64,000 bases of DNA from Brevibacterium antiquum (GTDB lineage: Bacteria > Actinomycetota > Actinomycetes > Actinomycetales > Brevibacteriaceae): positions 1 to 64,000 of the forward strand of contig NZ_JABASX010000014.1 of NCBI RefSeq assembly GCF_016107655.1. The letters are read 5' to 3'. Of this stretch, positions 1-64,000 are shown in pieces. Numbering within the stretch: position 1 is the stretch's first letter; every line of letters starts with the position of its first letter. The notes beneath the pieces were generated by a model that ran no database searches, was not told the DNA's origin, and saw only the letters and a program-made list of their open reading frames with translations. The position numbers and the translations under genes are program-made.

Positions 1-1
1 T

Positions 2-148
2 CCCGTCGTCTCGGAGCAGCAGCACGAAAAGGTCGTCGAAGCGATCAAGAAGGGCGAGGCACAGACTCAAGACGATATACGTCGAGTGATCAAAGAGACC
101 GAAGCCGGAGTTGGCTCCGGATCGCCAGCCCAGAGATCGGCTGAATGA
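2..148 (+). CDS. C-terminal end of an unidentified protein (partial)
   Basis: An open frame enters from the left edge and stops with TGA at 146-148, giving the last 48 residues of a protein. The segment is highly charged and probably helical (many Glu, Lys, Gln and Arg) and ends with a Ser/Gly/Ala-rich tail, SGSPAQRSAE. I do not recognise the family. The coding call rests on continuous frame and actinobacterial-type codon use. Confidence 0.5.
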   Translation, partial: PVVSEQQHEKVVEAIKKGEAQTQDDIRRVIKETEAGVGSGSPAQRSAE

Positions 149-642
149 GCCGCTGCCTGACAACTACTCCACCGGGAGCTCTTGCTTTGTCAGCTGCCCG
201 ATAGTGATTCGTGCTTCCCTGCCCTGCAGTTCAAATGCATGGAGCCCATGGATTCTTCCAGTTCCAACTTAGTCATCGTCGTCGGTGACGGCTCTAACAC
301 CTCAATTGCTGCTCTACGCGAAGTTGTATCGCTGGCGGATTCGACGGACCGATGGTGTGGTCGGTCACTGCGTGGTCGGCCTCCGCCCCGACCACGCACG
401 CTTCGAAAGCGCAGCTGGTCGGTGCGTAGACGGAACAATCACGGCGACTTTCAGCTCCTCGGTGTCCCTGTCTTCTGGCCGACGCGCCTCGGCTGCCCCA
501 TGCATGCCGGAGGACCAGCGATTTGAGTGTGCGCGGAACACCACCGTGAACCAAAGCTGCGGTGCGGACTGGCCCTCGATCATGGTGAGATGAATTCCAC
601 GTCATCTGCGACGGGGAGCCGCTCGTTTCATCAGCGTCGCTC
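149..642. other. Intergenic stretch without a convincing gene
   Basis: About 490 bp. Several short overlapping open frames exist on both strands, but none has a ribosome-binding site, a recognisable product or consistent codon use. No clear terminator or RNA gene was seen. It may be decayed coding DNA. Confidence 0.4.
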
Positions 643-1179
643 TCAGTCTTGCCACTTTGTGCAAGTCATCGAGCCAGACAACACGGCGGACCCCACCTCG
701 GTCCCATCGAATGACACGCTGTTCTCTCCATAGTGGATGCCGTTCGGTCCTTTCGACTTGTAGGGGCGGCCGTGGCCGGTCTTAACCATCACAAACTCCG
801 TCTTTTCAACTTTGATCAGAGGGACCTCATTGTTTGTCTTGCCGATGATATGGCGAATGCTACCGGGTTCCCCGGAACAGTACACATCTGTGGGTTCGAT
901 GGCCACTTTTTCCGAATCAGTGCTGAGCGTTACCTTTGACCCCTTAGCTGCATCCGAGGGCTTGGAATCCGACGCCGATTCGGTCGGAACTTCTGTCCGC
1001 TCCGCCTCGGAGGAGTCGGAGTTCCCGCCAGCCTCCCCAGTCGGGGCCGGACTCTGAGCCTGTGTGCTCTCGGCTTCGGAGGTGGCCTTCTCGGCGGCCC
1101 GGTTGTTAGCGGAATCAGCGCATCCACTCATAGACAGAAGGCCAATGACTGCAAGTGTTGAGATCGATTTGAAATGCAT
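643..1179 (-). CDS. Secreted lipoprotein, possibly LpqH-like
   Basis: This 178-residue protein begins with a lipoprotein signal peptide: basic start MHFK, a hydrophobic stretch, then the lipobox LSMSGC with the lipidated Cys about 20 residues in. A linker rich in Ser, Glu, Ala, Thr and Pro (about residues 22-80) leads to a globular C-terminal domain of about 95 residues with two Cys (DVYCSG and SMTCTK) that may form a disulfide. The layout resembles the mycobacterial 19-kDa LpqH antigen family, but the similarity is in architecture and I could not align it. I chose the ATG at 1179 over an upstream in-frame ATG at 1251 because only this start places the signal peptide at the N-terminus. It is expected on the outer face of the membrane. 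It stands alone with no operon partner. Confidence 0.7.
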   Translation of the reverse strand: MHFKSISTLAVIGLLSMSGCADSANNRAAEKATSEAESTQAQSPAPTGEAGGNSDSSEAERTEVPTESASDSKPSDAAKGSKVTLSTDSEKVAIEPTDVYCSGEPGSIRHIIGKTNNEVPLIKVEKTEFVMVKTGHGRPYKSKGPNGIHYGENSVSFDGTEVGSAVLSGSMTCTKWQD

Positions 1180-1618
1180 ACTGCAATTATCGTGCTGCCG
1201 CTCCTGGGCGAAGACCAAAAGGGGCCTCAACGGACGTGGCGTTGCGCACACGCCATGGGCTGCCGTCGCTGAGCCAGTGTGATGTCGTCGGCACCATCTA
1301 ATCCGGATGCTCCGCCCTCAGAAGCTTGCCTCATTCAAATCTCTGTCAACAGTCTTGATCGAGTCGCAGAAGGGCTGAGCGCCGCGCCGACAATGTAAGA
1401 CTGGCGGCAAACCGCACAATGTCAGCAGTTGCTGCGGAGGCCAAACGTCGAGCAAAGTGCCAAGACTGAGAGCTGCCTGATTCTGGCCGCCAACATTGCA
1501 ATGCGCCCACAGGCCCAAATTCAACGTTATCTTGACTGCTCGTATGGCCGACTCGGTCACCTATCCCTGTCATGGCACAACGGCCAAGGCCTCACGCAAC
1601 TGCGGGGAAGACTGTGAC
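1180..1618. other. Intergenic stretch, nothing recognised
   Basis: About 440 bp between the lipoprotein start and the end of the kinase remnant. It should contain the promoter of the lipoprotein gene on the minus strand. The short open frames overlap each other and look like noise. Confidence 0.4.
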
Positions 1619-2257
1619 TTAGTGGCCTAGAATTCGCCTCAGTTCTCGGCGCAGCGCATCGGCGTCTACACAAAGAAATTCACGCAGGACCCGTTCCGTC
1701 CCTTTGGACCGCGACAGCGCATAGCCGCCGCGTTCACTCTGCCCACGCGCAGTCCATACGGCAAGGTTGACAGCCAGCCGACCGATTGCGGCTTCGAGCA
1801 GCAGGTCGATCTCCTCGGCCTGCAAGTCAATTGAGCTGCCCCAGCCTTCAGCAACCTGAATAAACGCCTCGACTGGTTGAGCTGCCCCCCTGCTTGCGTA
1901 GGCTGCCGGCACCGCCAGCTCGGCGATTCGTGGGCCCCAGACCATGTCTCCGAAGTCGAGGACTCCGGTCACTGCTTCTTCGCTAGCATCGACGAGGAGA
2001 TTCGCGTCATGCAGATCGTGGTGGACGACACCATGAGGAAGTTCATCCATTCGACCGTCACAGGCGCAGAGAAAACGCGTCCTCGACTCGTCAAGTATTG
2101 ACCACAACTGTGGGTCTTCAACGCGGCTCATTGCATTGCTGAGAGTATCGACGGTGCGCCTGAGTTCCCAGACATGAGACACAGCAATGGGCGGTTGCGG
2201 CCATACGAGTAAGGAGAAATGAGAATGAGCGATACACAACGCCCCGCTTCGGTTCAT
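1619..2257 (-). pseudogene. Truncated aminoglycoside-phosphotransferase/hydroxylysine-kinase-like protein
   Basis: The frame encodes the C-terminal lobe of an APH/ChoK-fold small-molecule kinase. The catalytic loop is HHDLHDANLLV, followed by the metal-binding GVLDFGDMVWGP segment. Both lie about 80-105 residues in, whereas full-length relatives (about 330-360 residues) place them near residue 200. The ATP-binding N-lobe is therefore missing. The first in-frame ATG lies inside the neighbouring divergent aminotransferase gene, so the N-terminal part was probably removed when this junction formed. Hydroxylysine-kinase-like kinases are known to occur next to, or fused with, class III aminotransferase-fold phospho-lyases, which fits this neighbour. 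Without the N-lobe it should be catalytically dead. Confidence 0.65.
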
Positions 2258-3577
2258 ATGGCGAATGGCTTCGACCCAGCGAGTTCTGTCGATTTGGATC
2301 CTGATACTGCCTCATTGCTGCACCGTCGAGATCGCGTCCTCGGACCCTCTTACCGTCTCTTCTATCGCGAACCGGTCGCAATTGAGAGCGCAGAGGGTGT
2401 CTGGCTTCGTGGAATCGATGGACGCGAGTATCTCGACGCGTACAATAATGTTCCCGTTATCGGACACAGTCATCCTGCGGTGACCGCTGCCGTGTCTAAA
2501 CAGCTAGCGACGCTCAACACCCATACCCGCTATCTCACCGAGCCGATCATCGACTATTCCGAGAGATTGTTGGCGAAATTCCCCGAGGAACTCGACCGTG
2601 TGACCTATGCCTGCACCGGTAGCGAAGCAATTGATTTGGCGATTCGTACCGCTCGTTATCAGACCGGCAATCAGGGACTGATCATTTCGGAACATGCTTA
2701 TCACGGGACTACCGTCGCGGCAGCTGGGATCTCACCGTCGTTGGGCCCCAACAACCCTCTCGGAGAGCACGTCGTCACAATTCCATCAATCGATGCCGCT
2801 CGTACTCCGGAAGCCGAGATAGCCACCAAGTTTGCCGCTTCGGTTGAGTCAGCGATCGCCGAGCTCAATGGGCGCGGCGTGGGTGTTGCAGCAATCATCA
2901 TGGACTCCATTTTATCGAGTGATGGAGTACAGCCTGACCCGCAAGGATTCCTGTCACCTGTCCTCGATATCGTCCACACAGCCGGAGGGATGTATATTGC
3001 GGATGAGGTGCAACCGAGCTTCGGCCGAACTGGTACCTGGTGGGGCTTTGAGAGGCACACCATCGTGCCGGATCTGGTCGTGCTTGGTAAACCAATGGGC
3101 AACGGCGTTCCGATTTCTGCACTCGTCGGCAACTCCACGACGCAGGAAAAATTCGGATCATCGGTCCGCTATTTCAACACGTTTGGAGGCAATCCCGTGA
3201 GCATCTCGGCAGCAGCCGCGGTCCTTGAGGTGATCGAACAGCAACAGCTCGTCTCTCACGCCGCACATATGGGAGAGGTCATGCTGTCAGGATTAGCTGA
3301 GATTGCTAAGCAGCATGATCGAGTGATCAGCGCCCGTGGCGCTGGGCTCTTCCTCGCGCTGGAGTTCGGTGCCGATGGCAGCGAGCGCACACCCGATGCC
3401 GATCTCGCGTCACGGGTTGTCAACAGTATGCGCGACAGAGGAATACTGATCAGTGCTTCCGGTCCGAGCGCGTCCGCACTCAAAATCCGGCCACCTCTGC
3501 CGTTCGACGCGAAAAACGCGGAATATCTCCTCGAAAATCTCGAAGGCGTACTCGCGTACGAGGTGAAGCAGTATTGA
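2225..3577 (+). CDS. Class III PLP-dependent aminotransferase or phospho-lyase
   Basis: The product has 450 residues and spans the whole aminotransferase class III fold. Visible marks are the PLP-phosphate segment ACTGSEAIDLAIR, the Asp-containing strand IADEVQPSFGRTG, and the Schiff-base lysine in LVVLGKPMGNG. Start choice: AAGGAG at 2211-2216 lies 8 nt before ATG 2225 but only 2 nt before ATG 2219, so 2225 is preferred. The family includes omega-aminotransferases and phospho-lyases acting on phosphoethanolamine or phosphohydroxylysine. The adjacent kinase remnant favours the lyase branch or an amino-alcohol substrate, but that is inference. The substrate cannot be read from the sequence. 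It is a cytoplasmic enzyme, probably monocistronic. Confidence 0.85.
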   Translation: MSDTQRPASVHMANGFDPASSVDLDPDTASLLHRRDRVLGPSYRLFYREPVAIESAEGVWLRGIDGREYLDAYNNVPVIGHSHPAVTAAVSKQLATLNTHTRYLTEPIIDYSERLLAKFPEELDRVTYACTGSEAIDLAIRTARYQTGNQGLIISEHAYHGTTVAAAGISPSLGPNNPLGEHVVTIPSIDAARTPEAEIATKFAASVESAIAELNGRGVGVAAIIMDSILSSDGVQPDPQGFLSPVLDIVHTAGGMYIADEVQPSFGRTGTWWGFERHTIVPDLVVLGKPMGNGVPISALVGNSTTQEKFGSSVRYFNTFGGNPVSISAAAAVLEVIEQQQLVSHAAHMGEVMLSGLAEIAKQHDRVISARGAGLFLALEFGADGSERTPDADLASRVVNSMRDRGILISASGPSASALKIRPPLPFDAKNAEYLLENLEGVLAYEVKQY

Positions 3578-3767
3578 ATCCACTGGGATGGGCAGCGAGT
3601 GCACTCGTGACTGGCTTGTATTGACTCGTGTGGTCAGTGACGTGGTTGGCCGGCTGGCGAATGCCCCTTGAGCGAATAGCCCACGAGGATTGCCTCACCC
3701 GTGGGGCGACGGGCCCTCATGCCAAGCTGCACATAGCCTCCTCAGGTATGCGTCCTGTGTCTGTGTC

Positions 3768-4280
3768 TCAGACGTCTGCGTTCACTTCGGGGTGGTGGCG
3801 CAACGGGGCAACCCAAGGTTCGCCGAAAATCAGCTGGGTACGGCAATGGGCGACCTGGGGCAGTGCGAGGAGCTTGTCGATGACGAGGGTCTGCAATTCG
3901 GAGCTGTTTGCCACGGCGACGTGAACGAGATAGTCCTCGCTGCCGCTGACGTTGTACAACGCGAGCGTTTCGGGCAGCGCGAGAGACTTCTGCACGAAGT
4001 CATTCGCGGTGTCGCGGGAATGCGGCCGAATCTGGATGCCGAGGAATGCCTGCTCTCCCTTGCCAAGCAGGCTGGGAAGGACGTGGGCCCGGGTTCCGAC
4101 GATGGTGCCGTTGCGGCGCATCCGCCTGATTCTCTCCAGACATGTGCTCGCGGCTACGCCGACCTGAGCAGCTATGTTCTTGTTCGGCATAGTGGCATCG
4201 ACCTGCAGTAATTCAAGAATAGCCCAGTCTACCGAATCCAGTTCGGGCAAATTGGAAGATTTTGTCAATGATGTGCTCAT
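3768..4280 (-). CDS. Lrp/AsnC family transcriptional regulator
   Basis: The protein has about 170 residues. An N-terminal winged-helix domain (LDSVDWAILELLQVDATMPNKN, with recognition helix VAASTCLERIRRM) is followed by an alpha-beta effector/oligomerisation (RAM) domain ending near the C-terminus. Starts are possible at GTG 4286 or ATG 4280, and neither has a strong ribosome-binding site. It is divergent from the LysE-type exporter at 4347, with only about 66 bp between them. This is the standard layout for an Lrp-type activator controlling an amino-acid exporter. The expected ligand is the exported amino acid. Confidence 0.85.
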   Translation of the reverse strand: MSTSLTKSSNLPELDSVDWAILELLQVDATMPNKNIAAQVGVAASTCLERIRRMRRNGTIVGTRAHVLPSLLGKGEQAFLGIQIRPHSRDTANDFVQKSLALPETLALYNVSGSEDYLVHVAVANSSELQTLVIDKLLALPQVAHCRTQLIFGEPWVAPLRHHPEVNADV

Positions 4281-4346
4281 GACCACATTCTAACGAATCC
4301 AGAACATACTCTGGATCTAAAGCACAGTAGCGGATCGGAGGCACGA

Positions 4347-4985
4347 GTGGGAGCTGAGTCATGGGCGATGTTCGTCCTCGCGTTGTTGGTGGCGCTGGCG
4401 GTACCTGGCCCAGACCTGGTCCTGGTGGTGCACTCAGCCACCCGCGGCGTGCGGGAAGGCACCACGACGGCGGCAGGCATTGTGAGCGGGCTGCTGCTGC
4501 ACGCGCTGCTCGCCGTAGCGGGAGCCACTGCACTGCTGGTCTCCGCTCCGGGCGCGCTCGTCGTGGTCCAGGTGATCGGAGCCTGCATCCTCCTGTGGTT
4601 GGGCGCGAACATGCTGTGGTCCGCCCGCAGCACCGATACTGACGCCACGCAGAGCACTGGCCATCGAACTCGGAGCGGATACATGCGCGGGTTCGTCACG
4701 AACGCGACCAATCCGAAGGCTCTGCTGTTCTTTGCCGCGATCCTGCCGCAGTTCATCGGACACGGCGACGACGCCAAGGCGTGGACGCTGATACTGTGCG
4801 CGACCGTCGTCGTCGGTGCCGGGGTGTGGTGGGCCGCTGCGATCGCCATAGTCAGGCTGTTCGGCTTCCACCGCTCTCAGACCGCAGACCGGATCATCAC
4901 CCTCCTCGGTGGTACCGCGTTGATGCTCATCGGTGCTGGACTCTTGGTCGCCACCGTGTATGTGCGCACTGTTCCTGGTGCATGA
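4347..4985 (+). CDS. LysE/RhtB family amino-acid exporter
   Basis: A 212-residue integral membrane protein with about six hydrophobic helices. The family signature appears near the N-terminus (VPGPDLVLVVHSATRG), and the second conserved segment NATNPKALLFFAAILPQF lies in the middle. It starts at GTG 4347. Members export amino acids such as lysine, arginine, homoserine or leucine across the plasma membrane. The divergent Lrp-type gene suggests induction when the amino acid accumulates. The specific substrate cannot be determined. Confidence 0.85.
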   Translation: MGAESWAMFVLALLVALAVPGPDLVLVVHSATRGVREGTTTAAGIVSGLLLHALLAVAGATALLVSAPGALVVVQVIGACILLWLGANMLWSARSTDTDATQSTGHRTRSGYMRGFVTNATNPKALLFFAAILPQFIGHGDDAKAWTLILCATVVVGAGVWWAAAIAIVRLFGFHRSQTADRIITLLGGTALMLIGAGLLVATVYVRTVPGA

Positions 4986-5011
4986 CCTAACTGTTTCCCC
5001 GCTTGTCAACG

Positions 5012-5030
5012 AGGCACCGGTACGGTGCCT
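5012..5030 (+). terminator. Stem-loop between the exporter and the broken reductase gene
   Basis: A perfect 8-bp inverted repeat (AGGCACCG / CGGTGCCT) with a 3-nt loop lies 27 bp after the exporter stop and just before the AAAGGAAG ribosome-binding site of the next gene. No T-tract follows, so it may be a weak terminator, an attenuator or an mRNA-stabilising hairpin. Confidence 0.5.
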
Positions 5031-5048
5031 ACGAAAGGAAGAAAATAG

Positions 5049-6028
5049 ATGACGAGTATCCTCATCGTCGGAGCCGGAGCAACTGGCGGAGCCCTCGGGG
5101 CACGGCTGACAGCCACGGGGCAGGAAGTGACATTCCTCGTCCGCGAGCGTCGTGCCGCTCAGCTCACCTCAGAGGGCCTTCGATTCCGAGCCCCCGACGC
5201 CGAAGCTGTGCACACGGTACGAGTAGTGACAAGCCTGGAGGGGACAGACCCGTTCGACCTCGTGGTCATCACCGTCAAGGCACCAGCCCTGGCAGCCATC
5301 ATCCCACCGTCAAGGCACCAGCCCTGGCAGCCATCATCCCGACGCTCACGCCTGCGATCGGGCCGGCTACGCGTCTCCTACCGCTGCTCAACGGCATGGC
5401 CCACATCGACGCGCTGGAACAAGCGTTCCCCAGGCAGGTGCTCGGCGGGATCGTGAAGATCGTCGCGACTCTCGACGACGATGCGACCGTGGTGCAGATG
5501 ACGCCGTTGTGCAGCCTCACCGTCGGAGGGATGCACAGCGGCGCGGTGCCTGAAGAGATCGCCCGGGCTCTCGATGTAGACGGCATTGCACTAGAGGTCA
5601 CCGATAGCATCCCCTCACGCCTATGGGAGAAGTGGGCGTTCATCGCCGCTGCCGGTGTCATCACCTGCCTGTTTCGCGGCACCATCGGTGACATTCTCGC
5701 CGCCGGAGGTGAGGCGACGATCGTTGAGGCTATCGACGAATGTGAACGCATCGCGGCCGCCGCGGGCCACACGGTCACCGAGGCCGGGCACGCTCAGTCG
5801 CTGGCGCTACTGACCGAGGCAGGCTCGGCCTTCACCTCATCGCTCTACCGCGACCTCCACCACGGTGATCCTGTGGAGGCAGAACACATCATCGGCGACC
5901 TCGCCGCCAGAGCGGCAGACCTCCAGGTACCTACACCGCTGCTGGATGCTGCTCTGCTTCAGCTGCGCACTCACCACCAGGCGCGGCTCCGAACCCAGGA
6001 AGCATCCGAAGGAAAGGCCACCGCATGA
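5049..6028 (+). pseudogene. Ketopantoate reductase (PanE/ApbA)-like gene, frameshifted by a tandem duplication
   Basis: The N-terminal frame has the NADP-binding Rossmann motif ILIVGAGATGGALGARL and runs to about residue 85 (LVVITVKAPALAAIIP). There the frame shifts because a 35-bp segment at 5271-5305 is repeated exactly at 5306-5340. The second frame resumes with the same residues (VKAPALAAIIP) and runs through the C-terminal helical domain with LLNGMAHID and SRLWEKWAFIAAAG to the TGA at 6028. Removing one copy leaves 945 nt, a 314-residue protein of normal length for the family. As written, translation would give a truncated product and then an out-of-frame tail. ApbA-family enzymes reduce 2-dehydropantoate or other 2-oxoacids. 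The stop overlaps the start of the next gene (ATGA), so the pair was an operon. Confidence 0.85.
5271..5340 (+). repeat. Exact 35-bp tandem duplication inside the reductase gene
   Basis: Copy 1 is 5271-5305 and copy 2 is 5306-5340; the two are identical base for base. Because 35 is not a multiple of 3, the duplication breaks the reading frame. Replication slippage could both create and remove it. Confidence 0.95.
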
Positions 6029-6984
6029 GCGAGGGAATCCTCGACTCATCGCTGTCGACCATCGGCGACACACCTCTCCTGCGGCTGCGGCACGCAGTGC
6101 CGGAAGGGTCGGCGCAGGTGCTCGTGAAAATGGAGGCAGGCAATCCCACCGGCAGTTATAAGGACCGGATGGCATTGGCCATCATCGAAGAGGCCGAGCG
6201 CAGCGGAGCTCTCCGCCCAGGCCAACGCGTCGTGGAGTACTCCGGGGGAAGCACGGGCTCGTTTCTGGCCTATGTGTGCGCGGTCAAGGGATATCCGTGC
6301 ACCATCGTCAGCTCGGACACCTTCTCCGAGGAGAAACTGGCGACTATGCGGGCATTCGGTGCTGAGGTTGTCATCGTACCGAGTGAAAATGGGCTGATCA
6401 CGCCGGGCCTGTTTGACGAGATGCGCAAGGCGCTGCACAGAATCATGAGCGACCATGACGCTTACTGGACCGATCAGTTCCACAATGCTGATGCACTCAT
6501 CGGATACGACGTCCTCGGCCGGGAGCTGCTTCGCCAAACTCAGCACGACAACGTCGAGATCGATGCCTTCTGCGCCGCCGTCGGAACCGCCGGCATGCTC
6601 GCAGGAGTGTCCCGAACCCTGAAAGAGCACCTCCCCGGCATCGATGTCACGGCCTTGGAACCGACGACGTCACCCATGCTCAGCACCGGCCGTGCCGGCC
6701 CGCACCACGTCGAGGGAATCGCCACGGGAATCGTCCCACCGCTGCTGCTTGCGGATCTGTACGACCGGGCGTTGACCGTCGATGAAGTCATCGCCAGAGA
6801 ACTGGCCATCACCTTGGCCCGCACGGAGGGGATCTTCGCGGGGACGTCCAGCGCCGTCAACATCACGGGCGCGCTCGACCTGGCGAAGGAGCTCGGACCA
6901 GGTCATACAGTGGCAACCGTTGTTTGCGACACTGGATTGAAATATCTGACAGGTGACTTGTACGGGTTCGGTTCCGATCATTAG
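6025..6984 (+). CDS. Cysteine-synthase-like PLP enzyme (fold type II)
   Basis: A 319-residue protein of the cysteine synthase/cystathionine beta-synthase family. The PLP lysine sits in NPTGSYKDRMA (about residue 47). The phosphate-binding loop is GTAGMLAGVS near residue 190, where GTGTGG is usual, and the substrate loop is EYSGGSTGSFLA, where family members usually have TSGNTG. The change in the asparagine loop suggests a substrate other than O-acetylserine. It overlaps the reductase stop by 4 bp and is followed by a GNAT gene 66 bp on. Relatives include synthases of non-protein amino acids. In this context (exporter, 2-oxoacid reductase, acetyltransferase) a small non-protein amino acid is plausible but unproved. 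Confidence 0.75.
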   Translation: MSEGILDSSLSTIGDTPLLRLRHAVPEGSAQVLVKMEAGNPTGSYKDRMALAIIEEAERSGALRPGQRVVEYSGGSTGSFLAYVCAVKGYPCTIVSSDTFSEEKLATMRAFGAEVVIVPSENGLITPGLFDEMRKALHRIMSDHDAYWTDQFHNADALIGYDVLGRELLRQTQHDNVEIDAFCAAVGTAGMLAGVSRTLKEHLPGIDVTALEPTTSPMLSTGRAGPHHVEGIATGIVPPLLLADLYDRALTVDEVIARELAITLARTEGIFAGTSSAVNITGALDLAKELGPGHTVATVVCDTGLKYLTGDLYGFGSDH

Positions 6985-7050
6985 TCAAAGTGCACCGACC
7001 CGGGCACGCACTCCTCAACATTCCGACTGACCAACAGAAGGATATCCAGC

Positions 7051-7581
7051 ATGGGCATGAGCTTCCGACGAGCCGAGCCACGCGACACTGCAGCGGCGCA
7101 GGCGGCCTACCGGAGAATCGTCGACCATCTCGCCGAGACCGTGGATTTTCCCCACTGGCATACCGAGGGCCATCCCACGCCGGCGGAAGTCACCGGGTGG
7201 GTTGAGGCTGGTGACCTGTACCTGGCGGTTGATCCCGACGGGACTATCGCCGGGGTCGTTGTGCTCAATCATGACGTTGTGGACGCGTATCAAGAGGCGG
7301 GCTGGGCGATCGTGGCGGAGCCGAATGAGGTGCTCGTCGTCCACGCGCTCGGTGTCACACCTGGTTATCTCGGGCGGGGCGTAGCCCGGTTCCTCGTCGA
7401 CGCGTCAATTCAGGTAGCACGAGAACAGAACTGCCGTGCCGTGCGTCTGGACACCTACGTTGAGAACGTCCCCGCCCGAAAGCTCTACGAGCGCTGCGGA
7501 TTTACCGATCTAGGCTGCCACGCGGTTTGCTACGAGGGCACCGACCTGAACGAGTTCCACCTGTTCGAGTACGTTCTTTAG
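7051..7581 (+). CDS. GNAT family N-acetyltransferase
   Basis: A 176-residue protein with the GNAT fold. The acetyl-CoA-binding motif A appears as VHALGVTPGYLGRGVARFLVD (the Q/RxxGxG/A equivalent is YLGRGVA), followed by the C-terminal segment NVPARKLYERCGFTDLG. AAGGA lies 8 nt before ATG 7051; a second ATG at 7057 is possible. It closes the exporter-reductase-synthase cluster and may acetylate the small product made or exported there. The substrate is unknown. Confidence 0.8.
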   Translation: MGMSFRRAEPRDTAAAQAAYRRIVDHLAETVDFPHWHTEGHPTPAEVTGWVEAGDLYLAVDPDGTIAGVVVLNHDVVDAYQEAGWAIVAEPNEVLVVHALGVTPGYLGRGVARFLVDASIQVAREQNCRAVRLDTYVENVPARKLYERCGFTDLGCHAVCYEGTDLNEFHLFEYVL

Positions 7582-7876
7582 GGCCCGTCTCCTTTGTTGA
7601 CGATTCGATCCCAGACAGGCTGAATCGGTGACTACAGACGAAAGACTCGTTCTCACCGATGCTCGGTGGTCTCGTATCGTACCGCTGCTGCCGCGTCCGA
7701 CTCGGTGTTGGTGGGTACACTGAGGTTTTTGTCGACCACGGCACGGGCCGGATTTGCCAGCACCACGTGTTCCTTGGCCTGGACGGACTTCCTGCGGTCG
7801 AAAGTTGCGTTTTTCCCTTTTCACAGAGGCATCGTATCGGTGGATTGATGCCACAAGAGGCACAGGGCAATTCAAG

Positions 7877-8782
7877 TCAGATCAGTCGTGAAAAGTCTTC
7901 CTTGACGGTATCGAGGTGGATCCAAGAATCGACCTGGCGGACATCGGACCGGGCACGCAGTTCTTCGACCAGGTCAAGCAGCCGACTTGGAGAATCGGCG
8001 ACCAAAGTCGCGATGATGTCGAAACGACCGATGGTCTCGACTGCGAAGTCGACGTTCGGGCTTGATGCAAATAATGACATGACGGAGTCCGCCGAGGAAC
8101 TCATCCGCAGTCCGACCCCCATAGCGAGTTGTCTTTCTGACGATCCACGGCTCTCGACCGTACCGAATCGAATGATGTTGGCGTCTGTGAGACGCCGAAC
8201 CCGCGCCCGGACAGCTGACGGCGACAACAGCACCTCCTCGGCAATGGCTTGAAAAGGCAATCTGCCATCGTCGATCAGGAGCCGAATGATCTCCCGGTCG
8301 AGGTCGTCGATGGGTTTTGCGCCGGCAGCGCCGAGTGGGCCCCACGCGTGGTGCAGATAGATCGCAGAGTCGATTGAGAGGACATCGGGTCGTGCGCGCA
8401 GTTCGACGAGGCGAGATTGCAGGGCTCTGGTGCTCGATTCGCGGAGTTCTGCGACGAGATCGTATTCTCCGGCGACCAGTGAGGCAAAGACGACGTCAGG
8501 TAGCTGGCACAGCCATCTCGCTGTCCGCCTCGCGGGACCGCTGACTCGCAGCGAGACATTGCCAATGATCTCGTGACCCAGCAGGGACGGGTTCATCGCG
8601 GTGCTGACTCGCACGGATCGAGAATCCAACAGCTCGTGCAGCCGGTGCGACACCATTGACCTCGGCGTGTCAATCTCTTCAGCGATCGCCGAGATGCTGG
8701 CGCGGGGCCGACTCTTCAGAATCGAGATGATCATTCTGCCCAGATCAGGTGAGGATGACGAGAGAAAAACAGAATTCGGCAT
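7877..8782 (-). CDS. Tandem Lrp/AsnC-type transcriptional regulator
   Basis: At 301 residues this is about twice the usual Lrp length and contains two Lrp-like units in series. Unit 1 has a winged helix (residues about 14-55, SISAIAEEIDTPRSMVSHRL) and a RAM-like domain to about residue 145. Unit 2 repeats this (IDDLDREIIRLLIDDGRLPFQA, then SPSAVRARVRRL, then a second RAM-like domain). It is divergent from the MHS transporter at 9000, with about 217 bp between, so it probably controls the transporter, decarboxylase and ureohydrolase operon. A basic amino acid or guanidino compound would be the natural effector, given the neighbouring enzymes. Confidence 0.8.
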   Translation of the reverse strand: MPNSVFLSSSSPDLGRMIISILKSRPRASISAIAEEIDTPRSMVSHRLHELLDSRSVRVSTAMNPSLLGHEIIGNVSLRVSGPARRTARWLCQLPDVVFASLVAGEYDLVAELRESSTRALQSRLVELRARPDVLSIDSAIYLHHAWGPLGAAGAKPIDDLDREIIRLLIDDGRLPFQAIAEEVLLSPSAVRARVRRLTDANIIRFGTVESRGSSERQLAMGVGLRMSSSADSVMSLFASSPNVDFAVETIGRFDIIATLVADSPSRLLDLVEELRARSDVRQVDSWIHLDTVKEDFSRLI

Positions 8783-8999
8783 TCGACCCTTCCGATGAAC
8801 AATTTCGCACCGATATTGATGCTACGGGAGTAGGAATCTACTGATTTGATCCAAACTGATCCCAGATAGTTCGGATTGAGCCACTATATCCTACGGAACT
8901 GTATTGCCCAGCTGTTGCGATCGCCCTAGCCTGAAATCACTCGGCAGAGTCGCCGAGGTCCGGCCGACGGCGGTCGTTTCTGCCAAGGAGAGGTCAGTC
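8783..8999. promoter_or_regulatory. Divergent promoter region of the regulator and the MHS transporter operon
   Basis: This 217-bp gap lies between two divergent starts and must hold both promoters and the regulator site. The related segments TTTGATCC and ACTGATCC near 8845-8865 could be half-sites. I see no perfect palindrome. Confidence 0.4.
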
Positions 9000-10298
9000 A
9001 TGACAATCAGTCAGGGCACTGTTGAGTTCAGCCATCGACGAGCACTGCGCGCGGGGGTGGCGTCATTTGCGGGTACGACGATCGAGTTCTACGACTTCTA
9101 TGTCTTCGCAACTGCTGCGGCGCTCGTGTTCGGGCCGCTCTTCTTCCCCGAATCCGATCCGATCATCGGAGTGATGTTCTCGTTCGCCACCTATGCCACC
9201 GGGTTCTTCGTGCGCCCCTTGGGCGGGATCATCTTCGGACACATCGGCGATCGCTACGGCCGTCGTCGATCCCTGATCATCACTCTGCTTCTCATGGGTG
9301 TGGGCACCGTATTGGTCGGATTGCTGCCCACCCATGAGCAGATCGGGATTCTGGCTCCGATCCTGCTGATCGTGCTACGCATTGCACAGGGGCTGGCCAT
9401 CGGTGGTGAATGGGGAGGAGCCGTTCTCATGTCGGTTGAGAACGCTCCTGAGAAATTCAAATCTTTCTATGGGGCGTTTCCGCAGCTGGGCAATCCGATG
9501 GGGGCGCTGCTGTCGTCTGGAATATTCGCGTTGATCTCGGCTGTTCCTGATGATTTTATGATGAACGGCGGATGGCGGATCCCGTTCCTGCTCTCCGCGG
9601 TCCTCATCGCGGTCGGATTCTGGATACGCGCCAAAGTCGAAGAGACGCCCGTCTTCGAACAGACTTCCGCAAAGGACGTGACGATCGAACTGCCTCTCCT
9701 CTCTGCGATTCGGCACGGTCGCATAGCCATGCTCGTCGGCATCGGGCTCATCCCCGTATCCACCGGCGGCTACTACATCCTCACCACATTCGCCACGGCT
9801 TATGGCGTCTCGTCCGACGTGAGCCTCGACGAGACGCTAATCCTCAATGTTCTGACTTTTGCAGCGTTCACCGATTTGGTGGTCACGCTCCTCGTCGGTT
9901 GGGGTTCAGACCGCATGGGCAGGAAACGGATGTTCGCTCTCTCGCTTGTTTCGACAGCGGTTCTCGTTGCGCCTATGTTTCTGCTCATGGGCCGCACACC
10001 GGATTGGGTGCTGTTCCCTCTGTTCGCTCTCGTGCGTTTGACGCTGATGGGCACGTGGGCACCCCTGTCGACACTGATGGCTCAAATGTTCGAGCCTTCC
10101 TATCGGCAGACAAGTCTCTCACTGTCCTATGGGATCGGAAATGCAATCTGGGCCGGTCTGTCGCCCGTCGTGGCTACGGGTCTCTATGCGGCGACGAACT
10201 CCATCTGGAGCGTGATCGCCCTCTTTGGTTTCATGACCGTGGTCAGTCTCATCAGCCTGTACTTCGCTCGCCAGATCAAGGACACGGCAATTGGCTGA
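9000..10298 (+). CDS. MFS transporter of the metabolite:H+ symporter (MHS) family
   Basis: A 432-residue protein with about 12 transmembrane helices. The N-terminus has the MHS hallmark GTTIEFYDFYVFATAAALVF. The MFS loop 2-3 motif appears as GHIGDRYGRRRSLI, and a related DRMGRKR follows between helices 8 and 9. AAGGAGAGG lies a few bases before ATG 9000, which is preferred over an upstream in-frame ATG at 8904. MHS members import organic acids and amino-acid-like metabolites with protons. Its position ahead of the decarboxylase and ureohydrolase genes makes a guanidino compound or 2-oxoacid a reasonable cargo. Confidence 0.88.
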   Translation: MTISQGTVEFSHRRALRAGVASFAGTTIEFYDFYVFATAAALVFGPLFFPESDPIIGVMFSFATYATGFFVRPLGGIIFGHIGDRYGRRRSLIITLLLMGVGTVLVGLLPTHEQIGILAPILLIVLRIAQGLAIGGEWGGAVLMSVENAPEKFKSFYGAFPQLGNPMGALLSSGIFALISAVPDDFMMNGGWRIPFLLSAVLIAVGFWIRAKVEETPVFEQTSAKDVTIELPLLSAIRHGRIAMLVGIGLIPVSTGGYYILTTFATAYGVSSDVSLDETLILNVLTFAAFTDLVVTLLVGWGSDRMGRKRMFALSLVSTAVLVAPMFLLMGRTPDWVLFPLFALVRLTLMGTWAPLSTLMAQMFEPSYRQTSLSLSYGIGNAIWAGLSPVVATGLYAATNSIWSVIALFGFMTVVSLISLYFARQIKDTAIG

Positions 10299-10327
10299 GG
10301 TGGCCGACACGGCCGAATCCTCAGCCA
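10292..10327 (+). terminator. Nested stem-loop overlapping the transporter stop codon
   Basis: The outer arms TGGCTGAGG / CCTCAGCCA (9 bp) enclose an inner 5-bp stem GGCCG / CGGCC with a 3-nt loop. The transporter TGA lies within the left arm. No T-tract follows, so an attenuating or mRNA-processing element between transporter and enzyme genes is as likely as a terminator. Confidence 0.5.
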
Positions 10328-10392
10328 CTGAAAATCGACTCGCATCACTGACAGTAAGAAGACTGTCTCTGCCAAACGAGTAAGGAGCAACA

Positions 10393-11997
10393 ATGAAATT
10401 CGGGGAAGCAGTCACAGCACTGCTGGGTCACTTCGACACTCGCTGCGTATTCGGTATTCCCGGAGTCCATACGATCGAGCTCTATCGTGGCCTGGACGAT
10501 TACGGCATACGACTTTTCACGCCTCGGCATGAACAGGGAGCCGGATTCATGGCCGATGCCTACGCCCGTGCCACGGGGCGTCCAGGCACCTGCCTTCTGG
10601 TCACAGGACCAGGAGTCCTCAACGCGCTGACCCCGATCGCTCAAGCCTGGCACGACTCGGTGCCTGTGCTCGTCATCGCCTCAACAGCCGGGGACGCGGA
10701 AGGAAGACGGAGCCCGGGCGGGCTTCACGACACTCCGGACATCGCGAGAACGCTTGAACCATACACAATGTTCAGCCGTACAGTGACTTCGATCGATGAA
10801 TTCGCCGATTTCCTCATGGAGGCCCACTCTCGGTGGAACTCCGAACGCCCACGTCCAGTCTTCATCGGAATCCCCTACCAGCTGCTCTCCACCGAGGTCG
10901 ATTTACCGGAGGCACGAGACTTGCCTGATGAGCCGGAGCCCACAACTTCTACCGAAGTGGTCTCTGAGTTCCTGGACATGGTGAGTCGATCGGAGACGCC
11001 TTTACTCATCGCCGGCGGTGGATGCAACGGGCACGCGGACAGGCTGATCGCATTCGCTGAGAGGCTCGATGCCCCGATCGTGCTGACAGGCAATGCCAAA
11101 CATCTCGTCGCCGCGGATCATCCCCTCAACCTCGGCGTTTCACTGCCTTTCGCCCCCACCCGCGAGCTCGTGACGGCCGCCGACCTGACCGTGGCCATCG
11201 GTACCGAACTGTCCGAGGTCGAGTACCTCTTCTCCGGTGCCGATCCGGTGCTGAGTCGAAGCAATGTCCGAATCGACATTGAAAGGAAGCCCTCGGCACG
11301 AAGTGATCTGTCGATCATCGCCGATGCCGGCGAATTCCTTAAAGCAGTCGTCGACAACACCGACGCTGAAACAGCTGGGGATCGGTCTAGCTCCGGTCGG
11401 AAACGTGCCGCTGCTGTGCGATCGAACCTATTCGCGGAACGGATGGACGATGCCTATGCGCCCTGGGTGGGGGCGATCGAATCGGCACTTCCTGCGGGCG
11501 TGATGATTGCCGCAGACTCGGCGCAGTTGGCCTATCAGTCGCAACATTACCTCTCACTCCCCCACAATTCACTGTGGATGGCCCCCTACGGCCTCGGAAC
11601 ACTCGGAGTCAGCGTTCCCATGGCGAACGGCGCCGCGGTTGCAGCACCTGAGAGACCGGTCCTCGCACTGACAGGCGACGGAAGCTCGCTCTTCACCATC
11701 GCAGAGCTGGCCACAGCGGCGGACCTGGAAAGACAGATGACTGTGGTGATCTGGAACAACCTGGGATACAAAGAGATCGAACAAGCCTTCATCGCCCACA
11801 GCGTCAGCCCAACGGGTGTGAGCACATCCGCGCGCGATTACTGCCAGATCGCGAAAGGCCTGGGTGGCGAAGCCGAATCAGTGCATACTCCCGAAGCATT
11901 GTCGGATGCACTGCGAAGGGCTTTCGCATCCTCGACTCTACGAGTCATCGTCGTCGAAGCTCCTACCACCCTGACTGTTAACAGCACCACGAGATGA
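10393..11997 (+). CDS. aruI: TPP-dependent decarboxylase, probably 5-guanidino-2-oxopentanoate decarboxylase
   Basis: A 534-residue enzyme of the acetolactate synthase/pyruvate decarboxylase superfamily with its three domains in order. The N-terminal Pyr domain shows the catalytic Glu segment PRHEQGAGFMADAYAR. The central domain follows, and the C-terminal PP domain carries the TPP-Mg motif LTGDGSSLFTIAELATAADLE. The opening GIPGVHTIELYRGL and the PRHEQGAGFMADAYAR stretch match what I recall of AruI-type 2-ketoarginine decarboxylases, which turn 5-guanidino-2-oxopentanoate into 4-guanidinobutanal in the arginine transaminase pathway. AAGGAG lies 5 nt before the ATG. The overlap with a ureohydrolase gene supports this. 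A generic acetolactate-synthase-like enzyme is the alternative. Confidence 0.72.
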   Translation: MKFGEAVTALLGHFDTRCVFGIPGVHTIELYRGLDDYGIRLFTPRHEQGAGFMADAYARATGRPGTCLLVTGPGVLNALTPIAQAWHDSVPVLVIASTAGDAEGRRSPGGLHDTPDIARTLEPYTMFSRTVTSIDEFADFLMEAHSRWNSERPRPVFIGIPYQLLSTEVDLPEARDLPDEPEPTTSTEVVSEFLDMVSRSETPLLIAGGGCNGHADRLIAFAERLDAPIVLTGNAKHLVAADHPLNLGVSLPFAPTRELVTAADLTVAIGTELSEVEYLFSGADPVLSRSNVRIDIERKPSARSDLSIIADAGEFLKAVVDNTDAETAGDRSSSGRKRAAAVRSNLFAERMDDAYAPWVGAIESALPAGVMIAADSAQLAYQSQHYLSLPHNSLWMAPYGLGTLGVSVPMANGAAVAAPERPVLALTGDGSSLFTIAELATAADLERQMTVVIWNNLGYKEIEQAFIAHSVSPTGVSTSARDYCQIAKGLGGEAESVHTPEALSDALRRAFASSTLRVIVVEAPTTLTVNSTTR

Positions 11998-12008
11998 AAG
12001 GCCGCACT

Positions 12009-12992
12009 ATGTCACCGATTCAGAGTCACCCCACCACAGAGAACAACGACGGACAACCCATCATGCAACAGTTCGACTTTGCTGCGAACCCGCGCTACTC
12101 CACTCCACCGACTTTCGCAGGTCTGTCCACTCTCAACGATGTCGGAGACTATGACGTGGGCGTCATCGGCATTCCGTTTGACACAGGCGTGACCTTCCGC
12201 CCAGGTGCCCGCTTCGGCCCGGAAGCGATCAGGGCAGCCAGCCGACTGATCCGCCCCTACCACGTCGAAATGGACTCGTTCCCTTTCGCACACCACCAAG
12301 TCGCCGATCTGGGCAACATTCCAGTCACTCCGTTCGACATCTCAACTGCAGTCACACAGATGCGACGAGGATTGGACGAAGCCTCAGAACGAAGCCAACG
12401 CCTCGTCGTGCTCGGGGGCGATCACACGATCGCCTACCCATCACTGCAGTCTCTGTACCGGCTCCACGGCCCCCTGTCGGTTATTCACTTCGACGCACAT
12501 CTTGATACGTGGGGCCCTTATTTCGGCGCCGATATCCATCACGGAACTCCCTTCCGGAAGGCTTTCCAGGACGGTCTGCTTGATCCAGAAGGATGTCTCC
12601 ACATTGGAACTCGGGGATCGGTCTACGGACCTGGAGATCAGACTGATGATGACTCGTGCGGGTTCGAACGAATCAGGGCCAGCGATTTCATCGGAAACGG
12701 CTTGAACTCCATCGTCGAACAAGTCAGGTCGAGAGCCGCCGAGCGCCCGATCTACATATCGATCGATATTGATGTGCTCGACCCTGCTTTCGCACCAGGC
12801 ACAGGGACACCGGAACCAGGCGGGCTCGCCAGTCGCGAACTATTCCACCTACTGAGAGGAATCAACGATCTCAACATCGTCGGCGCAGACATCGTCGAAG
12901 TGGCTCCAGCGTATGACCATGCCGACGTCACGGCCCTTGCGGCAGCGCATCTCACCTACGAAATACTCAGCATCTGGGGAACCAGACACTGA
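12009..12992 (+). CDS. Ureohydrolase (agmatinase/guanidinobutyrase-like)
   Basis: The arginase/agmatinase fold is complete at about 327 residues. Manganese-ligand motifs are visible: GGDHTIAYP, VIHFDAHLDTW and ISIDIDVLDPAFAPGTGTPEPGG. Starts are possible at ATG 11994, which overlaps the stop of the upstream gene, or at ATG 12009, with AAAGG about 7 nt upstream; I prefer 12009. The enzyme would release urea from agmatine, 4-guanidinobutyrate or a similar guanidino acid. Next to the AruI-like decarboxylase, guanidinobutyrase is the most coherent role, giving 4-aminobutyrate. The aldehyde dehydrogenase for the step between is not in the window. Confidence 0.85.
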   Translation: MSPIQSHPTTENNDGQPIMQQFDFAANPRYSTPPTFAGLSTLNDVGDYDVGVIGIPFDTGVTFRPGARFGPEAIRAASRLIRPYHVEMDSFPFAHHQVADLGNIPVTPFDISTAVTQMRRGLDEASERSQRLVVLGGDHTIAYPSLQSLYRLHGPLSVIHFDAHLDTWGPYFGADIHHGTPFRKAFQDGLLDPEGCLHIGTRGSVYGPGDQTDDDSCGFERIRASDFIGNGLNSIVEQVRSRAAERPIYISIDIDVLDPAFAPGTGTPEPGGLASRELFHLLRGINDLNIVGADIVEVAPAYDHADVTALAAAHLTYEILSIWGTRH

Positions 12993-14007
12993 AGCAATCC
13001 GTCGACGTCATAAGCCGCTATGTCAGGCGTATCGATACCGTGCGCTCTCCAAGCCAGGACCTAATCGGTCGGCTCAAAGCAGCAACACTGGACGCCGACG
13101 GTCTCCCGTCACTGCAGCCACACTTCTTCCAAGATGCGCTTTGGTCCTTGTTCTCCGGAATCGACGCAGTGATCGCGCGAGTGTATTGCCTGTGGACACC
13201 TTGCTGCGGACGACGCGGAATGAGTCGACACGGGCACATCTCGAACAACTTCATTTCTTGAGGCGCCCTGCCGAAATTGCCACCCTAGAGCTTGACGCAA
13301 GATAGGAGCACCACCCTCCAACTTCGACTCAACGGGTGTCGTGGCCGAGATCGCTGCTACAGGGCCCGGCGCACTCATCCGGGGTGGTTCGAGAATACGA
13401 CTGCCAGTCTTGGCTCGCCATCACGATGGGTCATGCACCGGCAGAGCTGAGTCTGTCACCGTCCATGTCATAGTCGCCGTCACGATCTCGACCTCGGCTG
13501 CTCAGGGCCGCAAGCATCATCACAACTGCTCACGACGCTGATGGATGTCTCTGACGGTATCCCGACCATCTGCTTGCGGCCCTGAAGAATCAGCGGCGAA
13601 GATCGACACTGCCTTCCTGGAGCTGAACTCGTCCAAGCTGGCCGGTCGGGTTCTGCGAGCACAGACGGCAAACGATTTTACCCAAGAGAGCTGCGTTTGC
13701 TGCTGGTTTAGCAGTTCCACGATCAACGATACTGCCGACAATCAGGGACTCGATTCCGAGGGTGAGAGTTTCAAGAGCGCGTGGGAAGCGACGAAAGACC
13801 AAGTCTTGCCTTCTACAGACGCGATCAAGGACACCACAACCGAGTTCGTTGCAGTCATCGACACCAGTGCCTTCGCCGTCACCCTCCCGCCATGGCAGCT
13901 GCGAGTCTGCCCACGATTCGTCTAACTCGCAATCTGAAAGTACCAGGCCTGCGGCCCGGCGAGTTTCCGTGACATCAGAGAACAATGCCAATCTCACGGT
14001 CTTTGAG
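12993..14007. other. About 1 kb with no recognised gene
   Basis: Open frames of 60-170 residues exist on both strands but overlap one another, lack ribosome-binding sites and have Cys/Ser/Arg-rich translations typical of noise. A plus-strand frame from about 13,000 to 13,260 has the best amino-acid composition and could be the remnant of a small gene. No RNA gene was seen. The two convergent neighbours end at its borders, so terminators may be expected, but I found no strong hairpin. Confidence 0.35.
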
Positions 14008-14931
14008 TTAGCTGTTGAACACTGTTCCGTTGTTCGGGCGGGTGTTGACTCGTAGCTCGAAGATATCCGGGCGGCTGTAGTGTCCGTTGACGTCAAGGTC
14101 GAAATGGCTTCGGGTGCGGTCTTCTAAGTCGATGTCGGCGTAAAGAATGGTCTCCTTTTCGTAGACCGGGCCAGCAAGGATGTTGCCGAGCGGGTCTATG
14201 ATGACGCTGCCGCCGCGGATGAGCCAATCATTATTGCCAACCTGAGACGGAAACTCGGTTCCCTCGGGGTAGGCCGACTTCGGCAACGCCTGGCAGGCCG
14301 AGAGTACGAAGTTTCGACCCTCGAGTGCGATGTGGGTCATGGAAGATTGCCAGACGGAACGATCATCGACTGTAGGGGCGCAGTAGAGATCGACGCCCTG
14401 GGCGTACATCGCCTGACGAAGCAGCGGCATGTAGTTCTCCCAGCAAATGGCAGTGCCGACTCGGCCAGCTGCGGTGTCAGCGACATCGAGCGTGGACCCA
14501 TCACCGAAGCCCCAGATGAGCCGCTCGCTTGCGGTGGGCATGAGTTTTCGGTGGTTACCGACTATCCCGTTATCCGGATCAATGAGCACTGCGGTGCAGT
14601 AGAGGGTGTTACCGAGCCGCTCAATCATGCCGATGACGACAAAGACACCTGCGTCAGAGGCAGCGATCTCGAGCGTCTCGACCTCCGGTCCGTCGAGGCT
14701 GATCGCGGCTTCAAAGTATTCACGAAATTCTTCTCGACCCACATCGGTACGGGCGCCAACGACTGTGTCGAAGGACCGTCCTTTGGGATATCCGCCGATG
14801 AAGGCTTCGGGGAAGACAGCGACCTTCGCACCGCTCGCGCCAGCCTGCCGGATTAGCTTCTCGGCCTTAGTGATCGTTGCGGGGGTGTCTGCGATCACCG
14901 GACAGGTCTGTACGACAGCGACCTTACTCAT
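14008..14931 (-). CDS. Nitrilase
   Basis: A 307-residue nitrilase-superfamily enzyme with the full catalytic set: Glu in FPEAFIGGYP, Lys in NHRKLMPT, and Cys in AICWENYMPLLR. The CWENYMPLLR context is that of true nitrilases (nitrile to carboxylate plus ammonia) rather than amidases. GGAG lies 9 nt before ATG 14931; an upstream in-frame ATG at 14946 lacks this spacing. It is the last gene of a minus-strand cluster with a polar amino-acid-type ABC importer and a second C-N hydrolase, separated from the ATPase gene by 226 bp. An imported nitrile or amide-containing compound is the likely substrate. Confidence 0.88.
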   Translation of the reverse strand: MSKVAVVQTCPVIADTPATITKAEKLIRQAGASGAKVAVFPEAFIGGYPKGRSFDTVVGARTDVGREEFREYFEAAISLDGPEVETLEIAASDAGVFVVIGMIERLGNTLYCTAVLIDPDNGIVGNHRKLMPTASERLIWGFGDGSTLDVADTAAGRVGTAICWENYMPLLRQAMYAQGVDLYCAPTVDDRSVWQSSMTHIALEGRNFVLSACQALPKSAYPEGTEFPSQVGNNDWLIRGGSVIIDPLGNILAGPVYEKETILYADIDLEDRTRSHFDLDVNGHYSRPDIFELRVNTRPNNGTVFNS

Positions 14932-15157
14932 ATTGTGTTTCTCCATGTTCTTCTCGGTGACGTTCCCGGACCGTCTGCAGCCGGGTTTCTGCGGTGGCGA
15001 CAGTGAGCGATATGTGTTCCAACAGCTGCGCTGACTCGTGTTCGGCTTGCCGTTGTTGGAATAGAAGTACGGCGTGGATTCGCAAGGACACGGGTTTTCC
15101 GGAAGTCCGTGTCCTTGGTCAAGGCAACTGCTCCCATAGTGCCATAGCGAGACTGGA

Positions 15158-15928
15158 TCAAACTGGTAGGAACCGTTTAAGGAACTCGCGGGTGCGCTCG
15201 TGTTTCGGACTCTCGAGCACATTCTCGGGGGCTCCTTGCTCGATGATATGTCCGCCGTCCATGAATATGACGGTATCAGCGGCTTGCCGAGCAAAACTGA
15301 TCTCGTGGGTCACCACGATCATGGTGTGTCCTGCGTCGGCCAGGCCGCGCATGGTTGCGAGGACTTCGCCGACCAGTTCCGGGTCGAGAGCGCTAGTGGG
15401 CTCGTCGAAGAGCAACAGGTCAGGGTTGATAGCAAGGGCTCGGGCGATGGCGACGCGTTGCTGTTGGCCGCCGGAGAGTTGTCGCGGGTAGCTCGTTTCC
15501 CTGTCATCCAGGCCGACCTGGCGGAGCAGGTCACGTGCGCGGGTGACCGCTTTGTCGCGGGGCACCCGGTGTAGTCGCACTGGTACCTCGATGAGGTTTT
15601 CCATCACAGTCATGTGCTGGAACAGGTTGAATTGCTGAAAGACCATGCCAACTTTGCGCCGTTGTCTGGCGATGGTTGCGTCTTTGGCGCGGTAGAGGTC
15701 GCCCTTTTTGGTCTCGAATCCGATTTGGACGCCATTGACGGCGATGGATCCGGTCTCCATGTCTTCGAGGTGGTTGATACAGCGCAGCAACGTGGACTTC
15801 CCAGACCCGGATGGTCCAAGGATGACGACGACTTCGCCCTTGTGCACATCGAAGCTGACGCCTTTGAGAACCTCGAGGTCGCCGAAGTTCTTGTGAACGT
15901 TGCTCGCGGTGACGACGGTGTCACTCAT
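15158..15928 (-). CDS. Polar amino-acid-type ABC transporter, ATP-binding protein
   Basis: A 256-residue ABC ATPase with Walker [10 protein letters not shown] (about residue 38), Q-loop MVFQQFNLF, signature LSGGQQQR, Walker [15 protein letters not shown] and the switch His in VVTHEISFA. It is the GlnQ/HisP subclass. Its start overlaps the stop of the permease gene by 4 bp, so the two are translationally coupled. It energises uptake through the adjacent permease on the cytoplasmic side. Confidence 0.92.
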
Positions 15929-16908
15929 TTCTCCGGTCCTTTCGTACGTGCTTGCGAATGGTCAGCAGCCTGGGCTCCGCCCGGTTTGCGGCGATGCTTG
16001 CTGGTAAGTTTGCGCAGAAGCGCGGGAAGGCCCTGTTCGCTATTGTGTCCTCGTGCGTAGTGGTCCTCGATGAAGGACTGGGCAACATTAAGGATCGAGG
16101 TCACTATCAGGTACCAGATCACTGCAACCAGGAGCAGCGGGATGGTCTCGAATGTGCGGTTGTAGACCGACTGCACGGTATAAAGCAGGTCGGACATCGC
16201 GATCACGGATACTTGTGAGGTGGCCTTTACGATGTTGATGAGCTGGTTGCCTGTCGGGGGGATGATCGATCGCATCGCTTGGGGTAGCACGACCCGGATG
16301 AGGGACTGCCCCGAGGACATGCCGTAGGCGCGGGCGGCTTCGCGCTGTCCGGGATCGACCGAGAGCAGGCCGCCACGAATCACCTCAGCCATGTAAGCCG
16401 CCTCGTTGAGCGCGAGCCCGAGTAGCGCCGCAGTCAGAGGAGTGATGAGATCGTTGGTCGACCAGATAATCAGCTGGGGCCCGCCGAAGGGGATGCCGAT
16501 GCTGATCTGGGGCAGCAGGGCGGCCATGTTGAACCAGAAGATGAGTTGAACTAGCAGCGGGGTACCGCGGAAGAACCAGATGTACACGCCCGCGGCGGCG
16601 TTCAACAGCCCGTTGTGGGACATACGGGCGACAGCTAGGACCACGCCGAGTACAGTGCCCAAGACCATCGAGACGAACGCCAGCCAAAGGGTCGTCCAGA
16701 GTGCCTTGATGATGGACGGCGCGTTGAACCAGGCCCAGACGGTGCCCCACTCGAAGTTGGGATTGGTGAAGAGGAACTGGGCTAGCCATACAATGACCAG
16801 GAACACGATGATGCGTGCGACCCATTGGCCCCACCGGATGTGCGTACGTGCGTCGGCGACGTCCATATGAAGTCGTGGGGTGAAAGATGCTTGGGTGTCC
16901 GATCTCAT
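15925..16908 (-). CDS. Polar amino-acid-type ABC transporter, permease
   Basis: A 327-residue membrane protein with about five or six helices and the HisM/GlnP EAA loop ([23 protein letters not shown]). Both ends are cytoplasmic-like extensions; the C-terminal tail is basic. It starts 1 nt after the substrate-binding-protein stop and overlaps the ATPase gene. As only one permease is encoded, it should form a homodimer. Confidence 0.92.
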
Positions 16909-16909
16909 G

Positions 16910-17860
16910 TCAGCTCACCGCCATGTTCATGTCGGGAGCCTCGATCATGTTGTCCTTCAGATTCCACTTGGCCATGATTGCTTCGTAGGTGCCATTTTCG
17001 AAAAGCACTTGCAGGCTGTCCCGGAGCAGAGGCGCAAGCTCGGAGTCCTTTTCGACCACAGCACCCTGGTAAAGGGTGTCGAAGCCGTTGGCTTGACCGG
17101 TTCCTGCGAGCTCGAGCTTGCCGTTCGCCTCCTCAACGAAGTACGTCAGTGGTGCCTGCGAACTGAAGAAGCCGTCGGCACGACCGGATTGAACGGCGAG
17201 GATCGCCTGGGGTTGATCCTTGAATGTCATTACCTCGACGGCCGGATTTCCGGAATCCATGCAGGTCGTGGACTGCTCTTTGATCACCCTTTCGGCCGAA
17301 CCGCCGGCCATTACCGAGATCTTCGTCCCGCAAGTGCTCTCCAAGTCGGTGATGTTCTTCGGGTTGCCAGCGGGCACGGCGAAGACCACGAACTCCTGCA
17401 CGAAGTCGACGAAGTCGTTCTCCGTCTGCCGCTCCTTGAAATCGCCGATCGGCCCGAACCCCATGTGATACCGGCCAGCGGATATGCCGGTGAGGATTGA
17501 TGGTAGGCCGTCGACGGTCCGGTGGTCGATTTCGACTCCCCACAGCTGACCGAGGGCGGTGAGCAGATCAGCGCTGGCACCGCTATGGGAACCATCCGAT
17601 CCGATGATCTCGTAGGGCGGAAACGATCCAGAGTTTGCTGCTATCAGTGAGCCGGATTCCAGCACTTCTTGGGGCAGGCGTTCATGCAACTCCTCGTTCT
17701 GCTCCATTGTGGGGACCTCGGCCACTGGCCCGGTCTCGTCGGTCTGTGGGACTTGATCAGGGTCGTGGGCGGCGCAGCCGGTGAGTGCTATCAGCGTAGT
17801 GAGTGTGGCCGCCGATATCTTCGTATATCGGCCGGAACAGCGTCTCTGAGCAATGTGCAT
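16910..17860 (-). CDS. ABC transporter substrate-binding lipoprotein (family 3)
   Basis: A 316-residue protein with a lipoprotein signal ending in ALTGC (Cys about residue 29). It has a bacterial family 3 solute-binding fold (SGSLIAANSGSFPPYE, GFGPIGDFKERQ, GRADGFFSSQAPLTYF). AAGGAG lies 6-7 nt before ATG 17860. Lipid-anchored outside the membrane, it delivers substrate to the permease. The family binds amino acids and related small polar compounds; the neighbouring nitrilase and amidase suggest a nitrile- or amide-bearing analogue. Confidence 0.9.
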   Translation of the reverse strand: MHIAQRRCSGRYTKISAATLTTLIALTGCAAHDPDQVPQTDETGPVAEVPTMEQNEELHERLPQEVLESGSLIAANSGSFPPYEIIGSDGSHSGASADLLTALGQLWGVEIDHRTVDGLPSILTGISAGRYHMGFGPIGDFKERQTENDFVDFVQEFVVFAVPAGNPKNITDLESTCGTKISVMAGGSAERVIKEQSTTCMDSGNPAVEVMTFKDQPQAILAVQSGRADGFFSSQAPLTYFVEEANGKLELAGTGQANGFDTLYQGAVVEKDSELAPLLRDSLQVLFENGTYEAIMAKWNLKDNMIEAPDMNMAVS

Positions 17861-17896
17861 TGTGATCTCCTTCGATCTTGTTGAGGTTGCTCCGCA

Positions 17897-18685
17897 TCAG
17901 GCGATAAGCACCGGGTCGGCAAAGCGACGGTTGGCAAGGACTGGAAGAGAGGTCCTGACCCGTTGGATCCGTTCCAAGTCCACTTCGGCAAGGATTGACT
18001 GTTCGCACTCAGCAGCCGAGGCCTCCACGACACCGAGGGGATCGACGGCCATGCTTAGTCCGCAGTTTCGGGGGCCGCATTCTCCGGAGGCAAGAATATA
18101 GACCGTGTTCTCGAGCGCCCGAGCCGTGATCATTGTGCGCCAGTGGTGTTCTTTTAGCGGTCCGCGCACCCATGCGGCGGGTAACAGGATCACGTCGGCA
18201 CCCGCAACGGCCAGAGCTCGCGAGGCTTCGGGGAATCTGATGTCGTAGCAGGTCAGCATCCCGAAGGTAATGCCGTCGAGGTCGAAGACACCAGGCATCT
18301 GATGTCCAGGTGCGATTCGATCGGACTCTTTTAGGCTGAATGCGTCGTATAGATGGAGCTTGTCGTAGGAATGGATGAGCTGTCCGCGATCGCAGACGAT
18401 GCCCAGATTCGATGTGCGTCGGTCTCCGGCCTGCACGTGCACGGTGGCTGCGATCGCGACACCACGCTCGGACAGTTCGCGCACCCGTGTGATGAAGGGA
18501 CCATCGACCGGTTGCGCACCGGCCACAGTGATATCCGGGTCGTCCGGGTCGCGGGAGATCACACCCTCCGGCAGCAGCAGGAGCCGCGCCCCCTGTGCGA
18601 CGGCTTGGTCTACAGCTGCTTCGATGGTGCGCAGATTGGTTTCGGGATCGCGCTCGACTGTGAATTGATGGATGAGGATCTTCAT
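17897..18685 (-). CDS. Carbon-nitrogen hydrolase (amidase branch of the nitrilase superfamily)
   Basis: A 262-residue protein with the Glu-Lys-Cys triad: Glu in LLLPEGVI, Lys in SYDKLHLYD, Cys in MLTCYDIRFPE. The CYDIRFPE context is that of omega-amidases and deaminated-glutathione amidases rather than nitrilases. It lies between the decarboxylase-like gene and the ABC genes. It probably hydrolyses the amide formed from, or imported together with, the nitrilase substrate. Confidence 0.85.
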   Translation of the reverse strand: MKILIHQFTVERDPETNLRTIEAAVDQAVAQGARLLLLPEGVISRDPDDPDITVAGAQPVDGPFITRVRELSERGVAIAATVHVQAGDRRTSNLGIVCDRGQLIHSYDKLHLYDAFSLKESDRIAPGHQMPGVFDLDGITFGMLTCYDIRFPEASRALAVAGADVILLPAAWVRGPLKEHHWRTMITARALENTVYILASGECGPRNCGLSMAVDPLGVVEASAAECEQSILAEVDLERIQRVRTSLPVLANRRFADPVLIA

Positions 18686-18703
18686 GGTGTTTCTGTACTT
18701 TCT

Positions 18704-19669
18704 CTAGGCGGCGTTTGGGATATCGAGAGGAAACAGCGTGTCGATAGGGACCACCGCGTCGAGGAGTCCCTGGATGACGGACTCGCGCACGAACTCAGCC
18801 AGCATATTTCGCTGCGATGCCAGGCCGGGGCGGTCCCATCCTTCGGGAAGGGTCTGTGCCTCGTCCCAGAAGTCGACGGCGGTCCACGCTGTAGTCTCCG
18901 CGTACTTGTGTCGCTTCTGCGTCCATTGGCGTTTGGACTCGTTGAGGATCCGGGATACGGCGAGCTGCGCTTCGGCCGGCACAAACTTTTTAAACGCGAG
19001 AATATGGTGTCCCGGTACGAATCCACGCGCAGCAGCCCATTTCTGCTCCGCGACGCGGACGTCCCGGTAGAGCGGGCGGAACCGAGAAGATTTCGTATAG
19101 AAGCCCGGTGGCATGAAGGGCGTGAGCACCGCATCGAGCTCACCGTCACTCAAACGGTCGATCATCGGTTTACCTGTGATCGCCTCAATTCGTCCGGGAA
19201 CACCGTGCTCGCCGAGTCGGTCAGTCTCAGGGTGATCGGCGGTGAGCCTACCTGCGCACCAGCGTGCGCTAGTGATGTTCAGTCCGGCGTCGGCGAGTGC
19301 CGCCCGTGTCCAAACGTTGCCAGAATCGGGCCAACCTGTGATGCCGATCTTGCCGCCGACGAGTTGGCTCGGTGATTCGATGTTGGAATCGGTGGCGACG
19401 ATGATGCACCGATGCCGGAATCCCTGCATCAGCAGATGAGGCAACGCGACCATCGCATCGTTGCCGTTGGCGACGGCCTGAACGTATTTGCTCAGCGACG
19501 CTTCTGCCCCGACGTATGTGTCCGAGTGGGGCAGGTCGACGACAGTATTCAGTGGATCGATTCGTAGGGAGTATCCGAGCGCTGCCAATTCCGAAGCGCC
19601 GATCTCGCCGTTCGCCCACGGTGTGAGCCAGTCCCAATCACGGAGAGCGACTCGTATCTCTTCAGCCAT
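18704..19669 (-). CDS. Substrate-binding-protein-fold enzyme, 4,5-dihydroxyphthalate-decarboxylase-like
   Basis: A 321-residue protein without a signal peptide (it starts MAEEIRVALRDWDWLTPWANG), so it is cytoplasmic. The sequence has the periplasmic-binding-protein type II fold seen in 4,5-dihydroxyphthalate decarboxylase-like enzymes and NMT1/THI5-like proteins (LVGGKIGITGWPDSGN, DAVLTPFMPP). AGGAG lies 5 nt before the ATG. It is the first gene of the cluster, opposite a MocR regulator across a 98-bp gap. It is likely an enzyme in the same catabolic route, but the reaction is unknown. Confidence 0.6.
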   Translation of the reverse strand: MAEEIRVALRDWDWLTPWANGEIGASELAALGYSLRIDPLNTVVDLPHSDTYVGAEASLSKYVQAVANGNDAMVALPHLLMQGFRHRCIIVATDSNIESPSQLVGGKIGITGWPDSGNVWTRAALADAGLNITSARWCAGRLTADHPETDRLGEHGVPGRIEAITGKPMIDRLSDGELDAVLTPFMPPGFYTKSSRFRPLYRDVRVAEQKWAAARGFVPGHHILAFKKFVPAEAQLAVSRILNESKRQWTQKRHKYAETTAWTAVDFWDEAQTLPEGWDRPGLASQRNMLAEFVRESVIQGLLDAVVPIDTLFPLDIPNAA

Positions 19670-19741
19670 ATGTGCTCCTAGTTGTCAGGCCCTCCGACGG
19701 GCCTGGTGATACAAACAACTCTATGTTCAGCATCATCGGGC

Positions 19742-19759
19742 CACAATAGGTCTATTGTG
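19742..19759 (+). promoter_or_regulatory. Palindromic operator in the MocR intergenic region
   Basis: CACAATAG-GT-CTATTGTG is a perfect 8-bp inverted repeat with a 2-nt spacer, ending 8 nt before the first possible start of the MocR gene. A related half-site, TGTACAATG, follows directly. It is well placed for autoregulation and for control of the divergent cluster starting at 19669. Confidence 0.65.
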
Positions 19760-19767
19760 ACTGTACA

Positions 19768-21117
19768 ATGATGGACATGAGTCCGAGCTTCTCTGCGACC
19801 GCCCTGGCTGCGCTTCTGCCCGACCCACCCGGGATCTCAGCGCATTCGATCGCTTCTGATCTAACGCTCTTGATCAGGCGTGGCGAGATCCCCATCGGTG
19901 CGAAGCTTCCACCTGTACGAGCACTCGCCCAGGAACTCTGGGTGAGTCCCGGCACGGTCTCTTCTGCGTGGAAGACGCTCAAAGGCCGTGGTGTGCTCGA
20001 GGGGCAAGGGCGAGCGGGTGTGACGGTGGTGAAGCTGCCAGATACTCCGCGCCCAGAGCGATACGAGGCGAACCGCCCATACGCGCCGGAAGTTCGGCTG
20101 GACCTCGGAGCATCGAGTCCAGACCCGGCCCTCCTGCCGAGTCTGAAAAGTGCACTTTCTCACCTTCCCGAGTACAAACTGAACTCCTATGAACGAGATC
20201 GGATCGTTCCGAATCTGCAGGCAGCGGCTACGGATGATTGGCCATACTCGCCTCGATCGATGATGGCCGTGAACGGAGGATACGACGGACTCCGTTTGAT
20301 CCTGCAGACCTTCGTGAGCACAGGCGACTGGGTGCTCGTGGAGAATCCCACCCCGCCCCGGGTCCTCGATCTCGTCCACGCAGCTGGTGCGCGCATGCAA
20401 TTCCTGCCGCGCGACGCGGAAGGGGTGATTCCAGAGGCCCTAGAGGCAGCACTCGATCTCCAACCTGCTGCCATCATCCTGCAACCAGGCATTCACAACC
20501 CGATCGGGACAGTGATGTCTAAGAGGCGCAGTGAAGAGCTGGTCGTGGTGCTCAATCGCTCTTCCGTGCTTGTCATTGAAGACGACGGAGCGGGGGCACT
20601 CTTCGCCGGGGCGGTCAACCCGCTAGCGAGCAGACTCTCATGTCCTCACCTCTACGTCCGGTCGTATTCCAAGTCTCACGGGCCCGATCTTCGGTTAGCC
20701 GTGATCGAAGGTCCTGACGAGACCGTCACGAAAGTACATGCCTTCTTCGGCTACGGCGCAGGCTGGGTCAGCAGGGCGCTGCAGGAAGCTCTGGCGTGGC
20801 TACTTCGAGACGATGATACCCGCGCTCTCATCCGACAGGCACGGGACATCTACGATCATCGACGCGCAGCGCTTTCCGACGCCCTGTGTGCCGCGGGGGT
20901 GAGTTTCACCCCGGGGTATGGCTTGGACCTCCTCATCCCGGTACGCGACGAGGGGTATGCTCAGGGAGTGCTTGCTGCTCACGGTATTTTGATTTCCCGA
21001 GGCTCCAACTTCACACCTGACCGGCATCACGCAGCCTGGATCCGCGTCGCGACCTCCGTCCTCTCGGTCGACAGCGCCGAAGAAATCGCGCGGCTGATCA
21101 CGCAGGCTGCGCATTGA
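19768..21117 (+). CDS. MocR/PdxR-like GntR-aminotransferase fusion regulator
   Basis: About 449 residues. An N-terminal GntR winged helix (residues about 25-85, GAKLPPVRALAQELWVSPGTVSSAW) is linked to a class I aminotransferase-like domain with the PLP motifs NPIGTVMS, VIEDDGAGALF and the lysine segment YVRSYSKSHGPDLRLAV. ATGs at 19768, 19771 and 19777 are possible and none has a ribosome-binding site, so the mRNA may be leaderless. MocR proteins use PLP or PLP-amine adducts as effectors. Its divergent position and the operator at 19742 imply control of the nitrilase/ABC cluster. Confidence 0.85.
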   Translation: MMDMSPSFSATALAALLPDPPGISAHSIASDLTLLIRRGEIPIGAKLPPVRALAQELWVSPGTVSSAWKTLKGRGVLEGQGRAGVTVVKLPDTPRPERYEANRPYAPEVRLDLGASSPDPALLPSLKSALSHLPEYKLNSYERDRIVPNLQAAATDDWPYSPRSMMAVNGGYDGLRLILQTFVSTGDWVLVENPTPPRVLDLVHAAGARMQFLPRDAEGVIPEALEAALDLQPAAIILQPGIHNPIGTVMSKRRSEELVVVLNRSSVLVIEDDGAGALFAGAVNPLASRLSCPHLYVRSYSKSHGPDLRLAVIEGPDETVTKVHAFFGYGAGWVSRALQEALAWLLRDDDTRALIRQARDIYDHRRAALSDALCAAGVSFTPGYGLDLLIPVRDEGYAQGVLAAHGILISRGSNFTPDRHHAAWIRVATSVLSVDSAEEIARLITQAAH

Positions 21118-21558
21118 CTGGTTGACCTCTGATGGAGGACGGCTAGCATGTCCAGCTCCAGCTTGCCTGCTGTACAAGCTCGCTTCTTGAAGCTCGGTCC
21201 GCGGGCTGCTCGATACCGCAAAACTGATGTCGAAGGGCGGCTTAACGATCGAACGAAGGTCCGAATCGCATGATCGAACGTTCATCACGCGGGTGAGATT
21301 ACAGGCACACATAAATTGAACTCGCGACCGGATTGAAGTATCTCAGCAGCATAGGGGTCTCGGTTGCTCTCTGTCTTCGAGAAGGACACAAACGTGACTC
21401 ACATTTCACCTTACGAAACTACGAATAGCAAAAAGTACCGTGTCCGTCCTGACTTGCACAGGTGACTAGTGATTTCAGGGTGGTGCTGAATGTTTATGCT
21501 GGTAAGCGGTCTGCGGTTCCTGTTTTTGGGTAACTAAATTCGACACTAAAATGGGGTC
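21118..21558. other. Intergenic junction DNA
   Basis: No gene is visible. It ends in the segment CGACACTAAAATGGGGTC, directly before the transposase stub, which resembles the leader of IS1634-type elements. Confidence 0.4.
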
Positions 21559-21705
21559 ATGAGCCCATTCGTGCGTAAAGTGCCCACCGCCTCGGGCGCC
21601 ACTGCCGTGCAGATCGCGGACAAAACAGACGGACGCTACCGCATCGCATTCGGACCTTTTCGACGACGATTTGGACCAGGCTTCAGAGGCCTTGGATGCT
21701 CATAG
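21559..21705 (+). pseudogene. N-terminal stub of an IS1634-type transposase
   Basis: The frame opens with MSPFVRKVPTASGATAVQIA, the typical start of IS1634-family transposases (consensus FVR-V-TASGATAVQI). After about 32 residues the sequence departs from the family and stops at TAG 21703-21705. Full-length relatives exceed 450 residues, so this is a remnant with the 3' part of the element deleted. It marks a past insertion at the edge between the metabolic region and the conjugative module. Confidence 0.7.
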
Positions 21706-21805
21706 ATCAGAACAGTTAAGAATGAAATGTGGGCGAATGAGCCAATTAGGTCGGTTCGATTCGAGACTCTGAGATTCTCACCAGGCAACTTATCAAACGT
21801 TCAAA

Positions 21806-21827
21806 TGTGGGCCCAGAGGGACTTGAA
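21806..21827 (-). other. tRNA 3'-end-like sequence, possible old attachment site
   Basis: Read on the minus strand this is TTCAAGTCCCTCTGGGCCCA followed by CA. It looks like a T-loop, the 3' strand of a T-stem, a 7-nt acceptor strand and a discriminator base. The rest of a tRNA is absent: the upstream bases do not pair with CCCTC. Such 3' fragments are left when elements integrate at tRNA genes. The second copy is not in the window. Confidence 0.3.
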
Positions 21828-21906
21828 TTCTTTCTACGTCCCAGGTGACGGGGTTGAGCCTTGAATTCTAGGGTCACAGTCATCACATTAGCACCGCTTT
21901 AAACAG

Positions 21907-22272
21907 GTGGTTTTGAAGGAATTGTGGGCAAATTGTGGGCAGATCGACCCACTACCGTGGAGTGCCTTTCAGAACGAACACAACCTGCCCAGTTGGACCA
22001 CAATCGTCGACCAATATAGAGAGCATTCTCGCAGACTCAGATCGAGGCAAAAATCACTCACGCGGTGGAGGATGAAGGAGCGTATCGACGAACGCAAAGC
22101 TGAGCTCGCCGGGCAGGATTGGCTAGGTACAGCAAGGGATCTTCACGGCGTAGTGAACCAATGGGAAAGCCCTTTCTCGATCCGTCAGCTGGTGTCTACT
22201 TGCACAGACTGGAGGTCACTTTTGCATCAGTCCCACTTCTTCGACCTATGGGTTTGTTTGCTACCGGCCTAA
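21907..22272 (+). CDS. Small open frame of doubtful coding status
   Basis: A 121-residue frame starting at GTG. The sequence is rich in Trp, Arg and Gln and unlike a known family. It lies in junction DNA between an IS remnant and a convergent gene, and has no clear ribosome-binding site. It could be the remnant of a mobile-element gene. Confidence 0.25.
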   Translation: MVLKELWANCGQIDPLPWSAFQNEHNLPSWTTIVDQYREHSRRLRSRQKSLTRWRMKERIDERKAELAGQDWLGTARDLHGVVNQWESPFSIRQLVSTCTDWRSLLHQSHFFDLWVCLLPA

Positions 22273-22283
22273 GCATCGGGTGC

Positions 22284-22928
22284 CTAGGTGGGGATCAACT
22301 GACGGTGCCAAAGCGTTTCTAGCAGTTCGAAAGCAATTTGGCGGACATAGGGCAAAATGGGATCCTGCTCGACAGGGCGCTCACCGAATTGATCGCCTAC
22401 GCTGAACCCGATGCTTTTGCTTCGAGACAAAGCTTCCAACTTTGGTTTCGTTTGCGGATCCACGTGCGCACCTCCAACTGAGTTCGCAAGAAATAGGACC
22501 AGATCTTTTCGGCTGTACTTGGTGTGAGTAGAATCCCGCAAGACCATCATTTTCCACCAGGCCTCAAACTTCAGCGCCCTCAGCCCTGACTTCGGCCGTG
22601 GACCGTCGTAGAAAACGGGCTGGTAAGTGAACTCCGCAGCGCCACTTTTCAGCGTCATCAGACGATAAGAAACCAGAGGAGTTAGGGGCATCAAGTTACG
22701 TTCGTTGACCGGGCCAGCAGTATCCAGGAAGAGGACTCGATCCTTAAGATCCAACTGGCTGAGAAGGGAGCGCGACATCGTCGTGTCATGGAGAAGCACG
22801 CGTATCGAAACGGCTAGGCGTTTGGCCTCGTGCAACCGTCCGCTATCGTATCGCTGCGCAGAGTCCTTGAGCCATTCAATCTGCTCTTCAAGCAGAGATT
22901 GAAGCTGTGCGACCGTTTTCTGTGGCAT
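22284..22928 (-). CDS. Uncharacterised protein of the GGAHVDP type
   Basis: A 214-residue protein starting at ATG 22928 (MPQKTVAQLQSLLEEQ); the frame extends further upstream, but that part looks non-coding. An N-terminal helical, Glu/Gln-rich region of about 60 residues is followed by a domain with LLHDTTMSRSLLSQL, then SRKDLVLFLANSVGGAHVDP. I recall the last motif from a family of uncharacterised bacterial proteins. No catalytic motif is clear. It is separate from the conjugative operons, although promoter copy 23283-23310 points toward it from about 350 bp away. Confidence 0.55.
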   Translation of the reverse strand: MPQKTVAQLQSLLEEQIEWLKDSAQRYDSGRLHEAKRLAVSIRVLLHDTTMSRSLLSQLDLKDRVLFLDTAGPVNERNLMPLTPLVSYRLMTLKSGAAEFTYQPVFYDGPRPKSGLRALKFEAWWKMMVLRDSTHTKYSRKDLVLFLANSVGGAHVDPQTKPKLEALSRSKSIGFSVGDQFGERPVEQDPILPYVRQIAFELLETLWHRQLIPT

Positions 22929-23270
22929 GTACTGATTATGCCTCGGTAGCAACTGAAAAACTCCAAAGCAGCACCGCAGGCCAGGAGTCGAAATCAACTA
23001 CTTCGACAACGAGTCGCCCGGACCGCGCCCACATCACCTGCGGATACGATCGCGAAGCGATCCCGAGCCAGCTGGCAGGGAATGGATGACGTACCCAGCA
23101 ATGGCCTTCACGCCGACTTAAACCGATGTGAAGACTCTTTGCTGTTGGACGAGTCACATCTATCGGCCCATGTTCAATCGATCTTCGATCACAAGTTCAA
23201 GGCGCTTGATCCAGCATAGGTTCAATGGAGATGCATTTGGCGGTCAGTGCTCCGTGTGTTGATACGAAAG

Positions 23271-23326
23271 AGTCCCTACCCCTATCTATGCGCCGATTTT
23301 CGGTGCAGTTGACAAGGGTAGGGACT
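23271..23326 (-). terminator. Inverted repeat at the downstream end of the last module gene
   Basis: Arms AGTCCCTACCC and GGGTAGGGACT (11 bp, perfect) flank a 34-nt loop that itself contains the small hairpin CCGA-TTT-TCGG and a promoter-like GCATAGATA. It begins 14 bp after the stop of the gene at 23340. The long loop makes a simple terminator uncertain; a protein-binding or end-marking site is possible. Confidence 0.5.
23283..23310 (-). promoter_or_regulatory. Module promoter element copy 1
   Basis: Minus strand: AACTGC, then GCATAGATA 19 nt after the first A. It reads leftward into noncoding DNA. See the entry at 43410-43438 for the consensus. Confidence 0.5.
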
Positions 23327-23339
23327 GGTCCGGTGTTCC

Positions 23340-23831
23340 TCAGCCGTTATTCTCCATCACGTTGAGGATCTTCTTGCTGGCCAGAGCGCGGATGACCTCC
23401 AGCTCATTGTCGGCTTCGATGATCTCAACGTTGCCCGTAGGTCGTGGAGTATCGGTGTTTGGCGAGAACTGAGTGCTGGCGACGATGAGCGGGATCTCCT
23501 CGTGCTTCCAGTCGATGATTCCGAAGTCATCCTTGAAACGGGAGAGCAGAATCTCTTCGTCGCGCTGTTCCAGATGCTTCTGACCGTTCTCGGCAAGGTA
23601 GCCGCCGTAGATGAGTTCGGTGACGACCGGAATGACCGAGTCCTCGATCAGGGAGATGCGAGCTTTGAGAGCCTCGGTGTCATCGAGGTTGGAATAGCCG
23701 TCGATGACGAAGTCGAGGACCTCGGAGGCAGTATCGCACCCGTGGTACTCGTTCTCATTGGTTTCCTTGTCGCGGGTGATGACGACGAAGGGAAGTGCGG
23801 TCAGGTCGGTGTCGTTGTCAATGATCGTCAT
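23340..23831 (-). CDS. Acidic protein of unknown function
   Basis: A 163-residue acidic protein starting at ATG 23831, with AAGGA 7-8 nt upstream. No family was recognised. It has a beta-rich start (DLTALPFVVITRDKETNE), a helical middle and a C-terminus NVEIIEADNELEVIRALASKKI. It is the last gene of the leftward module and has its own promoter copy (23866-23894), located across the stop codon of the preceding gene, so its level can be set separately from the long surface-protein gene. Confidence 0.7.
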   Translation of the reverse strand: MTIIDNDTDLTALPFVVITRDKETNENEYHGCDTASEVLDFVIDGYSNLDDTEALKARISLIEDSVIPVVTELIYGGYLAENGQKHLEQRDEEILLSRFKDDFGIIDWKHEEIPLIVASTQFSPNTDTPRPTGNVEIIEADNELEVIRALASKKILNVMENNG

Positions 23832-23865
23832 GGTGTGTCCTTCTGAGTTGAGATTGCGTTCACTA

Positions 23866-23894
23866 GGTCTATGCCCCATCACCCGATGTTTGTC
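23866..23894 (-). promoter_or_regulatory. Module promoter element copy 2
   Basis: Minus strand: GACAAA, then GCATAGACC 20 nt after the first G. The TAG inside GCATAG is the stop codon of the upstream gene (23869-23871). It drives the gene starting at 23831 with a leader of about 30 nt. Confidence 0.7.
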
Positions 23895-26205
23895 CGCTGC
23901 TCTTGGCACTCCCCTGACTCGAGCTGCTTGGCTTCGACGACTTCGCCGCTGCTGGAGCCTTGGGAGCGGCGGTGGACTGACCGGATTTCGCCTTTGGTGC
24001 GGGCGAGTTCTCGGCAGTCGAGCCACTGCCTGATTTCGCCGAAGCGGATGGAACTGATGACGGGGAGTGAAGCGACTTCGGGTTCGAGGCGCGTTTCGTC
24101 GTCACGTTACTCGACTTCTTCGGAGTATTGGCAGCTGGTGATTTCGCTACCGGTGTCTTCGGTGTGGCGGGAGAACTCGCCGGCCTCTTCACCGCTTTCG
24201 TCGGAGTCTTGGCGACAGCCTTCTTTGGAGCCTCAGCCGTCGGCGCCGGTGCAACCTTCTTCTTATCGGGCTGCGTGTCGACAGATTTCGGTGCAGGTTC
24301 AGACTTCGACTTCTTGGCTGGCTGAGTCTCGGCGACCTTCGGCGCGACCGACTTCTTCTTCGACGAGCTGCCATCCTTGGAATCGTCCTTCTTCGGCTCC
24401 GTGTTCTTCTTCGCTGGCTGAGTGTCGGCAGTCTTCGGGGCTCCGTATTCTTCGGTCGGAGCAGTGGCCATGCCGTTGGGCGCCTCATCACTACTGTCAT
24501 CAGGCTTCTGCGACTCACCTTCATCAGTCGATTCAGGATCCTCGATAGTCCCGTGGGCCATATCGTCAGATACCTTCTCTGACTCCTTGTCAGCATCGTC
24601 ATCCGAGGTCTTGTCGTCGGTCGTGGATTCGTCCGATTCATCTTCGTCGACCGGCGCGATCGCCATATCGTCCGAGACCTTCACTATGGAATCGGGTCCC
24701 GATTTTTCGTCCTCGTCTGTAGCGTCTGGTTCCTTGGAATCATCAGCTTCGTCAGAATCGGTCTCGTCATCTGGTTTCGCATCCGCGAGCTCGGCGTTCT
24801 TGCCCTTGTCAGATGGGTCGCTGGCGTGCGCTTTGCCGTCCTCACCGATGGTGATGGTGACCTTTCCTTCAGCCTCGTCGTTCTGGCCCGAGCGGTTTTT
24901 GTCCTCGTCCTGGGTGTGGCGGACCTTGTAGGTGAACGTCACTTCTTCGCCTGGCTCATATTCTGAGGCGTCGAAGGTGATCTCACCGGAATTGGCATCC
25001 CAGGTCAGGCCCTTGACATCATCGCCGGTGACTTCGGTTACTTCACCGTCGAGTACCCTGTCGTTTTTCGTCAGGTCATCAAACTTCAGCTTCACCGACG
25101 ATCCCGCGTCGACGCTGTAGTGGTCATCGTCTGCCTCTGGTGGCTTGAGGCGGTACTCGGTGATCGTCATGGTCGACTTCTCACCATCGCCGACACCGTA
25201 GAGAGTCAGATCGTCGGCATTCGGGTAGTTCTTGAGGAACTCACGCTTCTGCGCGAAGTCCATCTCCGACCACACTCCAACTGGTGTGCCATCGGCATCG
25301 GTGACCACAATGTCTTTGGACTCGTGCTTCTCATACAAGTCAGCATCGGGGTCCTCGGTTGAGAACTTGTCCGGTGTCGTGAATGGTGAGTCGTCACGCT
25401 TGTCATTGATGAAATCAACGAGGTCCGCGACGTCGACGGGCCCATGCCCGTCATCACCGCCACCGTCGTCTCCTTCATCACCGTCTCCTGGATTGTCCGA
25501 TCCGTCGCCATCGTCGCCTCCCCCGTCATTTCCTCCGCCGTCGCCGGGGCCAGGATCTTCGCCGTCAGAGCCGTCTCCGCCTCCTGGATTATCCGACCCA
25601 TCGCCGGGTTCGTCGTTTCCGTTGCCGGGTTCATCGTCAGATCCGCCATCGCCGGGAGTGTCGTCACCAGCGTCTGAGTCGGATCCATCATTGTCGCCGG
25701 GGGCGGCTGAATCGTTGTCGTCACCGGGCAGCTGTGAGACGTCGTCGGGATCTTCGGTCGACTCGCTCTTATCGTCAGCTGAGTTCTTTCCCTCATGCTC
25801 TGACTTATCGTCCTCGCCCTCATCGGATTTCGGCCCGACTGGATCTGGAAGCTCCGGCAAACCTGCGTCGGTGTCCGGCAAGGCATAGTTCTGCTGACCA
25901 GGCTCGTCATCACCGTGTTCGGGTCCGTACTGGCCATAGTCACCGTCGTCACGGTCAGGCAGCCCCGATGTGTCGCTGGGATCGTGTGGAGCCGCCTCAT
26001 GGTCTTCGTCATCGTTCGATGGGCTGTCAGAAGGTTCGTCGTCGGCGTTGATCGTGTATTTCGGCTTGTAATCGCCCTTATCCGAGTGCGCCTGATCATC
26101 GTTGACTTGCTCGCTGATGGCGTATCCACCGGCGAGCACGACAGCCAGACTGGCAGCAGCAGCTGCACCCAGAACGGCTTTGCGTTTCCTGTTGTTCTCT
26201 TTCAC
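23869..26205 (-). CDS. Large membrane-anchored, low-complexity surface protein
   Basis: 778 residues. A basic start (MKENNRKRKAVLG) and one hydrophobic helix (about residues 11-30) form an uncleaved anchor or signal. Residues 35-265 are Asp/Glu/Gly/Pro/Ser-rich, with many GDDGGG- and DNPGDG-type runs. Residues about 270-480 are globular and include an Ig/cadherin-like beta domain (VDAGSSVKLKFDDLTKND, EPGEEVTFTYKVRH). An acidic stretch follows, and the last 200 residues are Lys/Pro/Ala/Ser-rich with repeats of the type DTQPAKK. The charge thus switches from strongly acidic to strongly basic. No LPXTG motif is present. It overlaps the FtsK-type gene by 4 bp. Its place in a transfer operon suggests a cell-surface adhesin, a wall-spanning stalk or a mating-pair factor. 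Confidence 0.75.
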   Translation of the reverse strand: MKENNRKRKAVLGAAAAASLAVVLAGGYAISEQVNDDQAHSDKGDYKPKYTINADDEPSDSPSNDDEDHEAAPHDPSDTSGLPDRDDGDYGQYGPEHGDDEPGQQNYALPDTDAGLPELPDPVGPKSDEGEDDKSEHEGKNSADDKSESTEDPDDVSQLPGDDNDSAAPGDNDGSDSDAGDDTPGDGGSDDEPGNGNDEPGDGSDNPGGGDGSDGEDPGPGDGGGNDGGGDDGDGSDNPGDGDEGDDGGGDDGHGPVDVADLVDFINDKRDDSPFTTPDKFSTEDPDADLYEKHESKDIVVTDADGTPVGVWSEMDFAQKREFLKNYPNADDLTLYGVGDGEKSTMTITEYRLKPPEADDDHYSVDAGSSVKLKFDDLTKNDRVLDGEVTEVTGDDVKGLTWDANSGEITFDASEYEPGEEVTFTYKVRHTQDEDKNRSGQNDEAEGKVTITIGEDGKAHASDPSDKGKNAELADAKPDDETDSDEADDSKEPDATDEDEKSGPDSIVKVSDDMAIAPVDEDESDESTTDDKTSDDDADKESEKVSDDMAHGTIEDPESTDEGESQKPDDSSDEAPNGMATAPTEEYGAPKTADTQPAKKNTEPKKDDSKDGSSSKKKSVAPKVAETQPAKKSKSEPAPKSVDTQPDKKKVAPAPTAEAPKKAVAKTPTKAVKRPASSPATPKTPVAKSPAANTPKKSSNVTTKRASNPKSLHSPSSVPSASAKSGSGSTAENSPAPKAKSGQSTAAPKAPAAAKSSKPSSSSQGSAKSSGQTSGDGA

Positions 26206-27941
26206 TGGTTTTCTCCGCTCATTTCGTCAGCGTCGCTTTTGCGCACTGACAGCCTCTTCTGCTTGTTCGCGTATTCGAAAGGTGACATCTTCTCCCCTGT
26301 CTCAGGGTCGATCATGGCCTCGGCCTCTATCTTTTTGCGGCGCTTGGCAGTCTCGTCCCCGTCGTCGGCCGGACCCGAGGTGGGGACAAACTGTTCCATC
26401 GTGGCCCGTGTCGGTCTCTGCCCCTCGAATACAGGCACCCGACATTTCTTGAGAAAGTCCTCGAGCTCTTGCGTTGAGGCATAGTAGGGCTTGAACACAC
26501 ACGCCTCGTCCCCCTCGTTGGCAGCCGTTCCCACACCCTTGCCCACCTTGGCGTTGGACCGGATGTGCTCGGGCACCCTCGGCACCGCGGCGGGGTCGGG
26601 AAAGACCAGCTTTCGGTTCCCCTCGGTGGGATTGACACCGAGGAGGATCTTGTTCTGGTGGTTGGTCCTCAGTGCCGTACCGATTCCGGTATCGGTCGAC
26701 GCAACCTGGGAAGACAGGACGAGCTTGATGCCGACGAACCTCATCTCGGCAGCCGTCTTCGAGTATTTGAGCTTCAGGATTTCCTTGGCCGTATTCGTGT
26801 CTTGAGCCTCAATCCGCATCGGATGCTCCTTGTCGAGACCCTTTGGCACCGTCTCCAAAGCCCACAATCCGGTGACCTCATCCATGATGAGGAAAATCGG
26901 ACGCATTTTGGCAGCCTCTGGCGCATCAGCAGGAAGCTGGGTCCAGTTCTGCACTCCGTACCGTTTGAGCACCTTCGCCCTCGTGTCGCCCTCGGCGTAG
27001 ATCTTCGACATGACGGCGGCGGCCTCGTGGATCGATTCGCACCCCCACCCTTCGGGACGGACATACTGTTTGCACCACTCGAAGTCGACGGCTTTAGCCG
27101 GAGTATCGATGATGGCCAGCTCTGCTCCTCTAGCGAGGACTCCGGTGACGATGTCATTGAGGAAGACCGATTTGCCACTGTTCGACGTGCCGCCAACCTG
27201 AGAATTCATCCCCGACTCAAAATCGATGATGAAGGTTTCCCCGTGCTTCTCCCCCGGTGCTGGCAGGCGCTCTCCCAGCGGGATCTTCGCCCACTCTTTC
27301 GACCCTGGCACGAATGCAGTGACCTTGGCATCAGTGGGATACGGGATGAGCTGGGAGAACGTGGGTGGATCCGAGGGGATGATCGAGGCCTCGAGACTTC
27401 GCGGATCTATGCGAGTGAACCAGCCGGGCCCGCCGACGATGTCCGTGGCAACTTCTTCAAGCTTCTCGTCGTGCTTGGAAGGTGTATACGAGTCTGGCAG
27501 CTCCAGGTCGTATCCGCCATCAGATCGGGTGGTGATGACGATGGACCAGGGCTGGACGCCAAGGGCGTTGGCGACAGCGCCTCGGGCTCGCTTGGTGGCC
27601 TTGTCGAACTTCTGCATGGTGGCTCGACCGGGCTTGAGGAATGGTTCGAACTTCGTCAGGTAGTAGCCGGGCTTCATCTTTTCGAATCGAGCAGCGATGG
27701 CAGGGGCATCAGACATCTTTGTGCCATTGGCCAATTCGAGGACGACTGTCTCGCCCTCATCGTTCATCGACGTCATAGAGGTGTGGCGGACGGCCACGAG
27801 GCGCCATCGTTGCTTGTCGATGTGACTGATCGACCAATCGCTGCCGAGCTCTTCTTTGACCTTGCGTTCCATGATGGCCGCGTGCTTGGCCGGGTCGAAC
27901 TTAGCGGGGAGCTTGAGTTCCTTCGTGTTGGGGTTGCTCAC
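26202..27941 (-). CDS. FtsK/HerA-type DNA-pump ATPase
   Basis: A 579-residue protein without obvious membrane helices. Walker A is GTSNSGKS (about residue 250) and Walker B PIFLIMDEVTGL (about residue 347), followed by an SSQVAST sensor segment (FVGIKLVLSSQVAST) as in FtsK, SpoIIIE and coupling ATPases. The N-terminal ~230 residues contain beta-rich segments of unknown role. It starts at GTG 27941 about 30 nt after promoter copy 3. It is cotranscribed with the surface protein downstream (4-bp overlap). The likely role is as a soluble ATPase that moves DNA or protein to the transfer channel. It is one of three FtsK-like ATPases in this module. Confidence 0.8.
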   Translation of the reverse strand: MSNPNTKELKLPAKFDPAKHAAIMERKVKEELGSDWSISHIDKQRWRLVAVRHTSMTSMNDEGETVVLELANGTKMSDAPAIAARFEKMKPGYYLTKFEPFLKPGRATMQKFDKATKRARGAVANALGVQPWSIVITTRSDGGYDLELPDSYTPSKHDEKLEEVATDIVGGPGWFTRIDPRSLEASIIPSDPPTFSQLIPYPTDAKVTAFVPGSKEWAKIPLGERLPAPGEKHGETFIIDFESGMNSQVGGTSNSGKSVFLNDIVTGVLARGAELAIIDTPAKAVDFEWCKQYVRPEGWGCESIHEAAAVMSKIYAEGDTRAKVLKRYGVQNWTQLPADAPEAAKMRPIFLIMDEVTGLWALETVPKGLDKEHPMRIEAQDTNTAKEILKLKYSKTAAEMRFVGIKLVLSSQVASTDTGIGTALRTNHQNKILLGVNPTEGNRKLVFPDPAAVPRVPEHIRSNAKVGKGVGTAANEGDEACVFKPYYASTQELEDFLKKCRVPVFEGQRPTRATMEQFVPTSGPADDGDETAKRRKKIEAEAMIDPETGEKMSPFEYANKQKRLSVRKSDADEMSGENQ

Positions 27942-27973
27942 TGGCCTACCTTCAGAGTTGTTGTTCCTTTATG

Positions 27974-28001
27974 TATCTATGCGCAAAGTTGCGTCTCAGT
28001 T
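27974..28001 (-). promoter_or_regulatory. Module promoter element copy 3
   Basis: Minus strand: AACTGA, then GCATAGATA 19 nt after the first A. The TAG inside GCATAG is the stop codon of the preceding gene (27977-27979). It drives the FtsK-type gene starting at 27941. Confidence 0.7.
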
Positions 28002-29239
28002 GGCCCTTCTTCTTCTCCAATGACCTCGGCGAAGGTTTTCGAGAGGTTGTCACGGTGGTAAGCCTCTTCCCAGATGTCGATGAGGACTCCGGTGACGTCC
28101 TCGACGCTCTCGCCCAGTGGCTGCGATGCGAAGCCGATCGCCTGCTGGCACAGCCCTTTGAATTCCCCGGCCTGAATCTGGCGTTTCGCGCGGATGTCTT
28201 CGTCATCATTGATCGAGTTCCACAGCGGCGAATGCCTGGAGGCGGGTTCGCACTCTTTGGCCAAGAATGAAGAGAACAGGTCATTCGACAGCTTCTTCCA
28301 CTCTTTCGAGTGGCCGCCTTGGACCATGGCAGCGAGGTTGGACTGCATCGTCTTCACTGCCGCTTTGGCCGGGATGAGCAACTGCATGACTGCTGCCTCG
28401 GCAACAACGGCAATATGTTTGACGCCGGCCGATGTCAGCAAACGCTTAACATCTGTGAAACTCAGGTCGTCCCACAGCGCCAACAGATCGTCTCCGATGT
28501 CGTCGGGTATTTCGCGGCCCTGGATAAGGTCGTAGAAGGCCAGCAGTGACCGGTGTGCCAGTTTCGGCTCTTCACGAAGTCGAGTCAGGATCGACAAACG
28601 CTCGGTTGCATCCGTGGGTCGAACCAACGGTGGAAGGTGGAGTTTGCGGTGAAGGAACTGGGCGCAAACGTAGATGCGCTCTTCACGCGAGCGGTAGCGC
28701 TTGAGGAAACGTTCGCTCTGATCGGCGAATTCTTCGAATACATCGGCCTCGGGTTCGAGACTCTTCATCGCCTCCACTTCAACTTTGGGGGTTGAAGTGA
28801 ACATCGGTTCCGGCTCCTGGTTGTCCGCGAAGTACTCTCCGACAGACTCGACCGGGCAGTTGCGATCCTGGGCAATTCGGTGCTTCTTCTCCAACGCGGG
28901 CTTGGCAGAGAGCATCATGCCAAATACCCAGCTAGAGAATTTGCGGCCGTCGGCCTTGTTGAAGTCGTAGAAGACAGCGTCGTTGAGCAGCTTGTCGAGC
29001 ACCAAGTCTCGACCGGAGTCAGCGAGGTCAACCATGTCTTGGGTCGACCGAGCGCGGAAGTGGTAGCTGATTTGAGCACCAAGGTCGGAGCTCACGAAGA
29101 TTTCAGCAACCTGCCGGCGACCTGCGTCTTCGGAAAGATTGCCCGAAAGCACGGCCTGTCCAATGGCGGAGATTTCCGCGTCCGCCTGAGTGCGGCTGAG
29201 CTTTCGTCCGGGAGGCTGCGTAGCTGTCTTTGTCGTCAT
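27977..29239 (-). CDS. Unknown protein with a sigma-region-2-like segment
   Basis: A 420-residue mostly helical protein; ATG 29239 has AAAGAG just upstream, with a further in-frame GTG at 29263. Residues about 85-125 read VFYDFNKADGRKFSSWVFGMMLSA. This resembles sigma-70 region 2, whose consensus places F-D-x-x-x-G-x-x-F-x-x-W before a DNA-contacting helix. No region 4 helix-turn-helix is evident and the remaining 290 residues match nothing I know. It could be a sigma-related regulator or an unrelated helical protein. It sits between the VirB4 operon terminator and the FtsK-type gene, with the symmetric ACTCT-N4-AGAGT directly before its ATG. Confidence 0.5.
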   Translation of the reverse strand: MTTKTATQPPGRKLSRTQADAEISAIGQAVLSGNLSEDAGRRQVAEIFVSSDLGAQISYHFRARSTQDMVDLADSGRDLVLDKLLNDAVFYDFNKADGRKFSSWVFGMMLSAKPALEKKHRIAQDRNCPVESVGEYFADNQEPEPMFTSTPKVEVEAMKSLEPEADVFEEFADQSERFLKRYRSREERIYVCAQFLHRKLHLPPLVRPTDATERLSILTRLREEPKLAHRSLLAFYDLIQGREIPDDIGDDLLALWDDLSFTDVKRLLTSAGVKHIAVVAEAAVMQLLIPAKAAVKTMQSNLAAMVQGGHSKEWKKLSNDLFSSFLAKECEPASRHSPLWNSINDDEDIRAKRQIQAGEFKGLCQQAIGFASQPLGESVEDVTGVLIDIWEEAYHRDNLSKTFAEVIGEEEGPTETQLCA

Positions 29240-29253
29240 ACTCTTTATAGAGT
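29240..29253 (-). promoter_or_regulatory. Small palindrome directly upstream of the start at 29239
   Basis: The 14-bp sequence ACTCT-ATAA-AGAGT is a 5-bp inverted repeat that doubles as a TATAAA-like box and a ribosome-binding site. This gene lacks a copy of the module promoter element, so a separate control point here is plausible. Confidence 0.35.
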
Positions 29254-29334
29254 CCGCTGACAATCGTGGCTACTCAGACCCCAACGACCCTGCATATCAG
29301 CAGGTCAAAGACCTATATCTCCCCTGCCAGTGCG

Positions 29335-29376
29335 GATTCGGCCATCCGCAGGATCGTCGTAGCGGATGGCCGAATC
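29335..29376 (-). terminator. Strong terminator-like hairpin after the VirB4 gene
   Basis: A perfect 15-bp inverted repeat (29335-29349 with 29362-29376) with a 12-nt loop starts 5 bp after the VirB4 stop. There is no T-run, but such stable hairpins commonly terminate transcription in high-GC actinobacteria. It separates the VirB4 operon from the gene at 29239. Confidence 0.8.
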
Positions 29377-29380
29377 TCGC

Positions 29381-32300
29381 TCAGACAGCCATCTTGGACA
29401 CGTCTCGCTGATGGAGCCGTTCGTTGCGACGTGCAATATCGAGGGGGTTAGTCGAGATCAGATCGAAGAACTCGGAAGGAATGGTGACCTCCGTCGGTAC
29501 TGCACGCTCACCGGACAAGTCGGCGTAGAGGGCCACAGCACCACGGATGACTTCACCTGCTTCATCTTCCCCACCCTCGCGCAGGGCCTTGAGCGAATTG
29601 AAGTTCGGGATGAGCTGACCGCCATTGCTGATGTGGTCTTCGGCAGTGATCCGTCCGATCCTCTCCTCAGTGGGCTCGAGGTTGAATAGCTGACAGGCCA
29701 GTCGCGCCTCTGACACGTCCTTGATGTGCATGATGAGTCCGCGCGAGATGTAGCCGCTTAGCCCCGCATCGACGGCATCCTTGACACGCTGGGAGTAGAG
29801 GATTGGCAGGACCTCCTGGCTTCGGGCTAGGCGCCCCAATCGCTCGACTTCGGAGGCCGAAGATTGTAGGAATGTCCACGCTTCATCGAGGTGAAGTACT
29901 CCTCCACGCCCAGTCAGTGCCATAGCGGATCCGTAGACCATCATCCGCACCAACGCCATTGCTGCTCGTTGCTGCATACTCTGTGCCGGGTGGCCCGGTT
30001 GAGGCAGGTCAAGGTGGGAGTCGCCTACCTTGAGCAATGTCGTGCCCTCAGCAACACCGAGCGGCGCCGTGGTCGGATCCATCCCAATGACCGAGCGAAT
30101 GGAAGGTGAGTGCGTCGCCTGGCGGATGCGGGAGATGATTTGGATATAGTCTTCGCGGTCACGTTGCGTGTGGGCGATCTCCCCCAGGTTGTCTTCCACG
30201 ATTTTCAGAGCCTGGCCGGTGCATTGAGCTCCGTTTTCGACGCCAAAGAGCAAGCCTCTGTTGAGGAGGACTTCGTAGTCGTCGACCACGGAGCCAAATG
30301 GATTGATCTGCAAGATCACGGATGCAGCGAGGTCGGCAGCCGATTGGACCGATCCGGCCTCGCCCTTGTCGGTACTCTGCTTCATCATGAAGCGAATCGG
30401 ATCAAAGACACCGTCTGACTGCTCGATGGTGTCCAAACTTGCCACCTGACCACCGGATGCCAGCACCGCTTGAGAGTGGTCCGAGCCTGTGTTGTGCGTG
30501 ATGAGGAAGCCGCCTGTGAGATACGAGTGGTCTGGGGAATCGACCGAAATGCACTGGACCGGCTCGTACTCGGCTTCGGAGATCGAGACAACTGGCATCG
30601 CCCGCTCGGCTTCTGGAACGGACTCGGGGAGGTTCGAACCGTCGTCGGCGCGTATGCCCAGCATTGAGTCCGCGACGAATGTAATCGCCTCGTCGGTGGT
30701 GAAGACTCGGTATCCGAAGCTACGGATGAAGTCGACGAGGTCGTCTCTACGCACGCTGGCCGCCATGTCAATCAGCACTCGACCGCTGGATTCCACTGTT
30801 CCGAGGACGGAAATGACCGCAGCAATCACAGCCTGGCGCTGAGGAATGCTGGCACGGTGATAAATGGCAGGGATCATCCGGGACTCCGGACTGCGTACTG
30901 CCATCTCAGGCCAGACGTCTGCGACCTCACCAGTGGCATCACGGCCGGCCATCCACGCGCCGAGCACGCCGGGAGCGACCGGCAGATCAGTCTCGCGCCC
31001 CACGAGCGGAGCGGGCATAGGCAGACAGATATCCCCAGTGGCAAACGGATTCTCGCCGTAGTCAGCAATAATCTCGGATGTCGTCATCACGCGGCGGTCG
31101 CTGCCATCGACAATGATCCACCTGTGCTGACCATCGGCAATCGTGGCCTGCCCGTCACCAGTGTGGAGTCGGTAGATGGTGGTCTCGTCTTCGTTGAATA
31201 CCTTCGATTTTGACGTCACATGATGGACTCCACCGGTGGAATCGATGATCTCGTCGCCGGGCTCGAGCTCTGCGATTGTCTTGGTCCCGTCAGGGGTGAC
31301 GATCGGGGTGTTCACTGCCAGTGCTTTGGGGTCGATGATGATGTTTGGCCGCTTCATCTTCGAGAACTGATGCGACAACCACAGGAGTAAGAGTGTGTTC
31401 GAGGTCGGCACGAAACCATCCACGAGGTAGGTCGCGTCAGGGTCTTCGACCGTGAGGCAGCGTCCTGGCTGAGTCGGAATTGGCTCGATCGATTTGATGT
31501 AGAGCCAGTCTTGCGTATCTCGAACTGCTATTGGCAGACGGGAGACTTTGCGGTCGAGCTGGAAGACCTTCTGGACGGTAGTGAACGAGATAGTCGTTGA
31601 GTCCTTGCACTGTACTCGTCTCATCTCTCCGGTCTGCTCGTCACGCTTCGTGTAGTAGGCCGGGTGAATCGAGGCGGACGCTTTGATGCCCAGTGAACGA
31701 ACGAGCTCAAGAACGTCTTCGGCCAGGCCAGGCTCGGACAGAGATATCGCACAGCAGCCTGTCTTGTCGATGGTTCCATCGGTGTCCATGAGGCCTTGGA
31801 GCAATGAGAGACGTTGCTCGATGGACGCCCTCAGATAGATTTGTGGGATGTGTTTGGTTGGGACGTTACGATTTCCAGCCCTCACCGTGGTCTTCAACCC
31901 TAGTGAAGACAGGCCGGCCTTCATCGCATCACCGAAGTGATGGGTGAACGTAGTCTCATTGTGCTGGTCGTTATGGGTCTTGCGAACCGGGTCATAGCCT
32001 TCGGCGACAATCTCGTCGATGATGCCACGGCCATCAGAGATGATGGCGGCCTGGCCGGAATATCCGTCGCCTAACCACGCCCCGAACGTGTACGGCGCGA
32101 TAGCCAACTCGGCTTCGGGCAGGTCGATTGCATCCGGTACGTGGATGGCGAACCGCTGAGCGCTGCCTTCGGAGGCGGCTATCATTTCGCCGACAGTCAT
32201 CCGGCGTTCAGCATAATCTGCAGACGGTTGGTTCGCGTACTGCTGTTCAAGACGCAGTGCCAGCCGCGCCAGTGTGTCAGCAAGAGGATAAATCAGTACA

Positions 32301-34516
32301 TCTCGAGTCATTTCGGTGGTCTCGGGCAGGCCAATTGTGACCGAAGCCGTTCCCCAGTAGGTGGAGACGCCAGCGTTGCGAATGGTGTTCAACAGACTCG
32401 AACGGTCGCCCCGTTGGATATGAGCCCCCTCGTCAGCCAAGAGCATCGCCAGTCCCCCGGCGTTGACTGGTCGTGAGCCGTTCAGAGATTCCAACACAGT
32501 GCGGGCAGCTCCCAAGTTCTTGGCGCGCTCGTCCTTCCATCGAGCTGCGTTTCTGGGGTCCATTGTTTCCCACCGGTGCACACAGGCTTCCAATCCAGCC
32601 TTGAGATCGAACAGACGCGACGGATCAGTCTTGGTGATCGACTTGACGTCGTAGTTGCGACTACCAGTGCGCTTGGCATACCGGTGTGGTGCTTCGACCA
32701 TACGAAGTGCACTGTAGAGAGACAGGGCCGAGCTCCAGCGGTGTTCGTTCAAGTTAAGCGAATTCACGTGAGCATAGAGCTCATCGAGAGTCGCTTCTGC
32801 ATCGCCGGGAGCCGCGACTGCTGCGGCCTTAAGGCGGGAGACGTCCTCGAGAGCTCGGGCGAAGTTCTCCAGCGCTCGACGCCGTCCATCGCTTTTGAAA
32901 CGATTGCGATCCATGTGGCTGGATACAACGAACTGGTGATCGAAGTCGGCGTCGAGCTGTTGCCCGTCGGATAGCGTCATCCGATAGAGATCGGGCGTCT
33001 CATTGATCGGAGACAGGTAAGAGACGCGGGTGGGCATCCCGCTTCGTCCCAGAACGTCGTCACCGACCTCGAGTTTGCCAATGGTCGTCCATCCAATAGG
33101 AGTTGGCACTGGGGTTGAAAGCGTCAACAGCTTGCCACTCCCAGTTGCGCCCGGAACCATGCAAATGGGCAGAGAATCCTTATTCGACGCGGCAGTGGGC
33201 GATAGGTATGCCATGCGCGAGTCGCGTTCGGTCAGTCCCACGCTGGCACCGGACTTGTCGCCAACTCGTGAGAGGTCGTTGATTCCCGAGGCAGCGATCG
33301 TAGTCATCGGCAGCTCTTGAGCGTAAGGGTTGGCACGGACTGATGAGCCAAGCCACGTCTCTGCCATGGCCTGCGGCTGGCGATTGATCATCGGGTTGAG
33401 CTCGACGATGGAATCGTTGCCCATCAGCGAGAAGTCCTTTTTGCCCGAGAACCCGACCACGATTGAGCAGTCGACGATCGTCGCCGGTGCCCCGCGTCCG
33501 GCATACGCGCCCTCCATCGATTGGAGCATCCCGTGGTGCTCGTCCTCGTCGGCCTGGCTCATTGCGCCTTGTTCCTGACGTTCTTTGATGTCCTCCATGT
33601 ACTTCTTGCGGTTGCGGCGTAGCTCAGATCTGGTCTGTTTTGCCGGCTCGATCCGACCTGAGATCGAGACAACCAAGGCACCGGACTGGGTCAGTTGTGA
33701 TACCCACGAAGCTTCCGGGCTGACTGCGGTGAAATTGTCCGTGGGCTCAATGTCGATTGACGAGACGGCCGCAAAGCTGACCGAGAACTGGCCAGGCATT
33801 TTGGGCCACTTCGAGCAGTCATCGAGGCCCGCACGGTCGGCAATTGCCATCGAGTCGGTGTCAGAGAAGACATGAAGATGATCAGAGTGGGGCATGAATG
33901 GGGTGTCTGAGTGAGAGCCGTGATTCCACCAGGCATCGAGGATGCGCATTTCGCCTTCGTCTGGAGCAACCAAACCTGCCCGATGAAGGGCATTGGAGAC
34001 GATGGCCGCGTCACGGTCGAAGTCTTCCAAGGGGATGCCACCGGTGACAAAGGACTGCCATGCTGAATCCATTGCGCCTTTGATATCGCGGCCTGCACCA
34101 AGGGAGTCGATGAGCTTGACGGCCATGACGCAGATCTTCTCGCGCACGACTTTGTCACCAAACCACTCGTTGAGCTTTGACCGAATGGGGTGGTCTTTCG
34201 GCGCTCGATAGAGGACCGGGGTGTTGATCGACAGGAACTTCACGACCCGGTAGCCGGACTTGTTCAAGGCACGGTTCTTTCCGAACGTGGAGGTGATGTG
34301 AGCCAGCTCCTGCGTGGCATTCATGATCGGTACACCCGCGGCGTAGCGCTCATCGTCTGATTTCGCATCGGTCATGGGCATCAGTGGGATCTTGCGCACC
34401 AGCCACACGCCGTCATTGATCGTGCGAATGCGGCCATCTCTGTACCGAGACTTGATCGCGGTCGGCCACAGTGGGGACTGGGCCAGTTCCAGGGCGTTCA
34501 TCTTCTTCTTTGCCAT
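29381..34516 (-). CDS. VirB4/TraC-type conjugation ATPase precursor with two inteins
   Basis: The precursor has 1711 residues; removing two inteins leaves 855, normal for a VirB4 homologue. Joined, the extein reads GATGSGK+TLLLLWL (Walker A) and NIIIDPK+TGSDHS, both typical of VirB4 ATPases, followed by Walker B VLHLDEAWTFL (precursor residue about 1540). The first 460 residues form the usual N-terminal domain (VSQLTQSGALVVSISGRI). GAGGAG lies 6 nt before the ATG. It is the last gene of the operon that starts at promoter copy 4 and follows the TcpC-like gene by 26 bp. VirB4 proteins are membrane-associated ATPases needed to build and run the type IV secretion channel. Without both splicing events the ATP site would be split, so channel activity depends on splicing. 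Confidence 0.88.
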   Translation of the reverse strand: MAKKKMNALELAQSPLWPTAIKSRYRDGRIRTINDGVWLVRKIPLMPMTDAKSDDERYAAGVPIMNATQELAHITSTFGKNRALNKSGYRVVKFLSINTPVLYRAPKDHPIRSKLNEWFGDKVVREKICVMAVKLIDSLGAGRDIKGAMDSAWQSFVTGGIPLEDFDRDAAIVSNALHRAGLVAPDEGEMRILDAWWNHGSHSDTPFMPHSDHLHVFSDTDSMAIADRAGLDDCSKWPKMPGQFSVSFAAVSSIDIEPTDNFTAVSPEASWVSQLTQSGALVVSISGRIEPAKQTRSELRRNRKKYMEDIKERQEQGAMSQADEDEHHGMLQSMEGAYAGRGAPATIVDCSIVVGFSGKKDFSLMGNDSIVELNPMINRQPQAMAETWLGSSVRANPYAQELPMTTIAASGINDLSRVGDKSGASVGLTERDSRMAYLSPTAASNKDSLPICMVPGATGSGKLLTLSTPVPTPIGWTTIGKLEVGDDVLGRSGMPTRVSYLSPINETPDLYRMTLSDGQQLDADFDHQFVVSSHMDRNRFKSDGRRRALENFARALEDVSRLKAAAVAAPGDAEATLDELYAHVNSLNLNEHRWSSALSLYSALRMVEAPHRYAKRTGSRNYDVKSITKTDPSRLFDLKAGLEACVHRWETMDPRNAARWKDERAKNLGAARTVLESLNGSRPVNAGGLAMLLADEGAHIQRGDRSSLLNTIRNAGVSTYWGTASVTIGLPETTEMTRDVLIYPLADTLARLALRLEQQYANQPSADYAERRMTVGEMIAASEGSAQRFAIHVPDAIDLPEAELAIAPYTFGAWLGDGYSGQAAIISDGRGIIDEIVAEGYDPVRKTHNDQHNETTFTHHFGDAMKAGLSSLGLKTTVRAGNRNVPTKHIPQIYLRASIEQRLSLLQGLMDTDGTIDKTGCCAISLSEPGLAEDVLELVRSLGIKASASIHPAYYTKRDEQTGEMRRVQCKDSTTISFTTVQKVFQLDRKVSRLPIAVRDTQDWLYIKSIEPIPTQPGRCLTVEDPDATYLVDGFVPTSNTLLLLWLSHQFSKMKRPNIIIDPKALAVNTPIVTPDGTKTIAELEPGDEIIDSTGGVHHVTSKSKVFNEDETTIYRLHTGDGQATIADGQHRWIIVDGSDRRVMTTSEIIADYGENPFATGDICLPMPAPLVGRETDLPVAPGVLGAWMAGRDATGEVADVWPEMAVRSPESRMIPAIYHRASIPQRQAVIAAVISVLGTVESSGRVLIDMAASVRRDDLVDFIRSFGYRVFTTDEAITFVADSMLGIRADDGSNLPESVPEAERAMPVVSISEAEYEPVQCISVDSPDHSYLTGGFLITHNTGSDHSQAVLASGGQVASLDTIEQSDGVFDPIRFMMKQSTDKGEAGSVQSAADLAASVILQINPFGSVVDDYEVLLNRGLLFGVENGAQCTGQALKIVEDNLGEIAHTQRDREDYIQIISRIRQATHSPSIRSVIGMDPTTAPLGVAEGTTLLKVGDSHLDLPQPGHPAQSMQQRAAMALVRMMVYGSAMALTGRGGVLHLDEAWTFLQSSASEVERLGRLARSQEVLPILYSQRVKDAVDAGLSGYISRGLIMHIKDVSEARLACQLFNLEPTEERIGRITAEDHISNGGQLIPNFNSLKALREGGEDEAGEVIRGAVALYADLSGERAVPTEVTIPSEFFDLISTNPLDIARRNERLHQRDVSKMAV
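30491..31324 (-). other. Intein 2 of VirB4, class 3-like, with degenerate endonuclease
   Basis: Precursor residues 1065-1342 (278 aa), inserted after DPK and before +1 Thr, 24 extein residues downstream of intein 1. It starts ALAVNTPIVTPDG and has block B DGQHRWII with the class 3 Trp, block F QCISVDSPDHSYL, and C-terminus FLITHN. The second LAGLIDADG motif is replaced by a sequence (AAVISVLGTVESSG) without the acidic residues, so the endonuclease should be inactive while splicing residues remain. Confidence 0.88.
31397..33130 (-). other. Intein 1 of VirB4, class 3-like, with intact LAGLIDADG endonuclease
   Basis: Precursor residues 463-1040 (578 aa), inserted between K and T of the Walker A motif. 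It starts LLTLSTPVPTPIGW, with no Cys or Ser at position 1. Block B is DHQF, block F RCLTVEDPDATYLV, and it ends VPTSN before the +1 Thr. The block F Cys with a non-nucleophilic first residue marks class 3 inteins, although Phe replaces the usual block B Trp and Ser replaces the penultimate His. The endonuclease motifs FGAWLGDGY (811-819) and LLQGLMDTDGTI (905-916) both keep their acidic residues. Confidence 0.88.
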
Positions 34517-34542
34517 GAGTCTCTCCTCGTCGTCGCGTCTAG

Positions 34543-35685
34543 TTACTGATCGCCGTCAGCGGCGGCATCGGAGGCAGAATCCTCACCGTCTGGCAGTGGC
34601 GCCACATCTTCGCCCGGCTGGTCACTGGTTGAGTCGCCCCCGGTTGTGTCATCGGAGCCATCGGCCTCATCTCCGCGCACAATCTGGTCGTCCATTCCTG
34701 TGACCGCGTTGGCGTACTTCTTCAATTCCTGGCCTTCGCCGGGTCCGCCCCACGCCACGACTTTCGGTGAGCCCGACTGAGCATCGGTAATGAGCAGGTC
34801 GTAGGTCAGAACCGGCATCTGGGCAGTCTGGTCGGTGGCGCTCGTGCCTGTACTGGCCCAAGTGGGAGTGATCTCGACTCGAGCCAGCATCGTCGGGCCG
34901 GCAACTTCTTCACCGTCTTCGTTCTTCTTGAACAACGCCGAATTGGTGACTTCAGTCTCGGCGGACTCAATGCCTGAAAGTGGAAGATAGACATGCGATT
35001 CGTTCTGGTCTCCGACAATCTGGCGCAGCTCGTCACTGTTGCCTGAGACGAACGCCTTCTGCCAGGACACGATCGCGGTATTAACTGAATCGGGGACATT
35101 GCCTGAGTCCGTCATTCCAGGCCACGGGGAGTCTGGCTGGAAGTCTGTTTCGCTAGCTGGTCTCGGCATAAGGGAAGGATCGCCGATGATGTGCGGGCCG
35201 GTCGTCTTGTCGATTGCTACCTGCACGTCGACTCGGAACAGAGCATTGTCGGCACCTTCGACGCTGAAGTGGTGGCGCTCAACGGTGTACGTCGGGGGTT
35301 CGTAGCTGGACTTCTTCTTCTCTTCGTCGCTGACTTCGGGGAATGGGACATCAGTGAAACCGTCCCAGCCCAGAAACTTGCCCTGCGGAAGGGGTGAGGG
35401 CTTCTCAGCCAACCAGCTTTGAACTTCGGAGACGGCGACGGCCTTGCCCTCGGTGGTCAATGTCGGATCAATGGGCTCTGGCTGTTCGGGGATGAGCGCC
35501 AGGCTGCCGAAAGCGGCACAGGCGGCGACGATGGCGGCGACAGGTGACCACTGAGCAGCTACGCGCAGACGGCGGTATTTCTTGGACTGTTGGACAAGGT
35601 CTTCGTCTCCTCGCGGCAGGCTTGTTGCCTCCTCGGCCATGTCGAGGAACGGGTCGTGATCGTCCTGTTTCTTGAAAAGTCGCAT
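34543..35685 (-). CDS. TcpC/VirB8-like conjugation protein
   Basis: A 380-residue protein. A cytoplasmic charged start (about 45 residues) precedes one membrane helix (about residues 45-65, SPVAAIVAACAAFGSLALI) and an extracytoplasmic region with two stretches resembling NTF2/VirB8-like domains (VERHHFSVEGADNALFRVDVQVAID and VSWQKAFVSGNSDELRQIVG). The last 55 residues are an acidic, disordered tail. This architecture is that of TcpC, the VirB8-like scaffold of Gram-positive conjugation systems. It starts 3 bp after the preceding gene's stop and precedes VirB4 in the same operon. Confidence 0.75.
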   Translation of the reverse strand: MRLFKKQDDHDPFLDMAEEATSLPRGDEDLVQQSKKYRRLRVAAQWSPVAAIVAACAAFGSLALIPEQPEPIDPTLTTEGKAVAVSEVQSWLAEKPSPLPQGKFLGWDGFTDVPFPEVSDEEKKKSSYEPPTYTVERHHFSVEGADNALFRVDVQVAIDKTTGPHIIGDPSLMPRPASETDFQPDSPWPGMTDSGNVPDSVNTAIVSWQKAFVSGNSDELRQIVGDQNESHVYLPLSGIESAETEVTNSALFKKNEDGEEVAGPTMLARVEITPTWASTGTSATDQTAQMPVLTYDLLITDAQSGSPKVVAWGGPGEGQELKKYANAVTGMDDQIVRGDEADGSDDTTGGDSTSDQPGEDVAPLPDGEDSASDAAADGDQ

Positions 35686-35688
35686 TTT

Positions 35689-35988
35689 CTACAGTCCTTG
35701 CTGTCGTCGCATGTAGGTGCGCTCGGCGGCTTTGGCGACGCCGGGGTCGTGGTCAGTCATCAGGAAGTCGATGGTGCTGTCAGGTGTGTCAGCGTCGGCG
35801 GCCAGAGCGGTGCGCACGAGTCCGAAAGGGTGTTGAGTCAGGCGCTCAAGGCAGGTGTCACAGTAGGCAGCACCGTCGTCAGTCTTGCGGAAACACGGTT
35901 TCCAACATTTGCGGCATTCGCCGGGCAAGTGGTGGGCGTGTTGATCCGGTACGACTTCGAACGGTCGCCAGCTGTGACACCTGGACAT
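35689..35988 (-). CDS. Small CxxC zinc-finger-like protein
   Basis: 99 residues. The N-terminal half has ECRKCWKPCF and YCDTCLERL, two CxxC pairs about 16 residues apart, suggesting a zinc ribbon. The C-terminal half (FGLVRTALAADADTPDSTIDFLMTDHDPGVAKAAERT) resembles one short helical repeat of the kind that starts with a pair of helices, each about 18 residues long. It starts 6 nt after the stop of the preceding gene, inside the VirB4 operon. Function unknown; a nucleic-acid or protein adaptor is possible. Confidence 0.65.
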   Translation of the reverse strand: MSRCHSWRPFEVVPDQHAHHLPGECRKCWKPCFRKTDDGAAYCDTCLERLTQHPFGLVRTALAADADTPDSTIDFLMTDHDPGVAKAAERTYMRRQQGL

Positions 35989-35994
35989 CAGCTC

Positions 35995-36627
35995 TTACGC
36001 CTTCTTCATGAGATCTGCGACGGCGGCGAGAGTGAGCATGTCCTCGTCGGAGACCTCCTTGGAGATGATCTTTGAGATCTGGATGGCAGCAGGAGCGATG
36101 CCGGCAGGCAGGGCCCCTTCGGCCTTGCCCAGATCACCGAGTAGCGACCACAGAGCTTTGAGACGGTCTTTACCCAGGGCGGTGGCGTTGGCCGACATTT
36201 CAATAGCGTCGGCTTCCATCAGGTCTTCGAGGTCAGACATCGGCTGATTGGTCTTTCGAGCGTCGCCGGTCAGAATTGTGACGACGAGACCTTCAACATC
36301 TGCTTCTTCTTTGCCCAGCAATGATGCGGCGACGTGGAGAACGTCGCCCTCAGCGCCCTGGACTTCCACCATCTTGCGCACGGTGCGTCGGATGAGGGTC
36401 TTGTCTCGGCCCTTCGACTGTGCCTGTGTCTTGGCTTTGTTCTTGGCTGAGTCCTCGTCCTCGGCTGTCTCGTTGAGGTCGAGGCTGTCATCGTCGGCTG
36501 TCTGCTCTGGTTCTGTGGCTTCAGCTTCGTCGACGGCCTCCTCGTTTTCAGTCGTTTCGATCTCAGCGTTCTCGACGCTGTCGTCAGTGCTGGTGGCCTC
36601 GTCTGCCATCCACGCGGTGTCGGTCAC
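35995..36627 (-). CDS. Acidic-N-terminus protein of unknown function
   Basis: A 210-residue protein. The first 80 residues are Glu/Asp/Thr-rich and probably disordered; the rest is helical (TLIRRTVRKMVEV, VLHVAASLLGKEEADVEG, ALKALWSLLGDLGKAEG) and ends with KK near the C-terminus. It starts at GTG 36627, with GAGGAG 7 nt upstream. It is the first gene of the VirB4 operon, about 45 nt from promoter copy 4. No family recognised. Confidence 0.7.
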   Translation of the reverse strand: MTDTAWMADEATSTDDSVENAEIETTENEEAVDEAEATEPEQTADDDSLDLNETAEDEDSAKNKAKTQAQSKGRDKTLIRRTVRKMVEVQGAEGDVLHVAASLLGKEEADVEGLVVTILTGDARKTNQPMSDLEDLMEADAIEMSANATALGKDRLKALWSLLGDLGKAEGALPAGIAPAAIQISKIISKEVSDEDMLTLAAVADLMKKA

Positions 36628-36672
36628 TGCCGTCTCCTCTTCGTTGTTGGGCGCTCAATGCGCTGCTACTTG

Positions 36673-36701
36673 TATCTATGCGCAAAGACCGCCGATGAGT
36701 C
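36673..36701 (-). promoter_or_regulatory. Module promoter element copy 4
   Basis: Minus strand: GACTCA, then GCATAGATA 20 nt after the first G. The -35-like half lies in the loop and right arm of the terminator hairpin at 36684-36727, so the two elements share bases. It drives the VirB4 operon. Confidence 0.75.
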
Positions 36702-36727
36702 GCAAGGTGGGCCCATCGGCGGTCTTT
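36684..36727 (-). terminator. Terminator-like hairpin overlapping a promoter
   Basis: A perfect 14-bp inverted repeat (AAAGACCGCCGATG with CATCGGCGGTCTTT) and a 16-nt loop, 17 bp after the stop of the gene at 36744. On the minus strand it reads as a stem followed by CTTTGCGCATAGA. Transcription into the hairpin would end just as the next promoter begins. Confidence 0.8.
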
Positions 36728-36743
36728 GATCGAACATGGCGGT

Positions 36744-37259
36744 CTATTCGTCGAATTCGCGTGCCTCGCCGAGGTCCTTGATATCGACAAGAATTCGGAA
36801 GTCTCGGCCTGAGCCGTCGGTGGCAGATTCCATGTACTTGAACACGAGCACCCGGCGACCGATGAGCGATCGGGCCTTCGACGCCATGGGGCGTCCGCCG
36901 TCATCGAATCGGTCAGTGCGCACGGTCTCCTTGCCTTCAGGGTTCTTCTTCGACGGTTTCGTCTCCAAGGTCACAAGAGCTCGGTTGGACGACTTCTCCT
37001 TCTTTACCTCGACGACATTGGCCACATACTTCACTGCCTCGGACAGGCGTCCCACAGCTTTGACGACCGGTGACTGGTCATCGTTGATCAGCGAATAGAT
37101 GAGACGGGCGTTCTCGCTGACGCGACCGACCCAGTTCTCTTCGGTCTCTTCGACGAGTGTGACCTCATCTCCGTCTTCAACCTCGTCGACCTTTCGGGGG
37201 CCGGTGGCATTGATTGCGGCAATGACGAGGGGCTGGATATCTGCGGTAGCTTCACTCAT
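36744..37259 (-). CDS. Unknown protein, possibly beta-rich nucleic-acid binder
   Basis: 171 residues, ATG 37259, with AAGGA 8 nt upstream. The sequence has alternating beta-type segments (DGDEVTLVEETEENWVGRV, ANVVEVKKEKSSNRALVTLET) and ends with RSLIGRRVLVFKYM and FRILVDIKDLG, which together could form a small OB-like barrel, but no family was recognised. It is cotranscribed with the RecB/Cas4-like nuclease gene 50 bp upstream. A partner or ssDNA-binding role for that nuclease is a guess. Confidence 0.65.
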   Translation of the reverse strand: MSEATADIQPLVIAAINATGPRKVDEVEDGDEVTLVEETEENWVGRVSENARLIYSLINDDQSPVVKAVGRLSEAVKYVANVVEVKKEKSSNRALVTLETKPSKKNPEGKETVRTDRFDDGGRPMASKARSLIGRRVLVFKYMESATDGSGRDFRILVDIKDLGEAREFDE

Positions 37260-37309
37260 GATTTGGTCCTTCGTGTGTCGTGGTTATCTGATCTGTCCGG
37301 GTCAGACAT

Positions 37310-39031
37310 TCAGTCATCGAACATGGCCGATTCATCAAAGGCCTCGTCGTCGATGTCGTCGAAAGGCACATCGGTGTCGATCGCCTCGTCTTCTTCGTCT
37401 GTCTTGTCTGCACCCCTGTCCTCATTCTTGGCCGCGTCTTCTGCCTCTTCGTCGACCTCTTCTGAGTCATCTGTGTCAGCTTCGGCAGCAGCTTCTGTTG
37501 CAGGCTCGGCACTCTCGCCGTTGTCGGAGGTGAACAGCACCCACCCGCCAGGCTTGATCGCGTCGTCATAGATGGCTTCGGTGGTAGCGATGATGCCGAT
37601 GCTGGCATTGACCACACGGTTCTCCCATGTCTGCCAATCAGCGGAGCTGACACCGAACGGGATGGGCATCTCGTGATCGAGGAGTCGCCACATTGTTAGA
37701 CGCACCAGGCTGTTGACACCCGAGCCCCAGTCGGCAGAGTCGCCACCAGCAAGCCCGGATTCAATCCTCGAGATAAGGCTGGTCAAGGTCGATGACAGTG
37801 CGCGAATGTGCTTCTTGTTCACTGCATATCCGGCTGCGTTAAGATGCTTGATCGAGTTGGTGACAACTCCGGCGATGCCACCGGCAGCCCACGAATTGGG
37901 ATTCAGGCGCCCCTTGACTTCGGGTTCCCACGGTTTGTCTTCTGGCCAGCGTGTCATTGTGCTCTCTCCTGTCTCGTGAATGTCTTCACCTACAACAGAG
38001 TCCGCCTCAGCAGCTGGCTCACTTACACTCTCTTCAGCCTCGGATTCGTCGGTTTCTGCGGGTGCTTCGTCCGCCTTCGGATAGACGGCGACGGCATCGG
38101 GCTCGACCTGCGGTACGCCGACTGCACCGCCTTCGGCCACCTTCGACTCCGGACAAATGCGAGCAAGAGGGCAGTAGGCGCACAACCCCGAAGGCGTGGT
38201 CTCAAACGTTGCATCGTCGGAGCATTCGCCCAGTTCCTCCCAGGTATCGACGAACAATCGCTCAGTCTTCTTCAACTTCGGCGAACTCATTGCCACACGC
38301 TGAGCCTTGGAATGCTTGGTATAGAGGACGAGAGCATTCTCGATCTCCCGGTCAAGTAGTTTCGCGCCAGCTAAGGCATAGATACGCAGCTGGTCGCCAT
38401 GAGGGTCGCCGAACATTGACGACGCCTTCTTCTGCTTGCCGGTCTTGTAGTCATTGACAACGAGCTTGCCGTCGACCTCATCAACACGGTCGATGAAACC
38501 CACGACCGGGACGCCGCTGAGTTCGATGCCGCTGAGCTTGGCCTCGGTGGAGTAGACGTTGACGGCCTCTGGATCTTCAATATTGAAGATCCCTCGATAC
38601 GCTGTGTGAACCTCACCTTGGATGGTGGCCCGGACTGCCGCACGCTCTGCCTCAATAGCTTTGTCATAGTCGAATCCGTCGAGACTGATTGATGACAGAT
38701 CGATTCCCCCGACGTGTGTGGCCGCGAGTTCGGCAGCTTTGAACATCGTGCGCTCATTGCCGGGAAGACCATAGAGATCTTCGAGGACTGAGTGCGCGGT
38801 AGTTCCGATTGCCGAGGCAGTCATGGCTGACTCGTCACGGGGCACGATCTTTTCGATGGCGAAGCGTGCCTGGCACCCGTTGCCGGCCAGAGCGTTCATC
38901 GTTGATGGAGACATAGCCTTGCGTCGTACTTTGTCTTCGACGAGTTCCTTGTCGATTTCCAGTCGGTCGCCGACGAATGCCATGCGCCCTTTCGGGACAG
39001 TCGCTATTTGGTCGTTCTGTTGATTGCTCAC
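37310..39031 (-). CDS. RecB/Cas4/AddB-like PD-(D/E)XK nuclease with predicted iron-sulfur cluster
   Basis: A 573-residue protein. The start is GTG 39031 (VSNQQNDQIATVPKG), 4 nt after the -10-like part of a module promoter. Nuclease motifs: an early Cys in LAGNGCQARFAIEKI, helix GTTAHSVLEDLY, then VVGFIDRVDEVDGKLVVNDYKTGK with the Asp and DYK catalytic set, the QLRIYALAGAKLL motif, and a Cys triad CAYCPLARIC (Cx2Cx5C). One Cys before and three after the nuclease domain is the 4Fe-4S pattern of AddB and Cas4. Residues about 370-520 are an unrelated helical domain and the last 60 are acidic. It probably processes DNA ends during element replication or transfer, or counters host nucleases. Confidence 0.82.
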   Translation of the reverse strand: MSNQQNDQIATVPKGRMAFVGDRLEIDKELVEDKVRRKAMSPSTMNALAGNGCQARFAIEKIVPRDESAMTASAIGTTAHSVLEDLYGLPGNERTMFKAAELAATHVGGIDLSSISLDGFDYDKAIEAERAAVRATIQGEVHTAYRGIFNIEDPEAVNVYSTEAKLSGIELSGVPVVGFIDRVDEVDGKLVVNDYKTGKQKKASSMFGDPHGDQLRIYALAGAKLLDREIENALVLYTKHSKAQRVAMSSPKLKKTERLFVDTWEELGECSDDATFETTPSGLCAYCPLARICPESKVAEGGAVGVPQVEPDAVAVYPKADEAPAETDESEAEESVSEPAAEADSVVGEDIHETGESTMTRWPEDKPWEPEVKGRLNPNSWAAGGIAGVVTNSIKHLNAAGYAVNKKHIRALSSTLTSLISRIESGLAGGDSADWGSGVNSLVRLTMWRLLDHEMPIPFGVSSADWQTWENRVVNASIGIIATTEAIYDDAIKPGGWVLFTSDNGESAEPATEAAAEADTDDSEEVDEEAEDAAKNEDRGADKTDEEDEAIDTDVPFDDIDDEAFDESAMFDD

Positions 39032-39035
39032 ACTT

Positions 39036-39064
39036 TGTATATGCCCCAACCCACCCGATGTGTC
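39036..39064 (-). promoter_or_regulatory. Module promoter element copy 5
   Basis: Minus strand: GACACA, then GCATATACA 20 nt after the first G. TATACA is separated from the GTG start (39031) by 4 nt, so transcription should begin at or next to the start codon. Confidence 0.75.
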
Positions 39065-39076
39065 GGAGCATCAAGT

Positions 39077-39094
39077 TGGGGCCAGACTGCCCCA
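39077..39094 (-). terminator. Hairpin after the primase-helicase gene
   Basis: A 6-bp GC-rich stem (TGGGGC / GCCCCA) with a 6-nt loop, about 45 bp after the primase-helicase stop and just upstream of promoter copy 5. Confidence 0.5.
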
Positions 39095-39139
39095 TTTACA
39101 GTGACAATCTGACCCCGTTGAGCCGCTGAAGAACCCAAG

Positions 39140-42100
39140 TCAGTCCAGGGAGTTCAGCGTTTCCAGCGGTATCGGCACAGTGGAGAAGCGCCGACCGTTC
39201 ATCATGACTTGGACAGACCAGCGCTTTGTTCCTGACTCGGTAGCCAGCCGCTTGGGAATGCCTGAGGATCCCTCGATGGCCAACCCGTCATCCCACGTCG
39301 ATTGCCAAGCGGTTCTGGTCCCTGACCCTGGCGGCACGAGCTCTGGTGATTCCTTTTGGGCGAGCTTGAACGCCGTCGCGGGATCGAGCAACAGGACAGC
39401 AGTGTCTTCGCCCTTCGGACCTCGGTACAGTACGCCGATCTCTTTGCCGACCGGACGCGCGCCTTGCCCCTCCACGAAAGCCCAGCCCAGCGAAGAATTG
39501 ATTGCCTTCGCCTCACCATCGTCAGCGTTGTCGGACACAAGCATGGGCGGCATCTGAGGATCGCTGGCATTGGCGATGTGGGCGGATTTGGTATTCAGCA
39601 GACGCTTGACTGCTCTGAGGAGGGCATGGCCAGGGCCGCCCGTGCGCGACTCTGCAAAGCTCTCGACAACCAGCGACGTGACCTTCTCCCCCAGCGAGCC
39701 CTCAGTGTGGATAGCCAGCCGGTCGATGTACCTCTGATCGACGCCATAAGCTATGGCCATTTCGCGCAGCGGTTCGACGATGAGCATGAGATCAGAAAGC
39801 AGTTTCGCTTGGCGCTCGAACTCTGAATCGTCGAAACCGTGTTGGGATTTCACGACGTACTTGAGGTCGCCGGTAAGCATGTCGAACTGGTCCTCGATGA
39901 CCTGCTTCAGCGGTGCCCGCTTGTCAGCATCGTCGAGGTGGCGCTTATTGGCAATGAAGTCGATGAGCGCGGCCGTCACCATCGGCGCCTCGCCCGTGCC
40001 ACGCAGTGCCCGCATCTTCTCCATGGCAGCCGTGTTGAGCGAATTCTGCGACATCCTCACAGAGATGATGCGCGAGACAACCGAGTGGATATCGATGTCA
40101 TTCTCCGCAGTGGCGATGAGCATCGCCTGAGGGCGTTTCACATCCTGCTGGGCGCCAGTGCCGGAGGAACGGCGCTTACCCGTGTTGTTGTGAATAGCAC
40201 GCAGCAGCGCCTCAATTCCTTCGCGTTCCTTCTCTGCCTTGCGCGGATCTGAGGACGGGGCCAAGTCGTCAACAACCCAGATGGGTGCCAGCGACACGGC
40301 GTTCTCCGTTGCGGCTTTCGTATCGGAGGCAGAGCCCGGCAGAGTGTCTTCCGTCCAGTTCTTGCCCTTGTCCCAGAAGCTCATTGCTGTTGCCGCAGTC
40401 CAAGAGTTGTGTGTGAGGACGAAATTGTCAGCGGCGAATTGCCCGTCGAAGCGGTCGACAGTGATGCACTGGCAAACCTCCTTGCCCGCTGGGACCACCG
40501 CGGTGACGTGAACTCGCTCACTGCTGGGGCGGTAGAGGATAGTCCCATCAGCTGCCGCCATCGGTGACCAGCCCACTGAACGCATGAGCGTGACGATGTC
40601 GGCCCGCAGACCACGGTCGCTGACCTTGATTGCTTCATCCTCAGCACTGGGCAGCTTCAAATCAGGCAGGCCGGCAATGCGTAGTGAGCAGGCGACGAAG
40701 CCACGCAGGAACGCCAGCCGGTCATGGATGGGTCCGTAGACGAGTTCATCAGCAAGAGTCTCACCTGTTGTCGCTTTGCCGGCCACCGACTCCGCCGTAC
40801 GGACTCCGGCAGTGAACCACGAGGAGTTCGCCGACCACGCTTTGACATCGGGTGTGATTGCCGCCAACGTCATTCCAGGCTGGAGCTCGGCTGTCGTGAC
40901 CGATTGGGTGACGACTTCGCCATCGTTGATCAGCGCTTCGGCATAGGCGCTCAGCGCCTCCCCAATTGGGTAGATCGTGTCGATACGAGACCCCGTTGCC
41001 CTGATCGTCGTCTCTCCCAGGTCTGCCTCAGCCTCAGGGCAGACGGTCACCAGGTCATCGCGTGTAATCGTCTCAGAGGCAAATGCGATCGGCGAGACCG
41101 CCACACGATCGAGGACAGACTGGATTTCAGCTGTTCGGTATCCGGGTCCGAAGTCGGCTGACTCATCGTCACTGACCAGTGGCATAGATGGAATGCGTGC
41201 CTGGCTGATGACGTCGGCGACGAGAGCATCGGGCAACTGATACCGCTCTGCGATGTCGGAAATCCTGCCTGCCTGGCCTGAGGACAATGCCTCAGCTTTA
41301 GTGGCGAGCTCGAATGCCTCGGACCCAATCTCGGCCGTCTTTGGTGTCCGGGCTTGGCCGGGAGCAATAGTGAAGAAGACGTGGCGATCGGAGGCTCGGA
41401 GCGTACGACCATCAGAGAGATAGATATCGAAGACATCAGCTGTGTGGCGAGCAGATTTTGATCGGATTCCCGTCGCCTGGCCATTAGACCCGAAGACCGT
41501 GTCACCGGGGGCGAGATCCGCGACCCGAGCCAGACCAGTCTTCGACGTCGAGTGAGGGACTGGAATGTAGCTGTCGACTGGCAACGCCTTGCCTGACCGC
41601 GCAGCACCCACGAGGTACAGCGGCACGTGAGGACGCTTGGGCATACACGGGCGCAGAGCTGATGCAAGCATGAGTGCACCGATGCGGCTGTCCTTCCACG
41701 GTGTATTGACGAGGAAGAGTTCCAAGACCTTTTCCATGCTGTCGCGGACGTAGTCTCTGTATTCTTCATCGGTGAGGTTGGGGTCTCGCAGTCGCACTCC
41801 CAGGGCTGAAACATTGGGAAGCTCATCTTCAGTCACACCTGGCAGGGCCCCGGACTCCACATTGTCAGGTTCGATGACCTGATCACCGATGACGAAGGTC
41901 GGCCAGTTTGGGGTCGCTGAAGGCACCCAACCCATGCGCGACCAGCGCTCGTAATGCTGAACCTCATCACGCCGGGCCGCTTTCATCTCCCGCAGCCACT
42001 TCTCGCCTTCTTTTCGCGGTGGCCACTCGGCCAAGGTGAGGATGTCTGAGGGCACGGAGGCACCCTGCCTCCCCCAGTCTTGTGGCAGTGACTCGAGGAT

Positions 42101-43405
42101 CGACATCGGGGCAGTCATCTGGGCGTGATTATGCCCAGCGGTGGACTCATTCGCGTCGAGCTCACCTGATTCTGTTCCGTCGAGGTATCCGAGTTCGACG
42201 ACTACCTCACGACGGTCAGCCTCAACATTGGACGCCCCGGCGATCGACCACGAGTCCTCTTCGTCCACGGTCGGCTGTCGGTAGACCGAGGTGCGCATGA
42301 GTCGAGCCCCAATGCCGACAAGATTGACCCACCGGGCAGGAGACATCTCATCAGCGGGATAGCACTTCTGCAATGCTGTCGTTGACTCGTTCATGCGGTG
42401 CTGGCCGACGAAAGCGTCGATCTCCTTCTGCGGCGCGTCTGGAACCGTGTCGGTGAGCATGGCGGGCAGATCATCGAAGGTGCCGTGTTCGGCGAAGAAA
42501 TCATCCAGGCCAACCTTGTCCTCATCATTGGCAACTGGCACCGAAGCGAGGTCAACGAGTAGGACCTTGTCATCGGGCATCCGACGGGAGCGTTTGAGGA
42601 AGTCCATGAGCTTGGTCGTTTGTTCCCACACGTCACGGTTGACAGCCAAGTCGCCATCGAAGGCCAACCATGCTGTTGAGTCTTTGAGCCGTAGGATCGC
42701 CCACTCAGGGTTCGACTTCCAGTTGTAGACACCAGCGATTGAGACGATAAGGAGCCGGTCGTCGGCGGGTACTGTCTCCAGCATGTCGTGGATAGCTTGG
42801 TCCGGATTGGCCGAATTGCCGGCCACGCGCAGGTCGTCAGCACTGAAGCCATTCGATCTCAGGAAAGCACTGAGAGTGGAGTCGCCCTTGATGATGCCTT
42901 CGGTGAAGAGCACATTGGCAGGATTCTTTAGATACGAGTTCGGGGTCGACGGATGAACATCGAGGACGGTCTGCGTGCCCGAGTCGAAGACGTATTTGAG
43001 TCGCTTGCCCTGATCATTCTTCTTGGGGTTTGACGGACGGTACTGGTGGGCGATGCCGCTGGGCCGGTGCGAGGGGTCGAATGCTCGGCGTTCGGCAACA
43101 GAATCGAGCGCGAAGTTGGGCAAGTAGAGCAGATCTGAGTTGTTCGCGTGCCCACGCACGGCATTCTTCGCCTTCGAAGTGCCGCTGCCATAGGTCGAGG
43201 TGAGGAAGTCATTGAAATCATTCGACGCCGAGACCATTGACTTGTAGCCACGAGCAGCAGCGACAAGTGGGGCAACCCGAGACTTGTGCAGCTTTGCCGT
43301 TGCGGGAAAGAGCGGGTCACCAATGGCGGTGTATTCCGATATATCCCACGACTCAAGAGGCTGGTGGTATTTGACGGTCGATGGCTGAGAAGTATTGGCA
43401 CGCAT
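39140..43405 (-). CDS. Primase-helicase (DUF3854-like Toprim plus P-loop ATPase) precursor with an intein
   Basis: A 1421-residue precursor, 1027 after intein removal. The N-terminal region has a DUF3854/Toprim-like core (VLFTEGIIKGDSTLSAF, LLIVSIAGVYNWK, STAWLAFDGDLAVN; residues 165-255). A middle domain follows, then a helicase-type ATPase. The joined Walker A is LVGAARSGK+SWTAATA, Walker B IWVVDDLAP, with an RIISVRM arginine segment downstream. This order matches plasmid and phage primase-helicases. The ATG at 43405 lies 4 nt behind the -10-like box of copy 6, so the mRNA is probably leaderless, although GATGAGG could act as a ribosome-binding site. It likely initiates replication of the element or primes transferred strands. 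ATPase activity requires splicing because the intein splits the P-loop. Confidence 0.8.
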   Translation of the reverse strand: MRANTSQPSTVKYHQPLESWDISEYTAIGDPLFPATAKLHKSRVAPLVAAARGYKSMVSASNDFNDFLTSTYGSGTSKAKNAVRGHANNSDLLYLPNFALDSVAERRAFDPSHRPSGIAHQYRPSNPKKNDQGKRLKYVFDSGTQTVLDVHPSTPNSYLKNPANVLFTEGIIKGDSTLSAFLRSNGFSADDLRVAGNSANPDQAIHDMLETVPADDRLLIVSIAGVYNWKSNPEWAILRLKDSTAWLAFDGDLAVNRDVWEQTTKLMDFLKRSRRMPDDKVLLVDLASVPVANDEDKVGLDDFFAEHGTFDDLPAMLTDTVPDAPQKEIDAFVGQHRMNESTTALQKCYPADEMSPARWVNLVGIGARLMRTSVYRQPTVDEEDSWSIAGASNVEADRREVVVELGYLDGTESGELDANESTAGHNHAQMTAPMSILESLPQDWGRQGASVPSDILTLAEWPPRKEGEKWLREMKAARRDEVQHYERWSRMGWVPSATPNWPTFVIGDQVIEPDNVESGALPGVTEDELPNVSALGVRLRDPNLTDEEYRDYVRDSMEKVLELFLVNTPWKDSRIGALMLASALRPCMPKRPHVPLYLVGAARSGKALPVDSYIPVPHSTSKTGLARVADLAPGDTVFGSNGQATGIRSKSARHTADVFDIYLSDGRTLRASDRHVFFTIAPGQARTPKTAEIGSEAFELATKAEALSSGQAGRISDIAERYQLPDALVADVISQARIPSMPLVSDDESADFGPGYRTAEIQSVLDRVAVSPIAFASETITRDDLVTVCPEAEADLGETTIRATGSRIDTIYPIGEALSAYAEALINDGEVVTQSVTTAELQPGMTLAAITPDVKAWSANSSWFTAGVRTAESVAGKATTGETLADELVYGPIHDRLAFLRGFVACSLRIAGLPDLKLPSAEDEAIKVSDRGLRADIVTLMRSVGWSPMAAADGTILYRPSSERVHVTAVVPAGKEVCQCITVDRFDGQFAADNFVLTHNSWTAATAMSFWDKGKNWTEDTLPGSASDTKAATENAVSLAPIWVVDDLAPSSDPRKAEKEREGIEALLRAIHNNTGKRRSSGTGAQQDVKRPQAMLIATAENDIDIHSVVSRIISVRMSQNSLNTAAMEKMRALRGTGEAPMVTAALIDFIANKRHLDDADKRAPLKQVIEDQFDMLTGDLKYVVKSQHGFDDSEFERQAKLLSDLMLIVEPLREMAIAYGVDQRYIDRLAIHTEGSLGEKVTSLVVESFAESRTGGPGHALLRAVKRLLNTKSAHIANASDPQMPPMLVSDNADDGEAKAINSSLGWAFVEGQGARPVGKEIGVLYRGPKGEDTAVLLLDPATAFKLAQKESPELVPPGSGTRTAWQSTWDDGLAIEGSSGIPKRLATESGTKRWSVQVMMNGRRFSTVPIPLETLNSLD
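40406..41587 (-). other. Intein 3, in the primase-helicase P-loop
   Basis: Precursor residues 607-1000 (394 aa), between K of GAARSGK and +1 Ser. It starts ALPVDSYIPVPHSTSK, lacking a nucleophile at position 1. Block B is SDRHVFFT; block F is VCQCITVDRFDGQF; it ends FVLTHN. The insert between the blocks keeps the frame of a LAGLIDADG domain, but the second motif is AFLRGFVACSLR, with both acidic positions lost. This is a class 3-like intein with a dead endonuclease. Confidence 0.86.
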
Positions 43406-43409
43406 ACCT

Positions 43410-43438
43410 CATCTATGCGCCGTCTCAGGTGATGTGTC
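43410..43438 (-). promoter_or_regulatory. Module promoter element copy 6 (consensus described here)
   Basis: Minus strand: GACACA, then GCATAGATG 20 nt after the first G. Nine copies in the module share a GACWCA-like box (variants GACTGA, GACAAA, AACTGA, AACTGC) and GCATAGA (one GCATATA), with 19 or 20 nt between the first bases. All face in the direction of transcription. Here TAGATG ends 4 nt before the ATG. Confidence 0.75.
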
Positions 43439-43443
43439 GCAAC

Positions 43444-44160
43444 CTAGAACTCGTCGTCGAGGGGGACGTAGGCCATGTTCGAGAACTTCTCCCGATGGAC
43501 TAGGTTGTCCAAGGCCTCAGAAGGTTCATGGCTGCCTTTGATGATGGACGTCGCATTAGCCGCGGATTGGATGATCGCTGTCACCGGGAATGTGTCACCG
43601 TGTCCGGAGTATTGTCGACGTCGACCGATTGCCCACCGCAGGGCACCATCTCCGACAGAGTAGAGATACTCCCCATCAGGGGCAGAGCACTCGGCCAGGA
43701 CGGAAGCTGTCGTCTTCCATCCGCGGGGCCCAGCCACCAGTACCTTGGCGGAGTCATCGCTGAGAGCGTCGGAGAAGAATGCCAAATCCATATCCACTTC
43801 GATGTCTTCGCGCATCGGTGGGGTGATATCGACGACGTCGCGCCAAGATCCGAAGCGAGGCGTTGAAGAGTTACGTGCCTGCGAGCTCAGAGGCGGAGTC
43901 ACCAATGGATGCCGAGTCGACCACGGGTCATTGTCGGGAAGGGTGCGCATCGTGGCGGAAATAGCACCGGCAAACCAAAACAGAGCCCAGGCAGGATATT
44001 GGATTGCCCATTGTTTCGATTGGGAGTCAATCTCCATGCGCTGAGACATGGAAAACAACGGCTCGACCATCGAGATCCCGTACCGCGATGCAAGGGTGAT
44101 CTCGGGCGGGTGCAATACATGCGGATAGAACCGCTTGATTAGCTCACGTGGTTCGACCAC
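43444..44160 (-). CDS. Unknown protein
   Basis: A 238-residue protein from GTG 44160, preceded by GGGGGAGG 6 nt upstream. No family recognised. Features include a hydrophobic segment WAIQYPAWALFWFAGAISATM (about residues 51-71), which could be a membrane helix or a buried core, and a C-terminal half with VLVAGPRGWKTTASVLAE, which looks faintly like a P-loop but lacks the GxxxxGK spacing. It lies alone, divergent from the ParA-like operon and 38 bp before the primase-helicase. It lacks a copy of the module promoter element. Confidence 0.6.
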   Translation of the reverse strand: MVEPRELIKRFYPHVLHPPEITLASRYGISMVEPLFSMSQRMEIDSQSKQWAIQYPAWALFWFAGAISATMRTLPDNDPWSTRHPLVTPPLSSQARNSSTPRFGSWRDVVDITPPMREDIEVDMDLAFFSDALSDDSAKVLVAGPRGWKTTASVLAECSAPDGEYLYSVGDGALRWAIGRRRQYSGHGDTFPVTAIIQSAANATSIIKGSHEPSEALDNLVHREKFSNMAYVPLDDEF

Positions 44161-44275
44161 TGTGTGCCTCCCCCGGTCGACGAAATTAGCTTGCCAGAAT
44201 CACTGACCATCCCGAAAGCACTCTCCCATGTTGTAGTTGTTCGACACACCCAATCCCTTGACGCATAGAGAGGGT
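44161..44275. promoter_or_regulatory. Divergent intergenic region before the ParA-like operon
   Basis: 115 bp between two divergent starts. It contains promoter copy 7 on the plus strand. The minus-strand promoter for the gene at 44160 is not obvious. Confidence 0.5.
44243..44271 (+). promoter_or_regulatory. Module promoter element copy 7
   Basis: Plus strand: GACACA, then GCATAGAGA 20 nt after the first G. TAGAGA is separated from the GTG at 44276 by GGGT, so the mRNA is probably leaderless. It is the only copy on the plus strand and it drives the only rightward operon of the module. Confidence 0.75.
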
Positions 44276-46783
44276 GTGAGTAAAACAACGCGAATCGGTA
44301 TTGCTAACCTGCCCGGCCTCGAAGATGTTCTTGCCGAAGCAGGCTACCACGTGATCTCTGGACAGAGATTCCGCGATGCTGCCTTGAACATCAAGAAGGC
44401 CATGTCGAGCCAAGCCCCTCCTAGCGTCGTCCTCGTTGGCGACTTCAACCAGGTCGGGCTCAAGGCTTGGGCGGAAAAACTCTCGAAGGAAACAACCCTC
44501 CGCGCGATCTCCACCGCTACGGGTGGTGCCTTTGCCAATCACCCAACCGTGGACACGATTTCCGCGCCCACTGATGTGTGGGACGTTCTCGACTCATTGG
44601 GAATCGAGACTCCCAACTCGCCGTCGCCTGTGATTGATTCTAACGGCATCGCCCAGGTAGTCGAAGTAGGCACGTCGACATCAATGCAGCCGATGAACGG
44701 GGCATCTGCACTTGGTGGCAATCCTCTCCATATGTCACACGGAGGTGTGTCGGATGAGGAGCCGCCCCAGAACGAATCGGCATCCTCCACGGACAAAGCC
44801 TCACCACAAGATTCAGGTCTTCAGTCCGTCGTCGACCCGTGGTCCAACCCATCGGCCTCCACGACTCAGGCTGAGGACCGACAGCGTCCCACACCTGAAC
44901 CGGCATCCGCAGTTCATGCCGGACCAGACCCATGGGGACGTAACGAGCCGATGGCCCACGACTCTCCAGAATCTTCGCCTTCATCAGTCCAGCAATCCAG
45001 TTCTGAACCACCCATGGTTCAGCCGTCCTCCCAGCTCAGACAGGGCGGACCACTCGATTCGGGACAGCACGTAGACCGGTCGGCGGCCCAGTCCGGGCCG
45101 CCTTGGGACGCTCCTGAATCACACGTCGACCCAACGCCGCCGCAGGCGCAGGCTGGTCAGCCGGCCCAGAGTCAGACCACACCAAGTCCTGCCATGGACC
45201 AGTACCCGTCCCAGCAGAACCGTCCCGAGCCGACTCAGCCATCCGGACAGGAACCGCCATCGAGGAGTAACCCCGTGAGGTACGACGACTACCAGGCACC
45301 ACCTCCCCCGCAGCAGCCACCTCAAGTGACGAATAGCTACGATCACAACCCACCAACCCAGCCGATGCCACAGATGCCAGGGGGCCAACACGGCCACCCT
45401 CGCAACGAACATCCACCGGTTGAAGCCCAGCCACAGCCGGTGGCTTACCAACAGGCACCAGCTCAGCACTATCAGCAGCCGAGCCCTCCGGCCCCACCTC
45501 AGCAGGCATATGAGCCTGCCATGCCTCATGCGGGTGGCCAGTGGTGGCCGGGTACAGCTCAGCAGACATCCCCAGTTCAGCCGACGGGCCAATGGGCGAC
45601 ACCGGCACCCCCGGTCGAGGCGCCCACTCCGACACAACAGCCCTCGTGGGCAGCACAGCCGTCGGCCCCAAGCTCATCCCGGATGCCCAATCAGTGGTCG
45701 AGCAACGAGGCCTATCAGGCACATGCTCAAGGTTTCGATCAGTTCGGCGATGTCTTCGACCAGGCGATCGCTGACTACGCACCCGACTATTCCCCCAGCA
45801 GAACGCCGTTCTCTGACGCCTTCGCCTCAGTGCTCGTCATCGGTGCAGGCAAAGGCGGTGTCGGTAAGACCTCAATTTCTATCGCTACCGCCCAGCGTGC
45901 GGCTCTGGCTGGGTACAGGGTCATCCTCATTGATTCGAATCGTGGTCAGCCCGGAACAGGCATCCGCCTCCGATTGAAAAAGTCGAGTCTGCCCACCATC
46001 GCCGACGCCGCTCTCTCAGGAAACATGGCCGATGCACTCGTCACGCCGAAACAGATCAATCAGGTGCGAAGCGGAGCCAATCTCGAAGAGATCAAGTTCG
46101 GTGTTATCCAAGCCCCGCCTCCATCTCAGGCGTCGAAGCGTTTGGTCACGAACGAGCTCTACGCCAAAGCCATTGCATTCGCCAAGCAGAAGGCAGATCT
46201 AGTCATCATCGACACTCAGATCGCTGAGGCGATGGCCGCCGCCGAAGACACTGTCTATCGAGAGGTGCTCGTGCCCACGCTCAGGGCCAATGATCCCAAC
46301 TCACCGACAGCGATGCTCATGCTCACCGAACACGGCAGGGAGTCCTACAACCATCTTGGCGATCGAGTTCTCGAACTCAATAAGGCCGGTGTTCAGCGCA
46401 ACCGAGTCATGATGCTCCTCAACGCTGCTCCACCTGAACAGCCGGTGACGAATCTCAAACAGGTGGGATTTGATGACTACGGAGAATGGGTCGGCGTCAT
46501 TGACTATGACCCGCGCCTCAAGCAGACCTTCAACTCCGGCCGTACTGGCGCCGAGCTCGACGGCCTGTCCTCCGTAATCGACCACCTCCTCTTCCGAGTC
46601 ACAAACGATAATGAGGCCTTCCCGTCGACTCCCGCTGGTGGCTTGGGCGCCAAACACGTGGCCGCGGCGCAAACGAGACGCGGCAACCGTGAGCGCGAAG
46701 CACAGAAGAAGAGGTCGAGCCAAAAAGGATTCTTCCCCCAGCTCTTCGCCCGACTGTTCTCACGAGGCCGCACCAATGACTGA
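44276..46783 (+). CDS. ParA/MinD/TadZ-like ATPase with a long proline-rich linker
   Basis: 835 residues from GTG 44276; an in-frame TTG lies 39 bp upstream, but it would begin inside the promoter. Residues 1-110 look like a degenerate receiver-type alpha/beta domain (IGIANLPGLEDVLAEAGYHVISG, PPSVVLVGDFNQ), as at the N-terminus of TadZ/CpaE. Residues about 120-500 are Pro/Gln/Ser-rich and disordered. The C-terminal domain has the deviant Walker A IGAGKGGVGKTS (about 521-531), a DSNRGQPG segment and LVIIDTQIAEA. It ends with a basic tail. Such proteins place DNA or secretion machines at cell poles. It heads a five-gene operon with the sigma-like protein and could partition the element or localise the conjugation apparatus. 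Confidence 0.82.
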   Translation: MSKTTRIGIANLPGLEDVLAEAGYHVISGQRFRDAALNIKKAMSSQAPPSVVLVGDFNQVGLKAWAEKLSKETTLRAISTATGGAFANHPTVDTISAPTDVWDVLDSLGIETPNSPSPVIDSNGIAQVVEVGTSTSMQPMNGASALGGNPLHMSHGGVSDEEPPQNESASSTDKASPQDSGLQSVVDPWSNPSASTTQAEDRQRPTPEPASAVHAGPDPWGRNEPMAHDSPESSPSSVQQSSSEPPMVQPSSQLRQGGPLDSGQHVDRSAAQSGPPWDAPESHVDPTPPQAQAGQPAQSQTTPSPAMDQYPSQQNRPEPTQPSGQEPPSRSNPVRYDDYQAPPPPQQPPQVTNSYDHNPPTQPMPQMPGGQHGHPRNEHPPVEAQPQPVAYQQAPAQHYQQPSPPAPPQQAYEPAMPHAGGQWWPGTAQQTSPVQPTGQWATPAPPVEAPTPTQQPSWAAQPSAPSSSRMPNQWSSNEAYQAHAQGFDQFGDVFDQAIADYAPDYSPSRTPFSDAFASVLVIGAGKGGVGKTSISIATAQRAALAGYRVILIDSNRGQPGTGIRLRLKKSSLPTIADAALSGNMADALVTPKQINQVRSGANLEEIKFGVIQAPPPSQASKRLVTNELYAKAIAFAKQKADLVIIDTQIAEAMAAAEDTVYREVLVPTLRANDPNSPTAMLMLTEHGRESYNHLGDRVLELNKAGVQRNRVMMLLNAAPPEQPVTNLKQVGFDDYGEWVGVIDYDPRLKQTFNSGRTGAELDGLSSVIDHLLFRVTNDNEAFPSTPAGGLGAKHVAAAQTRRGNREREAQKKRSSQKGFFPQLFARLFSRGRTND

Positions 46784-47867
46784 TCCCGCGATCTCGGCGA
46801 CCCACGACGACTTTGCCACTGAGGGCGGTGAACGAGCCCACCGATGGATCCGCCGTATCACCAGCTACATCGAGGCAATTGTTCACTCCAAAGATGCCCG
46901 GATGATCCCCCTTGAGACGCTGGAATCCGAGGTCGCCCTCGTCACCTTGCCAGTTTGGCTCTGGGCCGAGGCCGACCCGAAGATCGTTGGCCGCAAAGCC
47001 ACCTTCATGTCCGGTGAGACCACCCGGCCGTTACTGCCCGTCCGCGTGCAGTGGGAGGGCGGCAGTGTTCAGGCACTGAGCGAAGGATGCCACCATCTGG
47101 GATGGACTGTTACCGGAATGGGCAAACGTCAAAGCGGAAATACGGCCGTAACTGTTGATTCTAATCAATTTCAACAACATGTTCCGTACGGAGATGAACC
47201 CGGAGCGGAATCAAGGTTAATTACACAGTTGCCATTTACAATTAAACAATCACTAATAACTCCGGGAGCCAGCCTTCAAGCTTTGCAGACGATCGAGAAA
47301 ATGGCCCAACAGTCATGGTGGAATTTTCTCAGCGCAATCGAGCGGACTTTGCGTGAGTGCCTTGAAAGGCAGCACGTCTCACTCATGCGCGACATCGATA
47401 AGACGGTGACGAAGCTCGGGCCGCAAGACTTCGGCCAACCGTTACTCGACTCCGAAACCCTCGACTCCATGGCCACCGAGATGACCCTGGGGGCAGAGGG
47501 CGATCCTGACCAATCGTATCTGTCTGAGCTCATCGACAAGTGCTGCAAGCCGGAGAGGTTCGCCAAGGTTGACCCCCAGAGGTATCTCTACGTTGAGATC
47601 TCACGAACAGCTGGCGCCGCCGTCCAGAAGCGAGTCGGCGATCCCGCGATCGGACGCAAGATCCGAAAGGTCTACGCCGAAAGCGGTGAGGTCGATCCCG
47701 AGAAGGTCATCGCGCTCTACCGCAAGGAGTACCCGAAAGACGGGCTGTCCTATAAGCGTCTGACCGACGCCCTCAATGTCATTCGAGACCCGATGGCTGA
47801 GGCGGTCCGAGTCGATTTCCAATCGTTGGACATCGACTACAACGGTCAATCCTGGTATTTGGTGTAG
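46776..47867 (+). CDS. Unknown operon protein with an AT-rich coding island
   Basis: 363 residues from ATG 46776, overlapping the ParA-like stop by 8 bp, with GAGG 8-9 nt upstream. No family recognised. The first 110 residues are beta-rich (VALVTLPVWLWAEADPK, LLPVRVQWEGGSVQAL) and the rest helical, with a possible DNA-binding end (KDGLSYKRLTDALNVIRD). Codons for about 45 residues (about 47,140-47,275) are AT-rich at third positions and include TTA and ATA, unlike both flanks. It is translationally coupled to the ParA-like gene, so a partner role in partition or replication is possible. Confidence 0.65.
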   Translation: MTDPAISATHDDFATEGGERAHRWIRRITSYIEAIVHSKDARMIPLETLESEVALVTLPVWLWAEADPKIVGRKATFMSGETTRPLLPVRVQWEGGSVQALSEGCHHLGWTVTGMGKRQSGNTAVTVDSNQFQQHVPYGDEPGAESRLITQLPFTIKQSLITPGASLQALQTIEKMAQQSWWNFLSAIERTLRECLERQHVSLMRDIDKTVTKLGPQDFGQPLLDSETLDSMATEMTLGAEGDPDQSYLSELIDKCCKPERFAKVDPQRYLYVEISRTAGAAVQKRVGDPAIGRKIRKVYAESGEVDPEKVIALYRKEYPKDGLSYKRLTDALNVIRDPMAEAVRVDFQSLDIDYNGQSWYLV

Positions 47868-47895
47868 ACGACAAGCGAAGGGGGCGAATTAACAA

Positions 47896-48366
47896 ATGGA
47901 ACCGTCATCAAATAGTATTCCCATTAATGCGTTGAATAATGCCTCACCCGGCAATCTCATTGCACCACAAACAGCAACGGAGCTTTCACGTTCAGCGCGA
48001 CAAAATCGAGCGGAATGGTTGGTGTCCGTTGCCGAAGGCCTTTTGGGCGTCAATGACGTTCTCACCAGCGTTGGTGGAAACGGTGAAGGGAGGATGCTCG
48101 GAGCTATCTCGCTGAGGCAGCTCCTACTCGCGTCTGACGAGCACCGGTCACAGGCACGAGTGAACAGATTGATCGAACGGCTGAAGGAAATCTCAGACTC
48201 CAGCGATACCCCCACGCGCAAGATCACGTTGGCGTGGTTGTTCGACCCTCGCAGTCAAGGTAAGAGACTCATGGCCTACTGCGATGCCCTTCGCGAGAAC
48301 CGTCAGGAATCCCCCTGGCCGGGCTTCCCCTTTTCTGAGAATACGGCAGGAGATTCACATGAGTGA
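47896..48366 (+). CDS. Small helical protein, possible regulator
   Basis: 156 residues from ATG 47896, 28 bp after the previous stop, with a weak GGGGGCG ribosome-binding site. The sequence is mainly helical and Arg/Leu-rich (RSARQNRAEWLVSVAEGLLGVND, ISLRQLLLASDEHRSQARVNRLIERL, ARKITLAWLFDPRSQGKRL-like segment), compatible with a DNA-binding or anti-sigma-type protein, but nothing is recognised. The first 30 codons are AT-rich. It overlaps the sigma-like gene by 8 bp, a common arrangement for a sigma factor and its partner. Confidence 0.6.
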   Translation: MEPSSNSIPINALNNASPGNLIAPQTATELSRSARQNRAEWLVSVAEGLLGVNDVLTSVGGNGEGRMLGAISLRQLLLASDEHRSQARVNRLIERLKEISDSSDTPTRKITLAWLFDPRSQGKRLMAYCDALRENRQESPWPGFPFSENTAGDSHE

Positions 48367-49216
48367 CGAAGACGATCCGATCAAAGGGGTGATCTCGTCC
48401 ATCGTCTCACTCGATGACGACGCACGAACCGTCGCCATCGAGGACTACTCTCGTTCCGCACGAGAGACCTACCGGCAGATCGCATTCCATCTGTGCCGGA
48501 CGAACAATTTGCCACCGAACCGACACTTGGATGACCTCATCCAAATCGTGGCCACCAGAGACTACGAACTCATCCTCAAGGCAGTTGAGGACCCAACGAT
48601 TTTCGACCGCATCAACCGGTGGACCGGGTATCTGCGCAACGAGTCGCGCAACGCTGTGAAGACCTACAAAGACACGACAGCCGGCGAAGCTCCCATGTCA
48701 GGGATGACCACACTCAATCGTCGTCGCAGGCTCTTGGCTTCCATGCGGCAATCACTGGCTACTGACGGCTTTGAGAATGCCACCGACATTGAGGTCGTTG
48801 ACGCGACGAACGAGCATCTTCGCAAGACACAGAAGAACCCCGAGAAGAGCGGCCTGATCTGCTCTGTCGATGACTTCTATCTCACCGTCTCACCGCTCGA
48901 AGTCGTACCTGATGTCTCAACTTCGGGAGATCTAGATTCGGTCATACACTCCACCGAGGGCGCATTCATCGTGGCCAAGGCCATCGAGGAGGCCACCACG
49001 GAGTCGGAGACCTTCGGCGTTGTCCTCGACTGCTACTTCGGTGAGCTCTTCGGCGACGGCGCAACCGGCCAGATCCCCCAAACAGCCGATGTGGCCGAGA
49101 TGACTGGATTGACGAGTCGAGATTGCTCCCGACTCAAACGCAACGGGCTGACCATGATGCAACGTCTCATGCGCGACCATTACGGCATCACCAGCGAAGA
49201 CTGGATCGCCTCATGA
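48359..49216 (+). CDS. Sigma-70-like protein, candidate reader of the module promoters
   Basis: 285 residues from ATG 48359, with AGGAG 7 nt upstream. Residues about 40-105 resemble sigma region 2 (DDLIQIVATRDYELILKAV, then RINRWTGYLRNESRNAVKTYKD). About 115-165 resemble region 3 (LNRRRRLLASMRQSLATDGFEN-type helix, then IEVVDATNEHLRK). Residues about 235-275 contain a region 4-like helix-turn-helix (TADVAEMTGLTSRDCSRLKR, NGLTMMQRLM). The similarity is at the level of pattern and spacing, so this is an inference. Its operon is driven by promoter copy 7, which would make a positive loop. A phage-type activator is the alternative. Confidence 0.55.
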   Translation: MSDEDDPIKGVISSIVSLDDDARTVAIEDYSRSARETYRQIAFHLCRTNNLPPNRHLDDLIQIVATRDYELILKAVEDPTIFDRINRWTGYLRNESRNAVKTYKDTTAGEAPMSGMTTLNRRRRLLASMRQSLATDGFENATDIEVVDATNEHLRKTQKNPEKSGLICSVDDFYLTVSPLEVVPDVSTSGDLDSVIHSTEGAFIVAKAIEEATTESETFGVVLDCYFGELFGDGATGQIPQTADVAEMTGLTSRDCSRLKRNGLTMMQRLMRDHYGITSEDWIAS

Positions 49217-49416
49217 GTCCCAACGAGCGGTCCGCCTACTTGTCTAGCGCCGAGCGCAAACTCGAGAAGTGCCGCGACCTCGCCAGCCGACCAGGAGACG
49301 GCAGCCCCTGGACCGGAGACGAGGAGCGGGAGAAGGTGCGACAACAGCGGATCATGCACGCCACGGAAGGCCTACTATGCGCGACTCTGGCACTGGCTAG
49401 TCAGTGCGACGACTAA
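49213..49416 (+). CDS. Small helical protein at the end of the ParA/sigma operon
   Basis: 67 residues, ATG 49213 overlapping the preceding stop (ATGA). The protein is charged and helical (ERSAYLSSAERKLEKCRDLA, REKVRQQRIMHATEGLLCATLALA) with three Cys. It could be an antisigma-like or toxin/antitoxin-like partner, but there is no direct evidence. It ends 16 bp from a convergent gene. Confidence 0.6.
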   Translation: MSPNERSAYLSSAERKLEKCRDLASRPGDGSPWTGDEEREKVRQQRIMHATEGLLCATLALASQCDD

Positions 49417-49432
49417 CCGGAACCGATCGTGC

Positions 49433-50167
49433 CTATCGCCGTGGATCGTAACGGTCCTCGTCAGACCACAGACAATCAGACTCGTTGTATGCCAAGACGG
49501 AAAAACTCACTGGCCGGCCGAACGTGTGGCAATACGGTTCGGCGTATTTTTCGGCTACATCATCGAGTGCGTCTGCAACGGATCTAGCTGTGAGGCGAGA
49601 CCGATATTTCAGATCCACAATGAGCCGAGCTTGCCGGCCTCCACGCTTGATCAGTAGGTCCGGGCGAATGAGAGTATTACTTCTACCTTCTCTTGCGACC
49701 ATGTCGTCCATGAACCACCCCGCAGCATCGGCTGCCTCCGCCCATACAAACTCCCAGTCGTCGTCCGCCGCACGCGCCATCAGTGCTGTGGCAACGGACA
49801 GCGTCATCGATTCGATGTCTTTGATGGCATTCTTCTGAGAAGTGGTCGACAGTTCGTAGAAACTGTCGAAGTTCTTTGACCAATGGGGCCCGCCTGAGTC
49901 GATGAGAGAGCGTAACAGGAAGTCAAGGATGCGCCCTCCCGAGTCTGGGTCTGAGTCCTCGTTGTCGACGAGCTCAAGACAGCGCCCCAGCCCCTTTCTC
50001 AGCACGCGTGCCGTCGTCACGGCATCATCGATGAATCTTTGTCTTTGATGGCGGTCACTGTGCGCCTTGGAATTTTTTCTCAACGCATACCGCTTGGTCG
50101 CAGATACCGTTGCTGCCCTGCCAACGAGAATGCCAATCATCGACCTTGAATCGAGTGAGGTTGTCAT
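49433..50167 (-). CDS. PD-(D/E)XK nuclease-like protein
   Basis: 244 residues. The C-terminal region has RPDLLIKRGGRQARLIVDLKYRSRL, in which an Asp followed 12-14 residues later by D-x-K gives the PD-(D/E)XK active-site spacing, as in McrC and related endonucleases. The upstream ~130 residues are helical (DAVTTARVLRKGLGRCLELVD). It is the last gene of a leftward run, 34 bp after the YdjM-like gene, and convergent with the sigma-like operon. Its job could be DNA processing in transfer, or defence. Confidence 0.65.
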   Translation of the reverse strand: MTTSLDSRSMIGILVGRAATVSATKRYALRKNSKAHSDRHQRQRFIDDAVTTARVLRKGLGRCLELVDNEDSDPDSGGRILDFLLRSLIDSGGPHWSKNFDSFYELSTTSQKNAIKDIESMTLSVATALMARAADDDWEFVWAEAADAAGWFMDDMVAREGRSNTLIRPDLLIKRGGRQARLIVDLKYRSRLTARSVADALDDVAEKYAEPYCHTFGRPVSFSVLAYNESDCLWSDEDRYDPRR

Positions 50168-50201
50168 ACCTCAATCGTAAGTTCGCCCCCTGACGTGAGG
50201 C

Positions 50202-51032
50202 TCATCCCAGTGGATCGCTCAGACCAGTCTTGATCTCATCGAAGTGCGGCAGCGTTGCCCACGCACCAGGATCGAACATGCCTGCCTCCGTCGTTACGGC
50301 GAGAACCACGTAGCCAGTGAGTCCGAGACAGAGTATCCACTCCCTCATCGAGCCTGCATTGCCGAGGATGGGGAAACCGAAGCTGCCCTTGTCGTTCCAG
50401 CACGATCCGAGAACAGGAATATGCTCGAGCCCCTGTGGAGCCTTCGGCGTCAGAGGGTAGAGAATCGGACACATGTCGGTCGTGGCCATGTCGCCGATGA
50501 TGTGGATGGCACACCCCAGGCCGACGGCCAATGGCAACATGAACGGATCGGTGTCGAATTCCTTCATGACAAACCCCGCTACGGCCAGCGATAGGCCCCA
50601 AGGCAGGACGGAGAATGGCCCACTGAGCTTCAATGCCTTCAGCGCGAAAGAAGTGAGGACGAATCCCATAATCGCCGCCCCGATAGCCAGCCCGTCATAG
50701 CGCAGCTGTCCTAGCAATATCGCCAGAACGACGAAGGCCGCGATCCCGATGATGCTGTGAGTCCCATGCCGGTGCCCGCCAGAAACCTTGCCGACCATTC
50801 GACATATGATCTCCGATGGGGAAGGCAAAGGCCCGAGCTTCGGCAGAGAGTGAGCGATCGTGGCATTGTGGTGATCGGCGTCTGGCAAAAGTGCGGCACC
50901 CGTGACCACAGCGGCGAACGAGGCCAACGACATGCCGCTGCCGGCATCGATGACTCCGAGGCTCACGCCTGTGGTTCCAGCCAAAGCCATGGCTCCAGCG
51001 GTGCCGGAGATCGCGTGGTGTCCTCCCATCAT
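50202..51032 (-). CDS. YdjM-like membrane-bound metal-dependent hydrolase
   Basis: 276 residues with about six hydrophobic helices and the His/Asp motifs of the YdjM family: GHHAISGTAG at the start, LLPDADHHN, SGGHRHGTHSI and IHIIGDMATTD. Family members are predicted zinc hydrolases of the inner membrane, and some are tied to the SOS response, but the substrate is unknown. ATG 51032 or 51029 are both possible and the ribosome-binding site is weak. It lies 24 bp after the FtsK-HAD gene. Possible roles are envelope remodelling during mating or host modulation. Confidence 0.75.
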   Translation of the reverse strand: MMGGHHAISGTAGAMALAGTTGVSLGVIDAGSGMSLASFAAVVTGAALLPDADHHNATIAHSLPKLGPLPSPSEIICRMVGKVSGGHRHGTHSIIGIAAFVVLAILLGQLRYDGLAIGAAIMGFVLTSFALKALKLSGPFSVLPWGLSLAVAGFVMKEFDTDPFMLPLAVGLGCAIHIIGDMATTDMCPILYPLTPKAPQGLEHIPVLGSCWNDKGSFGFPILGNAGSMREWILCLGLTGYVVLAVTTEAGMFDPGAWATLPHFDEIKTGLSDPLG

Positions 51033-51055
51033 GGGCGATCACAAATCCTTTCGTC

Positions 51056-54000
51056 TTAAAATTCGTCGTCGCTGGGCAAGCGAGATGCCGCAGCTGCTCG
51101 GCGCGGCCTCTTGGCGGGGCGGGCTGCGCGCCGAATCTTCTCCGGTCTGGCTGCCGACGGTTCCGGCTCAGCCTCATCAGTGTCATCACTGCCACCGGCC
51201 AGAAAAGCGTTGATCTCGGCGACATGGTCACGCGTCAAGCCCTTCGCCGAGTCCGGCTGGATGATGAGGTGGTCATAGCCTGCCTCGGCCAATACGGAGC
51301 CGAGCTCGGCGACTGGCTCGTCATCGTCAATGACGACGATTCGAGCGGCAAATGGGACTTCATCGAGGAATGCCACGATGGCGTTAGTTTTGAACCATTC
51401 GTGAGGGCCGGGACCGTTTGTAGCGGTGTCAACGGCAGGAAGTTCCGGCCACCCGATGTGCTCGGCCAACACATCAGCGTCCTCGACCTCACGAGCACTC
51501 GACCAGACAATCGGGGCATCAATGGTGGCTACTGCTTTCATGATTCGTGGATCCACGACCATCGAGTCTCCGTAGCTACCTTCGGCTGGCTCGATGGTCA
51601 TCTGGCCGCGGCGGGCCGACCCTCCGAATGGTGCCAGGCATCCGTCGATGTCCAGGAACACAAGGGTCTCTGCGTCTTCGACCGAGACGGGGTCGCGGCC
51701 GCTGGCTTGCTGGTCGGTGGCGCCTTCGGCAGGAGCGCCCTCATCGGCCTCGGGCTCGTCTGCTATTTCAGTATCTTCACCGTCGGCGTCTGAAAAGAAG
51801 GAATCCCAGTCGATGTCGGCATCATCCTCTTCAGAACCAGCTGCCTCTTGAGTCTCATTGGTCGAGGTAGCTTCGGAGTCTGACAGCCCACGATCGGCGA
51901 CGTCGTCGAGATCCAAGGTGGGAGTGTCATCATCGTGGTCAAGGGGCACCTCGGCTTCGCCAGTCTCGCCAGTCTCGGCGGTGAAATCCTTAGCCCAATC
52001 AGGGATATCGCCCTCACTGACGTCGTCGATCTCGGCGAGTTCAAGGTCGAGGAGAAGATCATCGTCCACCTCGGTGGGCTCGGCTTCGTCAGCAACCAGT
52101 ACTCGACCTTCGATGACGTCTGATGAGTTATCAGGCAGGTGTTCGGTGAAGTCGATGCACTCGATGGTGGCAGGGTCGCCCATAAACGAGGCCAGGCTCT
52201 GACCGTATTCGTCGGTGGGTGAGAAATACCCTTGCAAGGCGATCGCCGGTGCCGTCACTGACTCCCACACGAGGCGACCCCGAGGAACAATTTCGCCGAG
52301 GCTGGGTGCTGAGTCCGGGTCCCGCAGCGCAGACATTTTGTCGCCATAGGACATTTTGCCCAGCGCCACACGCCCCAAGTTCGTCTTGAGGTCGGAGAGA
52401 TCATCGGGCAGCGACTTCGCCGTCATCTTCTGCGTCATCAACGACAGATTGATTCCGGCAGAACGGGCCTCGGCAGCCACCCGGCCAACAAGGAAGGCCA
52501 GACGACGCTTGCTCATATATGACCGTTCGGCAGCCAGGCGGGCCTCTTCGGCTTTCGGATCAGATTCTGGCTTCGATGGTGGCCGGGATCCAGTTGAGAC
52601 CAGGCCCAGGAACTCGTCGATGAAGACGATCATTCGCTTCGGACGTACGGTTTCAGGCAGCTCGTCGAAGGAGCTGACACCGTAGTGGCCGTTGAGTGCA
52701 GCACGTCGTTCCACCTCGGCGTAGATGGATTCCATGACAGCTCGAGCCTCATCGACAGTCGTGCAGAAGGCGGACGAGTATTTGCGGGCGAATTGGAAGT
52801 CGGCACCGTGCTTCTGCGCATCGATGAGGACGACAGAATGACCGGCAGAGAAGGCGCCGTACATCACCGACTGGGCGAAGACGCTCTTGCCACTGCCCGA
52901 ACCTCCGACAATGAGCAAGTGAGGCGTGCTCGACCAGTCGACACCATTGGGACGACCATCGATGCCGACGCCGAAGACCTGATCCTTGCCTGCGATAGGT
53001 GACTGGAAAGGGAAGCCGACGTTGTCGGGCATCGGATCGGTTCTCGACGACAGAAGGATGAACTGCTGTGGCGACGTCGGGTCAGGACTGACTTGGAGGA
53101 AGGCGTTGCCCGTCGCCGAGGTGAGCTTGCCGATCGCGGCGCGAGGCTTGGCAAGATCCATGCCGGGCAGAGTAAACGTCGTCGAGCGGACCTTGTCGTT
53201 GTATTCCAAAGTGTGGGTGCTCACCAGTGCTGGGACTTCCCCGGTCGAGGCAGAGACAACATTGGCCTCAGCGAAGGCCTTCTGCCATTCGAGGTCGACC
53301 AAGAGCGGCCGGTCACGCTTCTCATTGCCCAGACTCACGTGCTCGGGATGGGCGCCCATAACGAGGCTGACTCCAGTGGTGTTAGTCCCGGAAGTGTCTT
53401 TGAAAACAGTGGCCCACGGGATTGACAGGCGTTCCTTCATGCGCGGCAGATGCTTGCGAATGACATCGGTCGTCACTCCCCCGAGCAATGTCATATTGAC
53501 CCGCCACAGGTGCGATCCGTCATCAGCGTTCGGCGATGACAGTGGTGCGGTAGATGTCACGCCGGGTCGAGTCAGCTTCGCAGCATCGAATGCCTGGTTG
53601 ATCATCAGCTTGAGCAACCAGTCCTCAGCTGAGACTTTTGAGCTTCGGACCTGCGGTCTCAGGTAGGCCGGGGACTTTGGTACAGGCTTGGAGCGATCTG
53701 CCCACTGAACAACGATGACCTGGTTGTGCTGGTTAAAGTCATTGCCCGAACGCTCCATGTAGCCGGTGACGCCGGCCAATGCAGAGGACAGGGCTACCGA
53801 CAGCGGCTCTTCGATCTTCGGGCTCAAGTAGTCCGAGACGCGCTCATTGTTGAGAATCGAGAAAAAGCGACGGTGCAGGGTAGCTCCATCGACGAGAGTC
53901 GCATCTTGCTGAGGTGTGTCAGGAATCGGAAACGGTGCGTTGATCTTTGAGTCCAACGCTGTCATCCACTTGCCGTTCCACCAGTCTTCTTCACGGACGC

Positions 54001-55795
54001 CAGCGACTTCAGGCAGCATTTGGCGGCCCGAGTCATTCGGTGAAAGCTTGTCATCGTCGAAGGCTCCGACGTAGAGGGCCAGGCCACCCATGCGCTCTGG
54101 ATTGTCGTTGAGTGCCGCGACGCAACCGAGCTTGGCCGCGAACTGCGATTGCAAACCGCCCTTGAGTCGCATGTGGCGGACGATGCCCGGATCAATTGAC
54201 AGTCCAACGTACCAAGCAGCGACCGGCGAAGACTCGTCGTGGAGTGCAACGATGGTGGCAATGTCGGGGCGGGCGTACTGAGCGTCGTTGCAAACAGTGG
54301 CGATGGCAGACTCCAACGCGATTGAGAGCTCTTCGTCTCCCATCGAGGGGTCGGTAATCGACAAAGCCTGTTCTGTCTTCGAGGCAACAACACGGAACTG
54401 GGTTGGGTGCACACCGTTCTGGTCGGCGATCGACAAGATGGCACCAGAGACACCAGCTCCCAGCGTGGGAGTGACCTTAGCGGCATGAGTGGTCATGAAC
54501 TCAGTGGCGGAGCGTCCCTGCGGGGCATCGAAGGTGTCCACGGCGAAGGCCCCGACAATCTCGCGCGAGATCAGCCGCGGTGCTGGCTTGAACTTCAAAG
54601 ACGCCCATCTCGGCTTCCACGCCAAGATTGCGGACAGATGGGTAATCTCAGCGTCAGCCTCGGCGTCGAAGGCATCAGGCACAGAATCGGCCGGGATCTG
54701 GACAACACGGAACTCATTCGGATGGATGGAACCTTCGACCTTTTGACCGAGAGCATCCACCTGCGGTGACTCGATGACAGCGGCTGACTGCCCGGCTCCC
54801 AGTGCCGGGATGATGTCAGCCTCTTTGTCGATGAACGTCATCGCACCCTTGCCCGCCGGCGCCTGGAACGTGTCGATCAGTCCGGCACTGAGTTGGCGGC
54901 GATCGATCAAAGCTGGAGCCGGGTCGAATTTCAGATCTGCCCACCGCGGCTTCCACTCAGCACGCGCGGCCTCGCGCAACCGCCAACCACCGATGACTCG
55001 TGGGCGCACCACAGAAGCGATGACCATAAGCATCAGGCCGATTCCGCCGCAGGCAGCGAATGCCAGAGTTGGCAGACCATAGGTGGTCAACGAATGGCCG
55101 ACGAACGATTCCCAGATGGCCGCGACGATTCGCAGACCGAAACCTACGGCGATTGTGGCAACGAATCCGACGCCGACATAGATTGCCACGACAATGACTT
55201 GGAGCCCGTGAGCAGCAATGATCTTGACGAAGTCCGGTACCTCGGCGGTGATCTTCAGCGTCTTCGGCAGTGCTGACCGAAGATCCTTCACTCCCACAGC
55301 TGGCCGAGGTTCATCATCGGAGGCGAATCGGCGCGAGGCGTCATCGTAGGCGGTGATGGTGATGAAAACTGCGATCGCGTTGATGAGCCCGAAGATATGA
55401 TCGGCGATCTCGTAATCGCTGAATATCCCGAAGTGATCGAATCCGACTGGGATCATACCCACAATGATCGAGAAGGAAAGGAAGACGAACCACGACAGTC
55501 GCACCTCAGCGCCTGGCCACCACGCTTCAGGATTGAAAAACGTCGACTTCAGCGACTGCCGCGAACGGTATTTGCGCAGCTTCGCAGTCTCGTGGTCATC
55601 CGCTGGAATCGGGCGGCCGTTCTTCTTGTCAGTCAGTTCAGGCGGAGAAGCCATGAACGCGGCAATCGTGACACCAATGGGTAAGAGCACAAACCCTGGG
55701 TAGCCGAAGTAGATGGCGACAAGTGCAAAGATAGCCGCACCGGCCAGGATCAACGGGGAGTCATCACCCTTACGCTGCTGGACCTTTCTACTCAT
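51056..55795 (-). CDS. Giant FtsK-type membrane ATPase fused to a HAD-like domain
   Basis: 1579 residues. Residues 10-270 contain about six membrane helices. Two related ~95-residue units follow (about 278-375, starting EWKPRWADLKFDPAP, and 390-480, starting AWKPRWASLKFKPAP). A long linker leads to an FtsK/HerA motor with Walker A GGSGSGKS (about 960), Walker B RMIVFIDEFLG (about 1055) and a SLMTQKMT sensor. After an acidic linker (about 1240-1375) comes a HAD-like domain beginning LVFLDIDGCLAPFG (about 1383), with PIVWSSAREVEDADVLAEH and VVIDDDEP, resembling the HAD_SAK_2 group. The last 40 residues are basic. The start overlaps the NERD gene stop (ATGA). It probably translocates DNA or protein at the membrane; the HAD part may be a phosphatase or nucleic-acid end-processing unit. 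Confidence 0.8.
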   Translation of the reverse strand: MSRKVQQRKGDDSPLILAGAAIFALVAIYFGYPGFVLLPIGVTIAAFMASPPELTDKKNGRPIPADDHETAKLRKYRSRQSLKSTFFNPEAWWPGAEVRLSWFVFLSFSIIVGMIPVGFDHFGIFSDYEIADHIFGLINAIAVFITITAYDDASRRFASDDEPRPAVGVKDLRSALPKTLKITAEVPDFVKIIAAHGLQVIVVAIYVGVGFVATIAVGFGLRIVAAIWESFVGHSLTTYGLPTLAFAACGGIGLMLMVIASVVRPRVIGGWRLREAARAEWKPRWADLKFDPAPALIDRRQLSAGLIDTFQAPAGKGAMTFIDKEADIIPALGAGQSAAVIESPQVDALGQKVEGSIHPNEFRVVQIPADSVPDAFDAEADAEITHLSAILAWKPRWASLKFKPAPRLISREIVGAFAVDTFDAPQGRSATEFMTTHAAKVTPTLGAGVSGAILSIADQNGVHPTQFRVVASKTEQALSITDPSMGDEELSIALESAIATVCNDAQYARPDIATIVALHDESSPVAAWYVGLSIDPGIVRHMRLKGGLQSQFAAKLGCVAALNDNPERMGGLALYVGAFDDDKLSPNDSGRQMLPEVAGVREEDWWNGKWMTALDSKINAPFPIPDTPQQDATLVDGATLHRRFFSILNNERVSDYLSPKIEEPLSVALSSALAGVTGYMERSGNDFNQHNQVIVVQWADRSKPVPKSPAYLRPQVRSSKVSAEDWLLKLMINQAFDAAKLTRPGVTSTAPLSSPNADDGSHLWRVNMTLLGGVTTDVIRKHLPRMKERLSIPWATVFKDTSGTNTTGVSLVMGAHPEHVSLGNEKRDRPLLVDLEWQKAFAEANVVSASTGEVPALVSTHTLEYNDKVRSTTFTLPGMDLAKPRAAIGKLTSATGNAFLQVSPDPTSPQQFILLSSRTDPMPDNVGFPFQSPIAGKDQVFGVGIDGRPNGVDWSSTPHLLIVGGSGSGKSVFAQSVMYGAFSAGHSVVLIDAQKHGADFQFARKYSSAFCTTVDEARAVMESIYAEVERRAALNGHYGVSSFDELPETVRPKRMIVFIDEFLGLVSTGSRPPSKPESDPKAEEARLAAERSYMSKRRLAFLVGRVAAEARSAGINLSLMTQKMTAKSLPDDLSDLKTNLGRVALGKMSYGDKMSALRDPDSAPSLGEIVPRGRLVWESVTAPAIALQGYFSPTDEYGQSLASFMGDPATIECIDFTEHLPDNSSDVIEGRVLVADEAEPTEVDDDLLLDLELAEIDDVSEGDIPDWAKDFTAETGETGEAEVPLDHDDDTPTLDLDDVADRGLSDSEATSTNETQEAAGSEEDDADIDWDSFFSDADGEDTEIADEPEADEGAPAEGATDQQASGRDPVSVEDAETLVFLDIDGCLAPFGGSARRGQMTIEPAEGSYGDSMVVDPRIMKAVATIDAPIVWSSAREVEDADVLAEHIGWPELPAVDTATNGPGPHEWFKTNAIVAFLDEVPFAARIVVIDDDEPVAELGSVLAEAGYDHLIIQPDSAKGLTRDHVAEINAFLAGGSDDTDEAEPEPSAARPEKIRRAARPAKRPRRAAAASRLPSDDEF

Positions 55796-56544
55796 GCTCG
55801 CCCTTCGTCACTGTGATTTGTCTCGTCTTCGGCAATGCCACCGGCGACAAACGTCACGTTGCTGGTGATTTTCGAGGCAGGGGTGACCGAGGTATGGGTG
55901 GTCGGAGCCTGATCACCGGTGGGCACCGAACGAGATGGTGCGGAATAGGCAGAGGAGTCTTTGAGCAGAGTCGAGATCGCATCGACGATCGCTTGGTCAG
56001 CAGGACCGTGATCCCGGATCAGGCGGCGAACTCGAACCGCCAAGCCCTTCTTCGAAACCACCTCAGCTCGCGGGAACCTGAGGAAGTGCGTCGACATGAA
56101 GCCGGGACCCGTTGCGACCACGGCGACCAATGGTGTTGAGATCGTGGCGTGAAGCTGCCGTTTGGACATCATTGTCTGGATTGAATCGGCGGCGTGGCCC
56201 ATTCCGTTCTTCTGAGCGTGCTTGAAATGGGAGAACAAGCCTCGGTATGCCGTGGATCCCAGAGTGTAATAGGTACTGGGCTTCCAGCGTTTTGCGTCGA
56301 TGATGATGATTGTCGATCCAGTGATGACGATGTGGTCGATGTTTGCCTTCGACCAATGGGCGGGCATGGACAGGTCGTGTAGAACGACTGCGCCGTTGCT
56401 TGTGACAACAAGGTCGGTGAGCATATTGCCCACGATCTGCTCACCAATGCGGCCTACCTCGGCGACAGCTTTGTTCGCCGCCCAGGATGTGTCTTCGTTC
56501 TCGCCGAGTGATCCACCGGGAGTCCCGTAGCTTGCGCCTGACAT
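55792..56544 (-). CDS. NERD-domain nuclease-related protein
   Basis: 250 residues from ATG 56544, with AGGGG upstream and only 10 bp after the small membrane-protein gene; a longer frame extends upstream into that gene. Residues about 30-100 form a NERD domain (GRIGEQIVGNMLTDL, LHDLSMPAHWSKANIDHIVITGSTIIIIDAKRWKP) with the conserved DHIV and D-A-K pattern of a PD-(D/E)XK-type fold. The C-terminal 60 residues are Ser/Thr/Pro-rich. It is translationally coupled to the giant FtsK gene (4-bp overlap). A DNA-nicking or end-processing partner of that motor is a reasonable guess. Confidence 0.8.
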   Translation of the reverse strand: MSGASYGTPGGSLGENEDTSWAANKAVAEVGRIGEQIVGNMLTDLVVTSNGAVVLHDLSMPAHWSKANIDHIVITGSTIIIIDAKRWKPSTYYTLGSTAYRGLFSHFKHAQKNGMGHAADSIQTMMSKRQLHATISTPLVAVVATGPGFMSTHFLRFPRAEVVSKKGLAVRVRRLIRDHGPADQAIVDAISTLLKDSSAYSAPSRSVPTGDQAPTTHTSVTPASKITSNVTFVAGGIAEDETNHSDEGRA

Positions 56545-56554
56545 GAGCGCCCCT

Positions 56555-56725
56555 TCAGATGAATGCGCGAACGATGGCGCCAGCAACAACCAGTGACAAG
56601 AAGATAATTGCTACCACCACACCGGTCGTCGACTGCCAGAACGAGTTAACCTCGCTGCGCTTGTTCGAACGGACATCCTCGAGCCACTTGGAAAAACGGC
56701 CCTTGTCCTCGTCGTCATCTGCCAT
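56555..56725 (-). CDS. Small single-pass membrane protein
   Basis: 56 residues: an acidic start MADDDEDKGRFSKWL, a basic segment VRSNKRSEVNS, then one hydrophobic helix (TGVVVAIIFLSLVVAGAIV) and a short RAFI end. GGACGACGAC precedes the ATG without a perfect ribosome-binding site. It is the first gene after promoter copy 8 and is followed by the NERD and giant FtsK genes. Small one-helix proteins of this type commonly act as subunits of secretion channels; here it may be part of the transfer complex. Confidence 0.75.
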   Translation of the reverse strand: MADDDEDKGRFSKWLEDVRSNKRSEVNSFWQSTTGVVVAIIFLSLVVAGAIVRAFI

Positions 56726-56761
56726 GTCGTCGTCCTTTGCTGATTGGAACTGTCTTCACTG

Positions 56762-56790
56762 TGTCTATGCCCCTTCGCCTCCGATGAGTC
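56762..56790 (-). promoter_or_regulatory. Module promoter element copy 8
   Basis: Minus strand: GACTCA, then GCATAGACA 20 nt after the first G. The TAG in GCATAG is the stop codon of the Replic_Relax-like gene (56765-56767). It drives the operon from 56725 through at least the giant FtsK gene. Confidence 0.75.
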
Positions 56791-58165
56791 GGCGGTGGGT
56801 AGCCCACTGTTTCGACGATGTCGCCCGCGGTGGCAGATTGTGTGTAATGGTGCGCAAGCGCGGTGGCGGCAGTGTCTTTCCGAAACGAGTCTCTCGACGT
56901 TCCGGACTCATCACCGGGTGGTCATCGAGGCCAGCCGCCGCAACTTCGGAGTCAACAATTTGGACTGGTTGTTTTCCTGCACGCAGCCAGGGCGGCGTCT
57001 GACGCAGTCCGGCAGCGTTGTCGATAACGGCCAATGGCGCAAACGTGGGCTTACGTAATGCCAGAGACTCGTCGAGAAGCATCGAGCATTCTTCATCTAG
57101 GCCATGTGCCTCTGTCGATGGGCGGTAGGCAATCATGTCGAGGAAGTCAGTCGACACTTCGCCAAGTGAGGGGAACCAATCCTGCCAGTCGGTGAAGAAC
57201 ATACGGTGTCGGGAACGAACCCGGCCGGAACCTGGATTCTGCGCCGTAGCCTTGCGCAATGCTCGTTTGACGGAGCTTCGAGAAACCTTCGAATGTGAGG
57301 ACATGTCCTGGGTCGGATTGGCGATGACAAAGCACACGACGACCCCGTTGGATTCATATGGATAGGCGTCAAAGTACTCGGCCCAGCGCCCTACTTTCGT
57401 CTCGAAAGAGTCGGGAGACATCGAAGCGGTCACCTCCATGACCACTCGCACACCATCGGGGCGAATGACGACCCCGTCACCACGACGACCAGACTCGATT
57501 GGCTCTCGTCCGACTCCGGAGCCGAAGAGTAGGTCAAAGGTCGAGAACTTCTCCCCCAGCATGGTGGCAATGTCGGTGTATTCGGCCAAGCGCAACATGA
57601 GCTCTGTTGAAAGGGTGTTGTGGCGGTCATAGAGGCCACCGGAAGTCCAGGACTGACCACCGGTGACCGACACCAGCTCTGGGTAGGTCAAGTATTGTGC
57701 GAAGTCACGGTCGAAGGTCATAGTGCGAGATGGTCGGTAGAGATGCCCCAGAGTTCCGGCACGGCCCGGTGCCAGGGCTGACGACACTCGCCCCATGTCG
57801 ATGAGACCGGACGCGAACATTCCTGGGACGAATGGTGAGGTGTGGTTGAGGTGAAATTTCGCTCCAGTCAGTGCCACCATCTGCTCAGCTGTGACAGTGC
57901 GAAAGGCATCCAGGGCCGACAAGAATGCCAACTTCAAGCCCCACTGGTTGGCGCTGGTCACTCGCGCCATCGCCTCCTCTTTTTCGATGTCGAGATACTT
58001 GGGCAAATTGACTAGACCCGCCTCGTGCTGTGACTTGGCCTCGGCGAATCTCGTCCACAGCCCCTGCGATCCATGGGTCCAGAGACCGTCGTAGAACGGG
58101 TCAATTCGGTCGTGTGCCGCAAACCCTGTGTCGGCAATAGGTGAGGATAGCGATGAGAACTTCAT
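56765..58165 (-). CDS. Replic_Relax-like protein (winged helix plus degenerate nuclease-like domain)
   Basis: 466 residues, overlapping the upstream ATPase gene by 4 bp. A predicted winged helix (SALDAFRTVTAEQMVALTGAKF, about residues 82-105) is followed by a region with GDGVVIRPDGVRVVMEVTAS. This has the spacing of PD-(D/E)XK cores (Asp, then E-x-T where E-x-K is usual) and resembles the replication-relaxation family of actinobacterial and firmicute mobile elements. Given the missing Lys, nuclease activity is doubtful; DNA binding is more likely. In the absence of a canonical relaxase, this is the best candidate for recognising the origin of transfer. Confidence 0.6.
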   Translation of the reverse strand: MKFSSLSSPIADTGFAAHDRIDPFYDGLWTHGSQGLWTRFAEAKSQHEAGLVNLPKYLDIEKEEAMARVTSANQWGLKLAFLSALDAFRTVTAEQMVALTGAKFHLNHTSPFVPGMFASGLIDMGRVSSALAPGRAGTLGHLYRPSRTMTFDRDFAQYLTYPELVSVTGGQSWTSGGLYDRHNTLSTELMLRLAEYTDIATMLGEKFSTFDLLFGSGVGREPIESGRRGDGVVIRPDGVRVVMEVTASMSPDSFETKVGRWAEYFDAYPYESNGVVVCFVIANPTQDMSSHSKVSRSSVKRALRKATAQNPGSGRVRSRHRMFFTDWQDWFPSLGEVSTDFLDMIAYRPSTEAHGLDEECSMLLDESLALRKPTFAPLAVIDNAAGLRQTPPWLRAGKQPVQIVDSEVAAAGLDDHPVMSPERRETRFGKTLPPPRLRTITHNLPPRATSSKQWATHRRLIGGEGA

Positions 58166-60675
58166 GCGACACCTTCTGCAACGGTCGGGAGCTGGTATCC
58201 CTGCCTGGCGGCAAAGGCACGGCGGTCGGCCTCGAAGTTCTCCACCGACAAGGTAAAGGCCGGCAGATCATTGACGTTCGTCGACGTTTTCACCGCTGCT
58301 GTGAAGTTGGGCAGACTCGTAATGTCACTGGCCCGCCAGTCCTCACCGTTGGGGTCGAGGATGCGCACCAGTTTGTCGATGATGTCCGGGTTGCGCTGTT
58401 TATAGGCGATGAGGGTCTTCATCGACAACAGCATGTCGGCGACCTCGCTCATCAGCTGAGTCTGACGCTGCGTGGCAAAGATCGTTCGCACACCGAATGA
58501 GCGCCCCTTGTCTTGGAACCACACGACCGGTTCAGCGGTGGATCCCGCCAGCAGTGAAAGCTCGTCGGCGTAGATCGAGACCCACTGCTTCAGTACTTCC
58601 CAGCCAGAACAGGTGCGTTCAATCTGGCGCTGCAATGTGTAGAGGGCCATCGACGACATCAGTTTTGTGTTCCGCTCGGCGACCTGTTCACCTGAGATCG
58701 ACTGACCGAAATTGAGCACGGTCGGACGGAAAGCAGTAACCACCTGTTGCCAGGTGACCTTGGATCTCTTAGGGGTGAACCACCCCTCCATCTCGGCCAA
58801 CTGCGACAACTTCGTCTGTGAGGACTCAAACATCTTCAACCGCTCAGACGGGGTCTTGGTGAACGGGTAGGAGCCGTACGTCATCGCTTCGACGATCGCG
58901 TCATTGTCGGGGTTGTCGCCAGCATAGGTTTTAATCGCGGCGTGCAGGCGTTTGGCGATCGCGTCCCCGCCTCCAGTCCCTCCCGAAAGGATGTAGGCAT
59001 AGTAAACAAATGAGCGGCCCGACTCGATGACCGGCTCCAAGGGCTCAAGGTTCTCATTGGCTGACTCGGTGATCTGTGGTGTGGATTCGACAGCGAGGGC
59101 GAGAGTAAAAATCTGGCCCAGAGATGTCCTGGCACGTGATTGGATGGCGCCGTCCTCGAAGGCATAGACCAGCGCATCAACGAACTCATTAGCCCGTGAG
59201 CTCATTGATCCGCCAGTGGCAGTGAAGTCGATGCCGAACGTGTTGACGTCAGCGACATCGATGAGAACGGCAGTCTGGCCGAGAGCAGCGGCCCAGTCGA
59301 GGTAGTGCTGGGCACCATCCGGGCCCTTGTTCTCGAAGGCGATGAGTGAGTTCTTCTCTCCGGGGAATCCGGGAAAACCGGACGGGCACTTTTGTTCAAG
59401 AATGTCGAAGCCGAACAGGGCCCTGGCCAACTGAGACTTGCCCGAGCCTCTCTCTCCGATGAGTGCGACTCCGTATTGAAGCTGGGAGGCGAAGAGGTGG
59501 GCAGAGTTCCCGTCATCTGGTGCGGTGCCGACAACCGGGCCGACACGGTCAAGCAGAGGCGGTGGCACGATGCGCATCTCGGTTTGCGACTGGCCCGACA
59601 ATGCCCCCGATGCTGGTGCCGCAATCGAGGTGAAAACGGAGGCTGCGGCCTTGAACGACCAATGGTCGAGCGGATAGTCGCCGCCAAATTCTTCACGCTT
59701 GATCGTCTTATCTGGGTTCAACGTCTCCTTCCTCGGGGGTCGGATTCGCCGGCCTCCCTTATTCGGTGCAGGAAAGATGCCTGCCGTCAGGTCCAGCCAC
59801 AGGCTGCGAGCCGAACTGGGCCAGCGATCGGAGAAGCGGAGATACCAGACGATGGCGCAGGCACCGAACATGGTTCCGAAAACCATGAAGATCATCGACG
59901 GGGTTAACCAACCTGACAGGGCCTCCCAGAAGTCGCCGTGCAAGCTGGTCACCTTCTCGCTGATCGCACCCCTGTAGCCGATTACTCCAAGACACAGCAG
60001 TGCAGCCACTTGCGGAATGAGCAGGCGTTTCGACGATTTCACTGGGCGAGGATGAGTATCGAGGTCGAGACCGACCATTGAACCAGCAACGTTGGTCAAG
60101 ATGGTGTTGGAATGGTCGTGGCTTTCGTGCGAACCGGCGAAAAGTGAGACGATCACAGCGTTGGTGTCCCGTGAGTGGTGCGAACCCGAACCATGGCCGG
60201 CGTTGAAATCCAACCACTTCGTCCAGCGTTTGTTCTCCCGCTTCGATGGACTCCGAAATGTCACCGCCGCCCATTCGCCAACCGACAGCGATGCAGCGAC
60301 CTGTCGTGCGAATTCGAGATGGTCGGCGCCCACCTGGGCGTAGCGGCCGATAGTCGTGTCATCATCGACTTCGAGCACTGAAATGTAAGAGTCCGCGAGA
60401 TTGTCAGACCACGATTCGTCGACAGTCTCGACCTTCGCACCAAGAGCCCTGGCCAGGGCTCCAGCCGCATGATGAGCGTTGAGCTCACCGTCTAGAACGA
60501 GATAAGAAGCGACACCGGCTTCCCTCTTCGTCACCATGAGAGCAGCTGAACCTTTTTCGGTAGCCACTCTGATCGCTGCCTGGGCGGACTGGTTGAACGT
60601 TGCCGGGTCCAGCCGTGCTTGGGTGGTGGGCACGAAGGTCCGCACATTGGTCTGAGATGAGTTGAAACTGTCCAT
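58162..60675 (-). CDS. Membrane-anchored coupling-type ATPase (T4CP/FtsK-like)
   Basis: About 837 residues. ATG 60675 lies 5 nt after TAGATA of promoter copy 9; another in-frame ATG at 60681 would start inside the box, so 60675 is preferred and the mRNA is probably leaderless. Residues 1-210 are cytoplasmic. Two membrane helices follow (about 220-245 and 265-285). The motor domain has Walker A GERGSGKS (about 407), Walker B VSIYADELSLL (about 702) and TIFATQRQTQL as the sensor segment. This matches VirD4/TcpA-type coupling proteins that bring DNA to the channel. It is the first gene of the leftward module, coupled to the Replic_Relax-like gene. Confidence 0.8.
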   Translation of the reverse strand: MDSFNSSQTNVRTFVPTTQARLDPATFNQSAQAAIRVATEKGSAALMVTKREAGVASYLVLDGELNAHHAAGALARALGAKVETVDESWSDNLADSYISVLEVDDDTTIGRYAQVGADHLEFARQVAASLSVGEWAAVTFRSPSKRENKRWTKWLDFNAGHGSGSHHSRDTNAVIVSLFAGSHESHDHSNTILTNVAGSMVGLDLDTHPRPVKSSKRLLIPQVAALLCLGVIGYRGAISEKVTSLHGDFWEALSGWLTPSMIFMVFGTMFGACAIVWYLRFSDRWPSSARSLWLDLTAGIFPAPNKGGRRIRPPRKETLNPDKTIKREEFGGDYPLDHWSFKAAASVFTSIAAPASGALSGQSQTEMRIVPPPLLDRVGPVVGTAPDDGNSAHLFASQLQYGVALIGERGSGKSQLARALFGFDILEQKCPSGFPGFPGEKNSLIAFENKGPDGAQHYLDWAAALGQTAVLIDVADVNTFGIDFTATGGSMSSRANEFVDALVYAFEDGAIQSRARTSLGQIFTLALAVESTPQITESANENLEPLEPVIESGRSFVYYAYILSGGTGGGDAIAKRLHAAIKTYAGDNPDNDAIVEAMTYGSYPFTKTPSERLKMFESSQTKLSQLAEMEGWFTPKRSKVTWQQVVTAFRPTVLNFGQSISGEQVAERNTKLMSSMALYTLQRQIERTCSGWEVLKQWVSIYADELSLLAGSTAEPVVWFQDKGRSFGVRTIFATQRQTQLMSEVADMLLSMKTLIAYKQRNPDIIDKLVRILDPNGEDWRASDITSLPNFTAAVKTSTNVNDLPAFTLSVENFEADRRAFAARQGYQLPTVAEGVA

Positions 60676-60680
60676 ACCCA

Positions 60681-60708
60681 TATCTATGCGCAGAAGACCA
60701 GGTCAGTC
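60681..60708 (-). promoter_or_regulatory. Module promoter element copy 9
   Basis: Minus strand: GACTGA, then GCATAGATA 19 nt after the first G. It sits at the right edge of the module and drives the coupling-type ATPase, whose ATG (60675) lies 5 nt after TAGATA. Confidence 0.75.
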
Positions 60709-61082
60709 GTCAGGATGACAGCCATTTTGCTCGTCCGGAATCCTAGTTCAGACCTCTGGGTGTGGGTGATCGAAGTGCGGGATGTGGTCGCGCATGGGTG
60801 TTGTTCGAGGTCAGAGCCGTGGTCGCGGAGGCCGATTGGGACGAGGAAATCGAACGACATTGGCCAATAACCAGGAGCGGAGAAATGCGAGTCGATAAAG
60901 CAATATCCTCCGTTCTATCGCCATTCGAACATCCCCGCTCCTGGCATCCAAATGGCCCCACCGGCTTCCCCTCCGATAAATCTCCACTCCAAATTAGCCT
61001 CCGGCTATACCCAATTGGCCGTATGGCGGGGTTGTCGAAAAGGACCTAGGTGATGGACGAGGCGGGCCGGACCGGGACTCAC

Positions 61083-61100
61083 GCGCAGCGTGGCCTGCGC
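61083..61100. repeat. Short hairpin in the noncoding region
   Basis: GCGCAG / CTGCGC, a 6-bp perfect stem with a 6-nt loop. Confidence 0.5.
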
Positions 61101-61429
61101 AGCAGGTGTGACATGAAGTCGACAAAGAAGCAGGAGTAACCAATCAGGACAGAGTCAATCACCAGCCTCCGGCTGCACACGGGGGCGCGTGAGGAAGTAA
61201 GTGCGTGGCTAAGTGCAGATGATGTGTGAAAGTGGCAAGTGGGTTGCGTACCGATACCGGTGTGAAGTTGCTGAGAGGTGTAGCTGTGACTGCGTGGCTG
61301 AGTTCGGGGTTGGTCTGCCGGTGGGCCTGGTCTATAGAGGTTGAGGGTTGCCGGTTGGCTGGCGTACGCGGGGTTGTCGGAGACGAATAGTGGAACTGAT
61401 CGGCTCTGATTGGGACTCAGGGACGAAAC

Positions 61430-61538
61430 GAGGCCGCTTCGCGGCGAAAAGAAACGCTGCGCTCCAGGCGACGCCCGCCAGGGCGGAGCCCTCTTTACTA
61501 GGCGGTTACCACGCTCGGCGGCTACCGCCGCAGCGTTT
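61430..61538. repeat. Cluster of inverted repeats
   Basis: The arms AAACGCTGCG (61452-61461) and CGCAGCGTTT (61529-61538) are perfectly complementary over 10 bp across 67 nt. Inside are smaller stems such as CGCCC / GGGCG and GGCGGT / ACCGCC. GCCGC-TTC-GCGGC lies just before the left arm. The nested layout resembles a folded RNA or a protein-binding origin region. Confidence 0.5.
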
Positions 61539-61719
61539 GCTCCCGGCCTGGGCAGTCCGGTCGCGTCGATGACTTCGCCACTACCGTGGTCGGTTCCGAG
61601 TTGCCTGGTGGTCGTTGTTGGGTGCATGTCATCTCTACGTGCGGCGTTGTCATTGGTGAACCATGGCAGCGGTAGCATCTCTGTCCGGGTGATTGAATTT
61701 CTATTGCTCTGGAGGTCGC

Positions 61720-61989
61720 ATGTCGATTGCGCACAATGGTGAGGCCCGGTCAGTGTCGAGGTCGCGGATTCTCGTGCGTTCGGTGTTGAAGCTGTCGTGG
61801 GGCGTGCTGTCTGGATTCAGTGTGGGCATGGTTGCCACGCTCGGCTTGGCCCGGTGGGTGCCAATGCTCAGTGACGTCGCGATCTCAGTATTCGGAGTGA
61901 CGTTCATCATCGCTGAAGTCTTGATTGCAGTGTGGGTGATCTCCGTCGTCGCTTGGGTGGTCGTAGCCGTGAGGTCAGGCAAGCGTTAG
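61720..61989 (+). CDS. Small membrane protein with two helices
   Basis: 89 residues from ATG 61720, with GGAGG 4 nt upstream. Two hydrophobic stretches, LSWGVLSGFSVGMVATLGLA and FGVTFIIAEVLIAVWVISVVAWVVV, are flanked by basic ends (RSRILVRSVLK and RSGKR). No family recognised. It is transcribed rightward toward the zinc-ribbon nuclease gene, 72 bp away. Possible roles include an effector or immunity-type protein, but nothing in the sequence settles this. Confidence 0.65.
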   Translation: MSIAHNGEARSVSRSRILVRSVLKLSWGVLSGFSVGMVATLGLARWVPMLSDVAISVFGVTFIIAEVLIAVWVISVVAWVVVAVRSGKR

Positions 61990-62061
61990 ACAGTCGAGAC
62001 CCCTTATGCCACAACTGCTGTCTATGATCAGAAGTGGTGAGGGCGAGAAGGCTCCTCAACG

Positions 62062-63819
62062 GTGAGCGCAGGCGGAGGTGGGGTGGCAGTGGACCAAGCA
62101 GTTTGTCGTTGGGATGGGTGTTCGGAGCCGGGAGCATTCTTGACTCGGAAGAAACCAACGTGGTGCCTGGAACATCTTGGGTCATTGCTCGATCGAGCGG
62201 GGCTGAAGGCTGTCGAGGACTTCCCAGGCAAGGCGACCGCGTACTGGCTGACTGAATGCCTGGTCTGTGGAACTGTCGCTCATTACCGCCTGGACTACAT
62301 CATCGAGAAGATGGACTCCGAGAAACCATGTCGGGCCTGTTTCTGGTGGAAATGGAATCGTGTTCCTCTCATGGATCGTGCAACCGACATCGAAGAAGTT
62401 GAGGTTGTGCGTCGACATGCGGCCGAAATGGGGTACGAGTATTTGAACGCGTGCTTTTCGCCCTCGATGTCTGGCGATCCTCATCGAGTGAGATGTCGAA
62501 GCTGCGGAAAGATTGAAGCCCGTGGCGTCGGCAACATGGGGTGCTCTTGCCGGAGGACTGGTACTCGTCGAACTCCCCCAAGACAGTCAGGAACGTCGAA
62601 CCTATTCAAAGATTCGAGCTCGAAGTACTTGTCGTGGTGGGATCATGACCTCAATACTGAGCAGGATTGGCTAACGACACCGGTGAAGGCAACCCGGAAG
62701 ATCCATTGGAAGTGCCCGGACCATGGGCACGAGTTCGTGTCCTCACCGGCTGCCCTTTGGGACTGCCCGAGCTGTAGCGAACAACGAATGTCTGAGTACC
62801 AGATGGAGACTGACTCTTACTCGGACAAGTTCGTCGCCGACGTTCCTGAGATTCTTGCCTACTGGGCAGACGAGAGAGATCCAGCCACGGTCGCAGTCAA
62901 TACCCATCAGCAGTTTGTTTTCACCTGCGAAAATGGGCACAGAGCGCGACGGGCGCCGAGACTGAGAGGGTGCCCTGCATGTCGGGCTCAAACGACACGG
63001 CGAAAGAACCTTGAGGAGGCAACGTCGGATCAGGCCCGACCACGGATGGGCGCCGAACTGGCCGAGCAGTTTCACCCCACTCGAAATGGGAAGATCCTCA
63101 TGGTTGCACTGTCTCCGGAGTCCCGGCGAATGGTTTGGTGGCGCGACCCCAACTGCGGCTTTGAGTGGCAAGGCACACCGGGGGCGCGTGACAAACGTGA
63201 ACGGCTCCGCTGTCCTCGGTGTGCTTCAATCCTCGACTCGTTGGCTTATCACTATCCAGAGCTGGCGGATGAATGGGCACCGTCGAATCCACAGACGGCT
63301 TGGCAGGTTCGACCAACGGGACAGACTCGCGGTTACACCCCTGAGTGGGTGTGTAAGTCTGGTCATCGCTGGCAGGCGACAACCGCTTCGCGCACGAACG
63401 GCTCAACGTGCCCGGAGTGTTCGGTCACAGGGAAGTCGAGGATTGAGCTGGCTTATCTCGACGCCCTGTCGGGAATCTTTCCTTCGGTGCATTCGGGACG
63501 GTTGATCCGAAGCCAGGAGTTCACTCACGCGCGAGCGTGGCGACCAGACATCTTGATCGAGGCCGATGAAGCCAACCGGTCGGTCATTGTCGAGTACGAC
63601 GGTTCGTATTGGCACTCCGAGAAGACGGACACCGATACGAAGAAGAGTCTCGATCTCATCGCCGCGGGCTACGACGTCGTTCGCTTACGCGAACACCCAC
63701 TGCGATCGTTGCCAGTTCACTCGGCTCATTACATTGAATTGATCGTCTACGGGCTGACATCTGATGTTGACCACATCGTTGGTCAAATCCAAGAGTGGAT
63801 CGGGAAGAGGAAGTTGTGA
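62062..63819 (+). CDS. Multi-zinc-ribbon protein with a Vsr/DUF559-like nuclease domain
   Basis: 585 residues if started at GTG 62062; GTG 62089 is also possible, with GGAGG upstream. The first 470 residues hold a series of CxxC-type zinc ribbons (CRWDGC, CLVCG, CRACF, CRSCGK, CPDHGHEF..CPSC, CENGHRARR..CPACR, CPRC, CKSGHRW..CPEC), several with the W-x-C-x3-GHxW pattern of the DUF4379-type treble-clef family. The C-terminal domain (about 475-585) has a Vsr/DUF559-like core: WRPDILIEAD, SVIVEYDGSYWHS, then DLIAAGYDVVRLREHPL. This suggests a DNA- or RNA-binding nuclease. It overlaps the next gene (GTGA). Related proteins are frequent in mobile elements and defence islands. Confidence 0.78.
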   Translation: MSAGGGGVAVDQAVCRWDGCSEPGAFLTRKKPTWCLEHLGSLLDRAGLKAVEDFPGKATAYWLTECLVCGTVAHYRLDYIIEKMDSEKPCRACFWWKWNRVPLMDRATDIEEVEVVRRHAAEMGYEYLNACFSPSMSGDPHRVRCRSCGKIEARGVGNMGCSCRRTGTRRTPPRQSGTSNLFKDSSSKYLSWWDHDLNTEQDWLTTPVKATRKIHWKCPDHGHEFVSSPAALWDCPSCSEQRMSEYQMETDSYSDKFVADVPEILAYWADERDPATVAVNTHQQFVFTCENGHRARRAPRLRGCPACRAQTTRRKNLEEATSDQARPRMGAELAEQFHPTRNGKILMVALSPESRRMVWWRDPNCGFEWQGTPGARDKRERLRCPRCASILDSLAYHYPELADEWAPSNPQTAWQVRPTGQTRGYTPEWVCKSGHRWQATTASRTNGSTCPECSVTGKSRIELAYLDALSGIFPSVHSGRLIRSQEFTHARAWRPDILIEADEANRSVIVEYDGSYWHSEKTDTDTKKSLDLIAAGYDVVRLREHPLRSLPVHSAHYIELIVYGLTSDVDHIVGQIQEWIGKRKL

Positions 63820-64000
63820 CCAAGAAGAAGGCTTACGATCAGCGTTTGATGTACTCAGATCACATCACTCAATATCGCTACTTCTTGTCGTGCGCGCACG
63901 CCTATCTCGAATCTAGTGACCAGCTTGATACTTCGTGGAGTGGACTCAACGATGAGCCTTCTGTGCATGACGTACAGGCGGACTTCGAGCACAAGTGTAC
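63816..64000 (+). CDS. Start of an unidentified gene (partial)
   Basis: GTG 63816 overlaps the nuclease stop by 4 bp and the frame stays open to the window edge (61 codons). The residues seen (TKKKAYDQRLMYSDHITQYRYFLSC and onward) include two Cys and are not recognised. Translational coupling suggests it works with the zinc-ribbon nuclease. Confidence 0.6.
   Translation, partial: MTKKKAYDQRLMYSDHITQYRYFLSCAHAYLESSDQLDTSWSGLNDEPSVHDVQADFEHKC

Follow-up and report, generated by a model that had tools for sequence, protein, structure and literature searches.

Nine bipartite sites in the stretch of DNA analysed here (the window, 64,000 nucleotides, contig C5 of a 4.25 Mb Brevibacterium genome) and three others close to the C11 contig end are likely to form a single promoter class. 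It would be recognised by a holoenzyme consisting of the host core RNA polymerase and a divergent sigma-70-family protein encoded by the mobile element itself (ORF 48359-49216). Transcription would begin some 13-14 nt downstream of the G in the GCATAGA box, and the sigma factor would jointly switch on genes for transfer, partition and replication. Because the operon encoding the factor begins with the same promoter (site 7), the factor would also amplify its own synthesis by positive feedback; a search of 44050-44400, around the start of this operon, showed no SigA-type promoter. The leaderless spacing, the three C11-end sites and the candidate sigma factor are additions to the preliminary description of this DNA.

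Both contigs match Brevibacterium aurantiacum XU54 and hence contain blocks from the same type of mobile element: the window region at ~23.2-63.8 kb is 81-83% identical to that genome, and the region at 699.4-712.0 kb of C11 is ~84% identical to a different contig of it. The blocks, which are of the same kind and unjoined in the assembly, may belong to one element or to two. The element encodes a VirB4-like ATPase with intein-type domains, two FtsK-type ATPases, a PD-(D/E)XK nuclease and a ParA-like ATPase, and the C11 end encodes an element-type DNA polymerase III alpha subunit (dnaE) and an ssb-like protein. As to the inteins, the VirB4-like ORF 29381-34516 contains homing-endonuclease and Hint-type domains, and the homolog alignments of this ORF and of ORF 39140-43405 are interrupted around long inserts; because of these inserts both ORFs are probably intein carriers.

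All nine sites of the preliminary description were found at their positions and in their orientation (Table 1). Their first boxes (GACTCA twice, GACACA three times, GACTGA, GACAAA, AACTGA and AACTGC) lie 19 or 20 nt upstream, exactly as listed there, and only site 7 is on the plus strand. Eight of the nine sites were said to lie directly before an operon, and this is the case; the exception is site 1, where no ORF of at least 70 aa begins within 120 nt. Site 1 is located ~50 bp inside the end of the homology to B. aurantiacum XU54, i.e. near the edge of the common block, and it may drive something beside the element, or an RNA.

Table 1. Promoter-like sites of the window and selected genes (G, position of the G of GCATAGA or GCATATA)
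Feature	Coordinates	Strand	G	Boxes (-35/-10)	Start codon	Genes downstream or remarks
Site 1	23283..23310	-	23291	AACTGC/GCATAGATA		weak copy, 14.2 bits leave-one-out; conserved in B. aurantiacum XU54
Site 2	23866..23894	-	23874	GACAAACA/GCATAGACC	43 nt away	ORF 23340-23831
Site 3	27974..28001	-	27982	AACTGA/GCATAGATA	41 nt away	FtsK-type ATPase ORF 26202-27941, then 23869-26205
Site 4	36673..36701	-	36681	GACTCATC/GCATAGATA	54 nt away	35995-36627, 35689-35988, 34543-35685, VirB4-like with intein-type domains 29381-34516, 27977-29263
Site 5	39036..39064	-	39044	GACACATC/GCATATACA	GTG at 39031, predicted leaderless	PD-(D/E)XK nuclease ORF 37310-39031, then 36744-37259
Site 6	43410..43438	-	43418	GACACATC/GCATAGATG	ATG at 43405, predicted leaderless	ORF 39140-43405
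Site 7	44243..44271	+	44263	GACACACC/GCATAGAGA	GTG at 44276, predicted leaderless	first promoter of the parA-like/sigma operon
Site 8	56762..56790	-	56770	GACTCATC/GCATAGACA	leadered (by inspection)	small ORF first, then NERD 55792-56589, FtsK/HAD protein 51056-55795, YdjM-like 50202-51032, 49433-50167
Site 9	60681..60708	-	60689	GACTGACC/GCATAGATA	ATG at 60675, predicted leaderless	ORF 58162-60675, then 56765-58165
ParA/CbiA-like ATPase	44276..46783	+				gene 1 of the sigma operon
Conserved protein, function unassigned	46776..47867	+				gene 2 of the sigma operon; neighbour kept in relatives
Conserved small protein	47896..48366	+				gene 3 of the sigma operon; neighbour kept in relatives
Divergent sigma-70-family factor, candidate motif reader	48359..49216	+				gene 4 (last) of the sigma operon; regions 2, 3 and 4 by fold
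Element protein once suspected by eye of sigma region 2	27977..29263	-				without fold-search support

The consensus of the sites consists of a -35 box GACACATC, with GACTGA and AACTGC as looser copies, and a -10 box SGCATAGAYA, the distance between the box starts being 20 (19) nt. They have the features of bacterial -35/-10 promoters: two boxes at fixed spacing, directional and upstream of genes. The SigA consensus combines a TTGACA-like -35 box with, in actinobacteria, a -10 box TANNNT. The element sites have GACACATC as their -35 box and CATAGA rather than TANNNT at the -10 position, in line with the statement in the preliminary description that the motif fits no SigA consensus.

When the G of GCATAGA is taken as position 0, a start codon is located at 13-14 nt in six of the 12 sites. 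These are sites 5, 6, 7 and 9, the site upstream of dnaE (ATG) and that of a small ORF at C11:699404 (ATG, position read from the sequence directly). At sites 2, 3 and 4 and at the ssb site the start codon is 41-99 nt downstream. Because start codons cluster at 13-14, this is the presumed transcription start, which would place the boxes at about -33 to -26 and -13 to -7. Transcription beginning on the start codon would yield leaderless mRNAs, and about half of the target genes are accordingly predicted to be read from such messages. The boxes are also better conserved than their surroundings. Comparison of 11 sites with B. aurantiacum XU54 showed that 110 of 110 bases of the -10 box and 83 of 88 of the -35 box are kept, against 88 of 110 (80%) in the spacer and 274 of 407 (67%) in the upstream DNA.

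A matrix scan for matches outside 23-61 kb, proposed as a check in the preliminary description, and pattern searches showed that the motif is confined to the element and not chromosome-wide; the matrix statistics refer to a 400 kb host sample and the whole-genome statements to pattern searches. The matrix was built from the nine window sites, which scored 13.4-26.6 bits leave-one-out. The 400 kb of host background were picked without regard to the motif; loci L008-L030 were dropped as background because they had been chosen for partial motif matches. The host sample contained no sites of at least 18 bits and three of at least 14 bits, compared to eight and nine, respectively, in the element part of the window (41.5 kb). 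Two sites of at least 18 bits are present on the C11 block, upstream of the element-type dnaE and the ssb-like gene. Three weaker window sites (23291, 23874 and 27982; 13-16 bits) are not outstanding by score alone, and each is conserved at the orthologous position in the second genome. The pattern GACNCATCN11SGCATAGAYA, searched over 4.25 Mb with at most two mismatches, gave five matches in the window, two near the C11 end (704591 and 700171) and one elsewhere, and the reversed pattern gave none at the same mismatch level. These results support the proposal that the conjugative module has its own transcription programme. The putative regulon is in fact broader than conjugation, as the parA-like/sigma operon, the element-type dnaE and the ssb-like gene share the predicted promoter. 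The third C11-end site (L031:19405, C11:699404, minus strand) scores 17.8 bits with an ATG at 14 nt, and the small ORF that it precedes resembles a membrane peptide (MGYDDNDEDCFDSCLSLFSPLIGPLIIIVLLF...).

The last gene of the operon that begins at site 7, ORF 48359-49216, encodes a protein of 285 aa that is unnamed by databases and for which Pfam gave nothing even at E 10. AlphaFold predicts an all-helical structure (mean pLDDT 73.7, pTM 0.42). When this model was searched with Foldseek, all 50 of the 50 best listed PDB matches were sigma factors (E 8.4e-4 to 0.09, best probability 1.00), and the overall fold is that of the sigma-70 family, with a low TM score (0.23) as would be expected if the domains are differently placed. 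Because global agreement is low (TM 0.23, pTM 0.42), the assignment leans on domain order and local similarity. Detection by sequence needed the whole family rather than the single window protein, and an alignment of 15 homologs was used as family profile. Sigma70_r3 (PF04539) was matched by eight of the 15 members (best E 1.2e-4) and the region 4 helix-turn-helix, Sigma70_r4_2 (PF08281), by five (best 8.8e-4); the region 4 family PF04545 was also matched (8.9e-3), beside generic HTH families. Sigma-70 region 2 is absent from the Pfam families listed for the 15 members; its support comes from the fold search, in which the matches span the whole chain. In hhalign the family profile was colinear with host SigA over regions 3-4 (E 4e-4), and a PDB sequence search with this profile gave nothing significant. 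Taken singly the fold and profile matches are modest; together, model and sequence comparisons make the identification of ORF 48359-49216 as a divergent sigma-70-family factor well supported. The presence of such a gene in the element, start codons at the expected start, and boxes that are kept while their flanks diverge all agree with the earlier view of the sites as -35/-10 boxes of a non-housekeeping holoenzyme.

The factor probably reads the private promoter, judging from the co-distribution of the two. Among 396 genomes of the order, close homologs of the gene were found in only three Brevibacterium genomes, the nearest carriers being B. aurantiacum XU54 and Brevibacterium sp. 239c, and among 39 relatives the motif, in exact or nearly exact form, was likewise confined to these three. 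The direct bearing on the inferred pairing comes from this Brevibacterium co-occurrence, i.e. three genomes of one lineage. Additional homologs were sought class-wide, with a single weak match, and among IMG/VR viral contigs, with no match, so that nothing points to a phage origin.

The same four-gene operon contains distant homologs (~16-27% identity) in Oerskovia enterophila, genome G289 and a third genus (G238, G315 and G367). Others are encoded by plasmids of 375-608 kb from Pseudarthrobacter, Arthrobacter, Paenarthrobacter and Curtobacterium and, wherever the annotation lets one check, belong to the same operon. In Oerskovia the raw counts of GCATAGG are about those expected from base composition, and the motif is informative only when combined with a start codon at 14 nt: GCATAGG-N7-ATG has 15 matches in 4.7 Mb, all 15 on contigs C3 and C40, and the reversed pattern has none. 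GCATAG(A/G) is located at the same distance before annotated starts on the Arthrobacter plasmid and on pACHL01, among them the starts of the nuclease, of the parA-like operon and of the large ORF that follows the sigma gene; in Curtobacterium it is found ahead of dnaE. The pACHL01 -35 box, CACCCGTC, is at offset -20 to -13, where Brevibacterium has GACACATC; the -35 boxes of Oerskovia and Curtobacterium are less clear. The operon of the third genus starts with GCATATA...ATG and that of G289 with CCATAGG...GTG. Since the pairing of sigma gene and motif recurs on very large related plasmids, the element appears to run its own genes partly independently of the host.

The sites might instead be promoters read by another sigma factor, either a chromosomal ECF or alternative factor or host SigA aided by an element activator that binds GACACATC, the sigma-like protein then being that activator or otherwise employed. 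The genome does have eight recognisable sigma-70 region 2 genes (SigA and seven others), none of them within the element blocks, and the A at -11 is compatible with many sigma-70 -10 boxes. However, a chromosomal alternative factor should have some sites of at least 18 bits in the 400 kb of host DNA, where there were none; the motif and the same element gene recur in genera with different chromosomes; and homologs of the element protein have sigma regions 3 and 4. We consider this reading unlikely. Very unlikely, in our judgement, is that the sites serve as operators for a repressor or for another DNA-binding protein, e.g. a ParB-type partition protein, and stand next to start codons by chance: partition sites are to be expected in the element because a ParA-like ATPase heads the site 7 operon, but the sites are directional and lack symmetry, their two boxes have promoter spacing, and their position is locked to the start codon. 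That the element protein 27977-29263 is the sigma factor is the least probable reading and was rejected, as its resemblance to region 2 by eye and one weak Foldseek match to sigma-E region 2 (5or5, E 2.6, probability 0.57) stand against the lack of any significant fold match, of any Pfam match and of a recognisable region 4.

The preferred candidate, ORF 48359-49216, resembles the group 3 factors FliA and WhiG in having regions 2 (by fold), 3 and 4 in ~285 aa and, in its putative promoter, a G/C-led -10 box. The FliA/WhiG promoter is TAAA-N15-GCCGATAA, unlike the Brevibacterium GACACATC/GCATAGA, and the family profile gave a weak match to FliA region 3 (1rp3, E 0.8). Membership of group 3 was rejected, as the motif differs and there is no significant sequence match. 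Plasmid sigma factors with their own regulons are already known: SigN (ZpdN) of the Bacillus subtilis plasmid pBS32 has its own consensus, a plasmid regulon and a self-activating promoter, and is switched on through LexA (PMC6751061). Like SigN, the candidate is an element-borne sigma-70-family protein with an element regulon and its own operon under the same promoter, both predicted here. Unlike SigN, it belongs to another phylum, is associated with another promoter, lies below Pfam detection in a parA-like operon and has many predicted leaderless target genes. Because sequence and promoter differ, we do not file it with SigN, FliA or WhiG. BreLI, a Brevibacterium integrative and conjugative element, has dnaE, ssb, helicase and transfer genes; its reported terminal repeat of 12 bp, AGAAGTCCCAGT, lies at the 3' end of nrdF, and the main text never uses the word sigma (PMC6579920). 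The present element shares with BreLI the genus, dnaE, an ssb-like gene and transfer genes; the repeat AGAAGTCCCAGT was not found in the window or the loci examined, which cover only part of the element ends. In the literature searched, mostly outside subscription journals, no earlier description of the motif, of these plasmids or of an actinobacterial conjugation sigma factor was found. What is new is a putative sigma lineage annotated as hypothetical or HTH protein, with a predicted, about half leaderless regulon of transfer, partition and replication genes, in several Micrococcales genera.

If this interpretation is correct, the core genes of the conjugative element and its megaplasmid relatives would be independent of host promoter recognition, by means of a sigma factor that such elements bring along and that standard annotation misses. 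Private, often leaderless promoters would then be a way to cross genera without retuning promoters. The motif alone would predict operon starts and true start codons, providing a handle on a plasmid group with mostly hypothetical genes, and loss of one gene would shut down the whole core.

A second leaderless class was observed on pACHL01 (189 kb; L122, L123, L119 and L124): its sites read CC-G(C/T)ACACAT, 30 of 74 of them are followed by the start codon at 15 nt, and a GG.GA box is present near -22. It was not found in the Brevibacterium and Oerskovia element stretches examined. This class (GCACACAT) goes with a plasmid-borne SigA-like sigma factor, ACHL_RS23625, relatives of which are encoded by other plasmids of the family in Micrococcaceae. 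Like the candidate, ACHL_RS23625 is megaplasmid-borne in the same plasmid family; unlike it, it is recognisably SigA-type and associated with GCACACAT. Its best match in the Brevibacterium and Oerskovia genomes is a host SigA-type gene outside the element contigs. A wider picture, for and against which we see about equal grounds, is that very large plasmids and integrated elements of Micrococcales would have partly private expression, with the divergent sigma factor reading the GCATAG(A/G) promoters of the transfer, partition and replication core, the second, SigA-like factor reading GCACACAT in Micrococcaceae, and some of the plasmids carrying ~40 tRNA genes, tmRNA and SecYEG. Arrays of ~40 tRNA genes with a tmRNA-like gene are present on pACHL01 (L122:27520-36918) and on Curtobacterium pS16 (L121:22653-34707), one on each, and the annotated genes of pACHL01 also include secY, secE, secG, dnaE, ssb and nrdE.
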